DNA from: Aureococcus anophagefferens
Taxonomy: Eukaryota > Sar > Pelagophyceae > Pelagomonadales > Pelagomonadaceae
Reading direction: 5' to 3'
Assembly (NCBI RefSeq): GCF_000186865.1
Contig: NW_008705597.1
Location: forward strand, 133,094-197,093
Length of the DNA stretch: 64,000 nucleotides
Both the position numbers and the translations under genes were made by a program. Of this stretch, positions 1-64,000 are shown piece by piece; positions within the stretch are counted from its first letter, which is position 1, and each line of letters starts with the position of its first letter. The notes beneath the pieces were generated by a model. That model saw only the letters and a program-made list of their open reading frames with translations, ran no database searches and was not told the DNA's origin.

Positions 1-350
1 TGCGCCTCTAGAAGAGAGATTCCGAAAGCAGACTGGTCCAAGCCTAGTTGGTCTACACTCATAAACGATCCATATGTCGCTGATGGAGATGCGGCCGTCA
101 AACTTGTCAGCCATCGTACGCCAGGCACGTGCGAGTTTGTTATATGCGCACATGACGACAGCAAACACAATCCAAAACTGGAGTTCAGTGGCCCTGCAAG
201 CTGGATGTTCCACGCTCCAACACGCGCAACCCCACATTCTTGCCATCGAGACGAGATTTAGTGCTTCAAACACGCCCGCTCGACTAGCGCTACTAGTGCC
301 GAGGTCGTCGCCGCGCTTTGGCTGTCACCGACCTCCGAAACCAAAAAACT
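1..350 (-). CDS. Ketosynthase N-terminal part (cut by window edge)
   Basis: Minus-strand reading near positions 75-1 gives the KS N-terminal signature YGSF...LGLDQSAFGISLLEA, the stretch just before the DPQQ motif in the other KS domains of this locus. The window ends before DPQQ. It follows an ACP, as in every module here. Confidence comes from the match to sibling KS domains (for example near 57.2 kb). Confidence 0.75.
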
Positions 351-3300
351 TGCGACAGAATTGAGTGTGGGATGGTCAAACAGTAATGTTGGAGACATCT
401 CAAGCCCGGATGCTCAAGAAAGCTTCATCGTGAGCTCCGCAGTAGAAAGAGAATCCACACCGGCCGACATCAACGGGACATTTGAGTCCACGAGAGTACC
501 CAAAACCTCCCAAACAATGGACCGTACCAGCGTGTGAGAGTCGTGACCAACGCCTGGTGTTCATGATGCCGCTGCTTACTGGCTGGAAGCAACATCATGT
601 AATTTCCCGCCTTGGGGGCTGGATAGGCTCCTCGACAGGTATCTTCCAGATGGATTGACTCGGAATGGGGCTACGATAATTATGTAGTGCAGCGTGCGCG
701 TCAAGCAGAGCATGGCTTTGAGCAGCAACGAGAACAAGTTCCTCCGCGAGTCTTTTCCTACTTGAAGCCGCGTTCCGCTAAATCACCCGTCCACTTGGGG
801 CGCACCTAGCAAAGCTGAGCACGGTGGCGAGTATCCCGGGCCCTCTGGGTGAAGCTCGCTAATCGCGCAAGCGGCATTGGACAACCTTCACCTGCCAATA
901 GCGGCTTATTTTGCACTCGTCTGCACTCAACCTAGCACACGGCAGCACCTTCCCCTCGAGTCCCGCCCAGGCAGCGCAGTAGCAAGCATGCTGTCTGACT
1001 GCAATCTCGATCATGGATCTCACCCGCTCCGGCAAGCATCGGGCTCTCTGGTGTTGAACATCGAGCCTGTGGAGACTCGCGAGTGATCAGCTTTGGTCAG
1101 AACCCAAACAAGCGCCGCCTTTGCACCGACCGACGCTCTCTAGGCCCATATCCCCGAGAGTTCCGTTGCTCTACACCTACTCCCGAACTCACAGAGGAGA
1201 TGGAGTGAAGCCACCCTGGTAACGGTCACCAGTGCAGCTGAGCGATGATGACGCATCACCACAATAGAAGCATGGGTACTCGAGATTATCAAGGTATTAT
1301 TTTATAACATGGTAGATCTTGTGGTTGGTTCAGAGAGAGCTGGAGAATAACGCCCTGCCCCCTGATTGCCAAGGAGACTAGATTACGAAGCGCGACAAAA
1401 AGACCCTGCCGTCCCAATCCCGCTTCGTAAGTTGCGTCATCGTGCACACGCAAGCGAACCGAGCATTCCGTGTGCGATGGTTCCACTGAAGCCGAATGAG
1501 CTCAGCCTGGAGCTTCGCTTGCGGCCATCCGTGGCTACTACGTATTTTCGAGTACACAAAGGACCCGAAGCGGGCACAATGTCAGTAGGCATGTGAAATA
1601 ACGTTCGTGCTACAATCGATCAAAGGTGTGTATTTAACCTGACAATTTCATTGATTACAATTTTGAAGGAAGATGCTACTGTACTGCTTAAGTTGCGCAT
1701 TGACTGTTACAATGAAGGCACAGACTACGAGAGAGGCAAGACCTGCGGCGGCAGCAGATGCCTCTTAGTGACCCAAATGTGACTTCAAAGATTGGGCTTA
1801 TACAGTCTACACCTTTACCAGCCTTAGCAGGGCTCCGATGGCAGCCCCGACCTACGCACGCATGATAAATCTCATACGCGCATCGAGCTCAGCAAGACTT
1901 CGATTGGATCTCCAAGTATCGTGCCTGTGCCATGGGCCTCCAAAACATTCTCAGTAACAGATTAATCCCGCACAGTTGTCATCAGTAGTCACTTTTATGA
2001 TGATCCATTTGGTGCAGTAAGACTTGCACTCTGACCATCTTACTGAACGGCTGATCTTGAAATGGAAAGCTCGCCACAGAAGTGTATCAGGTATGTAATT
2101 TGGCTCTCTCCACGACAATATCCATCTGCCTACATGTCGAACGTGTGGCAGCGTCCAAGAGGTGACAGCATCCCCGCCGCCGAAAAAGCCAGGAATCCAT
2201 CCCGCTTCAATAGTCCTACGCCAGTTGATATGGCCTGCGTACACTCGCTTTGCTCTAGAGCTGATTTCGCTAGATGCGTTGTCACTAGAGTTGAACAACA
2301 GGCAGTGTCCAGTCCCATGCAAGGGCCAATCAGACCATACAAAAATGATATGCGGCCAGATGCTACTGAAAGGAGCACTGACGTTCCTGCATACATTGCG
2401 ACTGCAGTCATGGGTAGTCCCTTCTCCCGCTCTGAAACATCTCGATTCGCGGTTAGCGCCCCCATTCCCAAGTAAACGCCTATGCTTGTGACAGAGAAGC
2501 AAATACCAGCAGTTGACTACAGTAGGATCAACTGTTGAGGATCAGCGGAGGTGGCTTCAGCGTGCGACATGCCACAGGTCTCAAGCTAAAAAACATTAAA
2601 GCTGCCATAAGATGATAAGAAATCAGGATCCCATCATGAAAAGGGGGTCCGTCGCTTGACTACTAGACCAGATTCGAGTAATTGCGCTAGTGAACTTCAG
2701 GAGTGAAGGCGATCTGGGAGACTCATCGTAAAATCTTGAATAGCCACGCGCTGTGTGCAAGAGCATTTTGACTCGACCTTCGTGATGATAGATTCTTACT
2801 TCGTTCAACACAGAGCGATTACAAGAGAAGAGATGGAGGTGGGAGTGGGGTGGTCAAATGCTAGTGTTGCAGGAATCTCAAGCGAAAGGTGATGTTACAG
2901 AGATCATCCTAGTTTGAGAGTACCCAGGGAGGTCAACCCAGCCTCTACCAATGGCTGTGCTCCACCAACCTCAGAGCCAACAATCTCAATTATCGTGAGA
3001 TTAATTCGTTCCACAATCTGGTCGAAGTGGCTATGGTCAGGAGGTTTAATTTTGGCAGAGACGACAGAGCTCATTTAGGGAGGTCCAGGTCTACTGTGTG
3101 GCGGCTGCTCAGAAATCTAGGATGGCTTTACCTGCAACGCTTTCACAGATTCGATGATGGACAGGATAGAGTGGGGATTGCATAGCGTACTGGTGTCACC
3201 ACAATCCTCGCCATGGACGATTTTTTGTACAATTCAGCGCATGTATTTTCCTGTCATGGTCTCCGGAATTTCGCTGATGGTCACAAACTGTGACGGTGCC

Positions 3301-5110
3301 GCATATTCCCCAATGTCCACAACACAGTTACTTTGTAGTCGTCTTTCGTCTTCGAGGGACAACTCTGCGCCTGGCATGAGCGTGATGAATGCCCACGGGG
3401 TCTATCCTGTCAAGTCATCAGAAACTCCAACTACAATGCAGTTGGCCACTGGCGATGTCTGCCGGAGCTTGTCGCGCAACAGACTTGCCTCTATTTATCC
3501 TGTGCCAACCCGATGCCCGTTGACATTCAGCACATCATCAGACCGTCCATGCATAGAAAAAAGGCCAGGTCCGTGGAAGATAGCAACGTCACCTTAAAAA
3601 AACACGGGCTGCTTAAATCAATCGAAGTACGTTCATTTAAATCATTTCGCATCGCCTCTCCAGTCTCGATGTCCAACAACTCAAACGTCTCCCCATGTTG
3701 TTCGGGCCATGTATGGCCACGGTGCTGTGATGACTGCTTCGCCCGTTTCTTTTGCGGTTGCAGGTCTGAACCCACCCCGTCAATCGAGGTGATCAGTTGG
3801 AACCCACGACGAAAACGAAATCCATGGGTAGTTGTACATTCGAGTGTCTGGCTTTAAAGGCTAGTGAATATGTCCATACGAACAGCTCAATACCATACCG
3901 CCATGCTCAGTTCCCCAATAGGAGTTGATGTAGTGTGGCGTGATGTGCAACATTCCGAAGAGCTAAACTGTTGGAGAGCATGGTTCAGCACAAAAGGTCG
4001 CCACCTTTAGGCTCGACTTGTCGTATTTACACAGTTCTGCGGCTCCAAGACTGTGCGACATCAAATATTTGAGAAACGCCACACCCCCTTTCAAAATGGA
4101 TACGCTGAACTACTAAATCATTGCGGCGAAGCCTGCTACGTATGGGGAAACAGGATTAGTCTCGGTGATGAGGCTTGTGAGACGATTTGCTAGGCTACCC
4201 GCCAGCATGTAAGTCTGGCCAGTAATCCACCCGAACGAGGCAAGTACGAAAATCACGTCCCTGCCCGGGACGACATCAAAGCTACATTGCATTGTCATCA
4301 TTACACCGGCAAGATATCCGTGCGCATGGACAACGCCCTTCGGCTTCCCCGTGCTTCCGCTTGTATATATGATGAACAGGGGGAAATTTGCCTCCACGGG
4401 GCGAGCGGCATGCTGGGGTAGGAATAGTCTGCTCTACCCCCAATCTTCTTGCGTGGTCAAAATATCAGCATCTTTTAGGAAATCTTCAACTACAATGACT
4501 TCAAATTTTGTACGCATCTATTGGGCTCGCTGGATAATGCGCGCAATCATCTGTGGTTTGAATATTCGGTGAAGGACAAGCTCAAGATCCACAGCGGACA
4601 CAGTGATTGAGTCCATTAAAAGCTTTTTCAGCAAGACGAGTCACTCAGGTTCCAACCTTTAATTTTAAAGTTCTTTCAGCAAGGATGCTGTTGGGTGGAA
4701 ATGTGACGCGACTTCCAACGCTGTGGATGTGCCTTAATCTCCACTTACGAAGAGCGCCTTGGCACCAGTGTCACAAGTTCAGTCTGAAAGCGACTGTGCA
4801 GGAGTTATCGGAGGCATGCATGCATAAATAATACCCAGCCTCTTTGCAGACTCGATCAAACAGATGCCACTCAAATTTGTGGGAAACATAAAAATAAGAC
4901 GATCTCCAGCAACCAAACCACGATTCTTCAAGGCCGAAGAAGCTGCCAGACATCCGAGTAGTAAACTTGAGTAGGACTGCGAATGCGACTCTTCTTTGTG
5001 GTCGATGACCGCAAGTGCACAACCATACCCTGAAAGGATATGTCTATCGATCTCGTTGAACGCTATATTGACTGCACCACCTGAATACCATTGAAAGCAC
5101 GGGCTTAGAG
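1..5110 (-). CDS. Gene M2 (partial): loading AMP-ligase / ACP / KS / ACP / KS polyketide synthase
   Basis: Inferred minus-strand gene running off the left edge. Domain order 5' to 3': acetyl-CoA-synthetase-like adenylation domain (about 5110-3195), carrier (3030-2815), KS (2760-1450), carrier (535-355), start of a further KS (350-1). A CoA-ligase plus carrier at the front is the usual logic of a loading module, so I place a gene start here, just downstream of the thioesterase that should end gene M1. Introns at 1852-1898 and 1639-1684 interrupt the KS. In-frame TAG and TGA occur in all domains. The true start codon is not resolved; nothing decisive is seen between 5110 and 5600. Confidence 0.55.
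355..535 (-). CDS. Acyl carrier protein domain (gene M2)
   Basis: Minus-strand frame shows VLGTLVDSNVPLMSAG then VDSLSTAEL and [11 protein letters not shown], the carrier-protein pattern with Ser of the (G)xDSL site for phosphopantetheine. One in-frame TGA lies after MKLS. Downstream is the start of the next KS. Confidence 0.88.
540..1440 (-). other. Unassigned linker between KS and ACP
   Basis: About 900 nt after the KS C-terminus at 1450. I recognise no domain on either strand. Because stops may be sense here, open frames are not informative. It could hold a diverged modifying domain or be a plain linker. Confidence 0.4.
1450..2760 (-). CDS. Ketosynthase domain (gene M2)
   Basis: Beta-ketoacyl synthase that elongates a carrier-bound chain by decarboxylative condensation. 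Visible in one frame after removing two introns: YGSF, ADPQQLILL, ASGRISF, GLDTACCSTL with the active-site Cys, [15 protein letters not shown] with catalytic His, GDPIE, [14 protein letters not shown] with catalytic His, [14 protein letters not shown]. An in-frame TAG sits where other copies have Glu or Gln after LILL. Intron 1852-1898 splits DPIE/VGA and intron 1639-1684 splits NAQLK.../LNTHL. Confidence 0.9.
1639..1684 (-). other. Intron, 46 nt, GT-AG (KS, second conserved position)
   Basis: On the minus strand GTACAG...TGTCAG interrupts the codon before LNTHL (phase 2). Removing it rejoins NAQL with LNTHL. Confidence 0.8.
1852..1898 (-). other. Intron, 47 nt, GT-AG (KS, first conserved position)
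   Basis: Minus strand GTCTTG...TGCGTAG between GDPIE and VGAAIGAL, phase 0, the same site as in eleven other KS domains here. Confidence 0.85.
2815..3030 (-). CDS. Carrier (ACP/T) domain of the loading unit
   Basis: Minus-strand IVGSEVGGAQPLVEAG, LTSLGTLKL and IPATLAFDHPT match a carrier protein; the phosphopantetheine Ser is in GLTSL (Thr replaces the usual Asp). It lies directly after the CoA-ligase domain and before a KS. Confidence 0.8.
3195..5110 (-). CDS. Acetyl-CoA-synthetase-like adenylation (loading) domain
   Basis: AMP-forming acyl-CoA ligase that would activate a short carboxylic acid and load the adjacent carrier. On the minus strand: WYSGGAVNIAFNEIDRH near 5070 (acetyl-CoA synthetase N-terminal signature), ALKNRGLVAGDRLIFMFP, IIYTSGSTGKPKGVVHAHG near 4350 (AMP-binding P-loop), SFGWITGQTY, YWGTEHGG near 3900, and the C-terminal lysine motif TGKYMR near 3240. 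In-frame TGA at 3234-3236 follows GKYMR exactly where this family has a second Arg. Several further in-frame stops occur. Substrate is not determined; acetyl is the default for the family. Confidence 0.87.
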
Positions 5111-5600
5111 TTTCACTTCACACTGTCTGGAACGGGGCCCAACTGCCCTAGCAGCAATGGGCACCCTCGATGGACCAACCGTTCCATGCGCTATCTTGGC
5201 TACGCGCTTGCCAGGATTTGTGTCTAGGGTGATACCAATGAAGTAGATGTTTCACCGTACTGCCGTAAAATTCAAGGTTCGTGCAGATCTGAGTTTACTT
5301 CGCCTCTGGGTCTAGGAGTACGGCGCGATGTAGAGTAGATTATTTCAAATCGGGCAAGTCTTAACCCAGATACAGGTGAGATATTGTGGACGCTACCGTC
5401 AGCACCGAGTCCTCGCGAGTGAAGACTTCGACATGTTTGGAAGAAAGCTACGTTCAAAAAAACTTGGAGCCATCGACAAGGCGTTGCCATCCGTAAATAC
5501 CATCAGGGTGGTCCCACGATAAGTAATTCGCTCTTCAGTAGAAATCCGGGCCGTCTAGCGTGGAGAAAAATGCAATCTATCCGACCACGCATGTGGTGCA

Positions 5601-6300
5601 TTACTGATGAGAAGCATCGTATTCCTCAGATAAAAGGATAGCCACACTAACGATAGTGGAAAGCTCGAGAATGTGCTCAGGGGAAATACTTCTGGCACTG
5701 TGTTCAAGAGCCTGAATTGTGGTTATGTCTCCCAGTTGTATTGCATTGCCAAAGTTGACTGGTGTTAGCAGCAATGTTGCAAAGGCAAATTCGTAGGTGG
5801 TTGCGCGCTTCCACATAGCTTCTTGCAGATGAGGCTCATCGAGAAAGCCGTCTATTGGGGCAGGGTCAATGAGAATCAATGACAAGCATTCGAGGCCGGG
5901 CTAGCCCGCCCCCGCAAGTATGAGTGCGAGGGGGCCAGAGAGCGAGTAACCAACTAAATGAATTGAATTAGAACAAACTCCGGACAATTCCTTGCACAGC
6001 AAAGAACCATAGTGTAGTGCCCGTCCCCGCATCGCACCGAAGTGTGTCTGCGACGGAGGTATTAGTTCTGGTGCTTGAAGCGTAATTATTGGCCACAAAG
6101 CAGGCGCGTAAGACTTCAGTTGAACTGCGACTGGAGTCCCAAAGCCCCCATGCAGGAGCGAAAGTGCGGGGGTACCGCGGGAGCCTTTCTGAATATATAT
6201 CAGTACTTTCGCAAGAGCTTCAGAGTTGATGAACAGCTACTCTTCCTTGGCAAAAAAAACGTAGCCAAGCTGCCAGCCAAGCTGCAACGTATTGAAGTGT
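5601..6300 (-). CDS. Thioesterase domain (alpha/beta hydrolase), chain release
   Basis: Reading the minus strand in the same frame as the sulfotransferase gives SIHLVGYSLSGPLALILAG near 5960 with the GYSxG nucleophile elbow, then SLILIDPAPIDGF. A single in-frame TAG separates the two halves (AGAG-TAG-PGLE). The C-terminal catalytic His is not confidently placed. It would hydrolyse the chain from the last carrier; next to a sulfotransferase it would act on a beta-sulfated chain. Confidence 0.85.
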
Positions 6301-9300
6301 TGCGGTAGTGTCTATATCACTGGACGGGGATCTTGATGAATCGGTTTTATGTCTTTGATAAGCAAGGGTATATCCCTCTGTAGTTGAGAGAGAGTGGACT
6401 GTGGATTTCCAAGTAGATCCTCATACTTGATTTGGTAGAAAGCTTCTGGCTCCAACTCGCGCCGACAGGATATGATTTTCTGATTGCAATCAGTCCACAT
6501 TTCTTCGATATTATACTGCTCAATACTCGAGATGCTATGTTCTTTCAGAAGGGTAGCAGGATGGCGAATCAAGTGCAAAAATACGGGGCAGACGAAGTTC
6601 GATGCCACCTTTCACATCCAATAAGACTGTGCGCTCGCAAGCCAAGCCACAGCGAGGATTCTCGGGGCAGTCCACTCGTGCAATGGAACATACAGCCCAG
6701 GGGACGTCCCGTAGGATTGAAACTAATATAAGCTTGTGGTTTCTTGGATATTCCGCACCAGCAACAAGAGGGTTTCATCTAATAAACGCACAGAACTTTT
6801 GCTATTTTGTATTTGTTCGTGATGCGTATGGCCCACTAACATGGTTGATACTCGCGACAAGTATTTCAAAAACTCGCTGCAGCCACTGTGAGGGAACGCC
6901 ACTATAAATGCTGTTTTTCGGGTTGGCTTCCTACTTTGAAACACATATTACTCCCAGATACAGCCCGCTGGTGATTGGTCTTGAGAATTAAGTTTGCTGT
7001 GTGAGGTTTGTAGTCGCACTTGGCGATCTATGTATACGCCGAGGTTCCGCAAATTCTGCTAGCCAACAAGCGTGGAGTCGTCTATGGTCACATCGAAGCG
7101 CTTCTAAACAGACCTCGCTAGGCTCTGGCTAATTTTACTATCAGATTACTATGTATGTCGCTAGAGAGTGACTACTAAAGTTTGCTCCACCTATTGCAGG
7201 GGCACATCATACACCTCTTCTATGTGCAATGCCAATGCTGCGATCGTTGGCGTGTCAAATAGTTACATGGGGGGGACTTAAATATCAAGCTACTCATTGA
7301 CATCATCCACCAACGCCTTGACTGAGCTAGACTTCAGACCCATGGCCATGAATGAAGTATGTCAATGAAACTTTCAAGCAGATGCTTCCAGTCGTGAGAA
7401 TGGCGTGTCCAAGTCACTGTTGGGACCGCAAAGCTCTTGCAAGAACTCCAAGACAACCCCACTCTGAATTTTTTGCTCGGTTTGCCCTGCACTACCTTCT
7501 TAGGCAGATGTTAACTTCTGCTGCATGCTACTGTTCAAGCCGGTACGCAATCGAGCACGGAAGTAAGAGGCAGTCTCCCCTCTGATTGCCAGTCACTATC
7601 AATACAATGACTGAGAGAACGCCCCGTGTGCAATGGTTCCACTGAACCCAAACGCACTCAACCGGGAGTATTGATCGTGATCATATGATGATCATTAAAT
7701 CAGTCCGACAGGCAGCTCGAACAATTACCCCGCCACAATCGAAGACAAATGAGTGTTCAACCTACAACGCTACGATAAGAGATAGTAGCAATAGGTAACA
7801 TTTGGAAAACAGCCTCAGCTCGGCGTTGGCGCTTACTTCTTGCGTGCAAATGACAAGAAAGGCCAGACCAACAGCAGCCGAAGACGCTTCCGAGTGACCC
7901 ATATTTGACTTCAAGGATGAGCATTGTATTTGCCGTTGTGTCCCAAATACTGGTTTGCACAGCACCCCAATCACAGCTCCTACCTGCAGTCTTACCCGTG
8001 GGAACTACCCCCATGTCATGTGCTTTGCACTTCGATGGGATCTCCGAGCGCTGTCCCTGTGCCATGTGCTTGAAGAACTTGACCAGAAACATGGTTGTCT
8101 CGCACGACCTCCATTAATCACCTCTAGGAGTAGCCATTCGGTGCTGTTAAACTCGCGCTGGCACCATTGTGCTAGACAGCAGAGTCGCGCAGCGCACAAA
8201 GGCTGGTATCACGAGCTTAAAGTAGGAGTGCAGCACATCCCTCAGCGCGACAATATCCGTTCGCCCGACGGTCAAAAGTGTGGCATCTTCCAGCCAGTGA
8301 TAGCATTGCAGCCACGGACATCGCAAGATTTGTTATTTGAGTCAGGATCTTAGTTCCAACCCCGATGCCATCTGTGCAGCTGTCTTGGACTGTGGTGGCG
8401 CAGAGATGCAATGCCGCCAATGCAGATGCGCACGCAGTATCAATAGAATAGCAGGAACCCACGAGTCCAAGTGTATATGAGAGTCATCCGGATGTTACTG
8501 AAAGGGAGCTGCCGCTCAACGAGTACAAACCCGCCTATTCGCTTCCAAGCCCGCTTACCTCGACGCCAGTGAACACTCCAATGCGTTCATGTGAAAAGAT
8601 ACGCGATGATGAAAATTGCAGTCTCAAAGTCGTATATCCCACCTCCAGCAGCATGACTTGCTGTGGATCAAGCAACTACGCCTCTGCGATAGAAATTCGA
8701 AAACAAACACTATCGAGGTTCAGCTAATCAATGTTCACAAAGGATCCATACGTGGCAGATGCTCTTTCTGATGAAACCTTCCACCGTACTATAGGGACGT
8801 GCTGATAAGTCGCCAGTGCGCACACTGTTTGCTCCTTGACCCCAGAATCCAATTTTAGTAACCCTGGCAGGGTGAAGCTCGATTATGTGATTAGCACTTC
8901 CAATTTTGCAAGCTACTGCTGTGCTTTTGTTTAAAGTCAATGCTGCTTTTCTTAAAGGAGCTCCGAATTGTGGCTAGCTTCAAACTCAGTTAGGATCTGA
9001 GCAATTGAGTCAATTGTCGGATGGTCGAAAAGCATTGTCGGTGACATCTCGATTCCGAGTTCGGTAGACAGGTTCTATGCCAGGTCTGTCGCGACAATCG
9101 AGTCCAAACCGGCGGACATCAGTGGCACATTCGAGCTGACCGATGTACTCAGTGTTCAAGCTACTATGGATCTTGTAATTATGTTGCCATCACAACACGG
9201 TTTCTGTCGTGCACTCCCATCACCACGGGCGGACGTGATAAAAACCCGCTCTGCACACCGGCTTGCTTACGCCGCAAGAGGCTGGGGAAATTGCACTATT

Positions 9301-12300
9301 TTGATCTCAAGTACCAGATTTGGAGCTACTAGCATTAAATGATAGATACTCTCAGACCATGAGAATCTTCCAGGACGAAGGCTATGAAAGGCGCAGCTAC
9401 ATGCAAAATGTGCTTAACATACCAATATATATATGTACATTGAGCGCCGGTGATATTCCAATGCGTTTCAACGTTTTTCGACGTAACGAGTTTGTGTTCT
9501 GGGGCGAGTTTGAGCCGCGCCTTTTATATTGCTCACGCTTGGTAAGATCAGTAGAAAGCGAAAGCGGTTTCATGCCTACGCTCTTTTTCAAAGCCCTGCT
9601 GATCGCATCAGAAACAGGTCAACAGTGCGCACGAAGTTGGGACCGCATCACCATCTCGCTTAGCAGACCGCGTGACTCTGCGTTTCAGCGGGGTCAACTG
9701 GTCACTGCTCACGATAAAACGAACGTGCCAAATACGTGATGGATCATTTTGTAGAAGCTATTGGCTGAGGGAATATTGAACAAGTAACTTAACAATGTGA
9801 AATTGTTCCATTGAAGCCAAATGAACTGATACGACCCGAGGTGAGTTTGTGGTCGCCAACGTTCATCTGCACAACCTACTATACGGGCAGTTCGAACTGC
9901 GAGGAAACAATTGCCATCAGGTGCCAATTTAGCCTGCGCTAATATTGATGGCCTTTTGCAAAAGCCAGTCAATCATCAAACAACACTGACCGATTTAGCT
10001 GCGCATTCGCTGACACGCCGGACACGTCCAGAGAGATGAGCGCGAGTGACGCCAAGCCAGCAGCAGCTGCGGATGCCTCCAAATGACCCATGTTTGACTT
10101 CAGCGATGTACTCTGTAATATCCTCGAGCTCGCGCACAAGACCCCAATTGCAGCACCCACCTGCAAAAACCGTGAATCATAGAATATTGTCCCGCAGGAG
10201 TGCACCTCGATTGGATCCCCTAGCGCTGTGCCCGTGCCATGTGCCTCGAGTACTTAAGAAAGCACACAAATACCTTGCACGGCTTGGATCAGTCAGCGTT
10301 GGGATGATCCGTTTGGCGCTGTCAGGCTTGCACGCGGTCCATCTTGCTAGACCGCAGTACCAGCAAGTCCCTTCTGCGAGCTCGATGATGAAACTATGAA
10401 AGTTCCACAACCCTCACCACGGCAATATCCATCCCCACGATGATCAAACGTATGACATCATCCAAACAAAGACAGCATTCCAGCTTGTGCCGTCACAAAG
10501 TTAGATTGATCCGTCAGAACATTGACCCCAGCTACGATAGCAACCACGATCTAGCTTGACACCTCCAATATTGCAATGTGGAGCGCCACAAGTGTTGATG
10601 AACAGGCTGTATCAAGCGACACGCACGCACCTGTCAAGCCACAAACGAACGAAAGTCAACCTGCCGCCACGGAGCAAACGCAACCCGTCCCTGAGAAAAC
10701 ATTGCTCTCTCACAGGTGAGAGCCTGGCTAACTTTAGATCCCAACGAAGACGCCAGAAGGCGTTTGATGCAAATGGTCAAGCACTCGACTCCCTAATTCT
10801 AGGACGAGAATCTACTATGGGTCCATCACTCGAAGTTCCACCGCATGGACTTGCAAGGCTGGACCGTCAGCACAGAAGCCATCACATGTGAAGGCACCAT
10901 AATTGGCTGCTTCGACGTGTCCCACGATGTCCCAGCGCGCATGAGGTATGTTAGACGCAGCCACGAGACCCCCTGAACAGATCATATGCAACCCAGTCTT
11001 GACACTGATCCGCCCCGGTAGAGAAAAGAGGTTAGATTGAATATGTACCAGGTTCTGTTTCACCCGGGACTCTCCCTTGCGATGCACAGTCTTTCCTCAA
11101 CATGGAGATCCATTGACAAAGGAGATTAACGACTTTAATGTTGGATGATCAAATGCGATGGTAGCAGGCAGTTCGAGGTGCCATTCTATTTTAAGCTGGG
11201 TTATCAACTCTGTTGTCATGAGCGAATCCAGACCAGCACTTATCAATGGAATGTCGCCCGAGATCTGCGTGCCTATTAATGAAAGTACGAGTGAGCGAGC
11301 TTATGAATACCCTCCGCGACTCTATTAACAGGAGTCGTTGCGGCGACTCTATTGAGAGGAGTCGTTTCGATGTGCCTGATGCGTTAAAACTCCATAGTAT
11401 CACGTGAAGTGGTCAAAGATAATTCCAGAGCAGTCTGCAATGAGCAGTCTATATAGCGAGGCTATCGATTGGAATGCGATTTGTGAATTCGCCGCTTTAC
11501 GTGTGTGATTGCTGAACGATCCAAACTAATTGTGTGCGATTGTTCCACTAAAGCCAAATGAACTGATACGACCCGAGGTGAGTTTGTGGTCGCCAACGTT
11601 CATCTGCACAACCTACTATACGGGCAGTTCGAACTGCGAGGAAACAATTGCCATCAGGTGCCAATTTAGCCTGCGCTAATATTGATGGCCTTTTGCAAAA
11701 GCCAGTCAATCATCAAACAACACTGACCGATTTAGCTGCGCATTCGCTGACACGCCGGACACGTCCAGAGAGATGAGCGCGAGTGACGCCAAGCCAGCAG
11801 CAGCTGCGGATGCCTCCAAATGACCCATGTTTGACTTCAGCGATGTACTCTGTAATATCCTCGAGCTCGCGCACAAGACCCCAATTGCAGCACCCACCTG
11901 CAAAAACCGTGAATCATAGAATATTGTCCCGCAGGAGTGCACCTCGATTGGATCCCCTAGCGCTGTGCCCGTGCCATGTGCCTCGAGTACTTAAGAAAGC
12001 ACACAAATACCTTGCACGGCTTGGATCAGTCAGCGTTGGGATGATCCGTTTGGCGCTGTCAGGCTTGCACGCGGTCCATCTTGCTGGATGCTAGAATCCA
12101 CAACAGAAAGTTGGGAGTATTCTTTGCTCATCAAAAGCGTTCCCACCCCTTCTCCACGACAGAAACCATCGGCTCGAATATCAAAGGTCTGACATCACCC
12201 TCACAAGGAGAGCATCCCTCCCGCAGCGAAGGCAATCGACACGACAGAAGTCAACATTGAGCTGCCAGATATTGCAGCACGCGATGCTGAATCCACAGCG

Positions 12301-15300
12301 AGGGCAAGCTCGGCTATGTTAAAAGCCACCAAAAATGCCGAACATGCAGTATCAATGGAGAGACTAGGTCCAACAAGGCCGAGAACATACGACAGTCATC
12401 CACAAGCAACTGCGAGAGACGACGAGGTGCCGGTATAGACGGAGGCCTCTGATGGACGTCCATTCTGACCTAGGGTACTTGGAAAACCGCCGTTTGCGCC
12501 TAAGAAAAATCCAATTTGCTAATCCACAAGAGCTAAACGACAGTGGCAAAAATTAGCCACAAACGATGCATAACTCACTTCAAGAATCAGGTTCATTTGA
12601 GGATTCATTTCAGCTGATTCCAATTTTGATATAGAAAATGCCGAAGCGTCTGTGGTTGGTAAGTTGCTGATATACGCCCCGTATCTTGCTGCAGGATGGC
12701 TTTTCTTGCTCGCGAATTAATGCCAGCGAAGGATCGGCAGTCTCGCTTTTGTGTGCAAAGCTGCTAGACATGTGTAACTTAAGCACGCTTTAGAGGATGG
12801 CATCGGCAGTATGACGCAAAAATTGCTCATTACGAAGAGGGACTGTGCTTTTGATTCCTTCTATTAAACTGCCGACCGAGAATCGGGATAAGAGCCAATG
12901 GAAACATGGGTTGCTGTGCATGGCAATGTGTTGACCCCAACAACATCTAGGTAGGAGACGATAGTTTTAATCGTGGGGTGGTCAAAGAGGAGTGTCGGTG
13001 GCATGTTGACGCTCAGGCGCTACCCTAGCACCCGTGAGAATTCTGTTGCATTTAGAGAATCAAATCCAACTTACATGAGAGGAACTTCCAATAACACTGA
13101 CGTCATCTGAAGTTCCATCACGACTAATTAGATTACCTCTGTCGTGTTATTGCGTTTCACAGACTGTTTTGGTCTGCAAAGTTTCTGAGTTGATTCCACA
13201 CGCGCCGTAGCCTCCTAGGTTACCTCAAGAATGCTGGCGATTGCACGAGCGGTGGGATGATCAAAGAGAAGGGTCGTGGGGGCAGTGGTACTGAAATGCG
13301 AGTTGAAATTACCACTGAATTCTGCCGCCGTGAGTGAATCGAATCCAACGGCCATCAATGGTGCATCTACATCCACCATTGTCGCAGCCTCAAGGGAGAT
13401 CATGCGCACGAGCTTGCTAAAAGTCTGATTAGTGTATTCAGTCAGTGACAAATTCGTCTATTCCGCTTACATCTCGGGGGTGAATTCTAAATTCCTCTAC
13501 GATAGAGAAGCTCCAGTAACCTTCTTGATCCGGATCGCTCCTAGTCGTGGGACCGGGAGATCAAGACTGGGAAGACCTGGAGAAACGGACAAAATGCGAG
13601 TCAGCCCAGCTCCAGAATCACCCGATGCTAGTGCTAACTTCTAGAGCGATGGAGATGATCTGATGTTCTTTTTATAGGATCATGCATGAGTCGCGTTGCG
13701 CAAATGATGAGGTAGTTCATTAAATATAGCTATTACGATGTAAAAAGCTCTCAAGAATCGGACCCTGTATCCAGGGCTAACGAACCCACCTAAAAATCAA
13801 TGCGCGCCAAGGAATTGGAATTGGAAAGATGCAGACCGAGCCCCATTGAAAGGATCGTCCATTTGCATGCACAACGAACAGCAGGACATTGGGCAGTAAC
13901 TGGTAAAGAACCTAAAGGGGCCTAGCAGTGTTCTTGTATGCTGCGGGGAACTTGAGACCGGCTTTGAAAGCTGTCTTGCATAGCGGAGCATCGAAATCTT
14001 GATCCCGAACGGTTCCGGGCAACACATACGCGCTCGTCTTTTCTTGCATCATATTGCATCTTCGAGGCACGTGAGATCCTTGAGATCAAAACATCTCAAG
14101 CGAGCAAGTGGAAACATAGGGAGTGCACACAAGTCAGGAACTCTGTGCATAGAGACAGCTCTGGCTTGAGGCAGAACGCCTGCACCCAATTAATTGTCCT
14201 ACAGCTTGGCCAGCGCTCCAACAGATGAAGAGAAATCAGTGACACGGAACATTGCAGATGTCGGGTGTTTTGATACTACTGAACCTTAACGCGAGGGGCT
14301 AATAACATGTTCGCCAGCTACGTGAATAGACTTGAGATTAGGAATTTGACTGTATATCTCAAAGGCTCCCAATGGCGATGCATTTCATAGCACTAGCTGA
14401 CTCTCACGAGAGAGCACACAAGGTCGCATGATAGCTACATTCTAGAGGGAACCGGCTTAACAACCTTCCTCCAGAAAGATGAACACAAGTGCAAACTCTT
14501 GGTAACCCACACCAGGGAAAAGGAATTTATCACCGATTACATGATCGCTGAGCGTGTCATATGTAACACGTGACATGGTCTTCCTTGGAGTACCTCAAGT
14601 AAAAAGTCCAGGGCGCTCTTCGTCAAAAAATAAATGCATCGGTCTTTTTCTTGCCATGAATGATGTTGAGGTTCATATGAACGATTAAGCATAGCCGCAA
14701 AGGCGAAGTTCATGTTACAGACTCGAATCATGTTACAGATGATTTCTGGTAAAATTTTGGCTTAGTGCAAACAGGCCGTGCGTAATGGTTCCGCTCGCAC
14801 CAAAAGAGCTGACTCAGGCTTGCACACCCGGTTTATTGGAAGTTAGTCACTGCAACAAAATCACATCTTGCACAGGCATTGAGAAGTCAGATGCCCTCAA
14901 CAGGGACCCCAGGTGCGGATTGGAAATCAGCAGCTAGGAATTGGGCACGATGATAGCCATATGCAGAGGTCCAAAAAGCAGTGACATGGCTCCTCCACCC
15001 GACGCTGCAGGCTCTAGGTGACCCATGTTTGCCTTCAGAGATGAGCTTTATATACCAGCCATACCAACATTGGACAGGCTGTTGATAATGGCCCCAACTT
15101 CAATTGGATCTCCCAGGGCAGTGCCTGTGCCGTGTGCCTCTAACATGCTCGTTAGCCCCGTCACCTCGTTTGATGCTTGGACAGAACTGATCAATCACCT
15201 CTGTGCTTGGCCATTGGGCGCAGTGAGACTTGCGCTGGGACCGTCACACTGCACAGCTGTTGCAAGAATTGAGGGATCAGGAGCGTCTCGAGACTTTGTG

Positions 15301-18300
15301 GCAAGAAACATTGCTATACAGCTCTCGCCGCGAGCATATCCGTCTCCTGAAATATCAAATGTGTGGCACCTGCCGGTAGGCGAAAGCATGCCATTTTGGG
15401 CGAACCCTTAACTCCAGGCGGGACCAAGCAAACCCACACCGAGTGCTAGAGCATCCTTGCAGTGACCATTTCCAGTCTCAGCTCGTGCGAGATGGATGCC
15501 GACGAGTTAGGTGGAGCATGCGGTATCCAATGTAACGCAGGCGCCATTGAGGCCGAAGGTATACGATATCAATCCAGACGAAGCGTTGGCATGAGTAGGC
15601 GGGTACTCCGAATTTGAGCTAACTACACCTTCCACTGGTTGTGTGAGCATCCCCACATACACGGCCACGTCAGTGCCGGTTGGTGTTTTAAAATCAAGTC
15701 CTAGACAAGCACCAGAGCACTACAGCAAAAGCAAATTCTGGGGGTCTTGATTGCGCATGGATTGAATTGACATCTGAAATGAGTGGCCATTGTCAATTAA
15801 AACCTCACCAAGCACGAAGGATCCATAATCTGCGGAACTGATACTCGGCGGATTCTGTGCATACCAACGAATGAGAGGCACATGGGTTGGGGTCGCCAAC
15901 TTCGCCAGCTGAAGGGTGCAAAGACTGTTGATGGCATGTATTGCGGCCGGCATCTGGAACGACTGGCTTGTGCACAACAAAGTTGGTAGCCTGCACTGCA
16001 ACTGATCAGTATACTCAAAGTTCTCGCCTCTAGGGGGATGCACTGGGCATTCCTCATTGGATAGGAACTCAGCAACAGCGCTTAAGGTCGGATGATCGAA
16101 TATCAACGTGGATGGATACTCAGTGCAGTGTAGCTCCGAGACAGCTTACACAAACTGGGTCCCGTTTAATGAATCTAGACCCGCAGCCATGAGAGGTTCA
16201 TTCCTTCCGATGGTGGTACCAAGGAGCTGCACAATAGTAGCTGCGAGGCTATCAATAAGCTCGTTCACTTTTGGGACTTCTGGCCTCTACAAGAATTCTG
16301 CAACAGCGCATAGGGTCGGATGCTCGAATATCAACGTGGATGAAAAGTCAGTGCAGTATAACTCAGAGAGGGCTTACACAAAATGGGTACCAGTCAATGA
16401 ATCCATACCTGCAGCCATAAGAGGTTCATCCCGTCCAACGGTTGTACCAAGGAGCTGCACAACAGATGCTGTGAGGCTATCAATTATAGTGTGAGTGGCC
16501 GTGGCTATGGCGCTTGCCACTCGCTTGGAGTTTTTTGGAACTATTTGCTGGGTTATCCGTCTGGCCCAGCGTTCAAGTTTGGTTACCACGGTGTGAACAC
16601 CCAAGCTTGCGACGTTGCCAATTGCCAGCGAATCATCAAGCCACTCACTGGCAATTTAGCCGCAAAGTCCCATGCAGGAATTCACGGGCTGTACCCCATC
16701 TAGATTGCAAAAGCGTGATTCACACAGGCTAGTTAGATATCTCCATTCTCACGAACTTTGCGCTTCAAACTATTCTGGCAGGAAGCGCTGGTGAAAGTTT
16801 AAGGCACGATGAATCATTCACTCCCGAGCTGCGGAGGTGAGCGTGCTGCTTGCGTCCAGGGTGCAAAACATTTCTCAAGAAAACCGAGAGACAGGTGTAT
16901 CGATGATATCACACCTAGGCCCATCATCAAATATAATACCATCGACGTACAAGAGCACCGAAAATGCAATGGCCTCTACATAACTCGATCCAAATGGTGT
17001 TTGGAACCCCCCAGTGTCATCCAAAATTGCCTCAGCTTAAAATACAAGATTCTACCGAACCAAACTGTTTGAATACATCATTTTGCTGCCAACCAACTGC
17101 CTTACTCCTTCATTTTTCCAGTATCCAGTGCACTTGATGATCACGTCACAAAGAATCGTGACCTGTCCCGACGTGATGACGTCACGACTCCTCACATTGG
17201 AGACTTCGCCAAGACTAGTAGCCACAAGACCGTAGTGGTGAGCCAAAAACCACAAGTCAGAAACTGAGACTGAATGCCCATCTGGGGAAATTCGACCTTC
17301 TTGCCAGCATTCTGGTTTGCTGACCTAGCAGAGGTCAAACGCACGACCCCAAGCCATGAAAATAAGTTGCGAACCTCTCTTGGCATGGGAAAATCAATGA
17401 TTGTACGGTCTCGCGAAGTTGAGATAGTCCACGATTAGTGGACTCACTGTACCACGTCGTCGCTAAATGAGCGACACCCGCTCTGCTCCTCGCTCGAGCG
17501 CAGTGCGTGTGTTTTCAGTGGCAAAAGCGCCTGCGCCAACTATCAGAATCAGGAGGGAAGTAAATGGAATCGATCAAGTCTGATCACCAACCCCATAATA
17601 CGTGCTCCCTTTAAATTAGTTCCCACCTGGAAAACTCATCTGACGGAGTGCCCCAAGGCGTCGATTAACTCCGACAAAAACTTTTCTACTTTCAATAGCC
17701 GCTTTATTGTGATCGTTCTGGTAACAAAGTAAGTGCCTGGCTGCACGAGAGGAACGAACCCCAATCACGGTGGTTTTGAAGCTGATTCACTGCGTTAGGT
17801 AAATTGTGGATATAAATTGTAGGTCGTTCATAATCTGAAAAGTTAGTGGATGGTCGAAATTGATCACAACTCCTCTCTCAGCGACGCGGTACGCCGCCTC
17901 AGTAGTATTCACTTTTGACTGCGCGTTTGCTTGCAGATGCCACACGCCACCAACTGCCTTCCCCTTCTCAAGAACGGTGACCGGGTGCCCATCACAGACA
18001 GTCCTGCGCGCTAATAAGAGCCCAGATAAGCCAGCTCCTACAATAGCGACGGGAGATTTTCGTGTGATGTGCACACAAGTTTCAGTATAATCTATTGTTG
18101 CCGCTGCTGCAATCATGCCACACAATTCTTGAACACTACCATTGCAACAGGGCAGAGTTGTATGGAGTCATCAGGTCTTGTAAGCGCACATGGAATGAAG
18201 GAAGCTTGGGTTTGACATCGTAAGTAGCGCTGACAATTCCGTCACAGTACGAGCACCTTGATCGCCAACACCAACAAGTACGTTGATCGCATCCTTGAAT

Positions 18301-18460
18301 AAAGCTAAGCCTACCTCATGATTGATTCAAGCGGGGCTCTAGAAGGAAGATGCGACGAGAATTTCGGCATTTAGGAAGCAAGATTGTAGCTCTGTGACCA
18401 AACCTTTGGATTCAGCTGAATCTGATATGATGTAGATTCTCAAGGAAGATCATTTCTCTT
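5601..18460 (-). CDS. Gene M1: FMO-PKS assembly line ending in sulfotransferase-thioesterase
   Basis: Inferred minus-strand gene. Order: unknown N-terminal segment, flavin monooxygenase, ACP-ACP, KS, DH, ACP-ACP, KS, ACP, KS, ACP, KS, ACP, sulfotransferase, thioesterase. The ST-TE pair at the end is a releasing module, which sets the 3' boundary near 5600. Three of the four KS domains carry the two conserved short introns; the one at 15 kb carries none. In-frame TAG, TAA and TGA are spread over the gene at Gln and Arg columns. One gene or several is not provable from sequence alone. Confidence 0.5.
6312..6945 (-). CDS. Sulfotransferase domain (PAPS-dependent)
   Basis: Starts KTAFIVAFPHSGCSEFLKYL (PAPS 5'-phosphosulfate loop type) and continues with FLHLIRHPATLL and YEDLLGNPQSTL, typical of PKS-embedded sulfotransferases. 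One frame with an in-frame TAG and TGA between the two halves. It lies between an ACP (7360-7170) and the thioesterase. The cyanobacterial precedent is the CurM ST-TE pair, where beta-O-sulfation primes decarboxylation to a terminal alkene; that role here is inference. Confidence 0.85.
7170..7360 (-). CDS. Acyl carrier protein domain preceding the sulfotransferase
   Basis: Minus-strand FMAMGLKSSSVKALVDDVNE then LFDTPTIAALALHIEEVYD. Ser of GLKSS is the likely phosphopantetheine site. In-frame TAG, TAA and TAA fall within the domain at positions where Gln is acceptable. Confidence 0.72.
7620..8940 (-). CDS. Ketosynthase domain (KS-8k, gene M1)
   Basis: Complete KS in one frame apart from two introns: [55 protein letters not shown] with active-site Cys, [82 protein letters not shown]. 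In-frame TGA before LSYTLG occupies the Arg of GRLSY. The QRR triplet after NGYS is TAG-AGG-TGA (TAG 8124-8126, TGA 8118-8120), matching SQRRL in sibling copies. Confidence 0.93.
7762..7810 (-). other. Intron, 49 nt, GT-AG (KS-8k, second position)
   Basis: Minus strand GTTTTC...GTTGTAG, phase 2, between AELRL and LNTHL. Confidence 0.85.
7984..8030 (-). other. Intron, 47 nt, GT-AG (KS-8k, first position)
   Basis: Minus strand GTGCAA...ACTGCAG, phase 0, between GDPIE and VGAVIGVL. Confidence 0.87.
8985..9190 (-). CDS. Acyl carrier protein domain (gene M1)
   Basis: Minus-strand NVPLMSAGLDSIVATDLA, TAG, NLSTELGIEMSPTMLFDHPT. The TAG aligns with Gln (CAG) of the carrier ELTQSL at 23.4 kb. Ser of GLDS is the phosphopantetheine site. 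Confidence 0.9.
9200..9785 (-). other. Unassigned inter-domain segment
   Basis: About 590 nt between the KS ending near 9790 and the ACP at 9190. No domain recognised on either strand. Confidence 0.4.
9790..11085 (-). CDS. Ketosynthase domain (KS-10k, gene M1)
   Basis: KS with ARWD, NYGAF, MDP followed by two in-frame TAG codons (10815-10817 and 10812-10814) and ILVLEL, so both Gln of DPQQ are written TAG. Then [43 protein letters not shown] with TGA at the Arg of GRC, AV-TAG-QDG (10347-10349) at the Gln of [48 protein letters not shown]. Two introns at the conserved sites. Its 3' half is a near-identical copy of that of the neighbouring KS-12k. Confidence 0.92.
9934..9990 (-). other. Intron, 57 nt, GT-AG (KS-10k, second position)
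   Basis: Minus strand GTCAGT...GCGCAG, phase 2, between AQLNR and LNWHL. Confidence 0.85.
10161..10205 (-). other. Intron, 45 nt, GT-AG (KS-10k, first position)
   Basis: Minus strand GTGCAC...TTGCAG, phase 0, between GDPIE and VGAAIGVL. Confidence 0.87.
11110..11330 (-). CDS. Acyl carrier protein domain (gene M1)
   Basis: Minus-strand GTQISGDIPLISAGLDSL, MTTELITQLKIEWHLELP and TIAFDHPTLKSL. No in-frame stop. It sits between KS-12k and KS-10k. Confidence 0.9.
11318..11366. repeat. Short imperfect tandem repeat
   Basis: GCGACTCTATTaAcAGGAGTCGTT occurs twice in a row with small differences, at the N-terminal flank of an ACP. Too short for more. Confidence 0.7.
11530..12880 (-). CDS. Ketosynthase domain (KS-12k, gene M1)
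   Basis: KS with LPILRWH, ARYGAYI, SAEMNPQMNLILEVSY (NPQ variant of DPQQ), [105 protein letters not shown] at 12396-12398 is the Arg of GRLSY; TGA also stands at the Arg of GRC and after SSQR. Two introns at the conserved sites. Confidence 0.92.
11671..11727 (-). other. Intron, 57 nt, GT-AG (KS-12k, second position)
   Basis: Minus strand GTCAGT...GCGCAG, phase 2. Confidence 0.85.
11898..11942 (-). other. Intron, 45 nt, GT-AG (KS-12k, first position)
   Basis: Minus strand GTGCAC...TTGCAG, phase 0 between DPIE and VGAA. Confidence 0.87.
12950..13140 (-). CDS. Acyl carrier protein, second of tandem pair
   Basis: Minus-strand EVPLM-TAA-VGFDSLNATEFSRVLG-TAG-RLS then [11 protein letters not shown]. 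The sister carrier immediately upstream has an ordinary residue (Ala) where this one has TAA. Ser of GFDSL is the pantetheine site. Confidence 0.87.
13215..13430 (-). CDS. Acyl carrier protein, first of tandem pair
   Basis: Minus-strand MVDVDAPLMAVGFDSLTAAE and [18 protein letters not shown]. Clean carrier protein without internal stops. Confidence 0.92.
   Translation of the reverse strand, partial: NQTFSKLVRMISLEAATMVDVDAPLMAVGFDSLTAAEFSGNFNSHFSTTAPTTLLFDHPTARAIASILEVT
13800..14760 (-). CDS. Dehydratase domain (DH-14k, gene M1)
   Basis: Minus-strand TLSDHVIGDKFLFPGVGYQE near 14560 is the DH double-hotdog motif DHxxxGxxxxPGVxxxE, with catalytic His. It follows an intronless KS and precedes an ACP pair. 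The second catalytic Asp in the C-terminal half is not confidently placed, so the 3' limit is approximate. Confidence 0.78.
14775..15990 (-). CDS. Ketosynthase domain (KS-15k, gene M1), intronless
   Basis: KS with VPLIRW, DYGSFVLGEV, NQDPQNLLLL, GACVTLDTACST with active-site Cys, [81 protein letters not shown]. No introns. TGA at 15195-15197 follows QAQR at the Arg column. TAG after PNS takes the Gln of NAQL. TAA two residues after the catalytic Cys (DTACST-TAA-LVGIH) is unusual because family members have Ser there. Confidence 0.92.
16030..16270 (-). CDS. Acyl carrier protein, second of tandem pair
   Basis: Minus-strand VQLLGTTIGRNEPLMAAG, LDSLNGTQFV, TAA, AVSELHCTE, STLIFDHPTLSAVAEFL. Confidence 0.9.
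16340..16550 (-). CDS. Acyl carrier protein, first of tandem pair
   Basis: Minus-strand VVQLLGTTVGRDEPLMAAGM then DSLTGTHFV, TAA, ALSELYCTDFSSTLIFEHPT. The TAA falls where the carrier at 63.4 kb has TAG and other carriers CAG. Confidence 0.9.
16860..18080 (-). CDS. Flavin-dependent monooxygenase domain
   Basis: FAD/NADPH monooxygenase of the FMO/Baeyer-Villiger group. Minus-strand SPVAIVGAGLSGLLLARR near 18050 is the FAD Rossmann motif GxGxxG, followed by VLEKGKAVGGVWH. Further on in the same frame: FDLC-TAG-VSKPECWQEGR, DLWFLAHHYGLVATSLGEV, CDVIIKCTGYWKNEGVRQL (second conserved FMO block) and GGFQTPFGSSYVEAIAF. Several in-frame stops, no frame change. It lies at the N-terminal side of gene M1, before an ACP pair. 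In trans-AT PKS, such enzymes insert oxygen or hydroxylate the bound chain; the reaction here is not predictable. Confidence 0.85.
18126..18460 (-). CDS. Unrecognised N-terminal segment in frame with the FMO
   Basis: Same frame as the FMO, with protein-like stretches such as SDSAESKGLVTELQSC and AINVLVGVGDQGARTVTEL, and a TGATGA doublet near 18175. I do not recognise the fold. It may be the start of gene M1 or the end of another domain. Confidence 0.4.
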
Positions 18461-19130
18461 TATAGGCACCCATCATGCTGCACAGTCACTTACTCGCGGG
18501 CAGGAAGTTACTTAGTGTACACGTTATTTCAGGGCACCCGCAGGTGAGCTCCGCTTAGCCCCAGGTTTAAAAAATCCTGCCCGGGAAGGTAGACGCCTGT
18601 CGAAACAGGCGACGACTTTCGGATTCATATCCATGTACCTTCATTTTGTACTTCATATAGAATAATTTATTAGCTCCGTACCGTTGCTATGACGCCAGTC
18701 AACCACTATCCAGCAGGCAACGGATGAATTTACGACACATAATGAGCGACCAATATCCATACTAGGATTAAATACTCTCCTGATACTTATCTCCCTTTTA
18801 ATCTTTGTATATTACAACAAAGCTGCGTCGACCGCAACAAAGCACATCAACAATGCTCTGCAATGTGAATTGTGATTATAATCATGTTGTCCTAGAGTTT
18901 GATGTAAAGAACATTGTTACATCAATGATTATGCTGTTCGTAAATCAGTATTGGCTGATGTTACAAATATCGGATTCGGATATGGGCCGGAAAATACTGC
19001 TGCAAATATTAAAAGTACAACAGAGCACCTTTGGCCATCTCCGCCGCCACCCGGACCTACACTGGGCCCCCTTCCAGATAGAGCATAAGGAGCGAGTGTC
19101 GAATAGGCTGCAATAATAAGATAGCAGCTG
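18461..19130. other. Divergent intergenic region, AT-rich part
   Basis: No domain recognised. A perfect 7-bp stem with 4-nt loop (CGCCTGT-CGAA-ACAGGCG) lies at 18594-18611. As the gap between leftward gene M1 and rightward gene P1 it should hold promoters for both, but I cannot assign elements. Confidence 0.5.
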
Positions 19131-20950
19131 ATTTTCTCTGTCGCTCTGTACGAATTTTCCCCTGCCGCGGCGCCCCAATCGTCGTCGTATAGACTGTCAA
19201 GCACCACCCGGTCCGCACGCAGGCCCTGGTGTCGTCGGCGTCACTGGCGGAGCAAATCCACAGGCCTAATCTAGAGCGCATTAGAAGCAGCCCAAGAGCC
19301 AGCCCGTGCCGCAGCTCGCGCCGTCGTCGCTGCCCCCCGGCCCGACCATGGCGGGCCCGCTGCTCGTCTGGGAGTCCGGCGCGACGTTGTCCGTGCACGG
19401 CTTGACGGTGGCGCATCCCGGCATTCCGGCTCCCGTCCCATCCAGTGTCGGTTGGCGGCGGCGACTTCAGGTCGTGCGCGAGCACGCTGGTTCGGCGCCC
19501 CCGGGCATCTCTGGGTTCGGACCCTCGAGGCCGCCGACTTCCGCGTTCGAGGGGGGCGCACGACCGTGCCGCGCTCCATGGAGGCGCGCTGGCTCGAGAC
19601 TCTCCGCGGCGCCCGAATCGCTCGCCGCCGCGCGGCGGGCTTTCAGGGCAACCGCGTGCACGTCCGAGACCCACGGCGCCAGCCTCTGCGGCGTGGGCTA
19701 CGCCGAGCCCAAGCAGACCTTCCCCGGCGACATCATCTGCCGTACCTACGCCTTCGCCGAAGAGCTGGCGCGCGCTGTCCAGTCCCGCGCGCCTTGCGCG
19801 GGCCTCGACTTTAAACACCGACGCATGTGCCATCTACGGACGCACTCGTCGGTGGGGGAGAGCCGGGGGAGACGCCGTCCCCCCCCGGGCCGACGGCAGG
19901 CCTTTTAGACCACGCCCTGGCCCCGCTTGACCTCCCCCTCCGCTCAGTCGAATCAACTGTGCTTAAACAGTTCATGAGTCAACTGATAGACCATTGATCG
20001 ATTGGACTTTCTGAGTAGTCATGAACAGTGATTATGGTGGGCGCCAAAACACCCCCTGGCGACCCTCCCGCTGGACCCCAGCGCATCGGGGGTCCGTCCA
20101 ACATGTCCTCTGGAGGACCAAAGCTGAAAAGCAGCCATCCATGCCGAAACTCGGCTGTGGACGGGCTGCCAAGCACGACGCGCGCCGCGGCTCAAACCTG
20201 GTCAACGACCCGAGAAACGCGCATTGGGGACACCCGCGACCGCTTCGAGACCCTCGCAGACACCCCTCGAGTGCCTCAGCCGCGTAGATCGTCCTCTGGG
20301 CCCGGCGCTGACCGCCACGACCACTCGGAGCGCTCGACGCGCACCGCCGGGGCTGCCACGCGCGTGCGCGTAATCTCGGACATGAGCAATCCGCGGCACG
20401 CGGGGAATCTCATCGCGACACTATCCCTTCGCGATTCCCCGAGCGCCGCGGATCGATCGATGCCCCAGGACCGACATATCGCCCCTCGACGCGTCGAAAT
20501 GGCGCGGATCCAGAGGCCCCGTTCGCCCCGAAATCGTGCTCGCCTCTGGAGATCGAGAGCGGCGCGTCGAAGATCGCCCGCCGGCGCGGCGCGGGCTCGA
20601 AGGCCGCCGGGCGCCCGGCGGACCGAGCCGCCGAACGCGGCCGTCAAAGTCGGGCGCTGCCCATCGGATCGGCTTCCCAGTGCACTGGAGCCCCTAGAGA
20701 ACTTTAGGCCTGTGATCCCACCGTGCTATTGGGTGGTCGGGGAGCAGTCGGTGCGCGCGCGCGCGGTGCGGTCGGTACGTGCGACCGATTCGCGGCGGCG
20801 GGGCATTGAGCTGCACCAGCTACGAATCGCTCGCGAGGTTTGCGAGCGCAATCCCCTTCGCATCACATGCGCACTTTGGATGAAGACGACCCTCGCATCG
20901 CGGCTGCTCTTACATGTGCCCATTCACTTGCGGCGCAGCCTCACCGCCAG
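19130..20950. other. GC-rich island in the divergent intergenic region
   Basis: About 1.8 kb, visibly far richer in G and C than its flanks, with abrupt edges. Long open frames (for example 19306-19908 and 20028-21050 plus, 19057-19833 minus) overlap each other on both strands, are Arg/Ala/Pro/Ser-rich and match nothing I know, as expected of GC-rich non-coding DNA. It could be an inserted element or a regulatory region; no terminal repeats were spotted. Confidence 0.6.
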
Positions 20951-21149
20951 TCATTGTTGCAGTACCCAGAGGTGTAACAAGAATACAGCTTTTCCAATGC
21001 GTATGAGAGCATGGTTGTTGCGAGTGAGTACCTGTCTTTGTATTCTGTAGCAGAACTGTCGGAGACACCATCTTCTCAGCCAAAGACAACAGAGCTAAAC
21101 ATCTGACAATGTAGACCTCTTGAGAGGTATTCACATATTTGTGACAGTA

Positions 21150-22459
21150 AAGCCTATGTCCAACATGGATTCATATTGAGCGTCCGTTTGCCGTGCGGTA
21201 TTAGCCGGCTCGAGTCTTTAAGGTAGCTATAGACTCGTATGTTCGTCACATCAGCACTCCGTAGTTTCTCTAGCGCTCTCCAGCGAAGCGCATAAGCTTT
21301 CTTGGCATATGGAAACTATTTGGGTGCGCAAGTTGATCTCGATCGAACATGTTGGGGGCTCTCTGTCTTGGAATAAGAGGTCATTGATCCGCAACAGCTC
21401 ATGGTCTTGGAAGTTTGCTGCACCTCAGACGCGCGTCTTTCCTCTGTTAAACCGAACGTTGGTATCTATTTGGCCGTTGCCGGCCGCTTAATCTCAACCA
21501 GCTCTCATGGAATCGCATCTAACCAGCAGACGTGTACAAACCCGCATCTTGTAGCTGCATCCTCAACAGCGGCGGCAGCTGGGAGAATCTCCTATATTCT
21601 GGGTCTCATGGGACCGTGCCTCGCTGTGGACACGGCTTGCTCTGCGTCCCTCGTCGCATTACACTTGGCAAATGTTGCGGTCTGGAAGCGTGAATGCCTT
21701 ATGGCGTGCGTCTGTGGGTCGAATTGGCTAGAAGAAAATGTGTAAGTGGTTTTGGGTTCTGCCGGCATACTTTCGATGCTTGGAAGGTGCCACACATTTG
21801 ACAAACGGAGTGATGGATATTGTCGTGGTGAAGGGTGCATTGCATTTGTTTGGGGTGACTTGCAGCGCTGTTGAACAGACATGTACGATCTTCGATCTCG
21901 AGTGTAGTAAGACGGCCCTCGCGTGGCTTTTACCGCACCAAGTGGCTTATCCTAGTGATGACTTCTTCAGTGGCTCGGACCCAGGCTTGAAGAAATCTCG
22001 ACCTTGGAGGCGCACGGCACAGGTACCTCGCTTGGAGACCCTATAGAAGTGAGCCATAATACTGAAAACTATTTCGTAGATAGATGCTGATTAGGTTGGT
22101 GCTGCTGTGATGAGCCTATGCCAGTCGGCATCACACAGCACTATGGTGCAATGCGCCTCTTCCAAAGCAAACATGGGACACTTGGAAGCTGGTGCAGGAG
22201 TCACTGGACTCGCCTCGTTGATGTTGATGCAACATTGCTTCAATTGAGTCTCTCCAAACGCTCAATTATGATTGTCCAGTCTCTAGAAACTTCCCCAAGG
22301 AAACTTATGGCAACTAGGTTAAATCCTCATGTGCGGTCTGCATTATCTCATTTTCATCTGGCAATAGAAAATGGGAGCTTATTTTCCCGTCAAGGTCGGG
22401 TAAGTTCATTTGGCTTCAGTGGCACGATTGCGCATGCGGTTTTGGCGTTCACATCATGA
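21150..22459 (+). CDS. Ketosynthase domain (KS1, gene P1)
   Basis: KS with RLPCGISRLESL, YGNYLGAQVDLD, GLSVLE-TAA-EVIDPQQLMVLEV (TAA 21374-21376), [31 protein letters not shown] with active-site Cys, [70 protein letters not shown]. The VQQDG motif is V-TAG-TAA-DG (21905-21910), and SQRRLL is S-TAG-TGA-TGA-LL (21953-21961): five stops exactly on invariant Gln/Arg columns. Introns at 22049-22094 and 22274-22317. Confidence 0.93.
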
Positions 22460-25400
22460 AGAGAGCACGCACCTGTTATGAAACAAATTTTGTCTCAATA
22501 CCGTAGCAAATCGATTACGGTAACTGATAGCTTACTTGATGCCACAAAATGCGTACCAAGGGCGAGACTTCGCACACTTCTCAAATGATTCGGGGATCAA
22601 ATTTCAAATCCAGTTCCAATTCATCAGAGGCAGATGAGTGCGTGACTAGTTTGAAGTGTGAATCCTTCCAATGTAATCAACTTCAAGTTCAAATAAATGT
22701 GAGAAAACAAGTCAGAACAAACACTTAGGGGGAGAACACGCTGGCCTTTGTATTACACACGTAGCCTACAAAGAAATTCCGCGTAGACTCAACTGAGGGC
22801 AAGGCAATACCCATCACTCGACCGGTAACGAGACAGAACCAATATTTCTATAACGCTCCGCACATTTTCATATCAAGAGTAGTTCACTCTGAAAATAGAC
22901 ACCGAACTCAGCTGCCACCAGTTAGCTACAGTCATGGCCCCTAACACCGCTACACTTGCATAAAACGACGAGTTTGGTGTGTGCGTTATAATTTTCGACA
23001 CAAGAGATATACACCCATCCATACTTCTGATTGCACAAAGCGACTTCAACCATAAACATGACAGAGCGCGGCCATCAGCATGTCACGTCACGGCCTTTGA
23101 TGCAAACGAAGATGTTTGCGCACGTGTATTCAGTGCACGTTCCTTGGGAAAGTTGTAGCTGTGTGTCAAATTTCCTGATGCGTTTTGAGTTGAACTTCCC
23201 ATCGGTAGAGTGCACTCACTTTCTGCTTTGAAGAGTCTACTTTGAAGCCTTGATGCTTGCATGGAAATATTTCAAGTTATTGACGAGCGATGCATCACGC
23301 GGCACGCAAGGCAACTGAATTCAAAAAGGAACGCACTAATCATGAAAACTCGCCGCGACTAAAACACCATGATAAATTCGATAGCACTATCAGTTCTGGG
23401 CACCGTTGTGGGTATCAACGTGCCGCTGATGTCTGCCGGCTTGGATTCCATCGCTGTGATCGAGCTCACACAGAGTCTTTCTACTGCATTCGAATTGGCC
23501 CTATCACCAACACTACTCTTCGACTATCCTACCCTCAATTCACTCCTAGCTGTCTTATCAAGTGAACTGACCTCCATGGATGGGACTGGATCTGCCTCCA
23601 GCTCCACACGTCAATTGCGCAAGAGGTAACGCTCCAGCGTCATGTGGGCTGCGTCCAAAAAGTGAACGAGTACGATGATTGGGGCCCTGAGCATATAGCT
23701 GGCACAGTCCCTGAGCCGCTGCCCTGCATTGCGATCGCTTCTGGCGCGCGCACACACGACCAACTCGCATGTCCCTGTAGCACGCTGGGTGAGCTGACTA
23801 GAGCACAAATCAGCAGCTTACGGATCTTTCCTGGGCTCCCAGCAGACAGGCCTGGACTCATCTACCACATTTGGAATTTCAGCCATAGAGGCGCGAGCGA
23901 TAGATCCATAGCAGAAGCTCGTGCTTCTTGCTGGCTATTGTGCTTTACACGGCTGATTCTCCTCGAAGCTCACTTCTGCCCCGGTGCGCGATATTTTGAC
24001 ATCGAGTGATGTGGGAGTGTTCGTGGGCATCGAAGTAAGTGGGCTTCGCAGCGGCAGTGAAGCGATGATGAGTGTCTTTTCTACGAGCGGAGGTGCGCTT
24101 TCAATCGCATCAGGGCGGCTATCATACACACTGGGTCTGGTGGGACCATGCTACTCACTTGATACGGCCTGTTCATCCGCCCTTGCTGCGTTGCATATTT
24201 GCTCCTCGGCTGTGAACGGCGGCGAAGAGTGTCAAGACGGAGTTGGGATTGGAACCAAGATTCTCAGTGAGGCTGTGAATATTGCAACGTCCGTTGCTGG
24301 AATGACCTCGTCGCGTGGACGATGCCACACGTTTGATCAGCGTGCCAATGGGTACTGTCGTGGTGAGGGATGTGGAGCTTTCGTTCTGTGTTCGTCCGCT
24401 GAAGATGAGAGTGAAGCCACGCTCTGAGGTTCTGCGGTCTAGCAGGATGGTTCCAGCGCGAGTTTGACTGCGCCCAACGGGGCATCCCAAAGGTGACTTT
24501 TGGAAGCGGTCTGGGATGGCGGCGCCTTGCGGCGGGCATTGGAAGCTCATGGCACCGGCACCGCGCTTGGAGATCCGATCGAGGTGCTTGTAGGAGTGAT
24601 CTGACACTGTCTCACGCCGCATCTTAGGTGGGTGCCGCTGTTAGAGCCCTGTGCTAGCCGCTCGACACCACCACTCAGCTGGTGTAGTGCACTTCTCTGA
24701 AATCAAATCTGGGGCATCTTGAGGCGTCTGCAGCTGCCGCGGGTCTGGCTAGCCTTATTCTCGTGCCTCTCTACATGTCCCTGATCTCCCCAAACGCGTA
24801 ATTGAGCTCGTGAGTTTCTGACTTTCTTTCGTATCATGCAACCAGGGCCGTTGGATTCATTTGGCATAGGCTAAACGTGCACTTGCTATCAATTCTATCA
24901 CCTTTGTTTCAAATGCCGATCGAGACCTCAGTTCGAGTCATGCATAGTCACCAGTGATCATGTGCTGGCAGGCTGAGCTCATTTGGCTTCACTGGGACCA
25001 TCGCGCATGTGATTCTATTCGTCTAGGATTATATGGTATCGTACAATTCACAACGCCAAAGATCCTCACACTTTCGTGACGATATACCTCACGCGCGAAA
25101 ATGTTCCACGAGCGTCGAAACCCTGTGAAGAATTTGGAAAACGCCGCTCACCTCACGCTCACTGCTGCTTCGTGCATGTCTCCTGGCATCAAAATGGGCG
25201 CAGCGCTCGTTGGTCAATTGAAATTTATAGTAAAATGCAATTTAGCTAATCCGAGCGGCCTCTTGGAAGTGTTCGACGAGTTAGCAAGGTCTGCGCAACT
25301 CGCCCTCTCTATCGATGATTTCCAGATGCACCCGACCCATCTTCCAGCCCGGGTTTACCACTCGCTCTGATTTTGAATGGAGAAGCAATGGGTTTATTCT

Positions 25401-28400
25401 GTAGATTGATACGACCACCGGCTTGTTTCCAGCTGGAGAGATAAGGACACATTGATGGTTGACATGTCACAATCACCCTGCAGTTTGAGCCCACACTATC
25501 ATCGTGTCCGAAGGTGGGCTGCCTCTTTTTTTTTTACACACAAAGCTGCAGAAATTTTGGTGCCCTCAACATAGGCTCCCAAGTACTGCGTCAAATACCA
25601 ACACTGACTTAAAATTGGAGGTGCGATCCTGACAGCCTACAATCTGTTCCTTTGTGAGCTGATGGCTTGGTACATCAATAGAAATGGAAACACCTCTGAT
25701 GTCTGCTGGTACAGATTCCGTCTCGATAATGGAACTTGCATAGAGCCTCAGCGCGCTATTTGGATCAAAGATACCCGCGATTATGCTTTTCGACCACCCG
25801 ACGCTCAAGTCTATCTCAACAGACGCGGGTGCTGGACTTGATATGATGATAGTCTCGCCGTCCTGTGAAAAATCTCAGCTCATGTCGCAATCGCGGCATC
25901 CATACATTAGTCGGCAGGTCGAGATCTCATGCTGGTGCTTACAGCTGGCAGGATACATAAGCTCCAACTTTGGACTGCGTTTGTTATCGATTCCCAAGCA
26001 TACTGCAAACTCAGACATACCTGCTGCCCGTTGGATTGCAAGAAAAGCAAGAGCCTCTGCATCTTATGGATCTTTCACGAGTTCCCAGCAGTCAAGTCAC
26101 GACCTTTTTGCACACGGAATCACGTTTGAAGAGGCAAACACGATGGATCCGTAGCATAAATTTGTACTAGATGTCGGCTATTGCACATCATATCAAGCAC
26201 ACCCAACTGAAAGTAGGGCTCAAAATATTCGGAACATTCTAATGTATTCAAATGTGGGGGTCTTTGTTGGCGCTGAAGTCGGTGGGTTGCAGGGTCTAGG
26301 ATCTGATGTCAACGAGTCGGGATTGAGCGGTCGAGCTCCATCAAGTACTGCAGGTTGACTTTCTTATGTGCTGGGTATCGTTGGCCCGTGCTATTCTATT
26401 GATACTGCGTGTGCGTCATTCTTGGCAGCGTTGCACTTGTGCACGATAGTTATTCACGAAAACGTTTCCCAAGTTAGCATGGCAATTGCAACAAAAGTCC
26501 TAAGCGAGGTAACAAATACGCTGATATCTAGTTGCGGGATGAGTTCTTAGCGTGGATGATGTCATTCTTTTGATCTTCGCGCAGATGGGTATTGCCGTGG
26601 TGAAGGCTGTGCTGCATTCTGGATATCGTCCAGTCCAGGTGCAAGTGTCGCTCTTCTCAGCACTGGGGTTTAGCACAATGGCCCTGCCGCTAGCCTGACT
26701 GCGCCCAATGGGGCATCCCAAAGGTGACTTTTGGAAGCGGTCTGGGATGGCGGCGCCTTGCGGCGGGCATTGGAAGCTCATGGCACCGGCACCGCGCTTG
26801 GAGATCCGATCGAGGTGCTTGTAGGAGTGATCTGACACTGTCTCACGCCGCATCTTAGGTGGGTGCCGCTGTTAGAGCCCTGTGCTAGCCGCTCGACACC
26901 ACCACTCAGCTGGTGTAGTGCACTTCTCTGAAATCAAATCTGGGGCATCTTGAGGCGTCTGCAGCTGCCGCGGGTCTGGCTAGCCTTATTCTCGTGCCTC
27001 TCTACATGTCCCTGATCTCCCCAAACGCGTAATTGAGCTCGTGAGTTTCTGACTTTCTTTCGTATCATGCAACCAGGGCCGTTGGATTCATTTGGCATAG
27101 GCTAAACGTGCACTTGCTATCAATTCTATCACCTTTGTTTCAAATGCCGATCGAGACCTCAGTTCGAGTCATGCATAGTCACCAGTGATCATGTGCTGGC
27201 AGGCTGAGCTCATTTGGCTTCACTGGGACCATCGCGCATGGAGCTTTGGATGTTGGGATGCATGACTGTCAGTACGACGGCGCACGCCAGTTAACATCTC
27301 TTTATCGTGCCTCATTCTTTTACAGGGAACACGATTAGGCAGCGGGCGTCACTCATAGGTAGGTCACGCGTCATCCATAAGTTTCTGTTTGAGGCGCCAA
27401 TGATGTTCGATTTTTAGCTATGGGCCTTTCATCTAATCAGATGCTTTCCATGGTGCAAGAATTTTCTGCCACGTTGTCTTGTAACGTCTCTGTGTTGCAG
27501 ATTTTTGAGCATCCCACCTTGCGTGCACTAGCTGCTCACTTACGCCAGACAGGTTGCACAGAACGAGAAGATAAAATGCGAGCTACACTTTGAGGCCTCG
27601 TCTAGAAATACAGGACGCAGTGGTAGGTTCCAATGAGGGAACTCTTTCACTTAGAGCACGGCATCTCAAATGTTTCCTGGAATCAATCTCAGCTCCTGAC
27701 AGTCATGTTGCTAGACGGAGAGAGCGCAGCGTACAACGTGCCCATTGCAACCTGGCTTGATGGTCGGCTCGAAATTAAGGCACTGAGTTTGGCAATGAAT
27801 AAACTAGTTCAGTGACACTCAATTTTGAGAACTACATATAGTGTTGACGATAATGGGAAGTTTCAATGTACCGTCAGGAGATTCGAATTCAAGATGCGCC
27901 ACGCCTCTGCAACCAGTGAAGATGAAGCTATGAAGATCGGAGCTGCAGATGTAAGTAAGCGATTTGCGATTTTCAATGGTGATGTGATTCGTTGCCTCCT
28001 AGTCTCCACTAGGGGTCGTCATCTGCTTGTGCTCACAATTCATCACGTAGCATGCGATGGCGTATCTGCTGCTCTGATTATGATGGAGCTGAAATAGCTG
28101 TACTTGGAATCAGCGCCGTCACATTCAGGCGTCGTACTCTAGTATGCTGCCTTCGCACGATGGCAGCAAACTGTCGTGCAGTCTGGTCTCCATGCGCAAG
28201 AGAAATATTGGACAAACCACCTGCGCGGAGGCGCGCTTCCTGTACTGGAACTACCAACCGACTAGATTCGCCCGGCCATAGAACGTTCTTCGAATGGCGG
28301 CCTTGTCTGATTTCAACTCCAATCTTCAACTGTACGATCCTTGAAGAATTGATGCGGGGATCTCTCCTCGGTCATTCTTGGACTTTGGGCAATGCTGCTC

Positions 28401-31400
28401 TGCCGACTCAGCGGCAAAGAAGAAGTCGTTTTGGGCGTTCCACATCACGGGCGTGATGGTATGCAAGGTCGCTGTTCTGATACAATCGGCTATTTTGTGA
28501 ACATGCTTCCTGTTCGCATCCAAAGTTCTGCCTTGGAATCATGTGCCACATTCATGTTGAATGTAACCTAAACCTTGGATTTGGCGGTATCAAATGCACA
28601 ACTGCCTTTCTAAGTTATTGTGGATACTCTCCTGCCACTGCTTGTGCGTGATCCATCGCGTGGAGCAGTGTATTAGACCATGTTTCTGTGGCAATACAAT
28701 CACCCAGCCACTGAAGGGACTTGGGGTTGACATCTTTCTGTCTCCCCAGCGGATCTTGGTCAGTCTTCTAGCGGGGGTGCTCCTCGCACGTCCAAGTGCG
28801 ATATCAGCTTAGTAGCTGCTCCTAATTTGTGCGGAGGAGTTGACGCAGAGATCGAGTATAATCGAGATTTATTTATGGTGAGTACAATCGAGAGATATGT
28901 CAGGTGTTTCCAGACCCTGGTTGACGCCTTTGCCAGGGCGTCGGACGATGTGCTAGTGTGCAATCTCGACATTGTGGCACAGGATGATCGACGTATTTTG
29001 TTGTCGTCTGATCGGGCAAGGGAAGTGGATCCAATCTATGCTAATTTGCGAGTGCACGACTTGGTAGCCCAATCGATGGCGGCCAAACCTCAGGGACACG
29101 CAATAGAGTGGAAGTAGAGTTTACTTACATATGCAGAGCTGTGAGACTATTCGGGAAGGATTGTTGGGTGGCTTCATCAACATGGCGCTACTGATCTAGA
29201 AACCACAGTGGCGCTCTAATTGAATAAATCCCTTGGCATGGCGGCTGTAATTTTAGGTGTCCTGAAGGCTGGCTGTACCTACCTGCCTCTAGATGGCGCC
29301 TGGCCAATCGAGTGATGAAAGTTTATGATCGAGGATGCAGCGTGCGTGTATCTTGTCACTTGGGGCTAGTGTTTAGAGCCAAAACTTGCGTTTTAGGGTG
29401 CGATTCTCTGCTTGGATTGAGACCGAATGCCTGCACCAAACACCGGGATAGTGGACGCAAGGACGATGCCTCATCACCTTGTTTACATCATTTACACCTC
29501 TGGCAGCACTGGGAAGCCAAAAGGTGTTCTTGTGGAGCATATTGGTGTTGTGAATCTGCTGTTGACCAGTCGGAAGCTGTTTTTGGGAGTGGCGTTTCAT
29601 GAGGAGCCTATTCGCATGGGCGTGTCATTCAATTATGTGTTTGACGCATTTCAACAGTCGTTCTTTACTTCACTTGGGGTGCTTGGTGGCACATGTGTGT
29701 TTTTGGAAAACGGGCTTTCTCTCGTTGAGCTCGCGGGTGATCTGCGTCTAAGTAGCCTCTATGACGTGCCATCAGTCATGGCCCTTGTCAGCATCCCCAC
29801 CAGAACAGTGTTAGTCTAGGTTATTGGCGAGGCGCTTTCTTCAATCTTGGTTGATTGACTGCCAGCCGGTGCCACATTATGGAATTGGTACGGTCCAACA
29901 GAAGTCTCAGTTGCTTCTACACTTAGGGCTGGGGTTGTATCGTCAAGGCTTAGTTCCATAGGAGAACCTCTCGAAAACGTGCTCTGCTATGTTGTCGATC
30001 CCGAAATCAATTCGCTGTTGCCGATTGGCATTTATGGCGAGCTTTGGATTGGAGGTGTACAAGTTGCGCGTGGCTACTTGAATCGACCTGAGCTGACGGC
30101 CGAACGCTTCGTTCCCAGTCCCTGGTCCACAATCGAGCTTGGTCGTGGGATTGTCTACCGGTCTGGAGATTCGGTGCGTTGGTGCATCGATGGGGAGCTC
30201 GAATTCGCTGGTCGCATAGATTTCTAAGTGAAGCTTCGCGGCTTCCGAGTAGAGCTTGGAGAAATAGAGTCCAATTTGCGCTCGCAGCCGGAGGTGACAG
30301 AAGCGATAGTTTTATTGCGGACGGATGTGGGATCAGAAGCTGCTCTTGTGGCCTACCTCAGTCCCGAAGAATCCGCATCTGATATGGTCTGGGAGAGAAT
30401 ACGCCAGGGTGTGGGTGCAGTTCTTCCGAAATACATGGTGCCTCAAATTACAGTCGGGATTAATGAATGGCCTCGCACCAGCAGTGGGAAGATCGACTGA
30501 AGGAAGCTACCAAAGCCTGTGACTGAGTGGACTAGCCAAGCAGCCAGCGACAGAGACGAGAGCGTAGTTGCCAGAGTTCGAGACACGGTGCAAAAAGTAA
30601 TTGAGAAAGATATTCATCCGTCAGCGCCTCTCATGCTTTCTGGATGTACATCGCTCTAGGCCATTCGTCTTGCAAGAGAGGTATCTTTATCACTGTCAAC
30701 AAACTTGTCGGTAACATTAATCTTTGATTATCCGACCATTGAAGCAATTGCAGAATTCTTAACTAAGGGGCATAAAACAATCGTTGGAAATGTGTGAGCT
30801 ACCCTTCACATTCCAGCAGAAACATCGTGCGCCGTGGCTCGGATGCAAATGGAAGGGCATTGACACTTGACCTCACTTCTAACCGAAAAGGTTATTCTAT
30901 CTTGAATGACACTATCTGAAATGGCACCTCCATAAAATATGTGTGCTGCTTCCGAATTCGGCTACTCATTATATGGTGCATTTTTGCTGCATCCCATTGA
31001 GTGTCTTATTCCCGCCAAGGTATCAACTTCCGAGTTTCTATCCCTAGGACTCTGTCACATATCCCTATTACAGATGGCAACCTCATTGGTCGAGCCGCAT
31101 TGCACAACATGTGCTGCAGACACTGGTGTTTACGTGGGGATGTCAAGCGTAGTCGCTGGGCGTCAATTGGCATCTAATAAAGAGTCGGGTGTGATCAACG
31201 GTAGCTCAGTGAACGCAGCAGCATTGTCTGCGGCGTCAGGACGTATCTCATACCACAATGCTCTCACCGGCCCCTGTTTAGTCACTGATACAGCATGCTC
31301 GTCGACACTTGTTGCCACCGACCTGGCGACTGCCTGGGTTCGCACTTCTCAAAATCACGCACTAGTCGGAGGCTCAAACTGATTGTTAGAAATGGTGACA

Positions 31401-34400
31401 GTGGCACTTACCCTTGCTGGGATGTTGTCAAATTAAGGTTGATGCCACACATTTGATGCCCGTGCAGATGGTTACTCGTGAGGTGAAGGTGGCTATTGCT
31501 TCCTCCTTGGGAATGGTAACTTGCTGACAGAAATCGGACATTGTCTTATGATCAACGCTAGTGCAATACGCCAGGACGGCGCGAGCGCGAGTCTTACTGT
31601 CCCGAGCCAGTGTTGCTTGTCCTCTCCCTTGAAATGGAACAAAGAATCCCCTAGGCACCAAACGGATCATCGCAGCGCCGCCTCTTGGCAGCTGTGTGCG
31701 AATACGCAAGGAGCTCTGTTCTAGAAGCTCATGGAACAGGAACGGCGCTCGGGGACCCGATTGAAGTGCCCATGCTGAATAAATTACATAAAAATTGTGT
31801 TTGATTCAGGTCGGTGCAGCGATCGGAGTTCTGTGCTAGCCGCTCGACACCACCACTCAGCTGGTGTAGTGCACTTCTCTGAAATCAAATCTGGGGCATC
31901 TTGAGGCGTCTGCAGCCGCCGCGGGTCTGGCTAGCCTTATTCTCGTGCCTCTCTGCATGTCCCTGATCTCCCCAAACGCGTAATTGAGCTCGTGAGATCT
32001 GACTTTCTTTCGTATCATGCAACCAGGGCCGTTGGATTCATTTGGCATAGGCTAAACCTGCACTTGCTATCAATTCTATCACCTTTGTTTCAAATGCCGA
32101 TCGAGACCTCAGTTCGAGTCATGCATAGTCACCAGTGATCATGTGCTGGTAGGCTGAGCTCATTTGGCTTCACTGGGACCATCGCTCATGCGGCATTTAC
32201 TTCTAGATCCCTGAAGAAAACTTGAATCAACACAAGGCCCACCTGTTTGTTCTTTCCATGACCGATTGCCAGGGAAGATCATAGATGTGTTACTCGCAGA
32301 CCAACTAGTCGTCAGCGATGTCAAGTGTAAAAGACTCAAATCTTCCGAACATGACCAAGGATATCGTCCACACTTGCGTTGGTTAGCTCTGCACGGACGA
32401 TAGACTGGAAAGGCTACAGTTCAAGCTTGTTGATCTTTGGTATGTTATCCCCAAACTCGGTCACTGAGTTGGATAAAATTTTGTCATGAAGCAACCAAAT
32501 ATTGAGGTACAGCTAATTTGGAACACCTGCCACATCGAATGACTTGAGAAGATCTGTTGTAAAGAAATAGCGCGTCATGCGATATGCTTTCCACCCCCTT
32601 ACGTTTGTGCACATCCTCCCGTATGGTCCCATTTTAGGTTGAGACCGCATTATACTTGTTCTGTAGCCTTGCCTTTAACAGGTCGATAATTTGACATCAA
32701 GACGAAGGTGGTCTTGATGTCGACAAGCATATATATGAAGTCTTGCCGCTACACTTGTCAACATAGGCATTCCTGGATGGCTCTATAAAGCTGTGTGTGG
32801 CTATCTGGCCAACGCTCTCCAAGCAAGCGCCTTCTTCAGCCTCGTAAGATCCTAAGAATGTGCTGTAAGGATATCTGCCATGTCCAGTGCAGTTGAAAGC
32901 GGCAAGATTAGCGTACTCCCAATTCACTAGCCATCGGAGCTCGCAGCTTCTCAACGACATTCCACCACAAAAAACATCAGAATGAATGTACGATGAGTGT
33001 CCGGGTCTAAGACTGACACAATAGATGCGGTGCACTCGACAGCGCTATCAGTTCTGGGCACCGTTGTGGATATCAACGTGCCGCTGATGTCTGCCGGCTT
33101 GGATTCCATCGCTGTGATCGAGCTCACACAGAGTCTTTCTACTGCATTCGAATTGGCCCTATCACCAACACTACTCTTCGACTATCCTACCCTCAATTCA
33201 CTCCTAGCTGTCTTATCAAGTGAACTGACCTCCATGGATGGGACTGGATCTGCCTCCAGCTCCACACGTCAATTGCGCAAGAGGTAACGCTCCAGCGTCA
33301 TGTGGGCTGCGTCCAAAAAGTGAACGAGTACGATGATTGGGGCCCTGAGCATATAGCTGGCACAGTCCCTGAGCCGCTGCCCTGCATTGCGATCGCTTCT
33401 GGCGCGCGCACACACGACCAACTCGCATGTCCCTGTAGCACGCTGGGTGAGCTGACTAGAGCACAAATCAGCAGCTTACGGATCTTTCCTGGGCTCCCAG
33501 CAGACAGGCCTGGACTCATCTACCACATTTGGAATTTCAGCCATAGAGGCGCGAGCGATAGATCCATAGCAGAAGCTCGTGCTTCTTGTTGGCTATTGTG
33601 CTTTACACGGATGATTCTCCTCGAAGCTCGCTTCTGCCCCGGTGCGCGATATTTTGACATCGAGTGATGTGGGAGTGTTCGTGGGTATCGAAGTAAGTGG
33701 GCTTCGCGGCGGCAGTGAAGCGATGATGAGTGTCTTTTCTACGAGCGGAGGTGCGCTTTCAATCGCATCAGGGCGGCTATCATACACACTGGGTCTGGTG
33801 GGACCATGCTACTCACTTGATACGGCCTGTTCATCCGCCCTTGCTGCGTTGCATATTTGCTCCTCGGCTGTGAACGGCGGCGAAGAGTGTCAAGACGGAG
33901 TTGGGATTGGAACCAAGATTCTCAGTGAGGCTGTGAATATTGCAACGTCCGTTGCTGGAATGACCTCGTCGCGTGGACGATGCCACACGTTTGATCAGCG
34001 TGCCAATGGGTACTGTCGTGGTGAGGGATGTGGAGCTTTCGTTCTGTGTTCGTCCGCTGAAGATGAGAGTGAAGCCACGCTCTGAGGTTCTGCGGTCTAG
34101 CAGGATGGTTCCAGCGCGAGTTTGACTGCGCCCAACGGGGCATCCCAAGGGTGACTTTTGGAAGCGGTCTGGGATGGCGATGCCTCGCGGCGGGCATTGG
34201 AAGCTCATGGCACCGGGACCGCGCTTGGAGATCCGATTGAAGTCGAGGATGGCGATCGAAGTCAGCTGGGTAGCCTATAGAAACTATTTCGTCGCAGGTT
34301 GGTGCTGCTTGCAGGTGTCTGTGTGGATCTACCCTGCGTAATGGGCGCATGCCTTCGGTCCAATGCACGTCTCTGAAAGCAAACATGGGCCACCTAGAGG

Positions 34401-37400
34401 CATCTGCCGCTGCTGCGGGTCTGGCATCCCTCACTCTTGCCCCTCTGGAGATCTCTCTCATCGCAGCCAATGTGCAACTCATCCGGTAGGTTTTATCGAC
34501 AGTCGCGTGTCTCGTTATGGACCGGACCTACAGGATGAACGCCCATGTATCTTCAATAACATCGTCACAATTCCAGACTCCTGTTGAGCTCGTGGTAAGA
34601 CCCACGGAAGATGGCCAACTGGCTTCCCCATGTCGACTGAGCGCGTTTGGTTTCAGTGGAACCATCGGGCACGGCGCGTTTCTTGGATCTTTGTGATCTA
34701 CATCCTTGAGCAAGCCCGGGCTGGCGTCTAACCTTCGCACTTCATTGTTTGCAATCCTGTCGTCCAATCAAGAGTTGTGACTTTAATCAATCCACACTGA
34801 AAGGCCTATAAAAAGCTAAAACGAATCTTTTCATCATTTTTTGAGAATAAAAGACGTCTGCATATATTCCCTTATAGTCGCATTTTCCTGCATGGTCAAC
34901 CCGCATCAATTTTACAATGTAATATTTCATCATGCTTAGTTCCATTTGATAAACCTTCATTTAACTCATTCGGAGGTTTCTTGGACTATCTTGGCCAACG
35001 GTAACCCTTAATTTGCTGTTGCTAGTGGCATCGCTCGTGGCAATATATTGAATTCACTACCTTTGAAAGCTCCTTCGTTGAGTCCATGCGTGGATTCCTT
35101 TAAGGCGCGTCGAGCTTGCTTGATTAACACTTCGGCCATGCTGCTTTTCATCAATTCACGCGAGGCTATAGCTACACGGCACTTCTCGACTGTTAGTGAC
35201 ACACCCCGGCATGCTTGCTTCACAGTTCTGTTCGAGCTAAGTTCAGCTTTGGGCGGAGGGTAAATCTGTTGAATTAATATGGAAACTCTCGCAATTGACG
35301 TGATTTCGTGCAGATCTGAACGTCCAGATGTTCGTGTGTGTCATGCGAAGCAAATTGATCGTTCTTCCCGATTTTTAGTTCTCCACACATAATCGTGGAA
35401 GTAGGAAATCCTGGCATATGGGATTCATTTGCACTGATCCCATACTTTTCTGGCGCCTTCCCAGCGTTGTACTGGGGGGATCGTTCACAATCGCGTTGGT
35501 ATTGGGGGTTTGTCCTATTACGCCCCAAATTTATGCGTGTGAGCTAAGTAGTTAGAAACATTCCATGCAAGCCCTGGTTGATACACAATGGGGCGTGGGC
35601 AAGAAAACATAACATTTCTTTGTGATTCCGATGATACTATCTCCATGGCGATGTCAAGCTTATTTTGATTGCTCTTCTAATGTGAATCTACTTTCATTGA
35701 AATTGGTTGATTAGAGGTTGGCACGGAAAGTGCAGTGGATCGTGGAAAGTCAACGAAGTCCTTTCTGATGTGCTTTTTTGAAGAAGATCAACATTATTGT
35801 GTGGAAGGAATTGACACAGTCAATGCTTGTTATGGCGGCACAAATGCCTTTTTTGGCACCATAAATTGGGTTCAGGGTCAAGCGTGGAATGGTTGATTTG
35901 GCGTGGTAACTTGCTCAGATCCAGCCATCCACCCCAATCCTGGCCTTGTTTCTGGCATTGGAGCCTCGTCTATATCCCTCATCGTGACCGCGCACTCTCG
36001 TCTTAACCTATAGCAAGAAAGAGTAACGTTCATGAGGCATTCGTGGGATTTCTATAGACCCGTAGGATGGCGGTCAAATGATGCGGTAGTCAATATTGTT
36101 GTTGCCACAGCCCAGTATGAGCAGGCAATGATGTGGTGCTAGAATCGATTCAGTTAGATGAAAGACTTGATCGATCTTTTTTCTGAATTTGATCTTGTCG
36201 CCTACCACAACAATGCTCCATACCACAGCAAATGAAACTTGCACATGATGTGCACCGCAATATACGGAAAGCTCTCGAGAGCTGAAAACCTTGCTCTTTT
36301 TAGCGCACATGTAGAAACAGGCGTCAGGATAAGTGCACAGAATGCAACAACATACACCTGCCCGTTATATGCGTCATTGCTTTCGCTCGTTCTGAGTGTC
36401 AGCAGAGACTAGGACGACGAACGCGCCCTGTGCATGTCATATGGTTCTGGATGTGCGTCAAGCATGTTTGGACTGAATTTCGCAGGATCTCCCCTGCACT
36501 CGTCTGATGTAATCATTGGCCTTCTCGCCCGAATTCCATCGTCTGTGGAGGAGACTCTGGTTTCAATCAACACATTTGAGATGACGCACGGCTGCTTCGG
36601 TTTTGAACCCTCGAGGCATAGTTGTTAGAATCAGGCTTACTATCTACAGGATGTAAGTAGAACAGGCGTTCGTAAATATATTCTTCATCTGTTTGAGGCG
36701 ACCATCAATATACACTCACATGAGTCGTTGCGCATCATCAGAATAACCGTCCTTTAAGACATAATAGACGAATGACTGGTTTAAGACATGATTCCAGCCC
36801 TTAAATTTGATAGATTAGTTCTCCTAAAATCCGGAGTGCAGATCAAAGCTAGTGCCATGTGAAGTGACACCTTGGAAATGATCCTCGTTCGCGAGCTTAT
36901 GCGCAGGAACTACCCTATCATCTTCTCGAGTATGGGCATGATGCAAGGACCAAAAACTTTATTCCTGGCTGTCGCGGATCTCACTATCGCCACACGCGAT
37001 GCGACCATCAGTATGCATTCAATAAGTAAAATCGCGGCTCTGTTTTTGTACGGGTGAGTAAAGTCCCATGTTATTCGATGATTGGTCTTGCTTTCAGAGA
37101 ATATTTGCGCACAAGTTGGATGTCAAAGCGGCTTGATTGATGTGGCAATCTACCCTGATGAAGAGCTCAAGATCATTGAATCGCTGGAGATATTGTAAAC
37201 ACTTTATAGGATCAAGTAAATTTCATATCGTCGTGCAAGCAGACGTGTACTGTCGCCTTCTGCCGGTTAAGTTTCAGTCGGCGCTTAGGTCCGGACGTCC
37301 GATTTTTGACAGCAAGTTGCAGGTGTTGGAGAAGTTTTCTTGCATGCCAGCGAATGGGAGCTTTCAATCAAATGGCTTTAGGAACTGATATAAATCTGCG

Positions 37401-40400
37401 ACCATGTTAACAGGATGCATACTCTTGTGATATGAGTGGGTCAGGGAAATAGCTTCAACAAGAATAAACCGCACACGAAGAGAGCGAAACAGCGTCAATG
37501 TATTCATCAATTTCCAGGGCAGATCTGAAATCAGCTTTTGCAACTTGCTATGCCTCTCCTCGGCATTTTCCATGGGCCTCAGATACGTCCTTCTTAATTG
37601 ATCCTCACGACCGACTGGAAATGTTGCGACAGCAAGGCAACTTTCCATGCTGATCCAGTTTGGGGGGGGGTTGTGGTTGGCCAAACACTGCTCGAGGGCA
37701 CCACGCTGGAAAGCCCAGATATACTGTAAGTATGCATGATATCAGCGATCCATTCACGCAGTTTTGATCTGGACTGTCATGCATTCACATTGGCTCGCAC
37801 GGTTACCTTCGCTCCTCGCAATGGGGCTTGAAATACGACGCAACTTTCATGAAATGGCCTAAAATAATGAGGTATCTGCAACTGACTTGCAAGTTCGGTG
37901 TGCGCACCCTACGATACGTTTGCAGAAGCGCGGGGGGGAGCACAGCTTTCAATATTCCGTGGTCTGAAATGGCAGCTGCCTAATTTCCTGCGTTATGATT
38001 TGATAGTAGTCCTGGGAAAGGTCAGTCTCGGTACTCGCTGTACAACGGACAGGTTCACTACTGATGACCACAACTCTGAATCTCAGCCTGAGAGTGGGGG
38101 TGACTCTCTATATGAGTCGACTTCGAATCTCAACTATCTTGTTTTAAGCTAACAATCCTTTTGTGACCTTAAGGCTATAGCATTGTAGATGAATTCTTGT
38201 GGATGTGCCTTCATTAACAGCGCAAAAAGAAGTCTCAACTTACCAGTCCCCTTTCAACATGTTGATTCCATGTGTCTATTGCAAGTGTGATTGAATGCAA
38301 ATGTGCTTTACCTTATAGACCAAGGAACAAGAATGAGCTTGGCTTGTGTGGGCGCTGTTCTCAGCCGCCTACGGCCAGATAAGCACCCTCATGTGATATG
38401 CTGTGCGTTGGCTACACACAGTTTCGATCTTGCTTGTGCTCTGTGCCAATGTAAGCTGCCTACATTGCTTGTCCTTCCGTTGCTCCTCCATGATGTCAAG
38501 ATTCGAGACAGGGTTGTACTGTCAGCAACAGACATGGTGTTGTTAGTTGACAGCGACTGCTCAGATAATTCGCCTTGATCAAATCTGTTTATAGTTGTGT
38601 CACAAATTAGTTTGATGAATTATTTCTGCAGCGACGAAGCTGCGAGCTTGAGCACCAAGCAGCTGCTGACTTCCACGTCAATGTCTCAGGTTGTCGTGTT
38701 GTCTGGCGTCAGACCCGTGGAAATTGGAATTGAGCGCTGATGTCGCGTAGTGAGGCTACGAGTGTCAACTGAACTTGTTTCTTCGATCGAACTCAATGAC
38801 TTTGTACATTTCAACGCTCAGAGTGGTGTGCTAATGCTCGACTTAGCTACTTGCATCAGAATACTTGTCGTGATGGTGTCATCTTGAGAGAGTAAATTAA
38901 TCATTCTTCAGGGCGAAGGTGCTCATTTTTGCACTGGTGGAAATATTTTGCAGCTGAACCAGAGCTAAAGAAGCTTGCCATCATGCGCACTTCTGGCTTC
39001 CCTGAGGGACCAAGCGCGCATCATTACAGATGTTCGCTGACTCCATGTACTCAAATACGGGGCTCTTCATGGAAAACTCATCGGGGGGGGGGTCGCCTTT
39101 GCGCTTGCCACGGACTGGCGTGCTTGTACGGGAAAGACAACCTTCAACTATGGTAATTTGCGACATGGATTGAATCCCCTGTTCATGTTCAGTCGCGCCA
39201 TGCCATTGCTGGTGGGATACGCTGCTAGTTTTCAGATATATCTCGAGGACATCGTGCTGTCCAGTAGGCAGGCACTTGTTTGCGGGCTCGCACACAAGAT
39301 CGTGGCAAGCATGCATGAGGTAAAACATGCAGCGGCAGGACATGCGCGAATTAGCGGATACGTCAAATTTTGACCGCCCCCAATGGCTCTTGAATGCTCG
39401 CAGGATACAGCTCATGCCTCAAAGGAAATTATTCTTTTTATGAATTCGCTCAGCTGCAGGGAGGTTGCTGCTGCTGCTTCGGGGCAAACATCGCAAGTCC
39501 GTTACCCCGCATCGTCCACGACTGTTTTGAACACACAGAACACATGCTGACGCATGGTTTCTTGTATCTCAGAGATACTGGGTACTGAGATAGCGACCAA
39601 TGCTTCAGTGATGGCCGCAGGAATTGATTCTTTGGGCGCCACAGAGATCAGCTGAATTTTGAGTGACGAATTTGGCACAGAGTTGTCTACAACTTTGCTG
39701 TTTGACCATCCATCTATCGCGGAAGTATTCTCTCTCGTTTGCCGCGAAGTATGAAGCGAGAAATAGTCCACGGGATTTGTGTATGATGCCCCCTCATTGT
39801 TCACAGTAGTAGATGAGTGTGTGCAGGAAATACTTGGGACTTGAATAACTGCAGAGGTCCCATTAATGATTGCCGGGATTGATTCACTGGGTGCCACATA
39901 GATTTCGCAAATGCTGAATGATGCATTAAGCACAAAAATTACTGCGACTCTTCTTTTTGATCATCCATGTATCAGAGAAATTGTCTCTTCATTGCTTCGC
40001 TCTCATTCAAACAAGAGCCTATTTTTGAGGACTAGTACTTTGCCACGCTACCAAGCTGATACATTCATGATCAGAATGGCCAGGAGTCAGTGACCGGACT
40101 CCGCGAATCGCAAATGCGCTCAAGATCAGTGACTAATGAAATCTATTCGGGTCGCGGCGTACGGTGACTGAATCAAGTGGATGGATGTGAAATGACCATC
40201 TTTACCCAAGGGAGCGGATAGTCTCATTGCGATCATGTCGTCATTCCTCCAAGATGATGATAGAGATCATGTTGCCAAGGGAATGTTAATAATGCAGGTC
40301 AAGACCGCGGGGGTTTCTTTTGCAGATAATCTTCAACTACATGGTCAGTATTAGCTTGAGGTGTAGCTACCTATCACTCCAGGTGCAGAAGCTGCAGGGA

Positions 40401-43400
40401 TTGCTTCGCGCACTGCAGCCAAAGTCACAAAATTTGTTGTTTGGGATGCCATTGGAACCATCCTCCCATGGACCACTGGCACATGCGCCCAGGAACTCTT
40501 ACTGCACGAGCGGCAATGTGTCAAGTTGCCAAACGGTGCTGGCTAACAAGATTTCATTGATTTTGTGGCTCTCGGTGCAAATTACTAAACTGCATACTTC
40601 GCCTTGGCGCACCGGACCACGGTTAGAGAATGGTGTAACAGTACCCTCCTTGTACTGGGCGCAGCTGGGGGGGTCGGCACTGCCGCGCTTGATATTGGGA
40701 ACTCGCTAGGTGCTGAAGTACTTGCTTGTGCCAGCACGGGGGAAAAAAGACACAAGTGCTTGATCCACGGTGCGGTGGCCTTGATAGACTACACATGCCG
40801 AGGGTGGCACGAGCGTGTTAATCAACTCACGTTGCAACAAGGAGTCGGCTGCGTGTTTGATCCAGTTGGCGGCGAATTCTTTGGTGAGTGCCTTTGATGC
40901 ATCGGAATAGGGGGTTCACTCCTCACAATAGGATATGCATCGGGCGGCATACCTTCAGTTTCCTTGGGGCGTCTACTTTGACGCAACATTGCAATCGTAG
41001 GCGTCTGGGCATACGCAGTTCATTATCCGATTGAAAACGAACATTCAGCAACCGAAGTTACGTGATTGTGGCGGACTGGGATTATAGTTCCAGAAGTGGA
41101 CTCAGTCTTGCCAATGGACTAGTTCTGTGCAGGCCTGTAAAAAATCATGAATCGTAATGTGAAGGGTAAGGTTGTATTGATTATCGACTCACAAGAGTGG
41201 GCTGCACGGTCGCTCCCGAATGATCATCCTCCAATCCCTTTGAAAGCATGTACTAAGCATGGTAGCCCACAAACCTATAAACTAAACGCCTCCTTAAAAA
41301 CAAAAATCGGGGCCACGGCAATGAAATCCGGGATCATCGAAGTGAGAGCGATAATTTTTTCACTACCTGCTGGGATATCACACAAGGACTGTATACATGA
41401 AGTTTAGTGTTGATGCGTATTGGTGCCTTGCAAGATACCGCTGTCTCGCTGGGCTGCTGACGGTGTACATGTTTCCGCTTGTTATGGAGCATTTTTGCTT
41501 GACACGCTCTGCTTAAGGTGCCAAAGCTTCGATACCATTTAGACACAATAAGTTGATCCACAGTTTATCTTGCTTCTAAAAGGAGCGTATTTAGCTACAT
41601 GATATAACTCGATGATGCAACGTGATATCCAGGACGTCATTGGAGTCTTTGTTGGAATCCTAGGCCAGCCGGTAGAAAGGGCCGCAGCAGGTGATCAATC
41701 TCTGGCAGGAGCACCATAGATTTCACTTGCATCTGGTCAAGTATCATTTTTGCTGGGTCTTACGGGCCCCTGTCTTTCCCTCGACACGGCGTGCTCTTCC
41801 TAACTCGTGGCATTACACCTGGGGGCTGGTGCCTTGAGACATTTTGAGTGCACATGTGCAATGGTAAGTGGAGTCGGTGTACTCGGACCGGTATTTATGA
41901 TGTGATTCTCCGCTTTTGGCATGCTTTCTATTTATGGGTGATGTCACACATTCGACAACAGAGCAGACGGATATTGTCGTGCAGAAGGCTGTGTTACTGC
42001 CGCACTCGCCGGGGGCATCAGCGATCATACCAGCTGCGGGATCGAAGCGATGCAAGTGCAGTGTGATGGATTCAGCGCTAGCATAGCCGCCCCGAATGGT
42101 TCTGCGCAGTGATGATTAATTTATGCAGTTGAACGACTTTCTGCATTACGATGTCACTGCAGGGCTGTTGAGGCACATGGCACCGGGACTGCACTTGGCG
42201 ATCCAATTGAAGTCGGGGCAATAACTGGTGCAATTTGCGCAGAGGGGTTCGAAGTTCATTGTAGCTCTCTAAAAGGCAATATAGGTCATCCCGAGGCTTT
42301 AGCAGGCGGGGCAGGGTTGATTTCGCTCATCTCAATGCCACTCTCTGCAACCAACTCCTTCCCAAATGCCTCGATGTGAAGACTAAATCCTCATTTAATC
42401 ATTGATATGACCCTTCATGTCCCGATTCAAGATGTTTCATCAATAGGACACCGTTCTTCAGGTTAATTAAGCTCATTTGGAGCTACTGGGACCATCGTTC
42501 ATGGAATTTTCTCTTCTTCGAAAAATCCGGCTCAGAACGCCATACAAATTGGATCCAATTCCCTTTACCACGATTGTGGTCAAGGGAACCAGTTGGAGCT
42601 GAATATTTAGTCTGTGTGCGCCGGGAAGAGTAAACTGCAATTCACCATCAGTCTGAAGCTGAAAGTTTGAAATGTACATTTCCTGGAAATTACAAATCGT
42701 CACAATGGTCAACCAAGCGGCAATCGCGATGGATCCTATCTTTGAGCGCGAAAAGCAACATTTTGATAAATCCATGTAAAAGCAAATTTTGAATTACAGT
42801 AACTTCGTGGCAAGAATTTTTTAAGTGTCGGTTTAGCTTCCTGCGATATCACGATGTTGTCGCTCCAGCTTTCACAATTCAAGCCTGAAACACAGTGTTG
42901 GCTATGTTTTGCGCGCTGGTCAAACGCGAGAGCCAGACGCAATCGCATCAACGAAAATGGTATATCTTGCTCAAAAATGAATTCACCACTCTCGTCGTGG
43001 AATGTTCGACCGAGGGTGAATTTGTGTGATGAATCCCACAATTATCTGGCCAACGCTCTCCAAGCAAGCGCCTTCTTCAGCCTCGTAAGATCCTAAGAAT
43101 GTGCTGTAAGGATATCTGCCATGTCCAGTGCAGTTGAAAGCGGCAAGATTAGCGTACTCCCAATTCACTAGCCATCGGAGCTCGCAGCTTCTCAACGACA
43201 TTCCACCACAAAAAACATCAGAATGAATGTACGATGAGTGTCCGGGTCTAAGACTGACACAATAGATGCGGTGCACTCGACAGCGCTATCAGTTCTGGGC
43301 ACCGTTGTGGATATCAACGTGCCGCTGATGTCTGCCGGCTTGGATTCCATCGCTGTGATCGAGCTCACACAGAGTCTTTCTACTGCATTCGAACTGGCCC

Positions 43401-45780
43401 TATCACCAACACTACTCTTCGACTATCCTACCCTCAATTCACTCCTAGCTGTCTTATCAAGTGAACTGACCTCCATGGATGGGACTGGATCTGCCTCCAG
43501 CTCCACACGTCAATTGCGCAAGAGGTAACGCTCCAGCGTCATGTGGGCTATATTTTGACATCGAGTGATGTGGGAGTGTTCGTGGGTATCGAAGTAAGTG
43601 GGCTTCGCGGCGGCAGTGAAGCGATGATGAGTGTCTTTTCTACGAGCGGAGGTGCGCTTTCAATCGCATCAGGGCGGCTATCATACACACTGGGTCTGGT
43701 GGGACCATGCTACTCACTTGATACGGCCTGTTCATCCGCCCTTGCTGCGTTGCATATTTGCTCCTCGGCTGTGAACGGCGGCGAAGAGTGTCAAGACGGA
43801 GTTGGGATTGGAACCAAGATTCTCAGTGAGGCTGTGAATATTGCAACGTCCGTTGCTGGAATGACCTCGTCGCGTGGACGATGCCACACGTTTGATCAGC
43901 GTGCGAATGGGTACTGTCGTGGTGAGGGATGTGGAGCTTTCGTTCTGTGTTCGTCCGCTGAAGATGAGAGTGAAGCCACGCTCTGAGGTTCTGCGGTCTA
44001 GCAGGATGGTTCCAGCGCGAGTTTGACTGCGCCCAACGGGGCATCCCAAGGGTGACTTTTGGAAGCGGTCTGGGATGGCGATGCCTCGCGGCGGGCATTG
44101 GAAGCTCATGGCACCGGGACCGCGCTTGGAGATCCGATTGAAGTCGAGGATGGCGATCGAAGTCAGCTGGGTAGCCTATAGAAACTATTTCGTCGCAGGT
44201 TGGTGCTGCTTGCAGGTGTCTGTGTGGATCTACCCTGCGTAATGGGCGCATGCCTTCGGTCCAATGCACGTCTCTGAAAGCAAACATGGGCCACCTAGAG
44301 GCATCTGCCGCTGCTGCGGGTCTGGCATCCCTCACTCTTGCCCCTCTGGAGATCTCTCTCATCGCAGCCAATGTGCAACTCATCCGGTAGGTTTTATCGA
44401 CAGTCGCGTGTCTCGTTATGGACCGGACCTACAGGATGAACGCCCATGTATCTTCAATAACATCGTCACAATTCCAGACTCCTGTTGAGCTCGTGGTAAG
44501 ACCCACGGAAGATGGCCAACTGGCTTCCCCATGTCGACTGAGCGCGTTTGGTTTCAGTGGAACCATCGGGCACGGCGCGTTTCTCGGATCTTTGCAACCC
44601 AAGTCAAGGACATTTCCAGTTACGTTTCATTCAAGTGACTATTCATCATTTTCAAGGCAATCTTCGTTTGCGAAGTATTTGATCACATGTCAACATACGC
44701 TCAAAGGGAGCTCAAGGACGTTATCACCCGAGCCCTGTCCGAAGGAAATCACCCAGAGGAGCTTTTCGTAGCGGCGTCTATAGACAGGCCAAAACTAGCG
44801 TACATTTGAGAAGAACAACTGGCTATAAGCGGAAAAGTTTAAGCATGTTATTCCACGTACTCAAATGCAGTTAATATTTTTGGTTTTGTTTGATTTTCAT
44901 CTTGGGCTTGATCATGCCCATATTTACAACTCTTACGAAAGCACCCTCCTTCAATTGGTTCTCTCTTGATGCCGCGTCCATTTTACTTCAGGGCATACCG
45001 ACATCTTATTTGAGACTCGCATCCCATGCAGTCTTCTAACAAATATCAGATTTTAGAGTGCATTGATGTAAAGAATGCGAGGCGCACGACTCATTTTCCT
45101 CCATGGCATGGACACTTATGCAGAATTGCAAGTTGGTCTCATGGATCGCTAGGGCTGGATCGTTGGGCTCTCTTCGGTGTTTGAATGGGTGACAGTGAGT
45201 GCGGTGAGTCAAGGTGCAGACTTATCCAGAAACTGAGGCCAATATTTTAGTTGACACCTTGGATATGAGCCGCACAAGTCGCGTTCATGGCGCCTGTTAG
45301 CGTAATTCTCTGTCGCAAGTTCGACCCAGGCGCTCATGTTTCACCGGATCCGCAGCTTGATGGATTCAGACTCTACCAATATTTGTGACTCAGAAGGTTG
45401 GACAGCTTCGTGTATGCACGTGAAGTGAAGCATCAGTGAACAGTCCCCTATCCACGGATTTGCCGGTTTTAGCGAAGGTGCCGCCGCTGCATCTATTCTT
45501 TGTGCTCATCATGTCTCCCAAGTTATGGATTTAGGACCGGCATACCATTCCTGAATGCTCATCAGCGTTGGTGCACTAACTTCACCTGCTCATCTCAAGC
45601 TATTCGAGAACAACTTTGATATCTCTTCGTTACATCTGGTTGGGAGTAGAGACACGGAAGATGTCTAGCACATGGTGGGGCAGACTGCCGCTCTGTTTGG
45701 ATTAGGCTCTGGCATTCTCATCCACGGAGGTGGACACAAACTTCCGAAAGTAGATACGTAGGTACTACACGCGTGTCGCC
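21150..45780 (+). CDS. Gene P1: hybrid PKS-NRPS with cis beta-branching cassette
   Basis: Inferred plus-strand gene. Order: KS, ACP, KS, ACP, KS, PCP, C, A, PCP, KS, ACP, KS, HCS, ECH1, unassigned, ECH2, ACP-ACP, ER, KS, ACP, truncated KS, FSH1-type hydrolase. The hydrolase is a plausible releasing end. A TATAAAAAG at 34807 leaves open that a second gene starts there, with the HCS. Thirteen introns were located in KS domains. The start codon is uncertain; ATG at 21239 is in the KS frame, but KS-like sequence begins upstream of it. Confidence 0.5.
22049..22094 (+). other. Intron, 46 nt, GT-AG (KS1, first position)
   Basis: GTGAGC...CTGATTAG between GDPIE and VGAAV, phase 0; its length is not a multiple of three, so removal is needed to keep frame. 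Confidence 0.9.
22274..22317 (+). other. Intron, 44 nt, GT-AG (KS1, second position)
   Basis: GTCCAG...CAACTAG, phase 2, rejoining AQL-TGA-L with LNPHV; the TGA is the Arg of QLRLLNP. Confidence 0.9.
22460..23360 (+). other. Unassigned segment between KS1 and ACP
   Basis: About 900 nt. In the KS frame it reads as protein-like text with several stops, but I recognise no domain; the other frames give nothing better. Confidence 0.4.
23365..23600 (+). CDS. Acyl carrier protein domain (ACP-A)
   Basis: [51 protein letters not shown]: complete carrier without internal stop. First of three near-identical copies (others at 33.0 and 43.25 kb). It is in frame with the following KS through a TAA at 23627-23629. 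Confidence 0.95.
23385..24580. repeat. Repeat R2, copy A (ACP + KS 5' two-thirds)
   Basis: About 1.2 kb near-identical to 33040-34236 and, with a 340-nt deletion, to 43280-44137. Confidence 0.93.
23640..25023 (+). CDS. Ketosynthase domain (KS-A, gene P1)
   Basis: KS in frame with ACP-A: VPVARWVS, AAYGSFLG, FGISAIEARAIDP-TAG-QKLVLLAGY (TAG 23909-23911 = first Gln of DPQQ), [41 protein letters not shown] with active-site Cys, [31 protein letters not shown] (24440-24442), LTAPNGASQR-TGA-LL (24494-24496), [33 protein letters not shown] (24685-24687), NA-TAA-L (24799-24801), FGFTGTIAH. Each stop lies on a Gln or Arg column of sibling KS domains. Confidence 0.94.
24584..24627 (+). other. Intron, 44 nt, GT-AG (KS-A, first position)
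   Basis: GTGCTT...CATCTTAG between DPIE and VGAAV, phase 0. Confidence 0.88.
24810..24869 (+). other. Intron, 60 nt, GT-AG (KS-A, second position)
   Basis: GTGAGT...GGCATAG, phase 2, joining L-S-S with LNVHL. Confidence 0.87.
25024..25640 (+). other. Unassigned KS-ACP linker
   Basis: About 600 nt. One frame (25101-25370) has 89 residues free of stops and reads naturally (LANPSGLLEVFDELARSAQ), but it is not the KS frame and matches no domain I know. Confidence 0.4.
25640..25840 (+). CDS. Acyl carrier protein domain
   Basis: LGTSIEMETPLMSAGTDSVS, IMELA-TAG-SLSALFG, IMLFDHPTLKSIS. TAG aligns with the Gln of ELTQSL in ACP-A. Ser of GTDSV is the pantetheine site. Confidence 0.9.
25880..27245 (+). 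CDS. Ketosynthase domain (KS-A3, gene P1)
   Basis: KS with IPAARW, ASYGSF, EEANTMDP-TAG-H (26152-26154, Gln of DPQ), GVFVGAEVGGLQG, STAG-TGA-LSYVLG (26356-26358 = Arg of GRLSY), PCYSIDTACASFLAALHLC with active-site Cys, SS-TAG-RG-TGA-CHSFD (26548 and 26557; the second is the Arg of GRC), [18 protein letters not shown] (26671), SQR-TGA-LL (26725). Its 3' half is repeat R3, shared with KS-A. Confidence 0.93.
26815..26858 (+). other. Intron, 44 nt, GT-AG (KS-A3, first position)
   Basis: GTGCTT...CATCTTAG, phase 0; same sequence as in KS-A. Confidence 0.88.
27041..27100 (+). other. Intron, 60 nt, GT-AG (KS-A3, second position)
   Basis: GTGAGT...GGCATAG, phase 2; same sequence as in KS-A. Confidence 0.87.
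27415..27590 (+). CDS. Carrier (ACP/PCP) domain before the condensation domain
   Basis: AMGLSSNQMLSMVQEFSATL and IFEHPTLRALAAHL. Ser of GLSS is the likely pantetheine site. A GTAGGT...TTTTAG intron from about 27359 to 27418 probably ends just before AMGL. It hands the polyketide to the NRPS module. Confidence 0.78.
27610..28990 (+). CDS. NRPS condensation domain
   Basis: Forms the amide bond between the upstream chain and the amino acid on the following PCP. One frame throughout: LLTVMLLDGESAAYNVP, LVQ-TGA-HSILRTTY (TGA 27813-27815 is the Arg of the RHxxLRT motif), TIHHVACDG (catalytic HHxxxDG, about 28040), ELK-TAG-LY (28095-28097), YWTNHLRGGALPVLELPTD, GYFVNMLPVRI, then DLFMVSTIERYVRCFQTL. 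No frame change over 1.4 kb. Confidence 0.92.
29040..30530 (+). CDS. NRPS adenylation domain
   Basis: Activates one amino acid as its AMP ester and loads the PCP. Same frame as the condensation domain: LLTYAEL, GVLKAGCTYLPLDGAWP, IIYTSGSTGKPKGVLVEH (A3, about 29490), VSFNYVFDAFQQSFF (A4, conserved Asp kept, so an alpha-amino acid is likely), NWYGPTEVS (A5), GELWIGGVQVARGYLNRPE (A6), YRSGDSVRW (A7), GRIDF-TAA-VKLRGFRVELGEIE (A8, TAA 30225-30227 at the invariant Gln), SSGKID-TGA-RKLP (A10, TGA 30498-30500 at the invariant Arg; catalytic Lys kept). Substrate not predicted. Confidence 0.94.
30560..30775 (+). CDS. Peptidyl carrier protein domain
   Basis: VQKVIEKDIHPSAPLMLSG, CTSL-TAG-AIRLAREV, LIFDYPTIEAIAEFL. 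TAG (30657-30659) is the Gln of the SLQAIRL pattern; the preceding Ser takes the pantetheine arm. Confidence 0.9.
30900..32215 (+). CDS. Ketosynthase domain (KS-31k), possibly atypical N-terminus
   Basis: YGAFLLH, DTGVYVGM, ASGRISYHNALTGPC, DTACSSTLVATDLA with active-site Cys, LSN-TAA-G-TGA-CHTFDARADGYS-TGA-GEGG (31434, 31440 and 31479, on Gln, Arg and Arg columns), [25 protein letters not shown] (here QRR is CAG CGC CGC), [15 protein letters not shown]. Three introns. I cannot find DPQQ; a GTATCA...TTACAG stretch (31020-31073) in its place may be another intron. The 3' end is repeat R3. Confidence 0.87.
31599..31654 (+). other. Intron, 56 nt, GT-AG (KS-31k, extra position)
   Basis: GTCCCG...CCCCTAG between ASLT and APNG, phase 0; found only in this KS. 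Its length changes the frame, and removal restores APNGSSQRRLL and EAHGTGT. Confidence 0.88.
31766..31809 (+). other. Intron, 44 nt, GT-AG (KS-31k, DPIE position)
   Basis: GTGCCC...TGATTCAG between DPIE and VGAAIGVL, phase 0. Confidence 0.88.
31838..32190. repeat. Repeat R3, copy 3 (KS 3' end)
   Basis: About 350 bp near-identical to the last part of 24465-25013 and 26697-27240. Confidence 0.92.
31992..32050 (+). other. Intron, 59 nt, GT-AG (KS-31k, LNPH position)
   Basis: GTGAGA...GGCATAG, phase 2; one nt shorter than in KS-A. Confidence 0.86.
32216..33000 (+). other. Unassigned segment before ACP-B; 3' part repeated at 43.04 kb
   Basis: No domain recognised. From about 32795 onward it is near-identical to 43036-43270, so this linker was duplicated with the following ACP. 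Confidence 0.5.
33010..33260 (+). CDS. Acyl carrier protein domain (ACP-B)
   Basis: [47 protein letters not shown]; copy of ACP-A without internal stop. Confidence 0.95.
33290..34695 (+). CDS. Ketosynthase domain (KS-B, gene P1)
   Basis: Copy of KS-A through DPIE, with the same in-frame stops, then a different 3' part: [20 protein letters not shown], where the Gln written TAG in KS-A and TAA in KS-57k is CAA (34360-34362). Then NVQLIR, MNAHVSSI and FGFSGTIGHGAF. Introns 34242-34297 and 34487-34534. Complete KS with active-site Cys and both His. Confidence 0.94.
34242..34297 (+). other. Intron, 56 nt, GT-AG (KS-B, first position)
   Basis: GTCGAG...TCGCAG between DPIE and VGAA, phase 0. Confidence 0.85.
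34487..34534 (+). other. Intron, 48 nt, GT-AG (KS-B, second position)
   Basis: GTAGGT...CCTACAG, phase 2, between QLIR and MNAHV. Confidence 0.87.
34696..35480 (+). other. Unassigned region before HCS1, with a TATA-like element
   Basis: TATAAAAAG at 34807-34815 resembles a TATA box, so a promoter for an HCS-led gene is possible. Otherwise nothing recognised. Confidence 0.4.
35490..36690 (+). CDS. HMG-CoA-synthase-like domain (HCS1), beta-branching
   Basis: Adds an acetyl carbanion to the beta-keto group of a carrier-bound chain. One frame: [41 protein letters not shown] (catalytic Glu), [12 protein letters not shown] (nucleophilic Cys), [39 protein letters not shown] (catalytic His), [25 protein letters not shown]. 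In-frame stops against HCS2: TGA 35579 = Arg (PGRY), TGA 35708 = Arg (GRLEV), TAG 36140 = Gln (WCQS), TGA 36233 = Arg (HSKRNL). Full family length. Confidence 0.94.
36700..37260 (+). CDS. Enoyl-CoA-hydratase-family domain (ECH1 type), cassette 1
   Basis: RELMRRNYPIIFSSMG, FLAVADLTIATRDATISM and SGLIDVAIYPDEEL match the ECH1-position domain after HCS2 (60.4-60.97 kb). Expected to dehydrate the HMG-like intermediate. Less well conserved than cassette 2, and the oxyanion-hole part is degenerate, so activity is uncertain. Confidence 0.72.
37270..38725 (+). other. Unassigned segment X between ECH1 and ECH2 (cassette 1)
   Basis: About 1.4 kb. Shares landmarks with 60970-62420 in cassette 2: TVTFAPRNGA-TGA-NTT near 37800 against [16 protein letters not shown] near 61510, then a stretch LCQCKLPTLLVL against LCCC-TGA-LPTTLVL. 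Probably coding, with a conserved but unrecognised fold. Confidence 0.5.
38735..39370 (+). CDS. Enoyl-CoA-hydratase-family domain (ECH2 type), cassette 1
   Basis: Crotonase-family domain expected to decarboxylate the glutaconyl-type intermediate. Visible: [30 protein letters not shown] (about 38910), GNLRHGLNPLFMFSRAMP after a frame change near 39130, VGYAASFQIYLEDIVLSSRQ. The frame change near 39080-39150 beside a run of G needs checking: intron or lesion. Confidence 0.82.
39540..39740 (+). CDS. Acyl carrier protein, first of tandem pair, cassette 1
   Basis: [54 protein letters not shown]. Tandem carriers next to HCS/ECH genes are typical of beta-branching. Confidence 0.9.
39790..40005 (+). 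CDS. Acyl carrier protein, second of tandem pair, cassette 1
   Basis: [52 protein letters not shown] stands where sister carriers have Glu or Lys. Confidence 0.9.
40120..41180 (+). CDS. Enoylreductase domain (medium-chain dehydrogenase/reductase type)
   Basis: NADPH-dependent quinone-oxidoreductase-like ER. One frame: VWDAIGTI, QELLLHERQCVKLPNGAG, VALGANY-TAA-TAYFALA (40586-40588), LVLGAAGGVGTAALDIGNSL (NADPH site), GCVFDPVGGEFFGECL-TGA-CIGIGG (TGA 40895-40897 = Arg of the family ALRC pattern), LLTIGYASGGIPSV, IIVPEVDSVLPMD-TAG-F, VKGKVVL. It follows the tandem ACPs, as an ER follows ECH2 in the curacin pathway. Confidence 0.91.
41400..42520 (+). CDS. Ketosynthase domain (KS-41k), intronless
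   Basis: IPLSRWAADGVHVSACYGAF, SFDTI-TAG-TQ-TAA-VDPQFILLL, GVFVGILG, LGLTGPCLSLDTACSS-TAA-LVALH, YG-TGA-CHTFDNRADGYCRAEGC, AAPNGSAQ-TGA-TGA-LIYAVE (42110-42115, both Arg of SQRRL), [53 protein letters not shown]. No intron at either KS site. The TAA two residues after the active-site Cys matches KS-15k. Confidence 0.92.
42521..43245 (+). other. Unassigned segment before ACP-C
   Basis: No domain recognised. An open minus-strand frame at 42736-43041 has no known match. The last part (from 43036) is repeat R2. Confidence 0.4.
43251..43500 (+). CDS. Acyl carrier protein domain (ACP-C)
   Basis: Same sequence as [21 protein letters not shown] and LLFDYPTLNSLL. No internal stop. Confidence 0.95.
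44143..44198 (+). other. Intron, 56 nt, GT-AG (KS-C, first position)
   Basis: Same sequence as 34242-34297. Confidence 0.82.
44387..44434 (+). other. Intron, 48 nt, GT-AG (KS-C, second position)
   Basis: Same sequence as 34487-34534. Confidence 0.83.
45060..45770 (+). CDS. FSH1-type serine hydrolase (thioesterase-like) domain
   Basis: RLIFLHGMDTYAELQVGL, then IHGFAGFSEGAAAASILCAH (about 45450; GFSxG nucleophile elbow), LISVGALTSP, SLHLVGSRDTEDV, TAG, and LIHGGGHKLPKVD (catalytic His in the HPGGH-type motif). These are the landmarks of the FSH1 (family of serine hydrolases) fold used by eukaryotes. At the end of gene P1 it could release the product; that is inference. Confidence 0.8.
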
Positions 45781-46390
45781 GGCTGAAGTCGGCCGCAGCG
45801 GGGTGATGATGTATCATCGGTTAGCTAAAGCCACTCCACTGATATTGTGACTGCTTCCAAATTTGTCGTCTTCCAGACTCCTTCTAGTCGGAGTCACACT
45901 TGAAAAGTTTTCCGGAGCCCATTTCAACCAAATTAAGATGCATCAAATGACCAGTGCTGTATTGGTGGGATCAATGAACCTTGAACTTGGTACACGTGAG
46001 CTGAATTACGTCGAAAGATATTTAAGACGCAGTTTAATCGCTGGCATGCCAAGTTTTAGTGGTTTTGCCAAGATGTTAATATTGCAGTTGTCTGAATCGC
46101 CCTCCGGAACCTATTTTCTTGCCCTAGTTCCAAACCGACTCCCGACTGCCAACCGCACAAAGTATCAGCACTCCTATTCTTGTTGTCGTCGACCGCTATC
46201 TGTGTGTCTAGGACCCTAGTTTGATTGCGGATTGGTGCGTGTGTACAACGAAGTTAACACACTTGAGTAATCCCCCCCCCCCAATGAGTGCTCTTGCTTC
46301 GGATTACGCGGATGCACTTGAGTAGATAGCGGGATGCACATGAGCCCTCGATCGTATAAAAGCGACCGGCCTAAAAAATTCGCTGCCCCT
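45781..46390. other. Intergenic region with promoter-like features
   Basis: No domain. An 11-nt C run lies at 46272-46282 and TATAAAAG at 46355-46362, about 30 nt upstream of the first ATG (near 46390). Confidence 0.5.
46355..46362 (+). promoter_or_regulatory. Candidate TATA box of gene P2
   Basis: TATAAAAG is a textbook TATA box, well placed between the hydrolase end and the first P2 domain. Unproven. Confidence 0.45.
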
Positions 46391-49300
46391 CATGCGCCTG
46401 CAGCCAAGCTAGTACCTAGGCCCCGCGGGGGCTCGTCCGGAGGAGCCAGTAAGACAACTGATACTTTGGATTTCGACAGTATTTTTTATCAGCGATAAAA
46501 GATAAAAATCTCGGTCCAATTTTTCGTGCAAACCCAAACTTGTACGGTAGCAACCAACAAGTTCCTGTGAAGGGTTGGCTTTTGGTTGTATTGCAGTTGG
46601 ATAGCAATTGCGGTGGAATGGAAACTATATGGTGTTTGCAGACGCTGGACTCATTTTCACGGAAGCGTTTGCGCTTTTACCTGCCATTGTGATTGTTTTC
46701 CTTGGGATTGCAACCACTGGTACTTGAAACTTAACGGCGCCTGTCATGACTGCATTGACAAGTGAAGATCTTTGCGTGCAATTTGCCCAGTCTGATTTGG
46801 CGGTTTACCGACCTGCGATTGCGATCTTGTGTTAAATATAATTATTCAGGACCTGACCCCCTGGTGCTATATTTTTAACATGAAAAGACGAAGTTCCTAC
46901 AATGAAAATGAATTATACACAGGCAGGCAAATATGACCTTGCAGTGATTGCCTCTCACTCCCAAATAAGCATCTGAGTCGCCTCGCTAGAGCGCATTGAT
47001 ATGGCCATGTTTCGAGCTATCCAGTTCTCGTCTGCGGCAGTCAGAATTATCATATACGTAGTTGACAGCTTAAAAACATCGACATCTGAATGTGCTTTAT
47101 CTAGTATGATTCCTAATGATGTCACCTTCACTGTCGAAATAGCCCTGACTCGGCATCATGCGACTCTCGACTGACTGAGTTTCCTCTGAAACCGGGCGAC
47201 TGTTACAATTATTTCTAGGCTTGAGGTTCAATACTCCCGTCAGGATAGTCTGTTGGAAAAATCCGACTCACTAGAAGCATCGAAAATAAAACTCGTTGAT
47301 GCTTTGAGGAAAGGAGATGGCACCTAGAGCAATATCCGGCAACTTGATGAGGTTGCGAGCGGGAACCCCACTCTTTTGATAGCTTTCTGAGCGTCGACGG
47401 GCTTAAGCCGCAAGTGGAGCAATATGTATATACTTCGAAGTACGGGGAGACACAAACCAGGGAGCTCTGTGACCACCCTACATTGGGAAAATCCCGACGT
47501 GGCACAGATTGTGATCAACGACCCTTGAACAATTAATGCCATGACATCGAACCTGTTGCAGAGCCTGGCGGCAGACATATCGATTTCAATTGCATCTATG
47601 TCAATTCGGGTTTTGTTACTTCGAGCTGTTGGACCACACTTTTGCACTGGAGGCCATTACCAAAAGGAGATTTCAACATACCCGCCTTGGTGGATCACGG
47701 GCGCAAATATGTATCAAGGCTGCAACTTGCTTGACTGATTACGGCGTCTACCCGTGGTGACAATCTCCTTGCTGCACGGTTGATCAATTGGTGGGGGAGT
47801 GTTACTTGGTCTTGCAGTTGATTACTGAGTTGCGACTTAGTCTGCAAGTTTCCGGCTTGGTCTGGCTCCATATGGGCTGAGCCCAGTTATGAGGGCAACA
47901 AAGGTACTGCCCACTGTCGTCGGCCATGAATTCGCAACTAGAATGTATGTGGAGGATGCTTCCATTGATGTGAAACTCGCCCTTGCGTCAGGTATGGTAT
48001 AGAAGTCGCTGTCCAATATGCTCGTTGCAGAGCAGCATGTTCTGCATGATATCCACCTTAAGTTCTACACTCCGACTCAAAGGAGCAGTCTAGATCGCGC
48101 GTTCTCGGTTGCCGCGGCGGAAATCCTGCTAAATGCCGAGTCCGTTCAAAACATCGTCGAGGAGCCGCGACGTGTACAAATTGGTTTCATTACCTGCAGG
48201 AAAATTTCTGCATGTGCCTTAACTCCGATACGCAAAGAGGTCTCAGGCAGCACCGTTGAACATCTAGAGGGTCTTGTTGCTTCGGTTGTTGCATGCCTGC
48301 TTGGATTTGTCAATATTGCTCGTAGTGCCCCACTCATGGATGCTGGCATGGATTCGCTTGCGGTGGCGGAACTTGTCAATCGACTTGGGTATCAACTAAG
48401 CAGTGAGCTGCCAGCTACAACGGTCTTAGACTACCCAAGCATTACCTTGATGGCAGAGCACTTATCATTCAAGATGCGTCTGTGGAAGACTACGCATTGC
48501 TAAGCTCGTACGCATCTTGGTTTGTAAACAGACCAAGGTGAGTGAATATGCATCGTTACAATCTCACTCCGCTTGCCAGCTTTACTTCATAACGGTGTCG
48601 ATTTGGTTGGGTGCCTGCATGGATGCTTGGTTCCAGTTACAACAATTCCCCAGGGTCGATGGGCATCAGATACAGGCAAGTTGAATTCTGCCTGGAAGGA
48701 GTACATCTAATATGCTGCACTCATAGATGATGCACAGACGTTTGACAACCACAGCTTTGGAATACGACCAGCAGAGGCAGCATCCATGGACCCATAACAG
48801 CACCTGATGCTTCAAGTCGGTTACCATGCACTGTAAGGGGGCTATGATCGCGGTGGACTAGCTGCCAATGACATTGGGGTTTTCCTTGGTATGATGAATT
48901 CTGACAATTTGCTAAGTGTTTCTCGAATTCCTGGTCCATACGACATGACTGGAAATGGTATCTCGGCAGCTGGAGCGCGCTTGTCATTTGTGTTTGCTAT
49001 GCGCGGTCCATGTATCTCGATGGACACTGCCTGTTCATCAAGCCTAGTTGCCACTCATATAGCAGTATGATCGACTTAATTTTAGGAGTGCGCCAAGGCC
49101 CTTTCACAAGGTAGCAACATGATTCTAAGCCCAAGCGGAGCTTTTTTGATGTTTGCCATCGCTGGAATGCTTTCGAGGCAAGGTCGATGTCACACATTTG
49201 ACCAGCGTGCGAATGGCTATTCGCGGGCAGAAGGCTACGTTGCCATGTTTAATTCAAGATATCGTACTCAGGATGAACCTGCTCAGGATGAACCTGGACT

Positions 49301-52300
49301 GGCTTATCTTGGATCTTGCTGCCTGCACAATGGACAAAGTGCGACGTTCACCGCCTTGAACGGATCGTCTCAAAGGCACTTGCTGCGTCGCGTTGGAGTA
49401 ACGGCAATATGCTTTGTAGAAGCTCACGGAACTGGTACGTCTCTTGGCGATCCAGTGGAAATCAGCTCGCTGGCTAGTGTATTTGTGTTACACTTCATCT
49501 CGATCACATCTGTCAAGGGAAGTCTGGGCCACACAGAAAGCACTGCAGGCACTAGTGGCCTATTGAATCTCGGCTACATCCTGAGGTACCAGTCAGCGGT
49601 ATGAAATCCCCAACTCCGGTAGCTGAACAATAGCATGCCAAATCTCATCTCCGGGAGAAATCTGCGCATGATGATAGAGTTGACCATGGCAACTTGTAGA
49701 CTATCGGGTGGAGTGAGCTCCTTTGGAGCCACCGGCATCATCGCACACACACAACTCACCATTGTTTCATGAGACAACATACGTCTTAGCACAAATTGAT
49801 CATAATGCCAACATGGTTCTGGATACCGCCGAGCAACTAGGTGGTAAAAATTGGATGTGTGACTTCATACTGGTACTGGAAATGGACACGACTCATGTTG
49901 TAGCGCAGCGGTACTCACAGGCCCTCTGTCGGCAATGGTCATAATGAGTTTATCTGACCACGTGTTAGGTGATAGCAACGTCTTCCCCGGTGTCGCCTTC
50001 ATCGAACAGGCTTGCGCATGCAGTCAATCCGTGATAGATTCCAGGTACACTTTGAAAGATATTAAGTTCGTAAACCCCTTCATATTCTCTCAGTCTGCCT
50101 CCTCCCAATACGCCTTGTCATATACGAGACAAAACACCGGGGCTTTTATGATTGACAGCCATGGTTCCATGCAGGGTTTTAAGCCTACGCGTTCGAGCAA
50201 TGTGCTCGGAAGCTTCCACCAATCTAGACTTGGGAGTCAAATAGACGGAACGGATTAATCTCTAGGCTCAAAGACACATATTTCAAGGGTGTCAAGGGTG
50301 TCTATCATGTTCATTGTAAATTAGTGACCCTCCACTTCGTCACGACACAACCCAAACGTCAAGTAAGAAGACTCTTTGAATGTAAAAATGAAGATGCCTG
50401 CATCGTGTGCCATCTGATCACTCATGAACGCTCCAGCCAAACTGACTGGACAAAGTAGGGCAAATACTTTCTCACGTTCAAGAAGTTTCATCTTTTTGAG
50501 ATATAGCCGCCGCCGCCTGATGTGAATAGAACTATTCCTGGAGTCTTTATCTATCCAGATTAGATGATGACAGTATAGACCACGCGACTCTTCCCTGGCG
50601 AAGGCCAATCAGAATCCTGCCGCAAGAATTTTATTTTCAGTCTCGGTGTTAGATGTTTGAAAAACTCTGATCAGTATGCTACATCAGGACTTGCTGAGGT
50701 GACCTCGGCAGAAAAAAAATGCCCCACGCTCCCCAGGCATGGTAGCATCTCTTCCGTAACATGCATGTATGCAGAAGAAGACCGTGTAAAAACTATTACT
50801 GCTAAATTCAGGCTGAGAATGTTGAGATAAAGAAAATATTCTATATAATGTTGCAATCCCAATTTTGGAAATCCTTGGAACAGAAATCCCAGAAGATGCG
50901 CCATTGATGGGAGCTGGTCTGGATTCAATTGCTGTCACTGAGCTCTTTTAATCAATCAGTGAGTCGCTGAGTACCGAGATGCAGCCCCTGGTACTATTTG
51001 ACCACCCGAGTATCAGAAGTCTCAGCTGATGCGTCTGGGACCTATGAATTCAATCACCTGGAAAGCACATGTGGAGAGAAAATATGAACGGCTGGACGCA
51101 CAACAATTACTACGGACGTTTAGCAGTTGCCAGCAAAGCGTAGCGTATCCCGGCTCACAGCATTTCGGGTCTGTTACAGGGAGGCTGCGTGACAGGTTGA
51201 ATTGTGCCCATTTCTCGCTGGAATTCTGATATGATCAATATGTCAAGGTTTGGTACTAGCGCAAACTAGCGTGTTCAATATGGATCGTTTTTGGATAGTG
51301 ACTTTACATAATTCGACAATGTCGTGTTTTCCATGGCCTCGGCTGAGGCAGTATCATTAGAGCCACAGTAGCGAATCTTGCTTGAGGTAGGCTATGAGAC
51401 CCTAAGTTAATTTTGCTCTTCGCGTTCAATACTACTCAACCTGGGCACAGGAAACTTTACTGGAATGATGAACATGGATGCTGCATAATTGCTGCCTTCT
51501 GTCCCAGGGCCGTTTGACATGACGGGTATCAGCTACTCTGCGGCTGGGGCTCGCCTATCCTATGTGCTTTCGCTTCGGGGACCATGTGTGATCTTTGATA
51601 CAGCCTGCTCTTCAAGCTTGGTTGCAACTCACGTTGGGCGTCGCTGCATGTAACACAGTGAGTGCGAATACTCGTTAATTATCGGACCCAATGCCATACT
51701 GCACCCAGCGGCTCATATTGCGCCTGCTTTCGCTGGGATGACGTCTATTTGTGGTCGCTGTTTTACGTTTGACTCTCGAGCTGATGGCTATCTTCGTGGT
51801 GAAGGGTGCGTCGGAGTCATGCTGGCCAACGAGGAAGCAGAATTACCACAAGGTGTGTTGAGATCCGCTGCTCGCCACAATGGGCAAAGCACGAGCTTTA
51901 CAGCACCAAATGGATTGTCACAGTAACTTTTGCTATGAACCACCATCGATGATACGACTACTTTATTAGATGGTATGGTTGAGGCTCACGGAACAGGCAC
52001 ACTTTTGGGTGATCCAGTGGAAATCGGTGCGGTGGCGACCGTCATCTCCACCAGCAAAGCATGTGTCATTCTCGCGCTCAAGGGGAACCTCGGGCACATG
52101 GAATCAACTGCAGGAATATCTGGTGTTCTCAGGATTCTCATCGGCTTGCGTGAATACCATGTTGGTCGCAATGTATAATTACACGAAGTGAACCCTCAGA
52201 TTTCACATCTGTTCTTATATTCTAATTCAATATTGTAGACTTGCGATACATTGGCGATACCAGCACTAAGACAATGTTGACATGCGAGGGTCAGCTCATT

Positions 52301-55300
52301 TGGGTGGAGTGGAATCATCGCCCATGCGGTTTGTGACCATGGAGAAATCCTGGCCTCCGCTAGGCAGAGAGGCACATCGGTCTACTTCTCTTTGTATCCC
52401 ACCAAAAGAGGACTTGTCCGCGGTAGCGAAATCAAAGATATCGACTCCCATCATACCTACTTTGCACACCCTTTGCAAGAGAGTACCATGAACTTTTAGT
52501 TGAGGTCGGACAAGGTGTATTGTTTGGAAGTATTCTCAAGATGAGGCATCGCACTTTCCGATCATGTCGTGGCCGGTAGCACCCTATTTCCCGGGGTAGC
52601 TTATGTCGAGATTCCACGCGCCTGTGGAGAAACAGGGCCGGCGTTTACCTCTGTGTAAATTTTACGACCATGCCACTTACTAGGCTGATGTACATTGTGA
52701 TACACACGACGAGGAAGTACATTCTCAATTTAGAGAGGCGGGGGTGCAATGCAGAGTGTCAGCTCTACCCTAAACGCCACCGGAAGTGTCTTCTGTGGAA
52801 ATTTGTTCCCGCCTAATTTCCAAATTAATTATGCTATACTGCCTCTCATCTGCGATCACGATTTACAGTATCGTCTCTCGTTTGAGATGAATCACATGCA
52901 GGCCGATGAGTGACTCCGGGGTCTCAACAAGAAAGAAGTCAGGGTCGGTAGCGACAGACCGTGTCGCACGGGCGTTCATTGATCACCCCTCGAGAGGCGT
53001 GCGCGGGCGATAGCAGTCAAATTTGCGCACATGTGCTAAGAGTTGAGGATAGCCTTGATGGTGAATGCTTTCACGTATTCTTTGTCCAAATGAAGGCCAT
53101 GATATTTGCTCTTCTAAAGCCAGCTCAAGAGTATCTTGTGCGGCTGATTGTGGGCGCAGCTTTAATCATTGCAGCATTTTGTGGCACGCAGTTTCAACTA
53201 AAAGACCCCCAGAGTGCGGCTCTTTGTGTTTTGTGAAATGGACCGAGAAGTCATTGGGAGTCCCACTGATGGAGAACAGGTCATGTTAGAGCATAGTTGT
53301 TTTCTGAATTGTTCGAAATGCTTCCATCCTAGTCGAGTATGTGCATCTTCAGTAATCTCTTCTCCATGAGAACGGGGATACAAAAATGGGTGGATTAGGG
53401 ACCTTGAATTGCCGCCAATGTTTTCCTGCCTCTGCCGGATCTCAAAGTTGGAGATTACTCGGACACCTCTGTACATCATAGGACGCACTGTGGAGCTTAC
53501 ATTGAATGACTCGCCATGATGATTGCATCTCTATCCGGCATTGCCTCATCCTGGTCCTGGCTTGAAAGCTATGAGACTCGATGCAAATGCGAATTAATTT
53601 GATCTCCTGGCCGGTAAAATAGTGTGTCCGTTCAGTATTCTTTTATGTGGAATAAGGTGAATTCCAAGACACGGGCGCTCTGTGAGTTCCTAGACTCGCA
53701 TCCCGTGATCTTTGATTCCCTGAGCACCGCTGAAAAACTCCATTCACAGGGCCTCCGCTCGGGAGCTCTCATTTCCTGTCCCTACGCACCCAACCAAAAT
53801 CCGGATTTCTTAACTACCCAATAAACTTAGTCTAATCAGCGAGTTTGTCGATTGTTTTAGCCAACTGACAAGCACGGCAGTCTCATCCGACGCGCCACTC
53901 ATGTCAACTGGACTCGACTCTATCGGGGCCACTGAATTTTTAACGCAAATCGAATAGCGTATTGATACTGACTTCCCATCAACGCTGCTTTTCGACTATC
54001 CATCAGTGCGTTCCATTGCTAGCTATTTAGACGCGTGTTTCCAGAGCCAGGATACCGAGAGAGGCCACGGTGAGGTATTTTCATCTCCTGAATTGTTTTC
54101 AGGCGACTGTATCACACTCGAGACCACCACAGCTTTGCTTCCCAGCGCGTGTGGCACAATTGTAGGAGTTCACTCGCCACTAATCGTATCTTCTCTCAAC
54201 TCATTCGCAGCAAAAACATTGCGAGGGTGATTAGCGACAGCTTTACCGCAGACGCTCCTGTTCGACCACCCGAGCGTCGGAGGAATAGTGAGCTTTGTTT
54301 CGAAGGATTTTGTTGCTTCTAGCAAAGTGGGGCTGTTCAGTGATTAGCCCGCACACCATTTCGCTGAAGCGACTAGCGCGACATGACTCCTCGGTTGTAG
54401 CTTCATTCTGCCTGGGCCATCGTAGATTGGTTCTGGATTGAAAAAGCTCGTGACGAATGCTTGAGTAACGAATTCCCATGTTCCCCTGGTGCGTTGGGAA
54501 AGGTTGTGGAGTGGCCTTGTGTCAATGTCATACGGGTGTTTTACCGAATTCTCATCAGACGCAGCTGCTTTTGGAGTTTCTAATGTAGAAGCTCGGGGCA
54601 TGGACCCTTAAATGCTTGTGATCCTCGAAACAAGCTACCTCATGATTGGCGCATATGGCCACCAGTTGTCACCCGGAAGTACGCCAGTCGGATATTTTCT
54701 CGGTGCTGGCGGTGCTTTCCCGAGCGTGGGCGCTGATACTGTCCTAGGAGCCCCCCCAACCTACTCGGCAACTTCTGGGGCTCTTTCAGTGGCGTCTGGT
54801 CGTGTCTCGTACACGTTAAGACTCACAGGTCCGTGTTTGACCTCGGACACAGCATGCTCTTCATCACTTGTTGCGCTGCACTTGGCAGCGTCGAGTATGA
54901 AGCTCGAGGAGTGTACTGTAGCCGCAGCAACGGGCGTCGGGATGCTCGCACAGGTGGTATCACGGACCTTTTCAGTGTTGGGCATGCTTTCTAATCTCGG
55001 CAGGTGTCACACATTCGATTGTCGAGCAGACGGATACTGCCGAGGAGAGGGATGTGGGACCTTTCTACTCGTTATGGACTCTGAAATTGGAGCGGCTCGC
55101 CTTGGTTCTGCTGTGCAGTAGGACGGTCCGAGCGCGAGCCTAACAGCACCAAATGGGTGATCCCAGAGGTGACTGATTTAGGCTGTTCTGAGATATTGTT
55201 CTCCTGCGTGTGCCCTGGAAGCACACGGCACGGGTACAGCCCTCGGGGATCCGATTGAGGCTTGTGGCTCTCTGAATCTTGAGCATTCATCAAACGACGC

Positions 55301-58300
55301 TCGTTCGCAGGTCGGCGCTGCGATTTGGGCGCTGTGTAAACCTGGAAATGAGAGCATGCGTCGAGTTTAATGCGCCTCTCTGAAGTCCAACATGGGTCAC
55401 CTGGAGGCCTCCGCGGCTGCTGCGGGTCTCGCTGCGCTTGTACTGGTGCCTCTTAGGATGTTCATGATCTCGGCCAATGCGCAGCTGAATCAGCTCTCCT
55501 TCACATGTGAATTTACTGTCATCTGCTCTCAGTTTTCGGCCCAGGTTAAACTCGCACCTATCTTCAATCGTAACGTCAAGATTCGAGTTGCCTAGCGAGC
55601 TGGCACCCCGAGACAGAGACGAATCGGGGCATCGCGCAGGCCGACTGAGTTCGTTTGGGTTCAGCGGGACCATCGCGCACGGGGCCTTTTGATATTCTTT
55701 TGGCATACGGCAAAAAAAGCCACGAGCACTATCACATTTCCGTGCTTAACAGCCAGCAGGTTTCAACCAGCTGAGGCTCTCCAAGCTCCAATTTCCAGTC
55801 ATGGGCCAACGAGGTCTCACAAAGTTTTGTTTATTATGCAACGCTGATTTGTGATGGTGGTATAACACGAGTATCTGCGGCAGCACTCACTGAGTAGTGC
55901 AGGTTAACACTCGAACTGTCTAGCTATGAGTGTGCTTGACAAATTTTAGTGCCACGAGTCTTCGTCGGCCATTTTTTAGCTGATTGATTTCATCAGCCAC
56001 AGGACTATCTCAAGAAGTCAAGGCGCGCCTAAGCACGATAGTTGGCCCGCAATCCTCGACGGAGGACACAGGCTCTCCCTCAAACCTCGCTGAAGAGCAG
56101 TGATAACCGCACACCGAGATGGTTACATTTCAAGAGGAGTAGGGCACGCTGAAGGAGCATCGGGTTATTTTGGTCATTGGCGAAATGAACTACTTGTGCA
56201 ATTTTCTCACATAAACGTTCATTTGATATTCATGATTTTGCTACCTGCGTGTATCTATTGAGACTCCCAAACACTTGTAATCACTCACGCTAAGAAACAA
56301 AATACTAGTTCCGTGTGAAACTCTGGATCTCGTGTTTGTATTCCTGTGTCTATTAAACCCAAGATTGCCGTTTTGATCACCGTTTTGGACTCTGAGATGC
56401 ATCCAAAGCTAGTCTTCGTGTCAGAAGATGATCATCTGTTGTTCATAAATCGTGTCGTCAGGAGGCCATCCATACAGAGACTCGAGCAACACTACAGCCG
56501 ATTCTGAAGACATGCTAATGGACAGATAATCTGGGAAGGATTCGATCAAGATATCACAGCTAGTTTACAATCGCTGCTGTGACAGCGTAGGTTCTCTGAT
56601 TAGTGTTATTCTCATGATTCCAATCGTTGCAGTGTTTGCACATTGTGGGATCTTAAGGCTCGAAGAGTACCACTTATCCCTCTAGCATGCCAAGGATCAT
56701 CACAACATTTAAACTGATCTTGCAACGTTCGTGCCAAGCTCGAATTGTGTCAGCGCTAGGATGGTATGATCCATCGTGTGTTGAGTAGTCGGTACGTCTA
56801 TTGGTCCGAGTACTCCGCTGATGTCTGTTGGGCTCGATTCCATCTCTGTGATCGAGCTCACCCGAGCGCTCTGCGTGGAGACTTGACTAGAGATACCAGC
56901 GACCATACTTTTCAGCCACCCCACACTAGACTCTGTGACGGCCTTGATGTCGTCTGAGTTTGATCACAAACTCTATGGGATGCAAACGCTGGTGTGTTTT
57001 GGACACGCAGGCCTTTCATGTGTGTCGTGCATGCCGCCACTTGAGCAAACTAGCATACAAGTGGCGATCCTATCAAAAAGCTACCAGCTAGCAGGGTCGC
57101 TGGGCTTTGATTCTCCATTGTGCCTGCTGTCAATCTGTGCGCATGCTACGAATTCAACCGTCCCGGCTGCACGATGGGTAACAAAAGTGTTTGAAGTCGC
57201 TGCGACGTATGGATCGTTCATGAGCCCCAACTAGTCTGGACTTGATACGGGTGCTTTTGGAGTCCCTTCCCGTGAAGCAAAAGTGATGGATCCACAGCAA
57301 AAGCTTGTTCTACAAGCTGGGTACAGCGCGTTGCAATGAGGTCATCCGAATATTATTCCAGAGAGAGAAGTGTTCCGAGATATCCTAGTCTATTCAGATG
57401 TTGGCGTCTTTGTTGGCGTCGAGCCAAGCGGATTCTAAGGTTGCAAAGAGGCTGGGTTCTCTGCAAGCAGTGGGGCCCTCTCCACCACCTCGGGTCGACT
57501 GTCCTACACACTAGGGCTTGTTGGCCCATGCTATTCAGTCGACACTTCATGTGCATCTTCGCTGGCAGCATTGCACATATGCGTCGTAACCATCGAGTGT
57601 GACAGAAATTTCTGACATGGTATTTGTGCAGGAACCAAGGTCCTAGGTGAGGCCACTAGTGTGCTGGTGTCGTTCGGCGGGATGACTTCGCTGTGTGGGT
57701 GATGCCACACGTTCGATCGCCGCGCTGACGGATACTGCCGCGGCGAAGGCTGCGGAGCTTTTTTGCTTTCACCACAGCCCTCACTCACCCCTGAAGTCGT
57801 AGTCCTTGGCTCGGCAGTGCAGCAAGATGGTCCGAGTGCAAGCCTGACTGCACCAAATGGCTTGTCGCAAAGGTGACTAATTGAATCAGTCCAAGATGAT
57901 AATACTCTCGCTCCAGGGCTGGAAGCGCACGGCACGGGTACAGCCCTCGGGGATCCGATTGAGGCTTGTGGCTCTCTGAATCTTGAGCATTCATCAAACG
58001 ACGCTCGTTCGCAGGTCGGGGCTGCAATTGGGGCGCTGTGTAAACCTGGAAATGAGAGCATGCGTCGAGTTTAATGCGCCTCTCTGAAGTCCAACATGGG
58101 TCACCTGGAGGCCTCCGCGGCTGCTGCGGGTCTCGCTGCGCTTGTACTGGTGCCTCTTAGGATGTCCATGATCTCGGTCAATGCGCAGCTGAATCAGTTC
58201 TCCTTCACATGTGAATTTACTGTCATCTGCTCAGTTTTCGGCCCAGGTTAAACTCGCACCTATCTTCAATCGTAACGTCAAGTTTCGAGTTGCCTAGCGA

Positions 58301-61300
58301 GCTGACACCCCGAGACAGAGACGAATCGGGGCATCGCGCAGGCCGACTGAGTTCGTTTGGGTTCAGCGGGACCATCGCGCACGGGGCATTCGTTTGCTAA
58401 GGGCATCTTGGCCAATGTGTTGCGTCTAGAGTGATTATATGTCTGTATCGTACTGAACAACAGGTGCGGTTTGGCAAGAGGCTGGCATTCATTTCGAGCT
58501 CAGCAAATAGCAAGTCCGCGAGTACTCATTTACTACAGAATGAAGCAGAAGGGTCAAGAATGATGTGCGTCTACGTGATTCTCATGCCGCTCGTGCTCAC
58601 TTCGGACTAGCAATGTCTTCGTGAAATTCGCTTCAACCTCGTATCACACACTCACGACAGCCTGCTTGGTTGTAGTCTAGACCTGTAAACAAATGATTGG
58701 ACTGTTCTCACACAGCGTCCTGTGCCAACAGTGATCGCGTGCGGTAGAATACATGACCACCATCATGCTCCAGTTCAGAAGCCCCTTTTTGAACTAGCAA
58801 ATTCGGATAAACATTTCACGAGCACCTAGACGCTTGGAGTGCTTATTCTTTGCGGTCATGGTCAGGTTGTGTTGTAGCTCCCAAGTAGCGAAAAGTGCCA
58901 TCAACTATCTTCTTGATTTTTCCTATTATCACTGGCTGCTCTCCTGAATGACGGTGAAGTTGGGACTCCAAAAGACATACTCGCAATCAATATGATGTCA
59001 GATGCGTAACACGGTGCGCGGTCGACTTATCTATACGGTGCAACGCTCTCGGATTAGGCTCCGCGATTCTTTGTCGCAGACGCATCGTCCCAGGATAATA
59101 GTGTCATGGCAAGTGGGATCCACATGTAGCGACGCAGCGCCTCATTGCCTCCGAGAATCGATGGAAATATGACCCTCAAACATGCGTCTGGTGGCATCGC
59201 CGCCCTGTCCTATTACGCTCCAGCCTTGGCTTTCTGAGCTTCCAACGCAGAAGCATTCCACATCAGTCCCGGCAGATATACGATTGGGCGTGGACAGGAA
59301 AACATAACTTTTCTGAGCGACAATGAAGACACCGTTTCGCTGGCATTATCGAGCCTTAGTTGACTACTTCGACAAAGCGAGCTAGCCTGTAAGGAGATTG
59401 GGCGCCTCGAGGTTGGCACGGAGAGTGCGGTAGATCGCGGCAAGTCCACCAAATCTTTTTTGATGTCATTCTTTGAAGCTGATGATAACCATGGTGTTGA
59501 AGGGGTCGACACATTCAACGCCTGCTATGGCGGGACCAATGCGTTATTCAACACCACAAACTGGATTCAGAGCCGAGCCTATGATGGCGCATATGCTGTT
59601 GTGGTCTGCTCCGACCCGGCGGTCCATCCGGATCCCGCTTATATCTCTGGCATCGGAGCGTCCTCGATATCTCTTGCCGCGGCTGCTTAGGCACCCTTAT
59701 CGCTTCAGCGAGAGCGCACAACCTTTATCAAGCACTCGTGGGACTTTTATCGGCCTGTTGGTTGGCACACAAATGACGCGATTATGGACATAATCATCGC
59801 AACAGGTCAATATGAGGAGGCAATGATGTGGTGCCAGAGTCAGTTCAGTGCCATAAAAGGATCAACTGACCTACTGTTGATGTCAAACCTCGTAGTGTAC
59901 CACAATAACGCTCCTTATCACTCCAAGAGGAACCTGAGGCTCATGTGTGAAGCGATGTATGGTAAACTCACCAAAGCTCAACACGAGGGATTGTTCCAGG
60001 ACCATGTTGAGGCTGGCATTGCCATTAGTGCCCAAAACGCCACCACCTACACGTGTCCGCTCTATGCTAGTCTACTATCACTGGCTCTGACGTCTCGTGA
60101 TAGCCTTGCTAGCCAACATATTCTGTGCATGTCGTATGGATCCGGCTGCGCCGCTAGTATGTATGGACTTGAGGCTTCTGCTACGCCCTTGCACACTTCA
60201 GATGTGCTTGCTAGTCTCTGCAGTCGACGGTAGAGATCGATAGAGAACGCCTTATTCTTTGTTAACACTTTCGAGATGACTCATGGATGATTCGGATACC
60301 AACCGTCACATTACAAGGGCCGTTAGGATGCAGCCTTTTACCTTGAGAGTGTCAGTTTGATAGGTGTCCGTACTTATGAAGCGTATTCTGCGGCAACTTT
60401 GCTGAAGGTAGACTCGCATGAATTTTCTCGTGTCGTCTGCATTGAGTTGATGAACGACTCCGTGACCGACTAGCTGCTTGCGGAGCTCATACCAGCCCTT
60501 GATCCGCATCGAATCATCGCTTTTGTATTTGCAACCGCGGGGGGTTGTGGCGTCGAAAGCGCCATAGCAGAGAGAGGCTTCTTTGGTGAGGTTGTCCATC
60601 GCAGTGGTTACCCAGTGGTATTTGCGAGTCATGGGCAAACATCAGGAGGGCACTTACTCATCCTGGCGGTCGCAGACCTTGTGCTTGCGACATCCGAATC
60701 CAAAGTTTCCTTTGCTCTAACGCGCCATCAACGCTATGGTATCATTCCCCTGGCGCTTCGTAGACGTGCTAGAACTCACCTCATTTGGCGGTGGGTGTTA
60801 CTTCTAGAGGAGCTTGATGCGGCCACAGCATAGAGGAGCGGGCTGGTCGACATTGTTACTTCGATTGAGGAAGAGCATAACTTACTTTTGTGTCTAGATC
60901 TGCTTCCAGAGTCGAAGGTCTCGAAGGGCAACATCCGGGGAGACTCCCTGGAGTTCGCCATGGGCTAGCAGGTTCCGATGTATCGCCTTGGAGTCATGAC
61001 CACCAATTCATCGATGCACATTACGCAACCACTTCGGTTTAGGTTTCCTCTGGCAGGGGTTGGGGAGATGATGGTGGACAAAGGCTCTTGCTCCGCTGAG
61101 TAGATGTACAACCTTCAGAGCAAAGGGGTCGATGGGACCCATGCCATGGTGCTGTGGATGGGTTCCGAGACTCAAGGAGCGCGCTTGGGTTTTCATGCTG
61201 ATGCAATTTTGCGACTGCGGAGCGCGGCCTTACAGTAGCGCGCATCATGATTCATTTGAAATACTCTCGCAGACCTGTGAGCTCCCCTGCTTGGTATTTT

Positions 61301-64000: not shown

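What the first reader, a model, noticed from the sequence alone, without database searches (positions are those of the whole stretch)
1..64000. All three stop codons behave as sense codons: TAA/TAG on Gln columns, TGA on Arg columns
In-frame stops sit on near-invariant positions. DPQQ of KS: TAG 23909, TAG 26152, TAA 48795, TAG 51369, TAA 54609, and two TAG in a row at 10812-10817 (minus). VQQDG: TAG-TAA at 21905, TAG 24440, TAG 55119, TAG 10347 (minus). SQRRLL: TAG-TGA-TGA at 21953, TGA-TGA at 42110, against CAG-CGC-CGC at 31673. GRLSY: TGA 26356, TGA 12396 (minus). GRC(H/Q)TF: TGA 57700, 26557, 31440. NRPS A8 (GRIDFQ): TAA 30225; A10 (GKIDR): TGA 30498; C-domain RHxxLRT: TGA 27813. HMG synthase GRLEVGTE: TGA 35708. 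Acetyl-CoA synthetase GKYMRR: TGA 3234 (minus). One column (VQCTSLK) is CAA at 34360, TAG at 24685 and TAA at 58072. Meanwhile active-site Cys/His residues and reading frames over more than 1 kb are intact, which neutral decay should not leave. The rule holds on both genomic strands relative to the coding strand.
Basis: partly seen in the sequence, partly recalled or inferred. Interest (0 to 1): 0.97.

Follow-up and report, generated by a model that had tools for sequence, protein, structure and literature searches.

The report
Alga genes reading stops as amino acids
In the genome of a marine alga, giant polyketide-making genes contain hundreds of stop codons that evolve as if they were read as glutamine (TAA, TAG) and arginine (TGA), while the ordinary genes that were checked keep normal stops, which hints at two ways of reading the genetic code in one cell.

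Summary
Confirmed and strengthened. The window is part of contig C37 of a 49-Mb eukaryotic assembly (Aureococcus-like pelagophyte, inferred); it encodes modular PKS/NRPS assembly lines at GC 0.50. With stops read as X, a Codetta-style test on ketosynthase (KS) domains recovers 60 of 61 sense codons and gives TAA=Gln, TAG=Gln, TGA=Arg. KSs of four other contigs agree; an HMG-synthase profile agrees for TAG and TGA, not TAA. Neutral decay is rejected: at conserved Arg columns CGA/TGA is 28/19 but CGB/TGB 109/1 (Fisher 8e-11); stop-making C/T exchanges between paralogs are as frequent as silent ones; dN/dS is 0.08-0.33 in 14 of 15 pairs. The code is not genome-wide: in samples, GC-poor kinases, eRF1 and a 654-codon retroelement frame on a recoded contig show no exonic stops, and GC-rich KSs nearly lack them. 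Recoded and ordinary KSs interleave in one tree. How the stops are read is not shown: no suppressor tRNA among 37 genes of an incomplete list, eRF1 looks canonical. One tandem copy carries a recent 340-bp frameshifting deletion.

The parts
1..18420 (-). Minus-strand PKS assembly line in one frame; KS hits at 3-542, 1896-3014, 8022-9173, 10197-11297, 11934-13163, 15087-16253, carrier domains, FMO-like domain about 17451-18050; runs off the left edge
   Evidence: in-frame stops on Gln/Arg columns
3133..4465 (-). Acyl-CoA synthetase (AMP-binding) domain with 14 in-frame stops in 444 codons; TGA=Arg, TAG=Gln, TAA=Gln weakly (3 codons)
18421..20700 (.). Stretch between the two divergent lines, called non-coding by codon usage, no Pfam match in the three plus frames; a 340-aa ORF (20028-21050) overlaps its right end
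20701..63998 (+). Plus-strand PKS/NRPS assembly line with HMG synthase and ECH domains; frame changes partly explained by introns; runs on beyond the right edge (L040 carries further KSs)
23348..24586 (+). KS domain, first of a tandem repeated trio (23378-24585, 33036-34243, 43277-44594)
24584..24627 (+). Likely GT-AG intron (44 nt) in the KS after GDPIE; a 56-nt one lies at 34242-34297 at the same place (positions counted by eye)
   Evidence: accounts for the frame changes
27675..30491 (+). NRPS condensation and adenylation domains with in-frame stops
33009..34247 (+). KS domain, second copy, 99% like the first
35457..36582 (+). HMG synthase domain, 12 stops in 376 codons
43277..44148 (+). 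KS, third copy, with a 340-bp deletion that shifts the frame (junction near 43546)
48261..49472 (+). KS domain closest to a C4 KS in the tree
50847..52034 (+). KS domain grouping with a C11 KS in the tree
54117..57966 (+). Two KS domains (54117-55262, 56740-57966) with in-frame stops
59145..60279 (+). Second HMG synthase domain, 4 stops in 379 codons

Best explanation
These are protein-coding, intron-bearing genes for modular PKS/NRPS assembly lines in the nucleus of a pelagophyte alga, in which TAA and TAG stand for glutamine and TGA for arginine (shown: the codons evolve that way). The reading is confined to a class of genes: GC-rich PKS paralogs and the sampled ordinary genes, GC-poor ones included, keep the standard code (shown on samples). 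Most likely mechanism (inferred): decoding by tRNAs at the ribosome, effective only in the state in which these genes are expressed. All three stops take the meaning of the codon that has C in place of the first T. That is what one would see if tRNA-Gln and tRNA-Arg read the stop through a first-position U-G wobble, or if copies with one changed anticodon base (UUA, CUA, UCA) exist. A gene expressed only in that state can gain stops freely; a gene that is also needed in the normal state cannot. Sub-claims: sense-codon behaviour 0.93; restricted to a gene class within one nucleus 0.75; conditional tRNA-level decoding 0.45.
For: Codon inference: 60 of 61 sense codons recovered, TAA=Gln, TAG=Gln, TGA=Arg; four other contigs 60 of 61 and the same meanings. 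Conserved Arg columns: CGA 28, TGA 19, CGB 109, TGB 1. Paralog C/T exchange at the first base: stop-type 26%, silent Leu 19%, His/Tyr 10%, Arg/Cys-Trp 11%, Leu/Phe 5%, Pro/Ser 3%. dN/dS 0.08-0.33 in 14 of 15 pairs. C37 and C34 copies: 2,604 bp, 252 substitutions, no net frame change. Class restriction: stops in 71 of 80 KS matches on C34/C37/C41/C45/C52/C55/C77 and in 2 of 45 elsewhere, both on C11 (counted by eye); HMG synthase N-domains 14 of 14 against 0 of 5, all 19 candidates scored. Standard-code GC-poor genes: kinases, eRF1, retroelement frame on C34. One lineage: tree of 173 KSs.
Against: No RNA or protein data. No suppressor tRNA among 37 genes, though that list lacks any Gln tRNA; two tRNA-Arg genes have no relative with another anticodon by DNA search. 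eRF1 keeps TASNIKS and YLCDNKF. HMG synthase: only 5 of 19 stops at conserved columns sit on Gln or Arg and 7 TAA lean to Arg; in the window alone 7 TAG lean to Asp. The youngest KS pair has dN/dS 0.57-0.64, a 99.6% identical repeat has too few changes to tell, and one copy is broken by a 340-bp deletion. 9 of 80 KS matches on the recoded contigs have no stop.
Confidence: 0.6

Rival explanations
1. Ordinary pseudogenes decaying by C-to-T mutation (CpG deamination or a RIP-like process), which turns CAA, CAG and CGA into stops.
For: All three stops are one C-to-T step from a Gln or Arg codon; the window has lower CpG and higher TpG/CpA than GC-rich loci; one tandem copy has a frameshifting deletion; L025/L029 have dN/dS 0.53 and many small indels in the outer part of their alignment.
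Against: CGC, CGT, CGG at Arg columns are intact while CGA is not (109/1 against 28/19); Trp columns stay TGG in 32 of 33; His and Cys columns intact; dN/dS 0.08-0.33 in 14 of 15 pairs; frames kept over 9-18 kb; no T excess at third positions before AA, AG or GA.
Confidence: 0.05
2. The recoded contigs belong to, or were recently taken from, another organism (for instance a related alga) whose whole genome has this code; the present host may not read them.
For: Recoded genes have another GC and codon usage and sit on other contigs than most GC-rich genes; contaminant contigs are a known cause of false stop reassignments (PMC8629427, passages).
Against: Two KSs on the 1.4-Mb contig C11 hold 3 and 2 stops; recoded KSs interleave with C4 and C11 KSs in several clades; C34 carries a stop-free kinase with a near-equal match on C49 and a stop-free retroelement frame; a GC-rich stretch of C37 recurs at 98% on C43; none of 17 tubulin matches has stops and the stops in the 6 of 7 affected kinase matches that I read lie in or at introns, where a whole recoded genome should have supplied recoded copies.
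Confidence: 0.17
3. Nuclear U-to-C RNA editing restores CAA, CAG and CGA in the mRNA.
For: U-to-C editing that removes stop codons is known from organelles of ferns and hornworts (PMC4915041, PMC12548569, listing only); the three meanings are what such editing would give.
Against: Other T-first codons are not used in this way: 0 TAY of 68 His cells, 4 TCN of 292 Pro cells, 1 TGB of 202 Arg cells, so editing would have to pick stop codons alone.
Confidence: 0.13
4. Systematic base-calling errors (C read as T) in the assembly.
For: Errors at modified bases occur in some long-read data (recalled, no call).
Against: Errors would not respect codon meaning: CGB at Arg and TGG at Trp columns are intact and third-position C/T shows no matching context.
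Confidence: 0.02

Closest known systems
Nuclear codes with all three stops reassigned: two ciliates (PMC4967479, start of abstract in the listing) and Amoebophrya ex Karlodinium (PMC6394959, passages)
   Same: TAA/TAG as Gln in Amoebophrya, all three stops used as sense codons
   Different: There TGA is Trp (Amoebophrya) and the code serves genes in general; here TGA is Arg and the use is confined to PKS/NRPS genes in our samples
Trentepohliales plastid genes with UGA/UAG presumably read as Arg (PMC8692980, passages)
   Same: UGA at conserved Arg columns in some genes, with canonical stops at gene ends
   Different: Organelle, UAG also taken as Arg, 11 genes and about 40 positions; the same passages say that nuclear UAG/UAA there is Gln
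Phages with code 15 (TAG as Gln) inside standard-code hosts (PMC9523058, start of abstract in the listing)
   Same: Two codes in one cell; a set of genes that the basic code cannot express
   Different: Here the recoded genes are nuclear biosynthetic genes, all three stops are affected, and no suppressor tRNA was found nearby
Multimodular trans-AT PKSs of algae (PMC4661987, listing and start of abstract)
   Same: The same kind of synthase; Aureococcus anophagefferens is named 5 times in that paper (term count)
   Different: No paper of the library holds Aureococcus, polyketide synthase and stop codons together
U-to-C RNA editing of stop codons in organelles (PMC4915041, listing)
   Same: The same three codon changes
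   Different: No sign that other T-first codons are used in this way

Membership tests
Stop-codon reassignment (alternative genetic code) | Stops align to one amino acid with significant likelihood while sense codons come out right | tested here: met
   KS; TAG and TGA also in HMG synthase; TAA in HMG synthase not clear
Stop-codon reassignment (alternative genetic code) | Stops exchange with their synonyms like silent changes under purifying selection | tested here: met
Stop-codon reassignment (alternative genetic code) | The code holds across the genes of the genome | tested here: not met
   (samples)
Stop-codon reassignment (alternative genetic code) | tRNAs that read the stops, or a changed eRF1 | tested here: inconclusive
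   37 tRNA genes of an incomplete list, no suppressor, no Gln tRNA; eRF1 motifs canonical as read by eye
Stop-codon reassignment (alternative genetic code) | Peptides spanning the codons | not testable with these tools
   no proteomics here
Pseudogene | Missense and frameshift changes accumulate as fast as silent ones | tested here: not met
   exception: the third tandem KS copy
U-to-C RNA editing | T in place of C also at conserved His, Pro and Arg codons | tested here: not met
U-to-C RNA editing | C in the cDNA where the gene has T | not testable with these tools
   no RNA data here
Modular PKS/NRPS assembly line | KS, carrier, condensation and adenylation domains in series in long frames | tested here: met

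The most novel reading that the evidence does not exclude
One eukaryotic nucleus runs two genetic codes: the standard one for general genes and one without stop codons inside the reading frame (TAR=Gln, TGA=Arg) for a class of biosynthetic genes, switched on by a cell state, so that the change of code itself is the lock on that chemistry, as rare TTA codons are in Streptomyces (recalled).
Probability: 0.4. Interest if true: 0.98.

Novelty: new variant of a known kind. Interest (0 to 1): 0.93.

Why it matters
Stop reassignment is known, but I did not find in print TGA as Arg in a nucleus, nor a nuclear code limited to a gene class (searches; of 138 papers I saw a listing of 25). If translation is confirmed, a code can be split by gene class inside one cell, which would offer a route by which reassignments begin without killing the organism, and standard gene prediction would be missing large assembly lines in algae.

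Tried and rejected
Neutral C-to-T decay, a motif-driven mutator (third-position test), base-calling error and a wholly recoded contaminant were set aside or marked down for the reasons given under the rivals. Generic U-to-C editing was looked for at His, Pro and Arg columns and not seen. Context around the stops shows no strong rule (frequencies only, no test). BLAST of one ORF against plasmids gave no match. The SSU rRNA search of the host was sent 5 times and not answered (some repeats came sooner than the advised few minutes), so the species rests on protein hits and on one A. anophagefferens protein (P0016) next to C4 KSs in the tree. dN/dS among six GC-rich pairs was 0.37-0.93, higher than in the recoded pairs; the method is biased at GC3 near 0.95, so I do not use it as a contrast. 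Rows dropped: KS hits under 40 bits in the tallies; under 200 bits or 250 shared columns in pair tests; L012, L016, L004, L013 and L018 left out because they overlap other loci; pairs under 0.7 identity (0.6 in the GC-rich set) not used for dN/dS. In one search the group named C37out contains one locus inside the window (L016) and one that overlaps another (L012), so I rest on its other group (C34, C41, C45, C52). Kinases: 125 of 358 candidates scored, 7 of 132 matches with stops, of which I fetched 6 and judged the introns by eye. ABC transporters: 19 of 209 candidates scored, no stops; AMP-binding: 14 of 64 scored, no stops, and the window's own A domains were not among them. Two further stops in GC-rich loci sit in weak or marginal alignments.

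Full report
What the window is. It is C37:133094-197093 of a 49,050,692-base assembly in 86 contigs. Tubulin genes (17 matches), GT-AG introns and Aureococcus anophagefferens proteins among the best hits point to a pelagophyte alga; the species is inferred. The 12 KS loci in long open frames and the 8 tubulin loci that I fetched have GC 0.66-0.80, the window 0.50. The window holds two divergent assembly lines, minus strand to about 18.4 kb and plus strand from about 20.7 kb, with KS, carrier, NRPS condensation and adenylation, HMG synthase, ECH, dehydratase, zinc-dehydrogenase and hydrolase domains.

The observation. 21 of 22 plus-strand sites and 4 of 4 minus-strand sites that I re-read are as stated; one is off by a base.

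Codon meaning. I built a KS profile from 124 domains (114 from database proteins, 10 from stop-free host frames), aligned the six-frame window with X at each stop, and summed log emission ratios per codon. 60 of 61 sense codons came out right (AGG did not); TAA and TAG came out Gln, TGA Arg, with gaps of 8.3, 12.2 and 21.7 nats to the next residue. KSs of C34, C41, C45 and C52 gave the same, again 60 of 61. Other families: in the window's two HMG synthases TGA is Arg, 7 TAG lean to Asp and one TAA says nothing; in the acyl-CoA synthetase TGA is Arg, TAG Gln, TAA weakly Gln. With 12 HMG synthase domains from five contigs (3,518 codons, 55 of 61 sense codons right) TAG is Gln and TGA Arg; 7 TAA lean to Arg, and only 5 of 19 stops at conserved columns sit on Gln or Arg. 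The references there are largely mevalonate-pathway enzymes by name, so their conserved columns are a poor guide for the PKS type; the misfit stands all the same.

Not decay. If C-to-T mutation were eating the genes, CGC, CGT and CGG at Arg columns would turn into TGC, TGT and TGG as often as CGA into TGA. The counts are 109 against 1 and 28 against 19 (Fisher 8e-11, 53 domains). Trp columns stay TGG in 32 of 33. Between paralogs (15 pairs that share domains, so not independent) the stop-making C/T exchange is as common as the silent Leu one and about 2 to 9 times as common as missense ones; dN/dS is 0.08-0.33 in 14 pairs and 0.57-0.64 in the youngest. Over 2,604 bp the C37 and C34 copies differ by 252 substitutions; the only gaps, of 2 and 1 bases and five columns apart, add up to three; dN/dS is 0.34. 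L023/L027 has 0.25 and the stretch 54822-55687 against L040 0.37, both with small indels. L025/L029 has 0.53 over the whole stretch and many small indels beyond column 2,269, against 0.17 in its KS.

Not genome-wide. On C34, C37, C41, C45, C52, C55 and C77, 71 of 80 KS matches contain stops; elsewhere 2 of 45, both on C11 (counted by eye). HMG synthase N-domains: 14 of 14 against 0 of 5, all 19 candidates scored. By GC3, TAG/CAG falls from 0.55 to 0.01 while TTG/CTG falls from 1.13 to 0.25, so GC-rich KSs avoid stops beyond what composition explains. GC-poor ordinary genes: five kinase loci at GC 0.45-0.50 and one at 0.59 have stops only in or at introns as I read them; eRF1 (C31, GC 0.47) shows no stop in the exons that I could read and keeps TASNIKS and YLCDNKF; on C34 itself a 654-codon frame at GC 0.48 with RNase H and integrase domains has no stop; on C37 a 440-codon frame without a Pfam match has none. 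GC-poor KS domains hold 292 stops in 13,917 codons, so about 14 and 9 would be expected in these two frames; they were noticed because they are open, which biases the comparison.

Same nucleus. In a tree of 173 KSs the recoded ones fall in several clades with C4 and C11 KSs. Two C11 KSs hold 3 and 2 stops; both have a TAG on the column of the DPQQ Gln and a TGA on a weakly conserved column where Lys and Arg lead. C34 carries a stop-free kinase with a near-equal match on C49, and a GC-rich stretch of C37 recurs on C43 at 98%. A chimeric assembly is not excluded.

How it may work. The three stops mean what the C-first codon means, without a strong context rule. First-position wobble by normal tRNA-Gln and tRNA-Arg, changed tRNAs, or editing would each give that. 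Editing is less likely because other T-first codons show no such use. With a canonical eRF1 and hundreds of stops in these lines (491 in 16,546 predicted codons of the window), reading must be nearly complete when the genes are expressed, hence a conditional state; this step is inference. The tRNA evidence is inconclusive: 37 genes, no suppressor, but no Gln, His, Cys, Tyr or Asp tRNA either.

Against. No RNA or protein data; one tandem module is broken by a 340-bp deletion; HMG synthase columns fit only in part; species and linkage are inferred.

Noticed in passing
window 23378-24585, 33036-34693, 43277-44594: Tandem trio of near-identical modules (98.0-99.8% in the aligned blocks, spacing about 9.7-10.2 kb); the third lacks 340 bp inside its KS, which shifts the frame.
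   Followed up: yes
window 24584-24627 and 34242-34297: Short GT-AG introns at the same KS position in repeated modules; the C11 KS of L004 has no intron there.
   Followed up: partly
L104:3-1964 (C34:150003-151964): Stop-free Ty3-like retroelement frame (RNase H, integrase) at GC 0.48 on a contig with recoded PKS genes.
   Followed up: partly
L042 (C37:281-282 kb): GC-rich stretch (GC up to 0.81) inside GC-poor C37, repeated at 98% on C43 and, in part, on C75.
   Followed up: partly
L039, L041, L104, L105 and C4 stretches: Stretches that read N (withheld), among them most of the 5.4 kb just left of the window.
   Followed up: no
C26:395317-395422 (L076), L070, L073, L077-L080, L082: Many tRNA genes seem to carry short introns; the exons of a tRNA-Arg(ACG) on C26 match the intronless copies on C5 exactly.
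   Followed up: no
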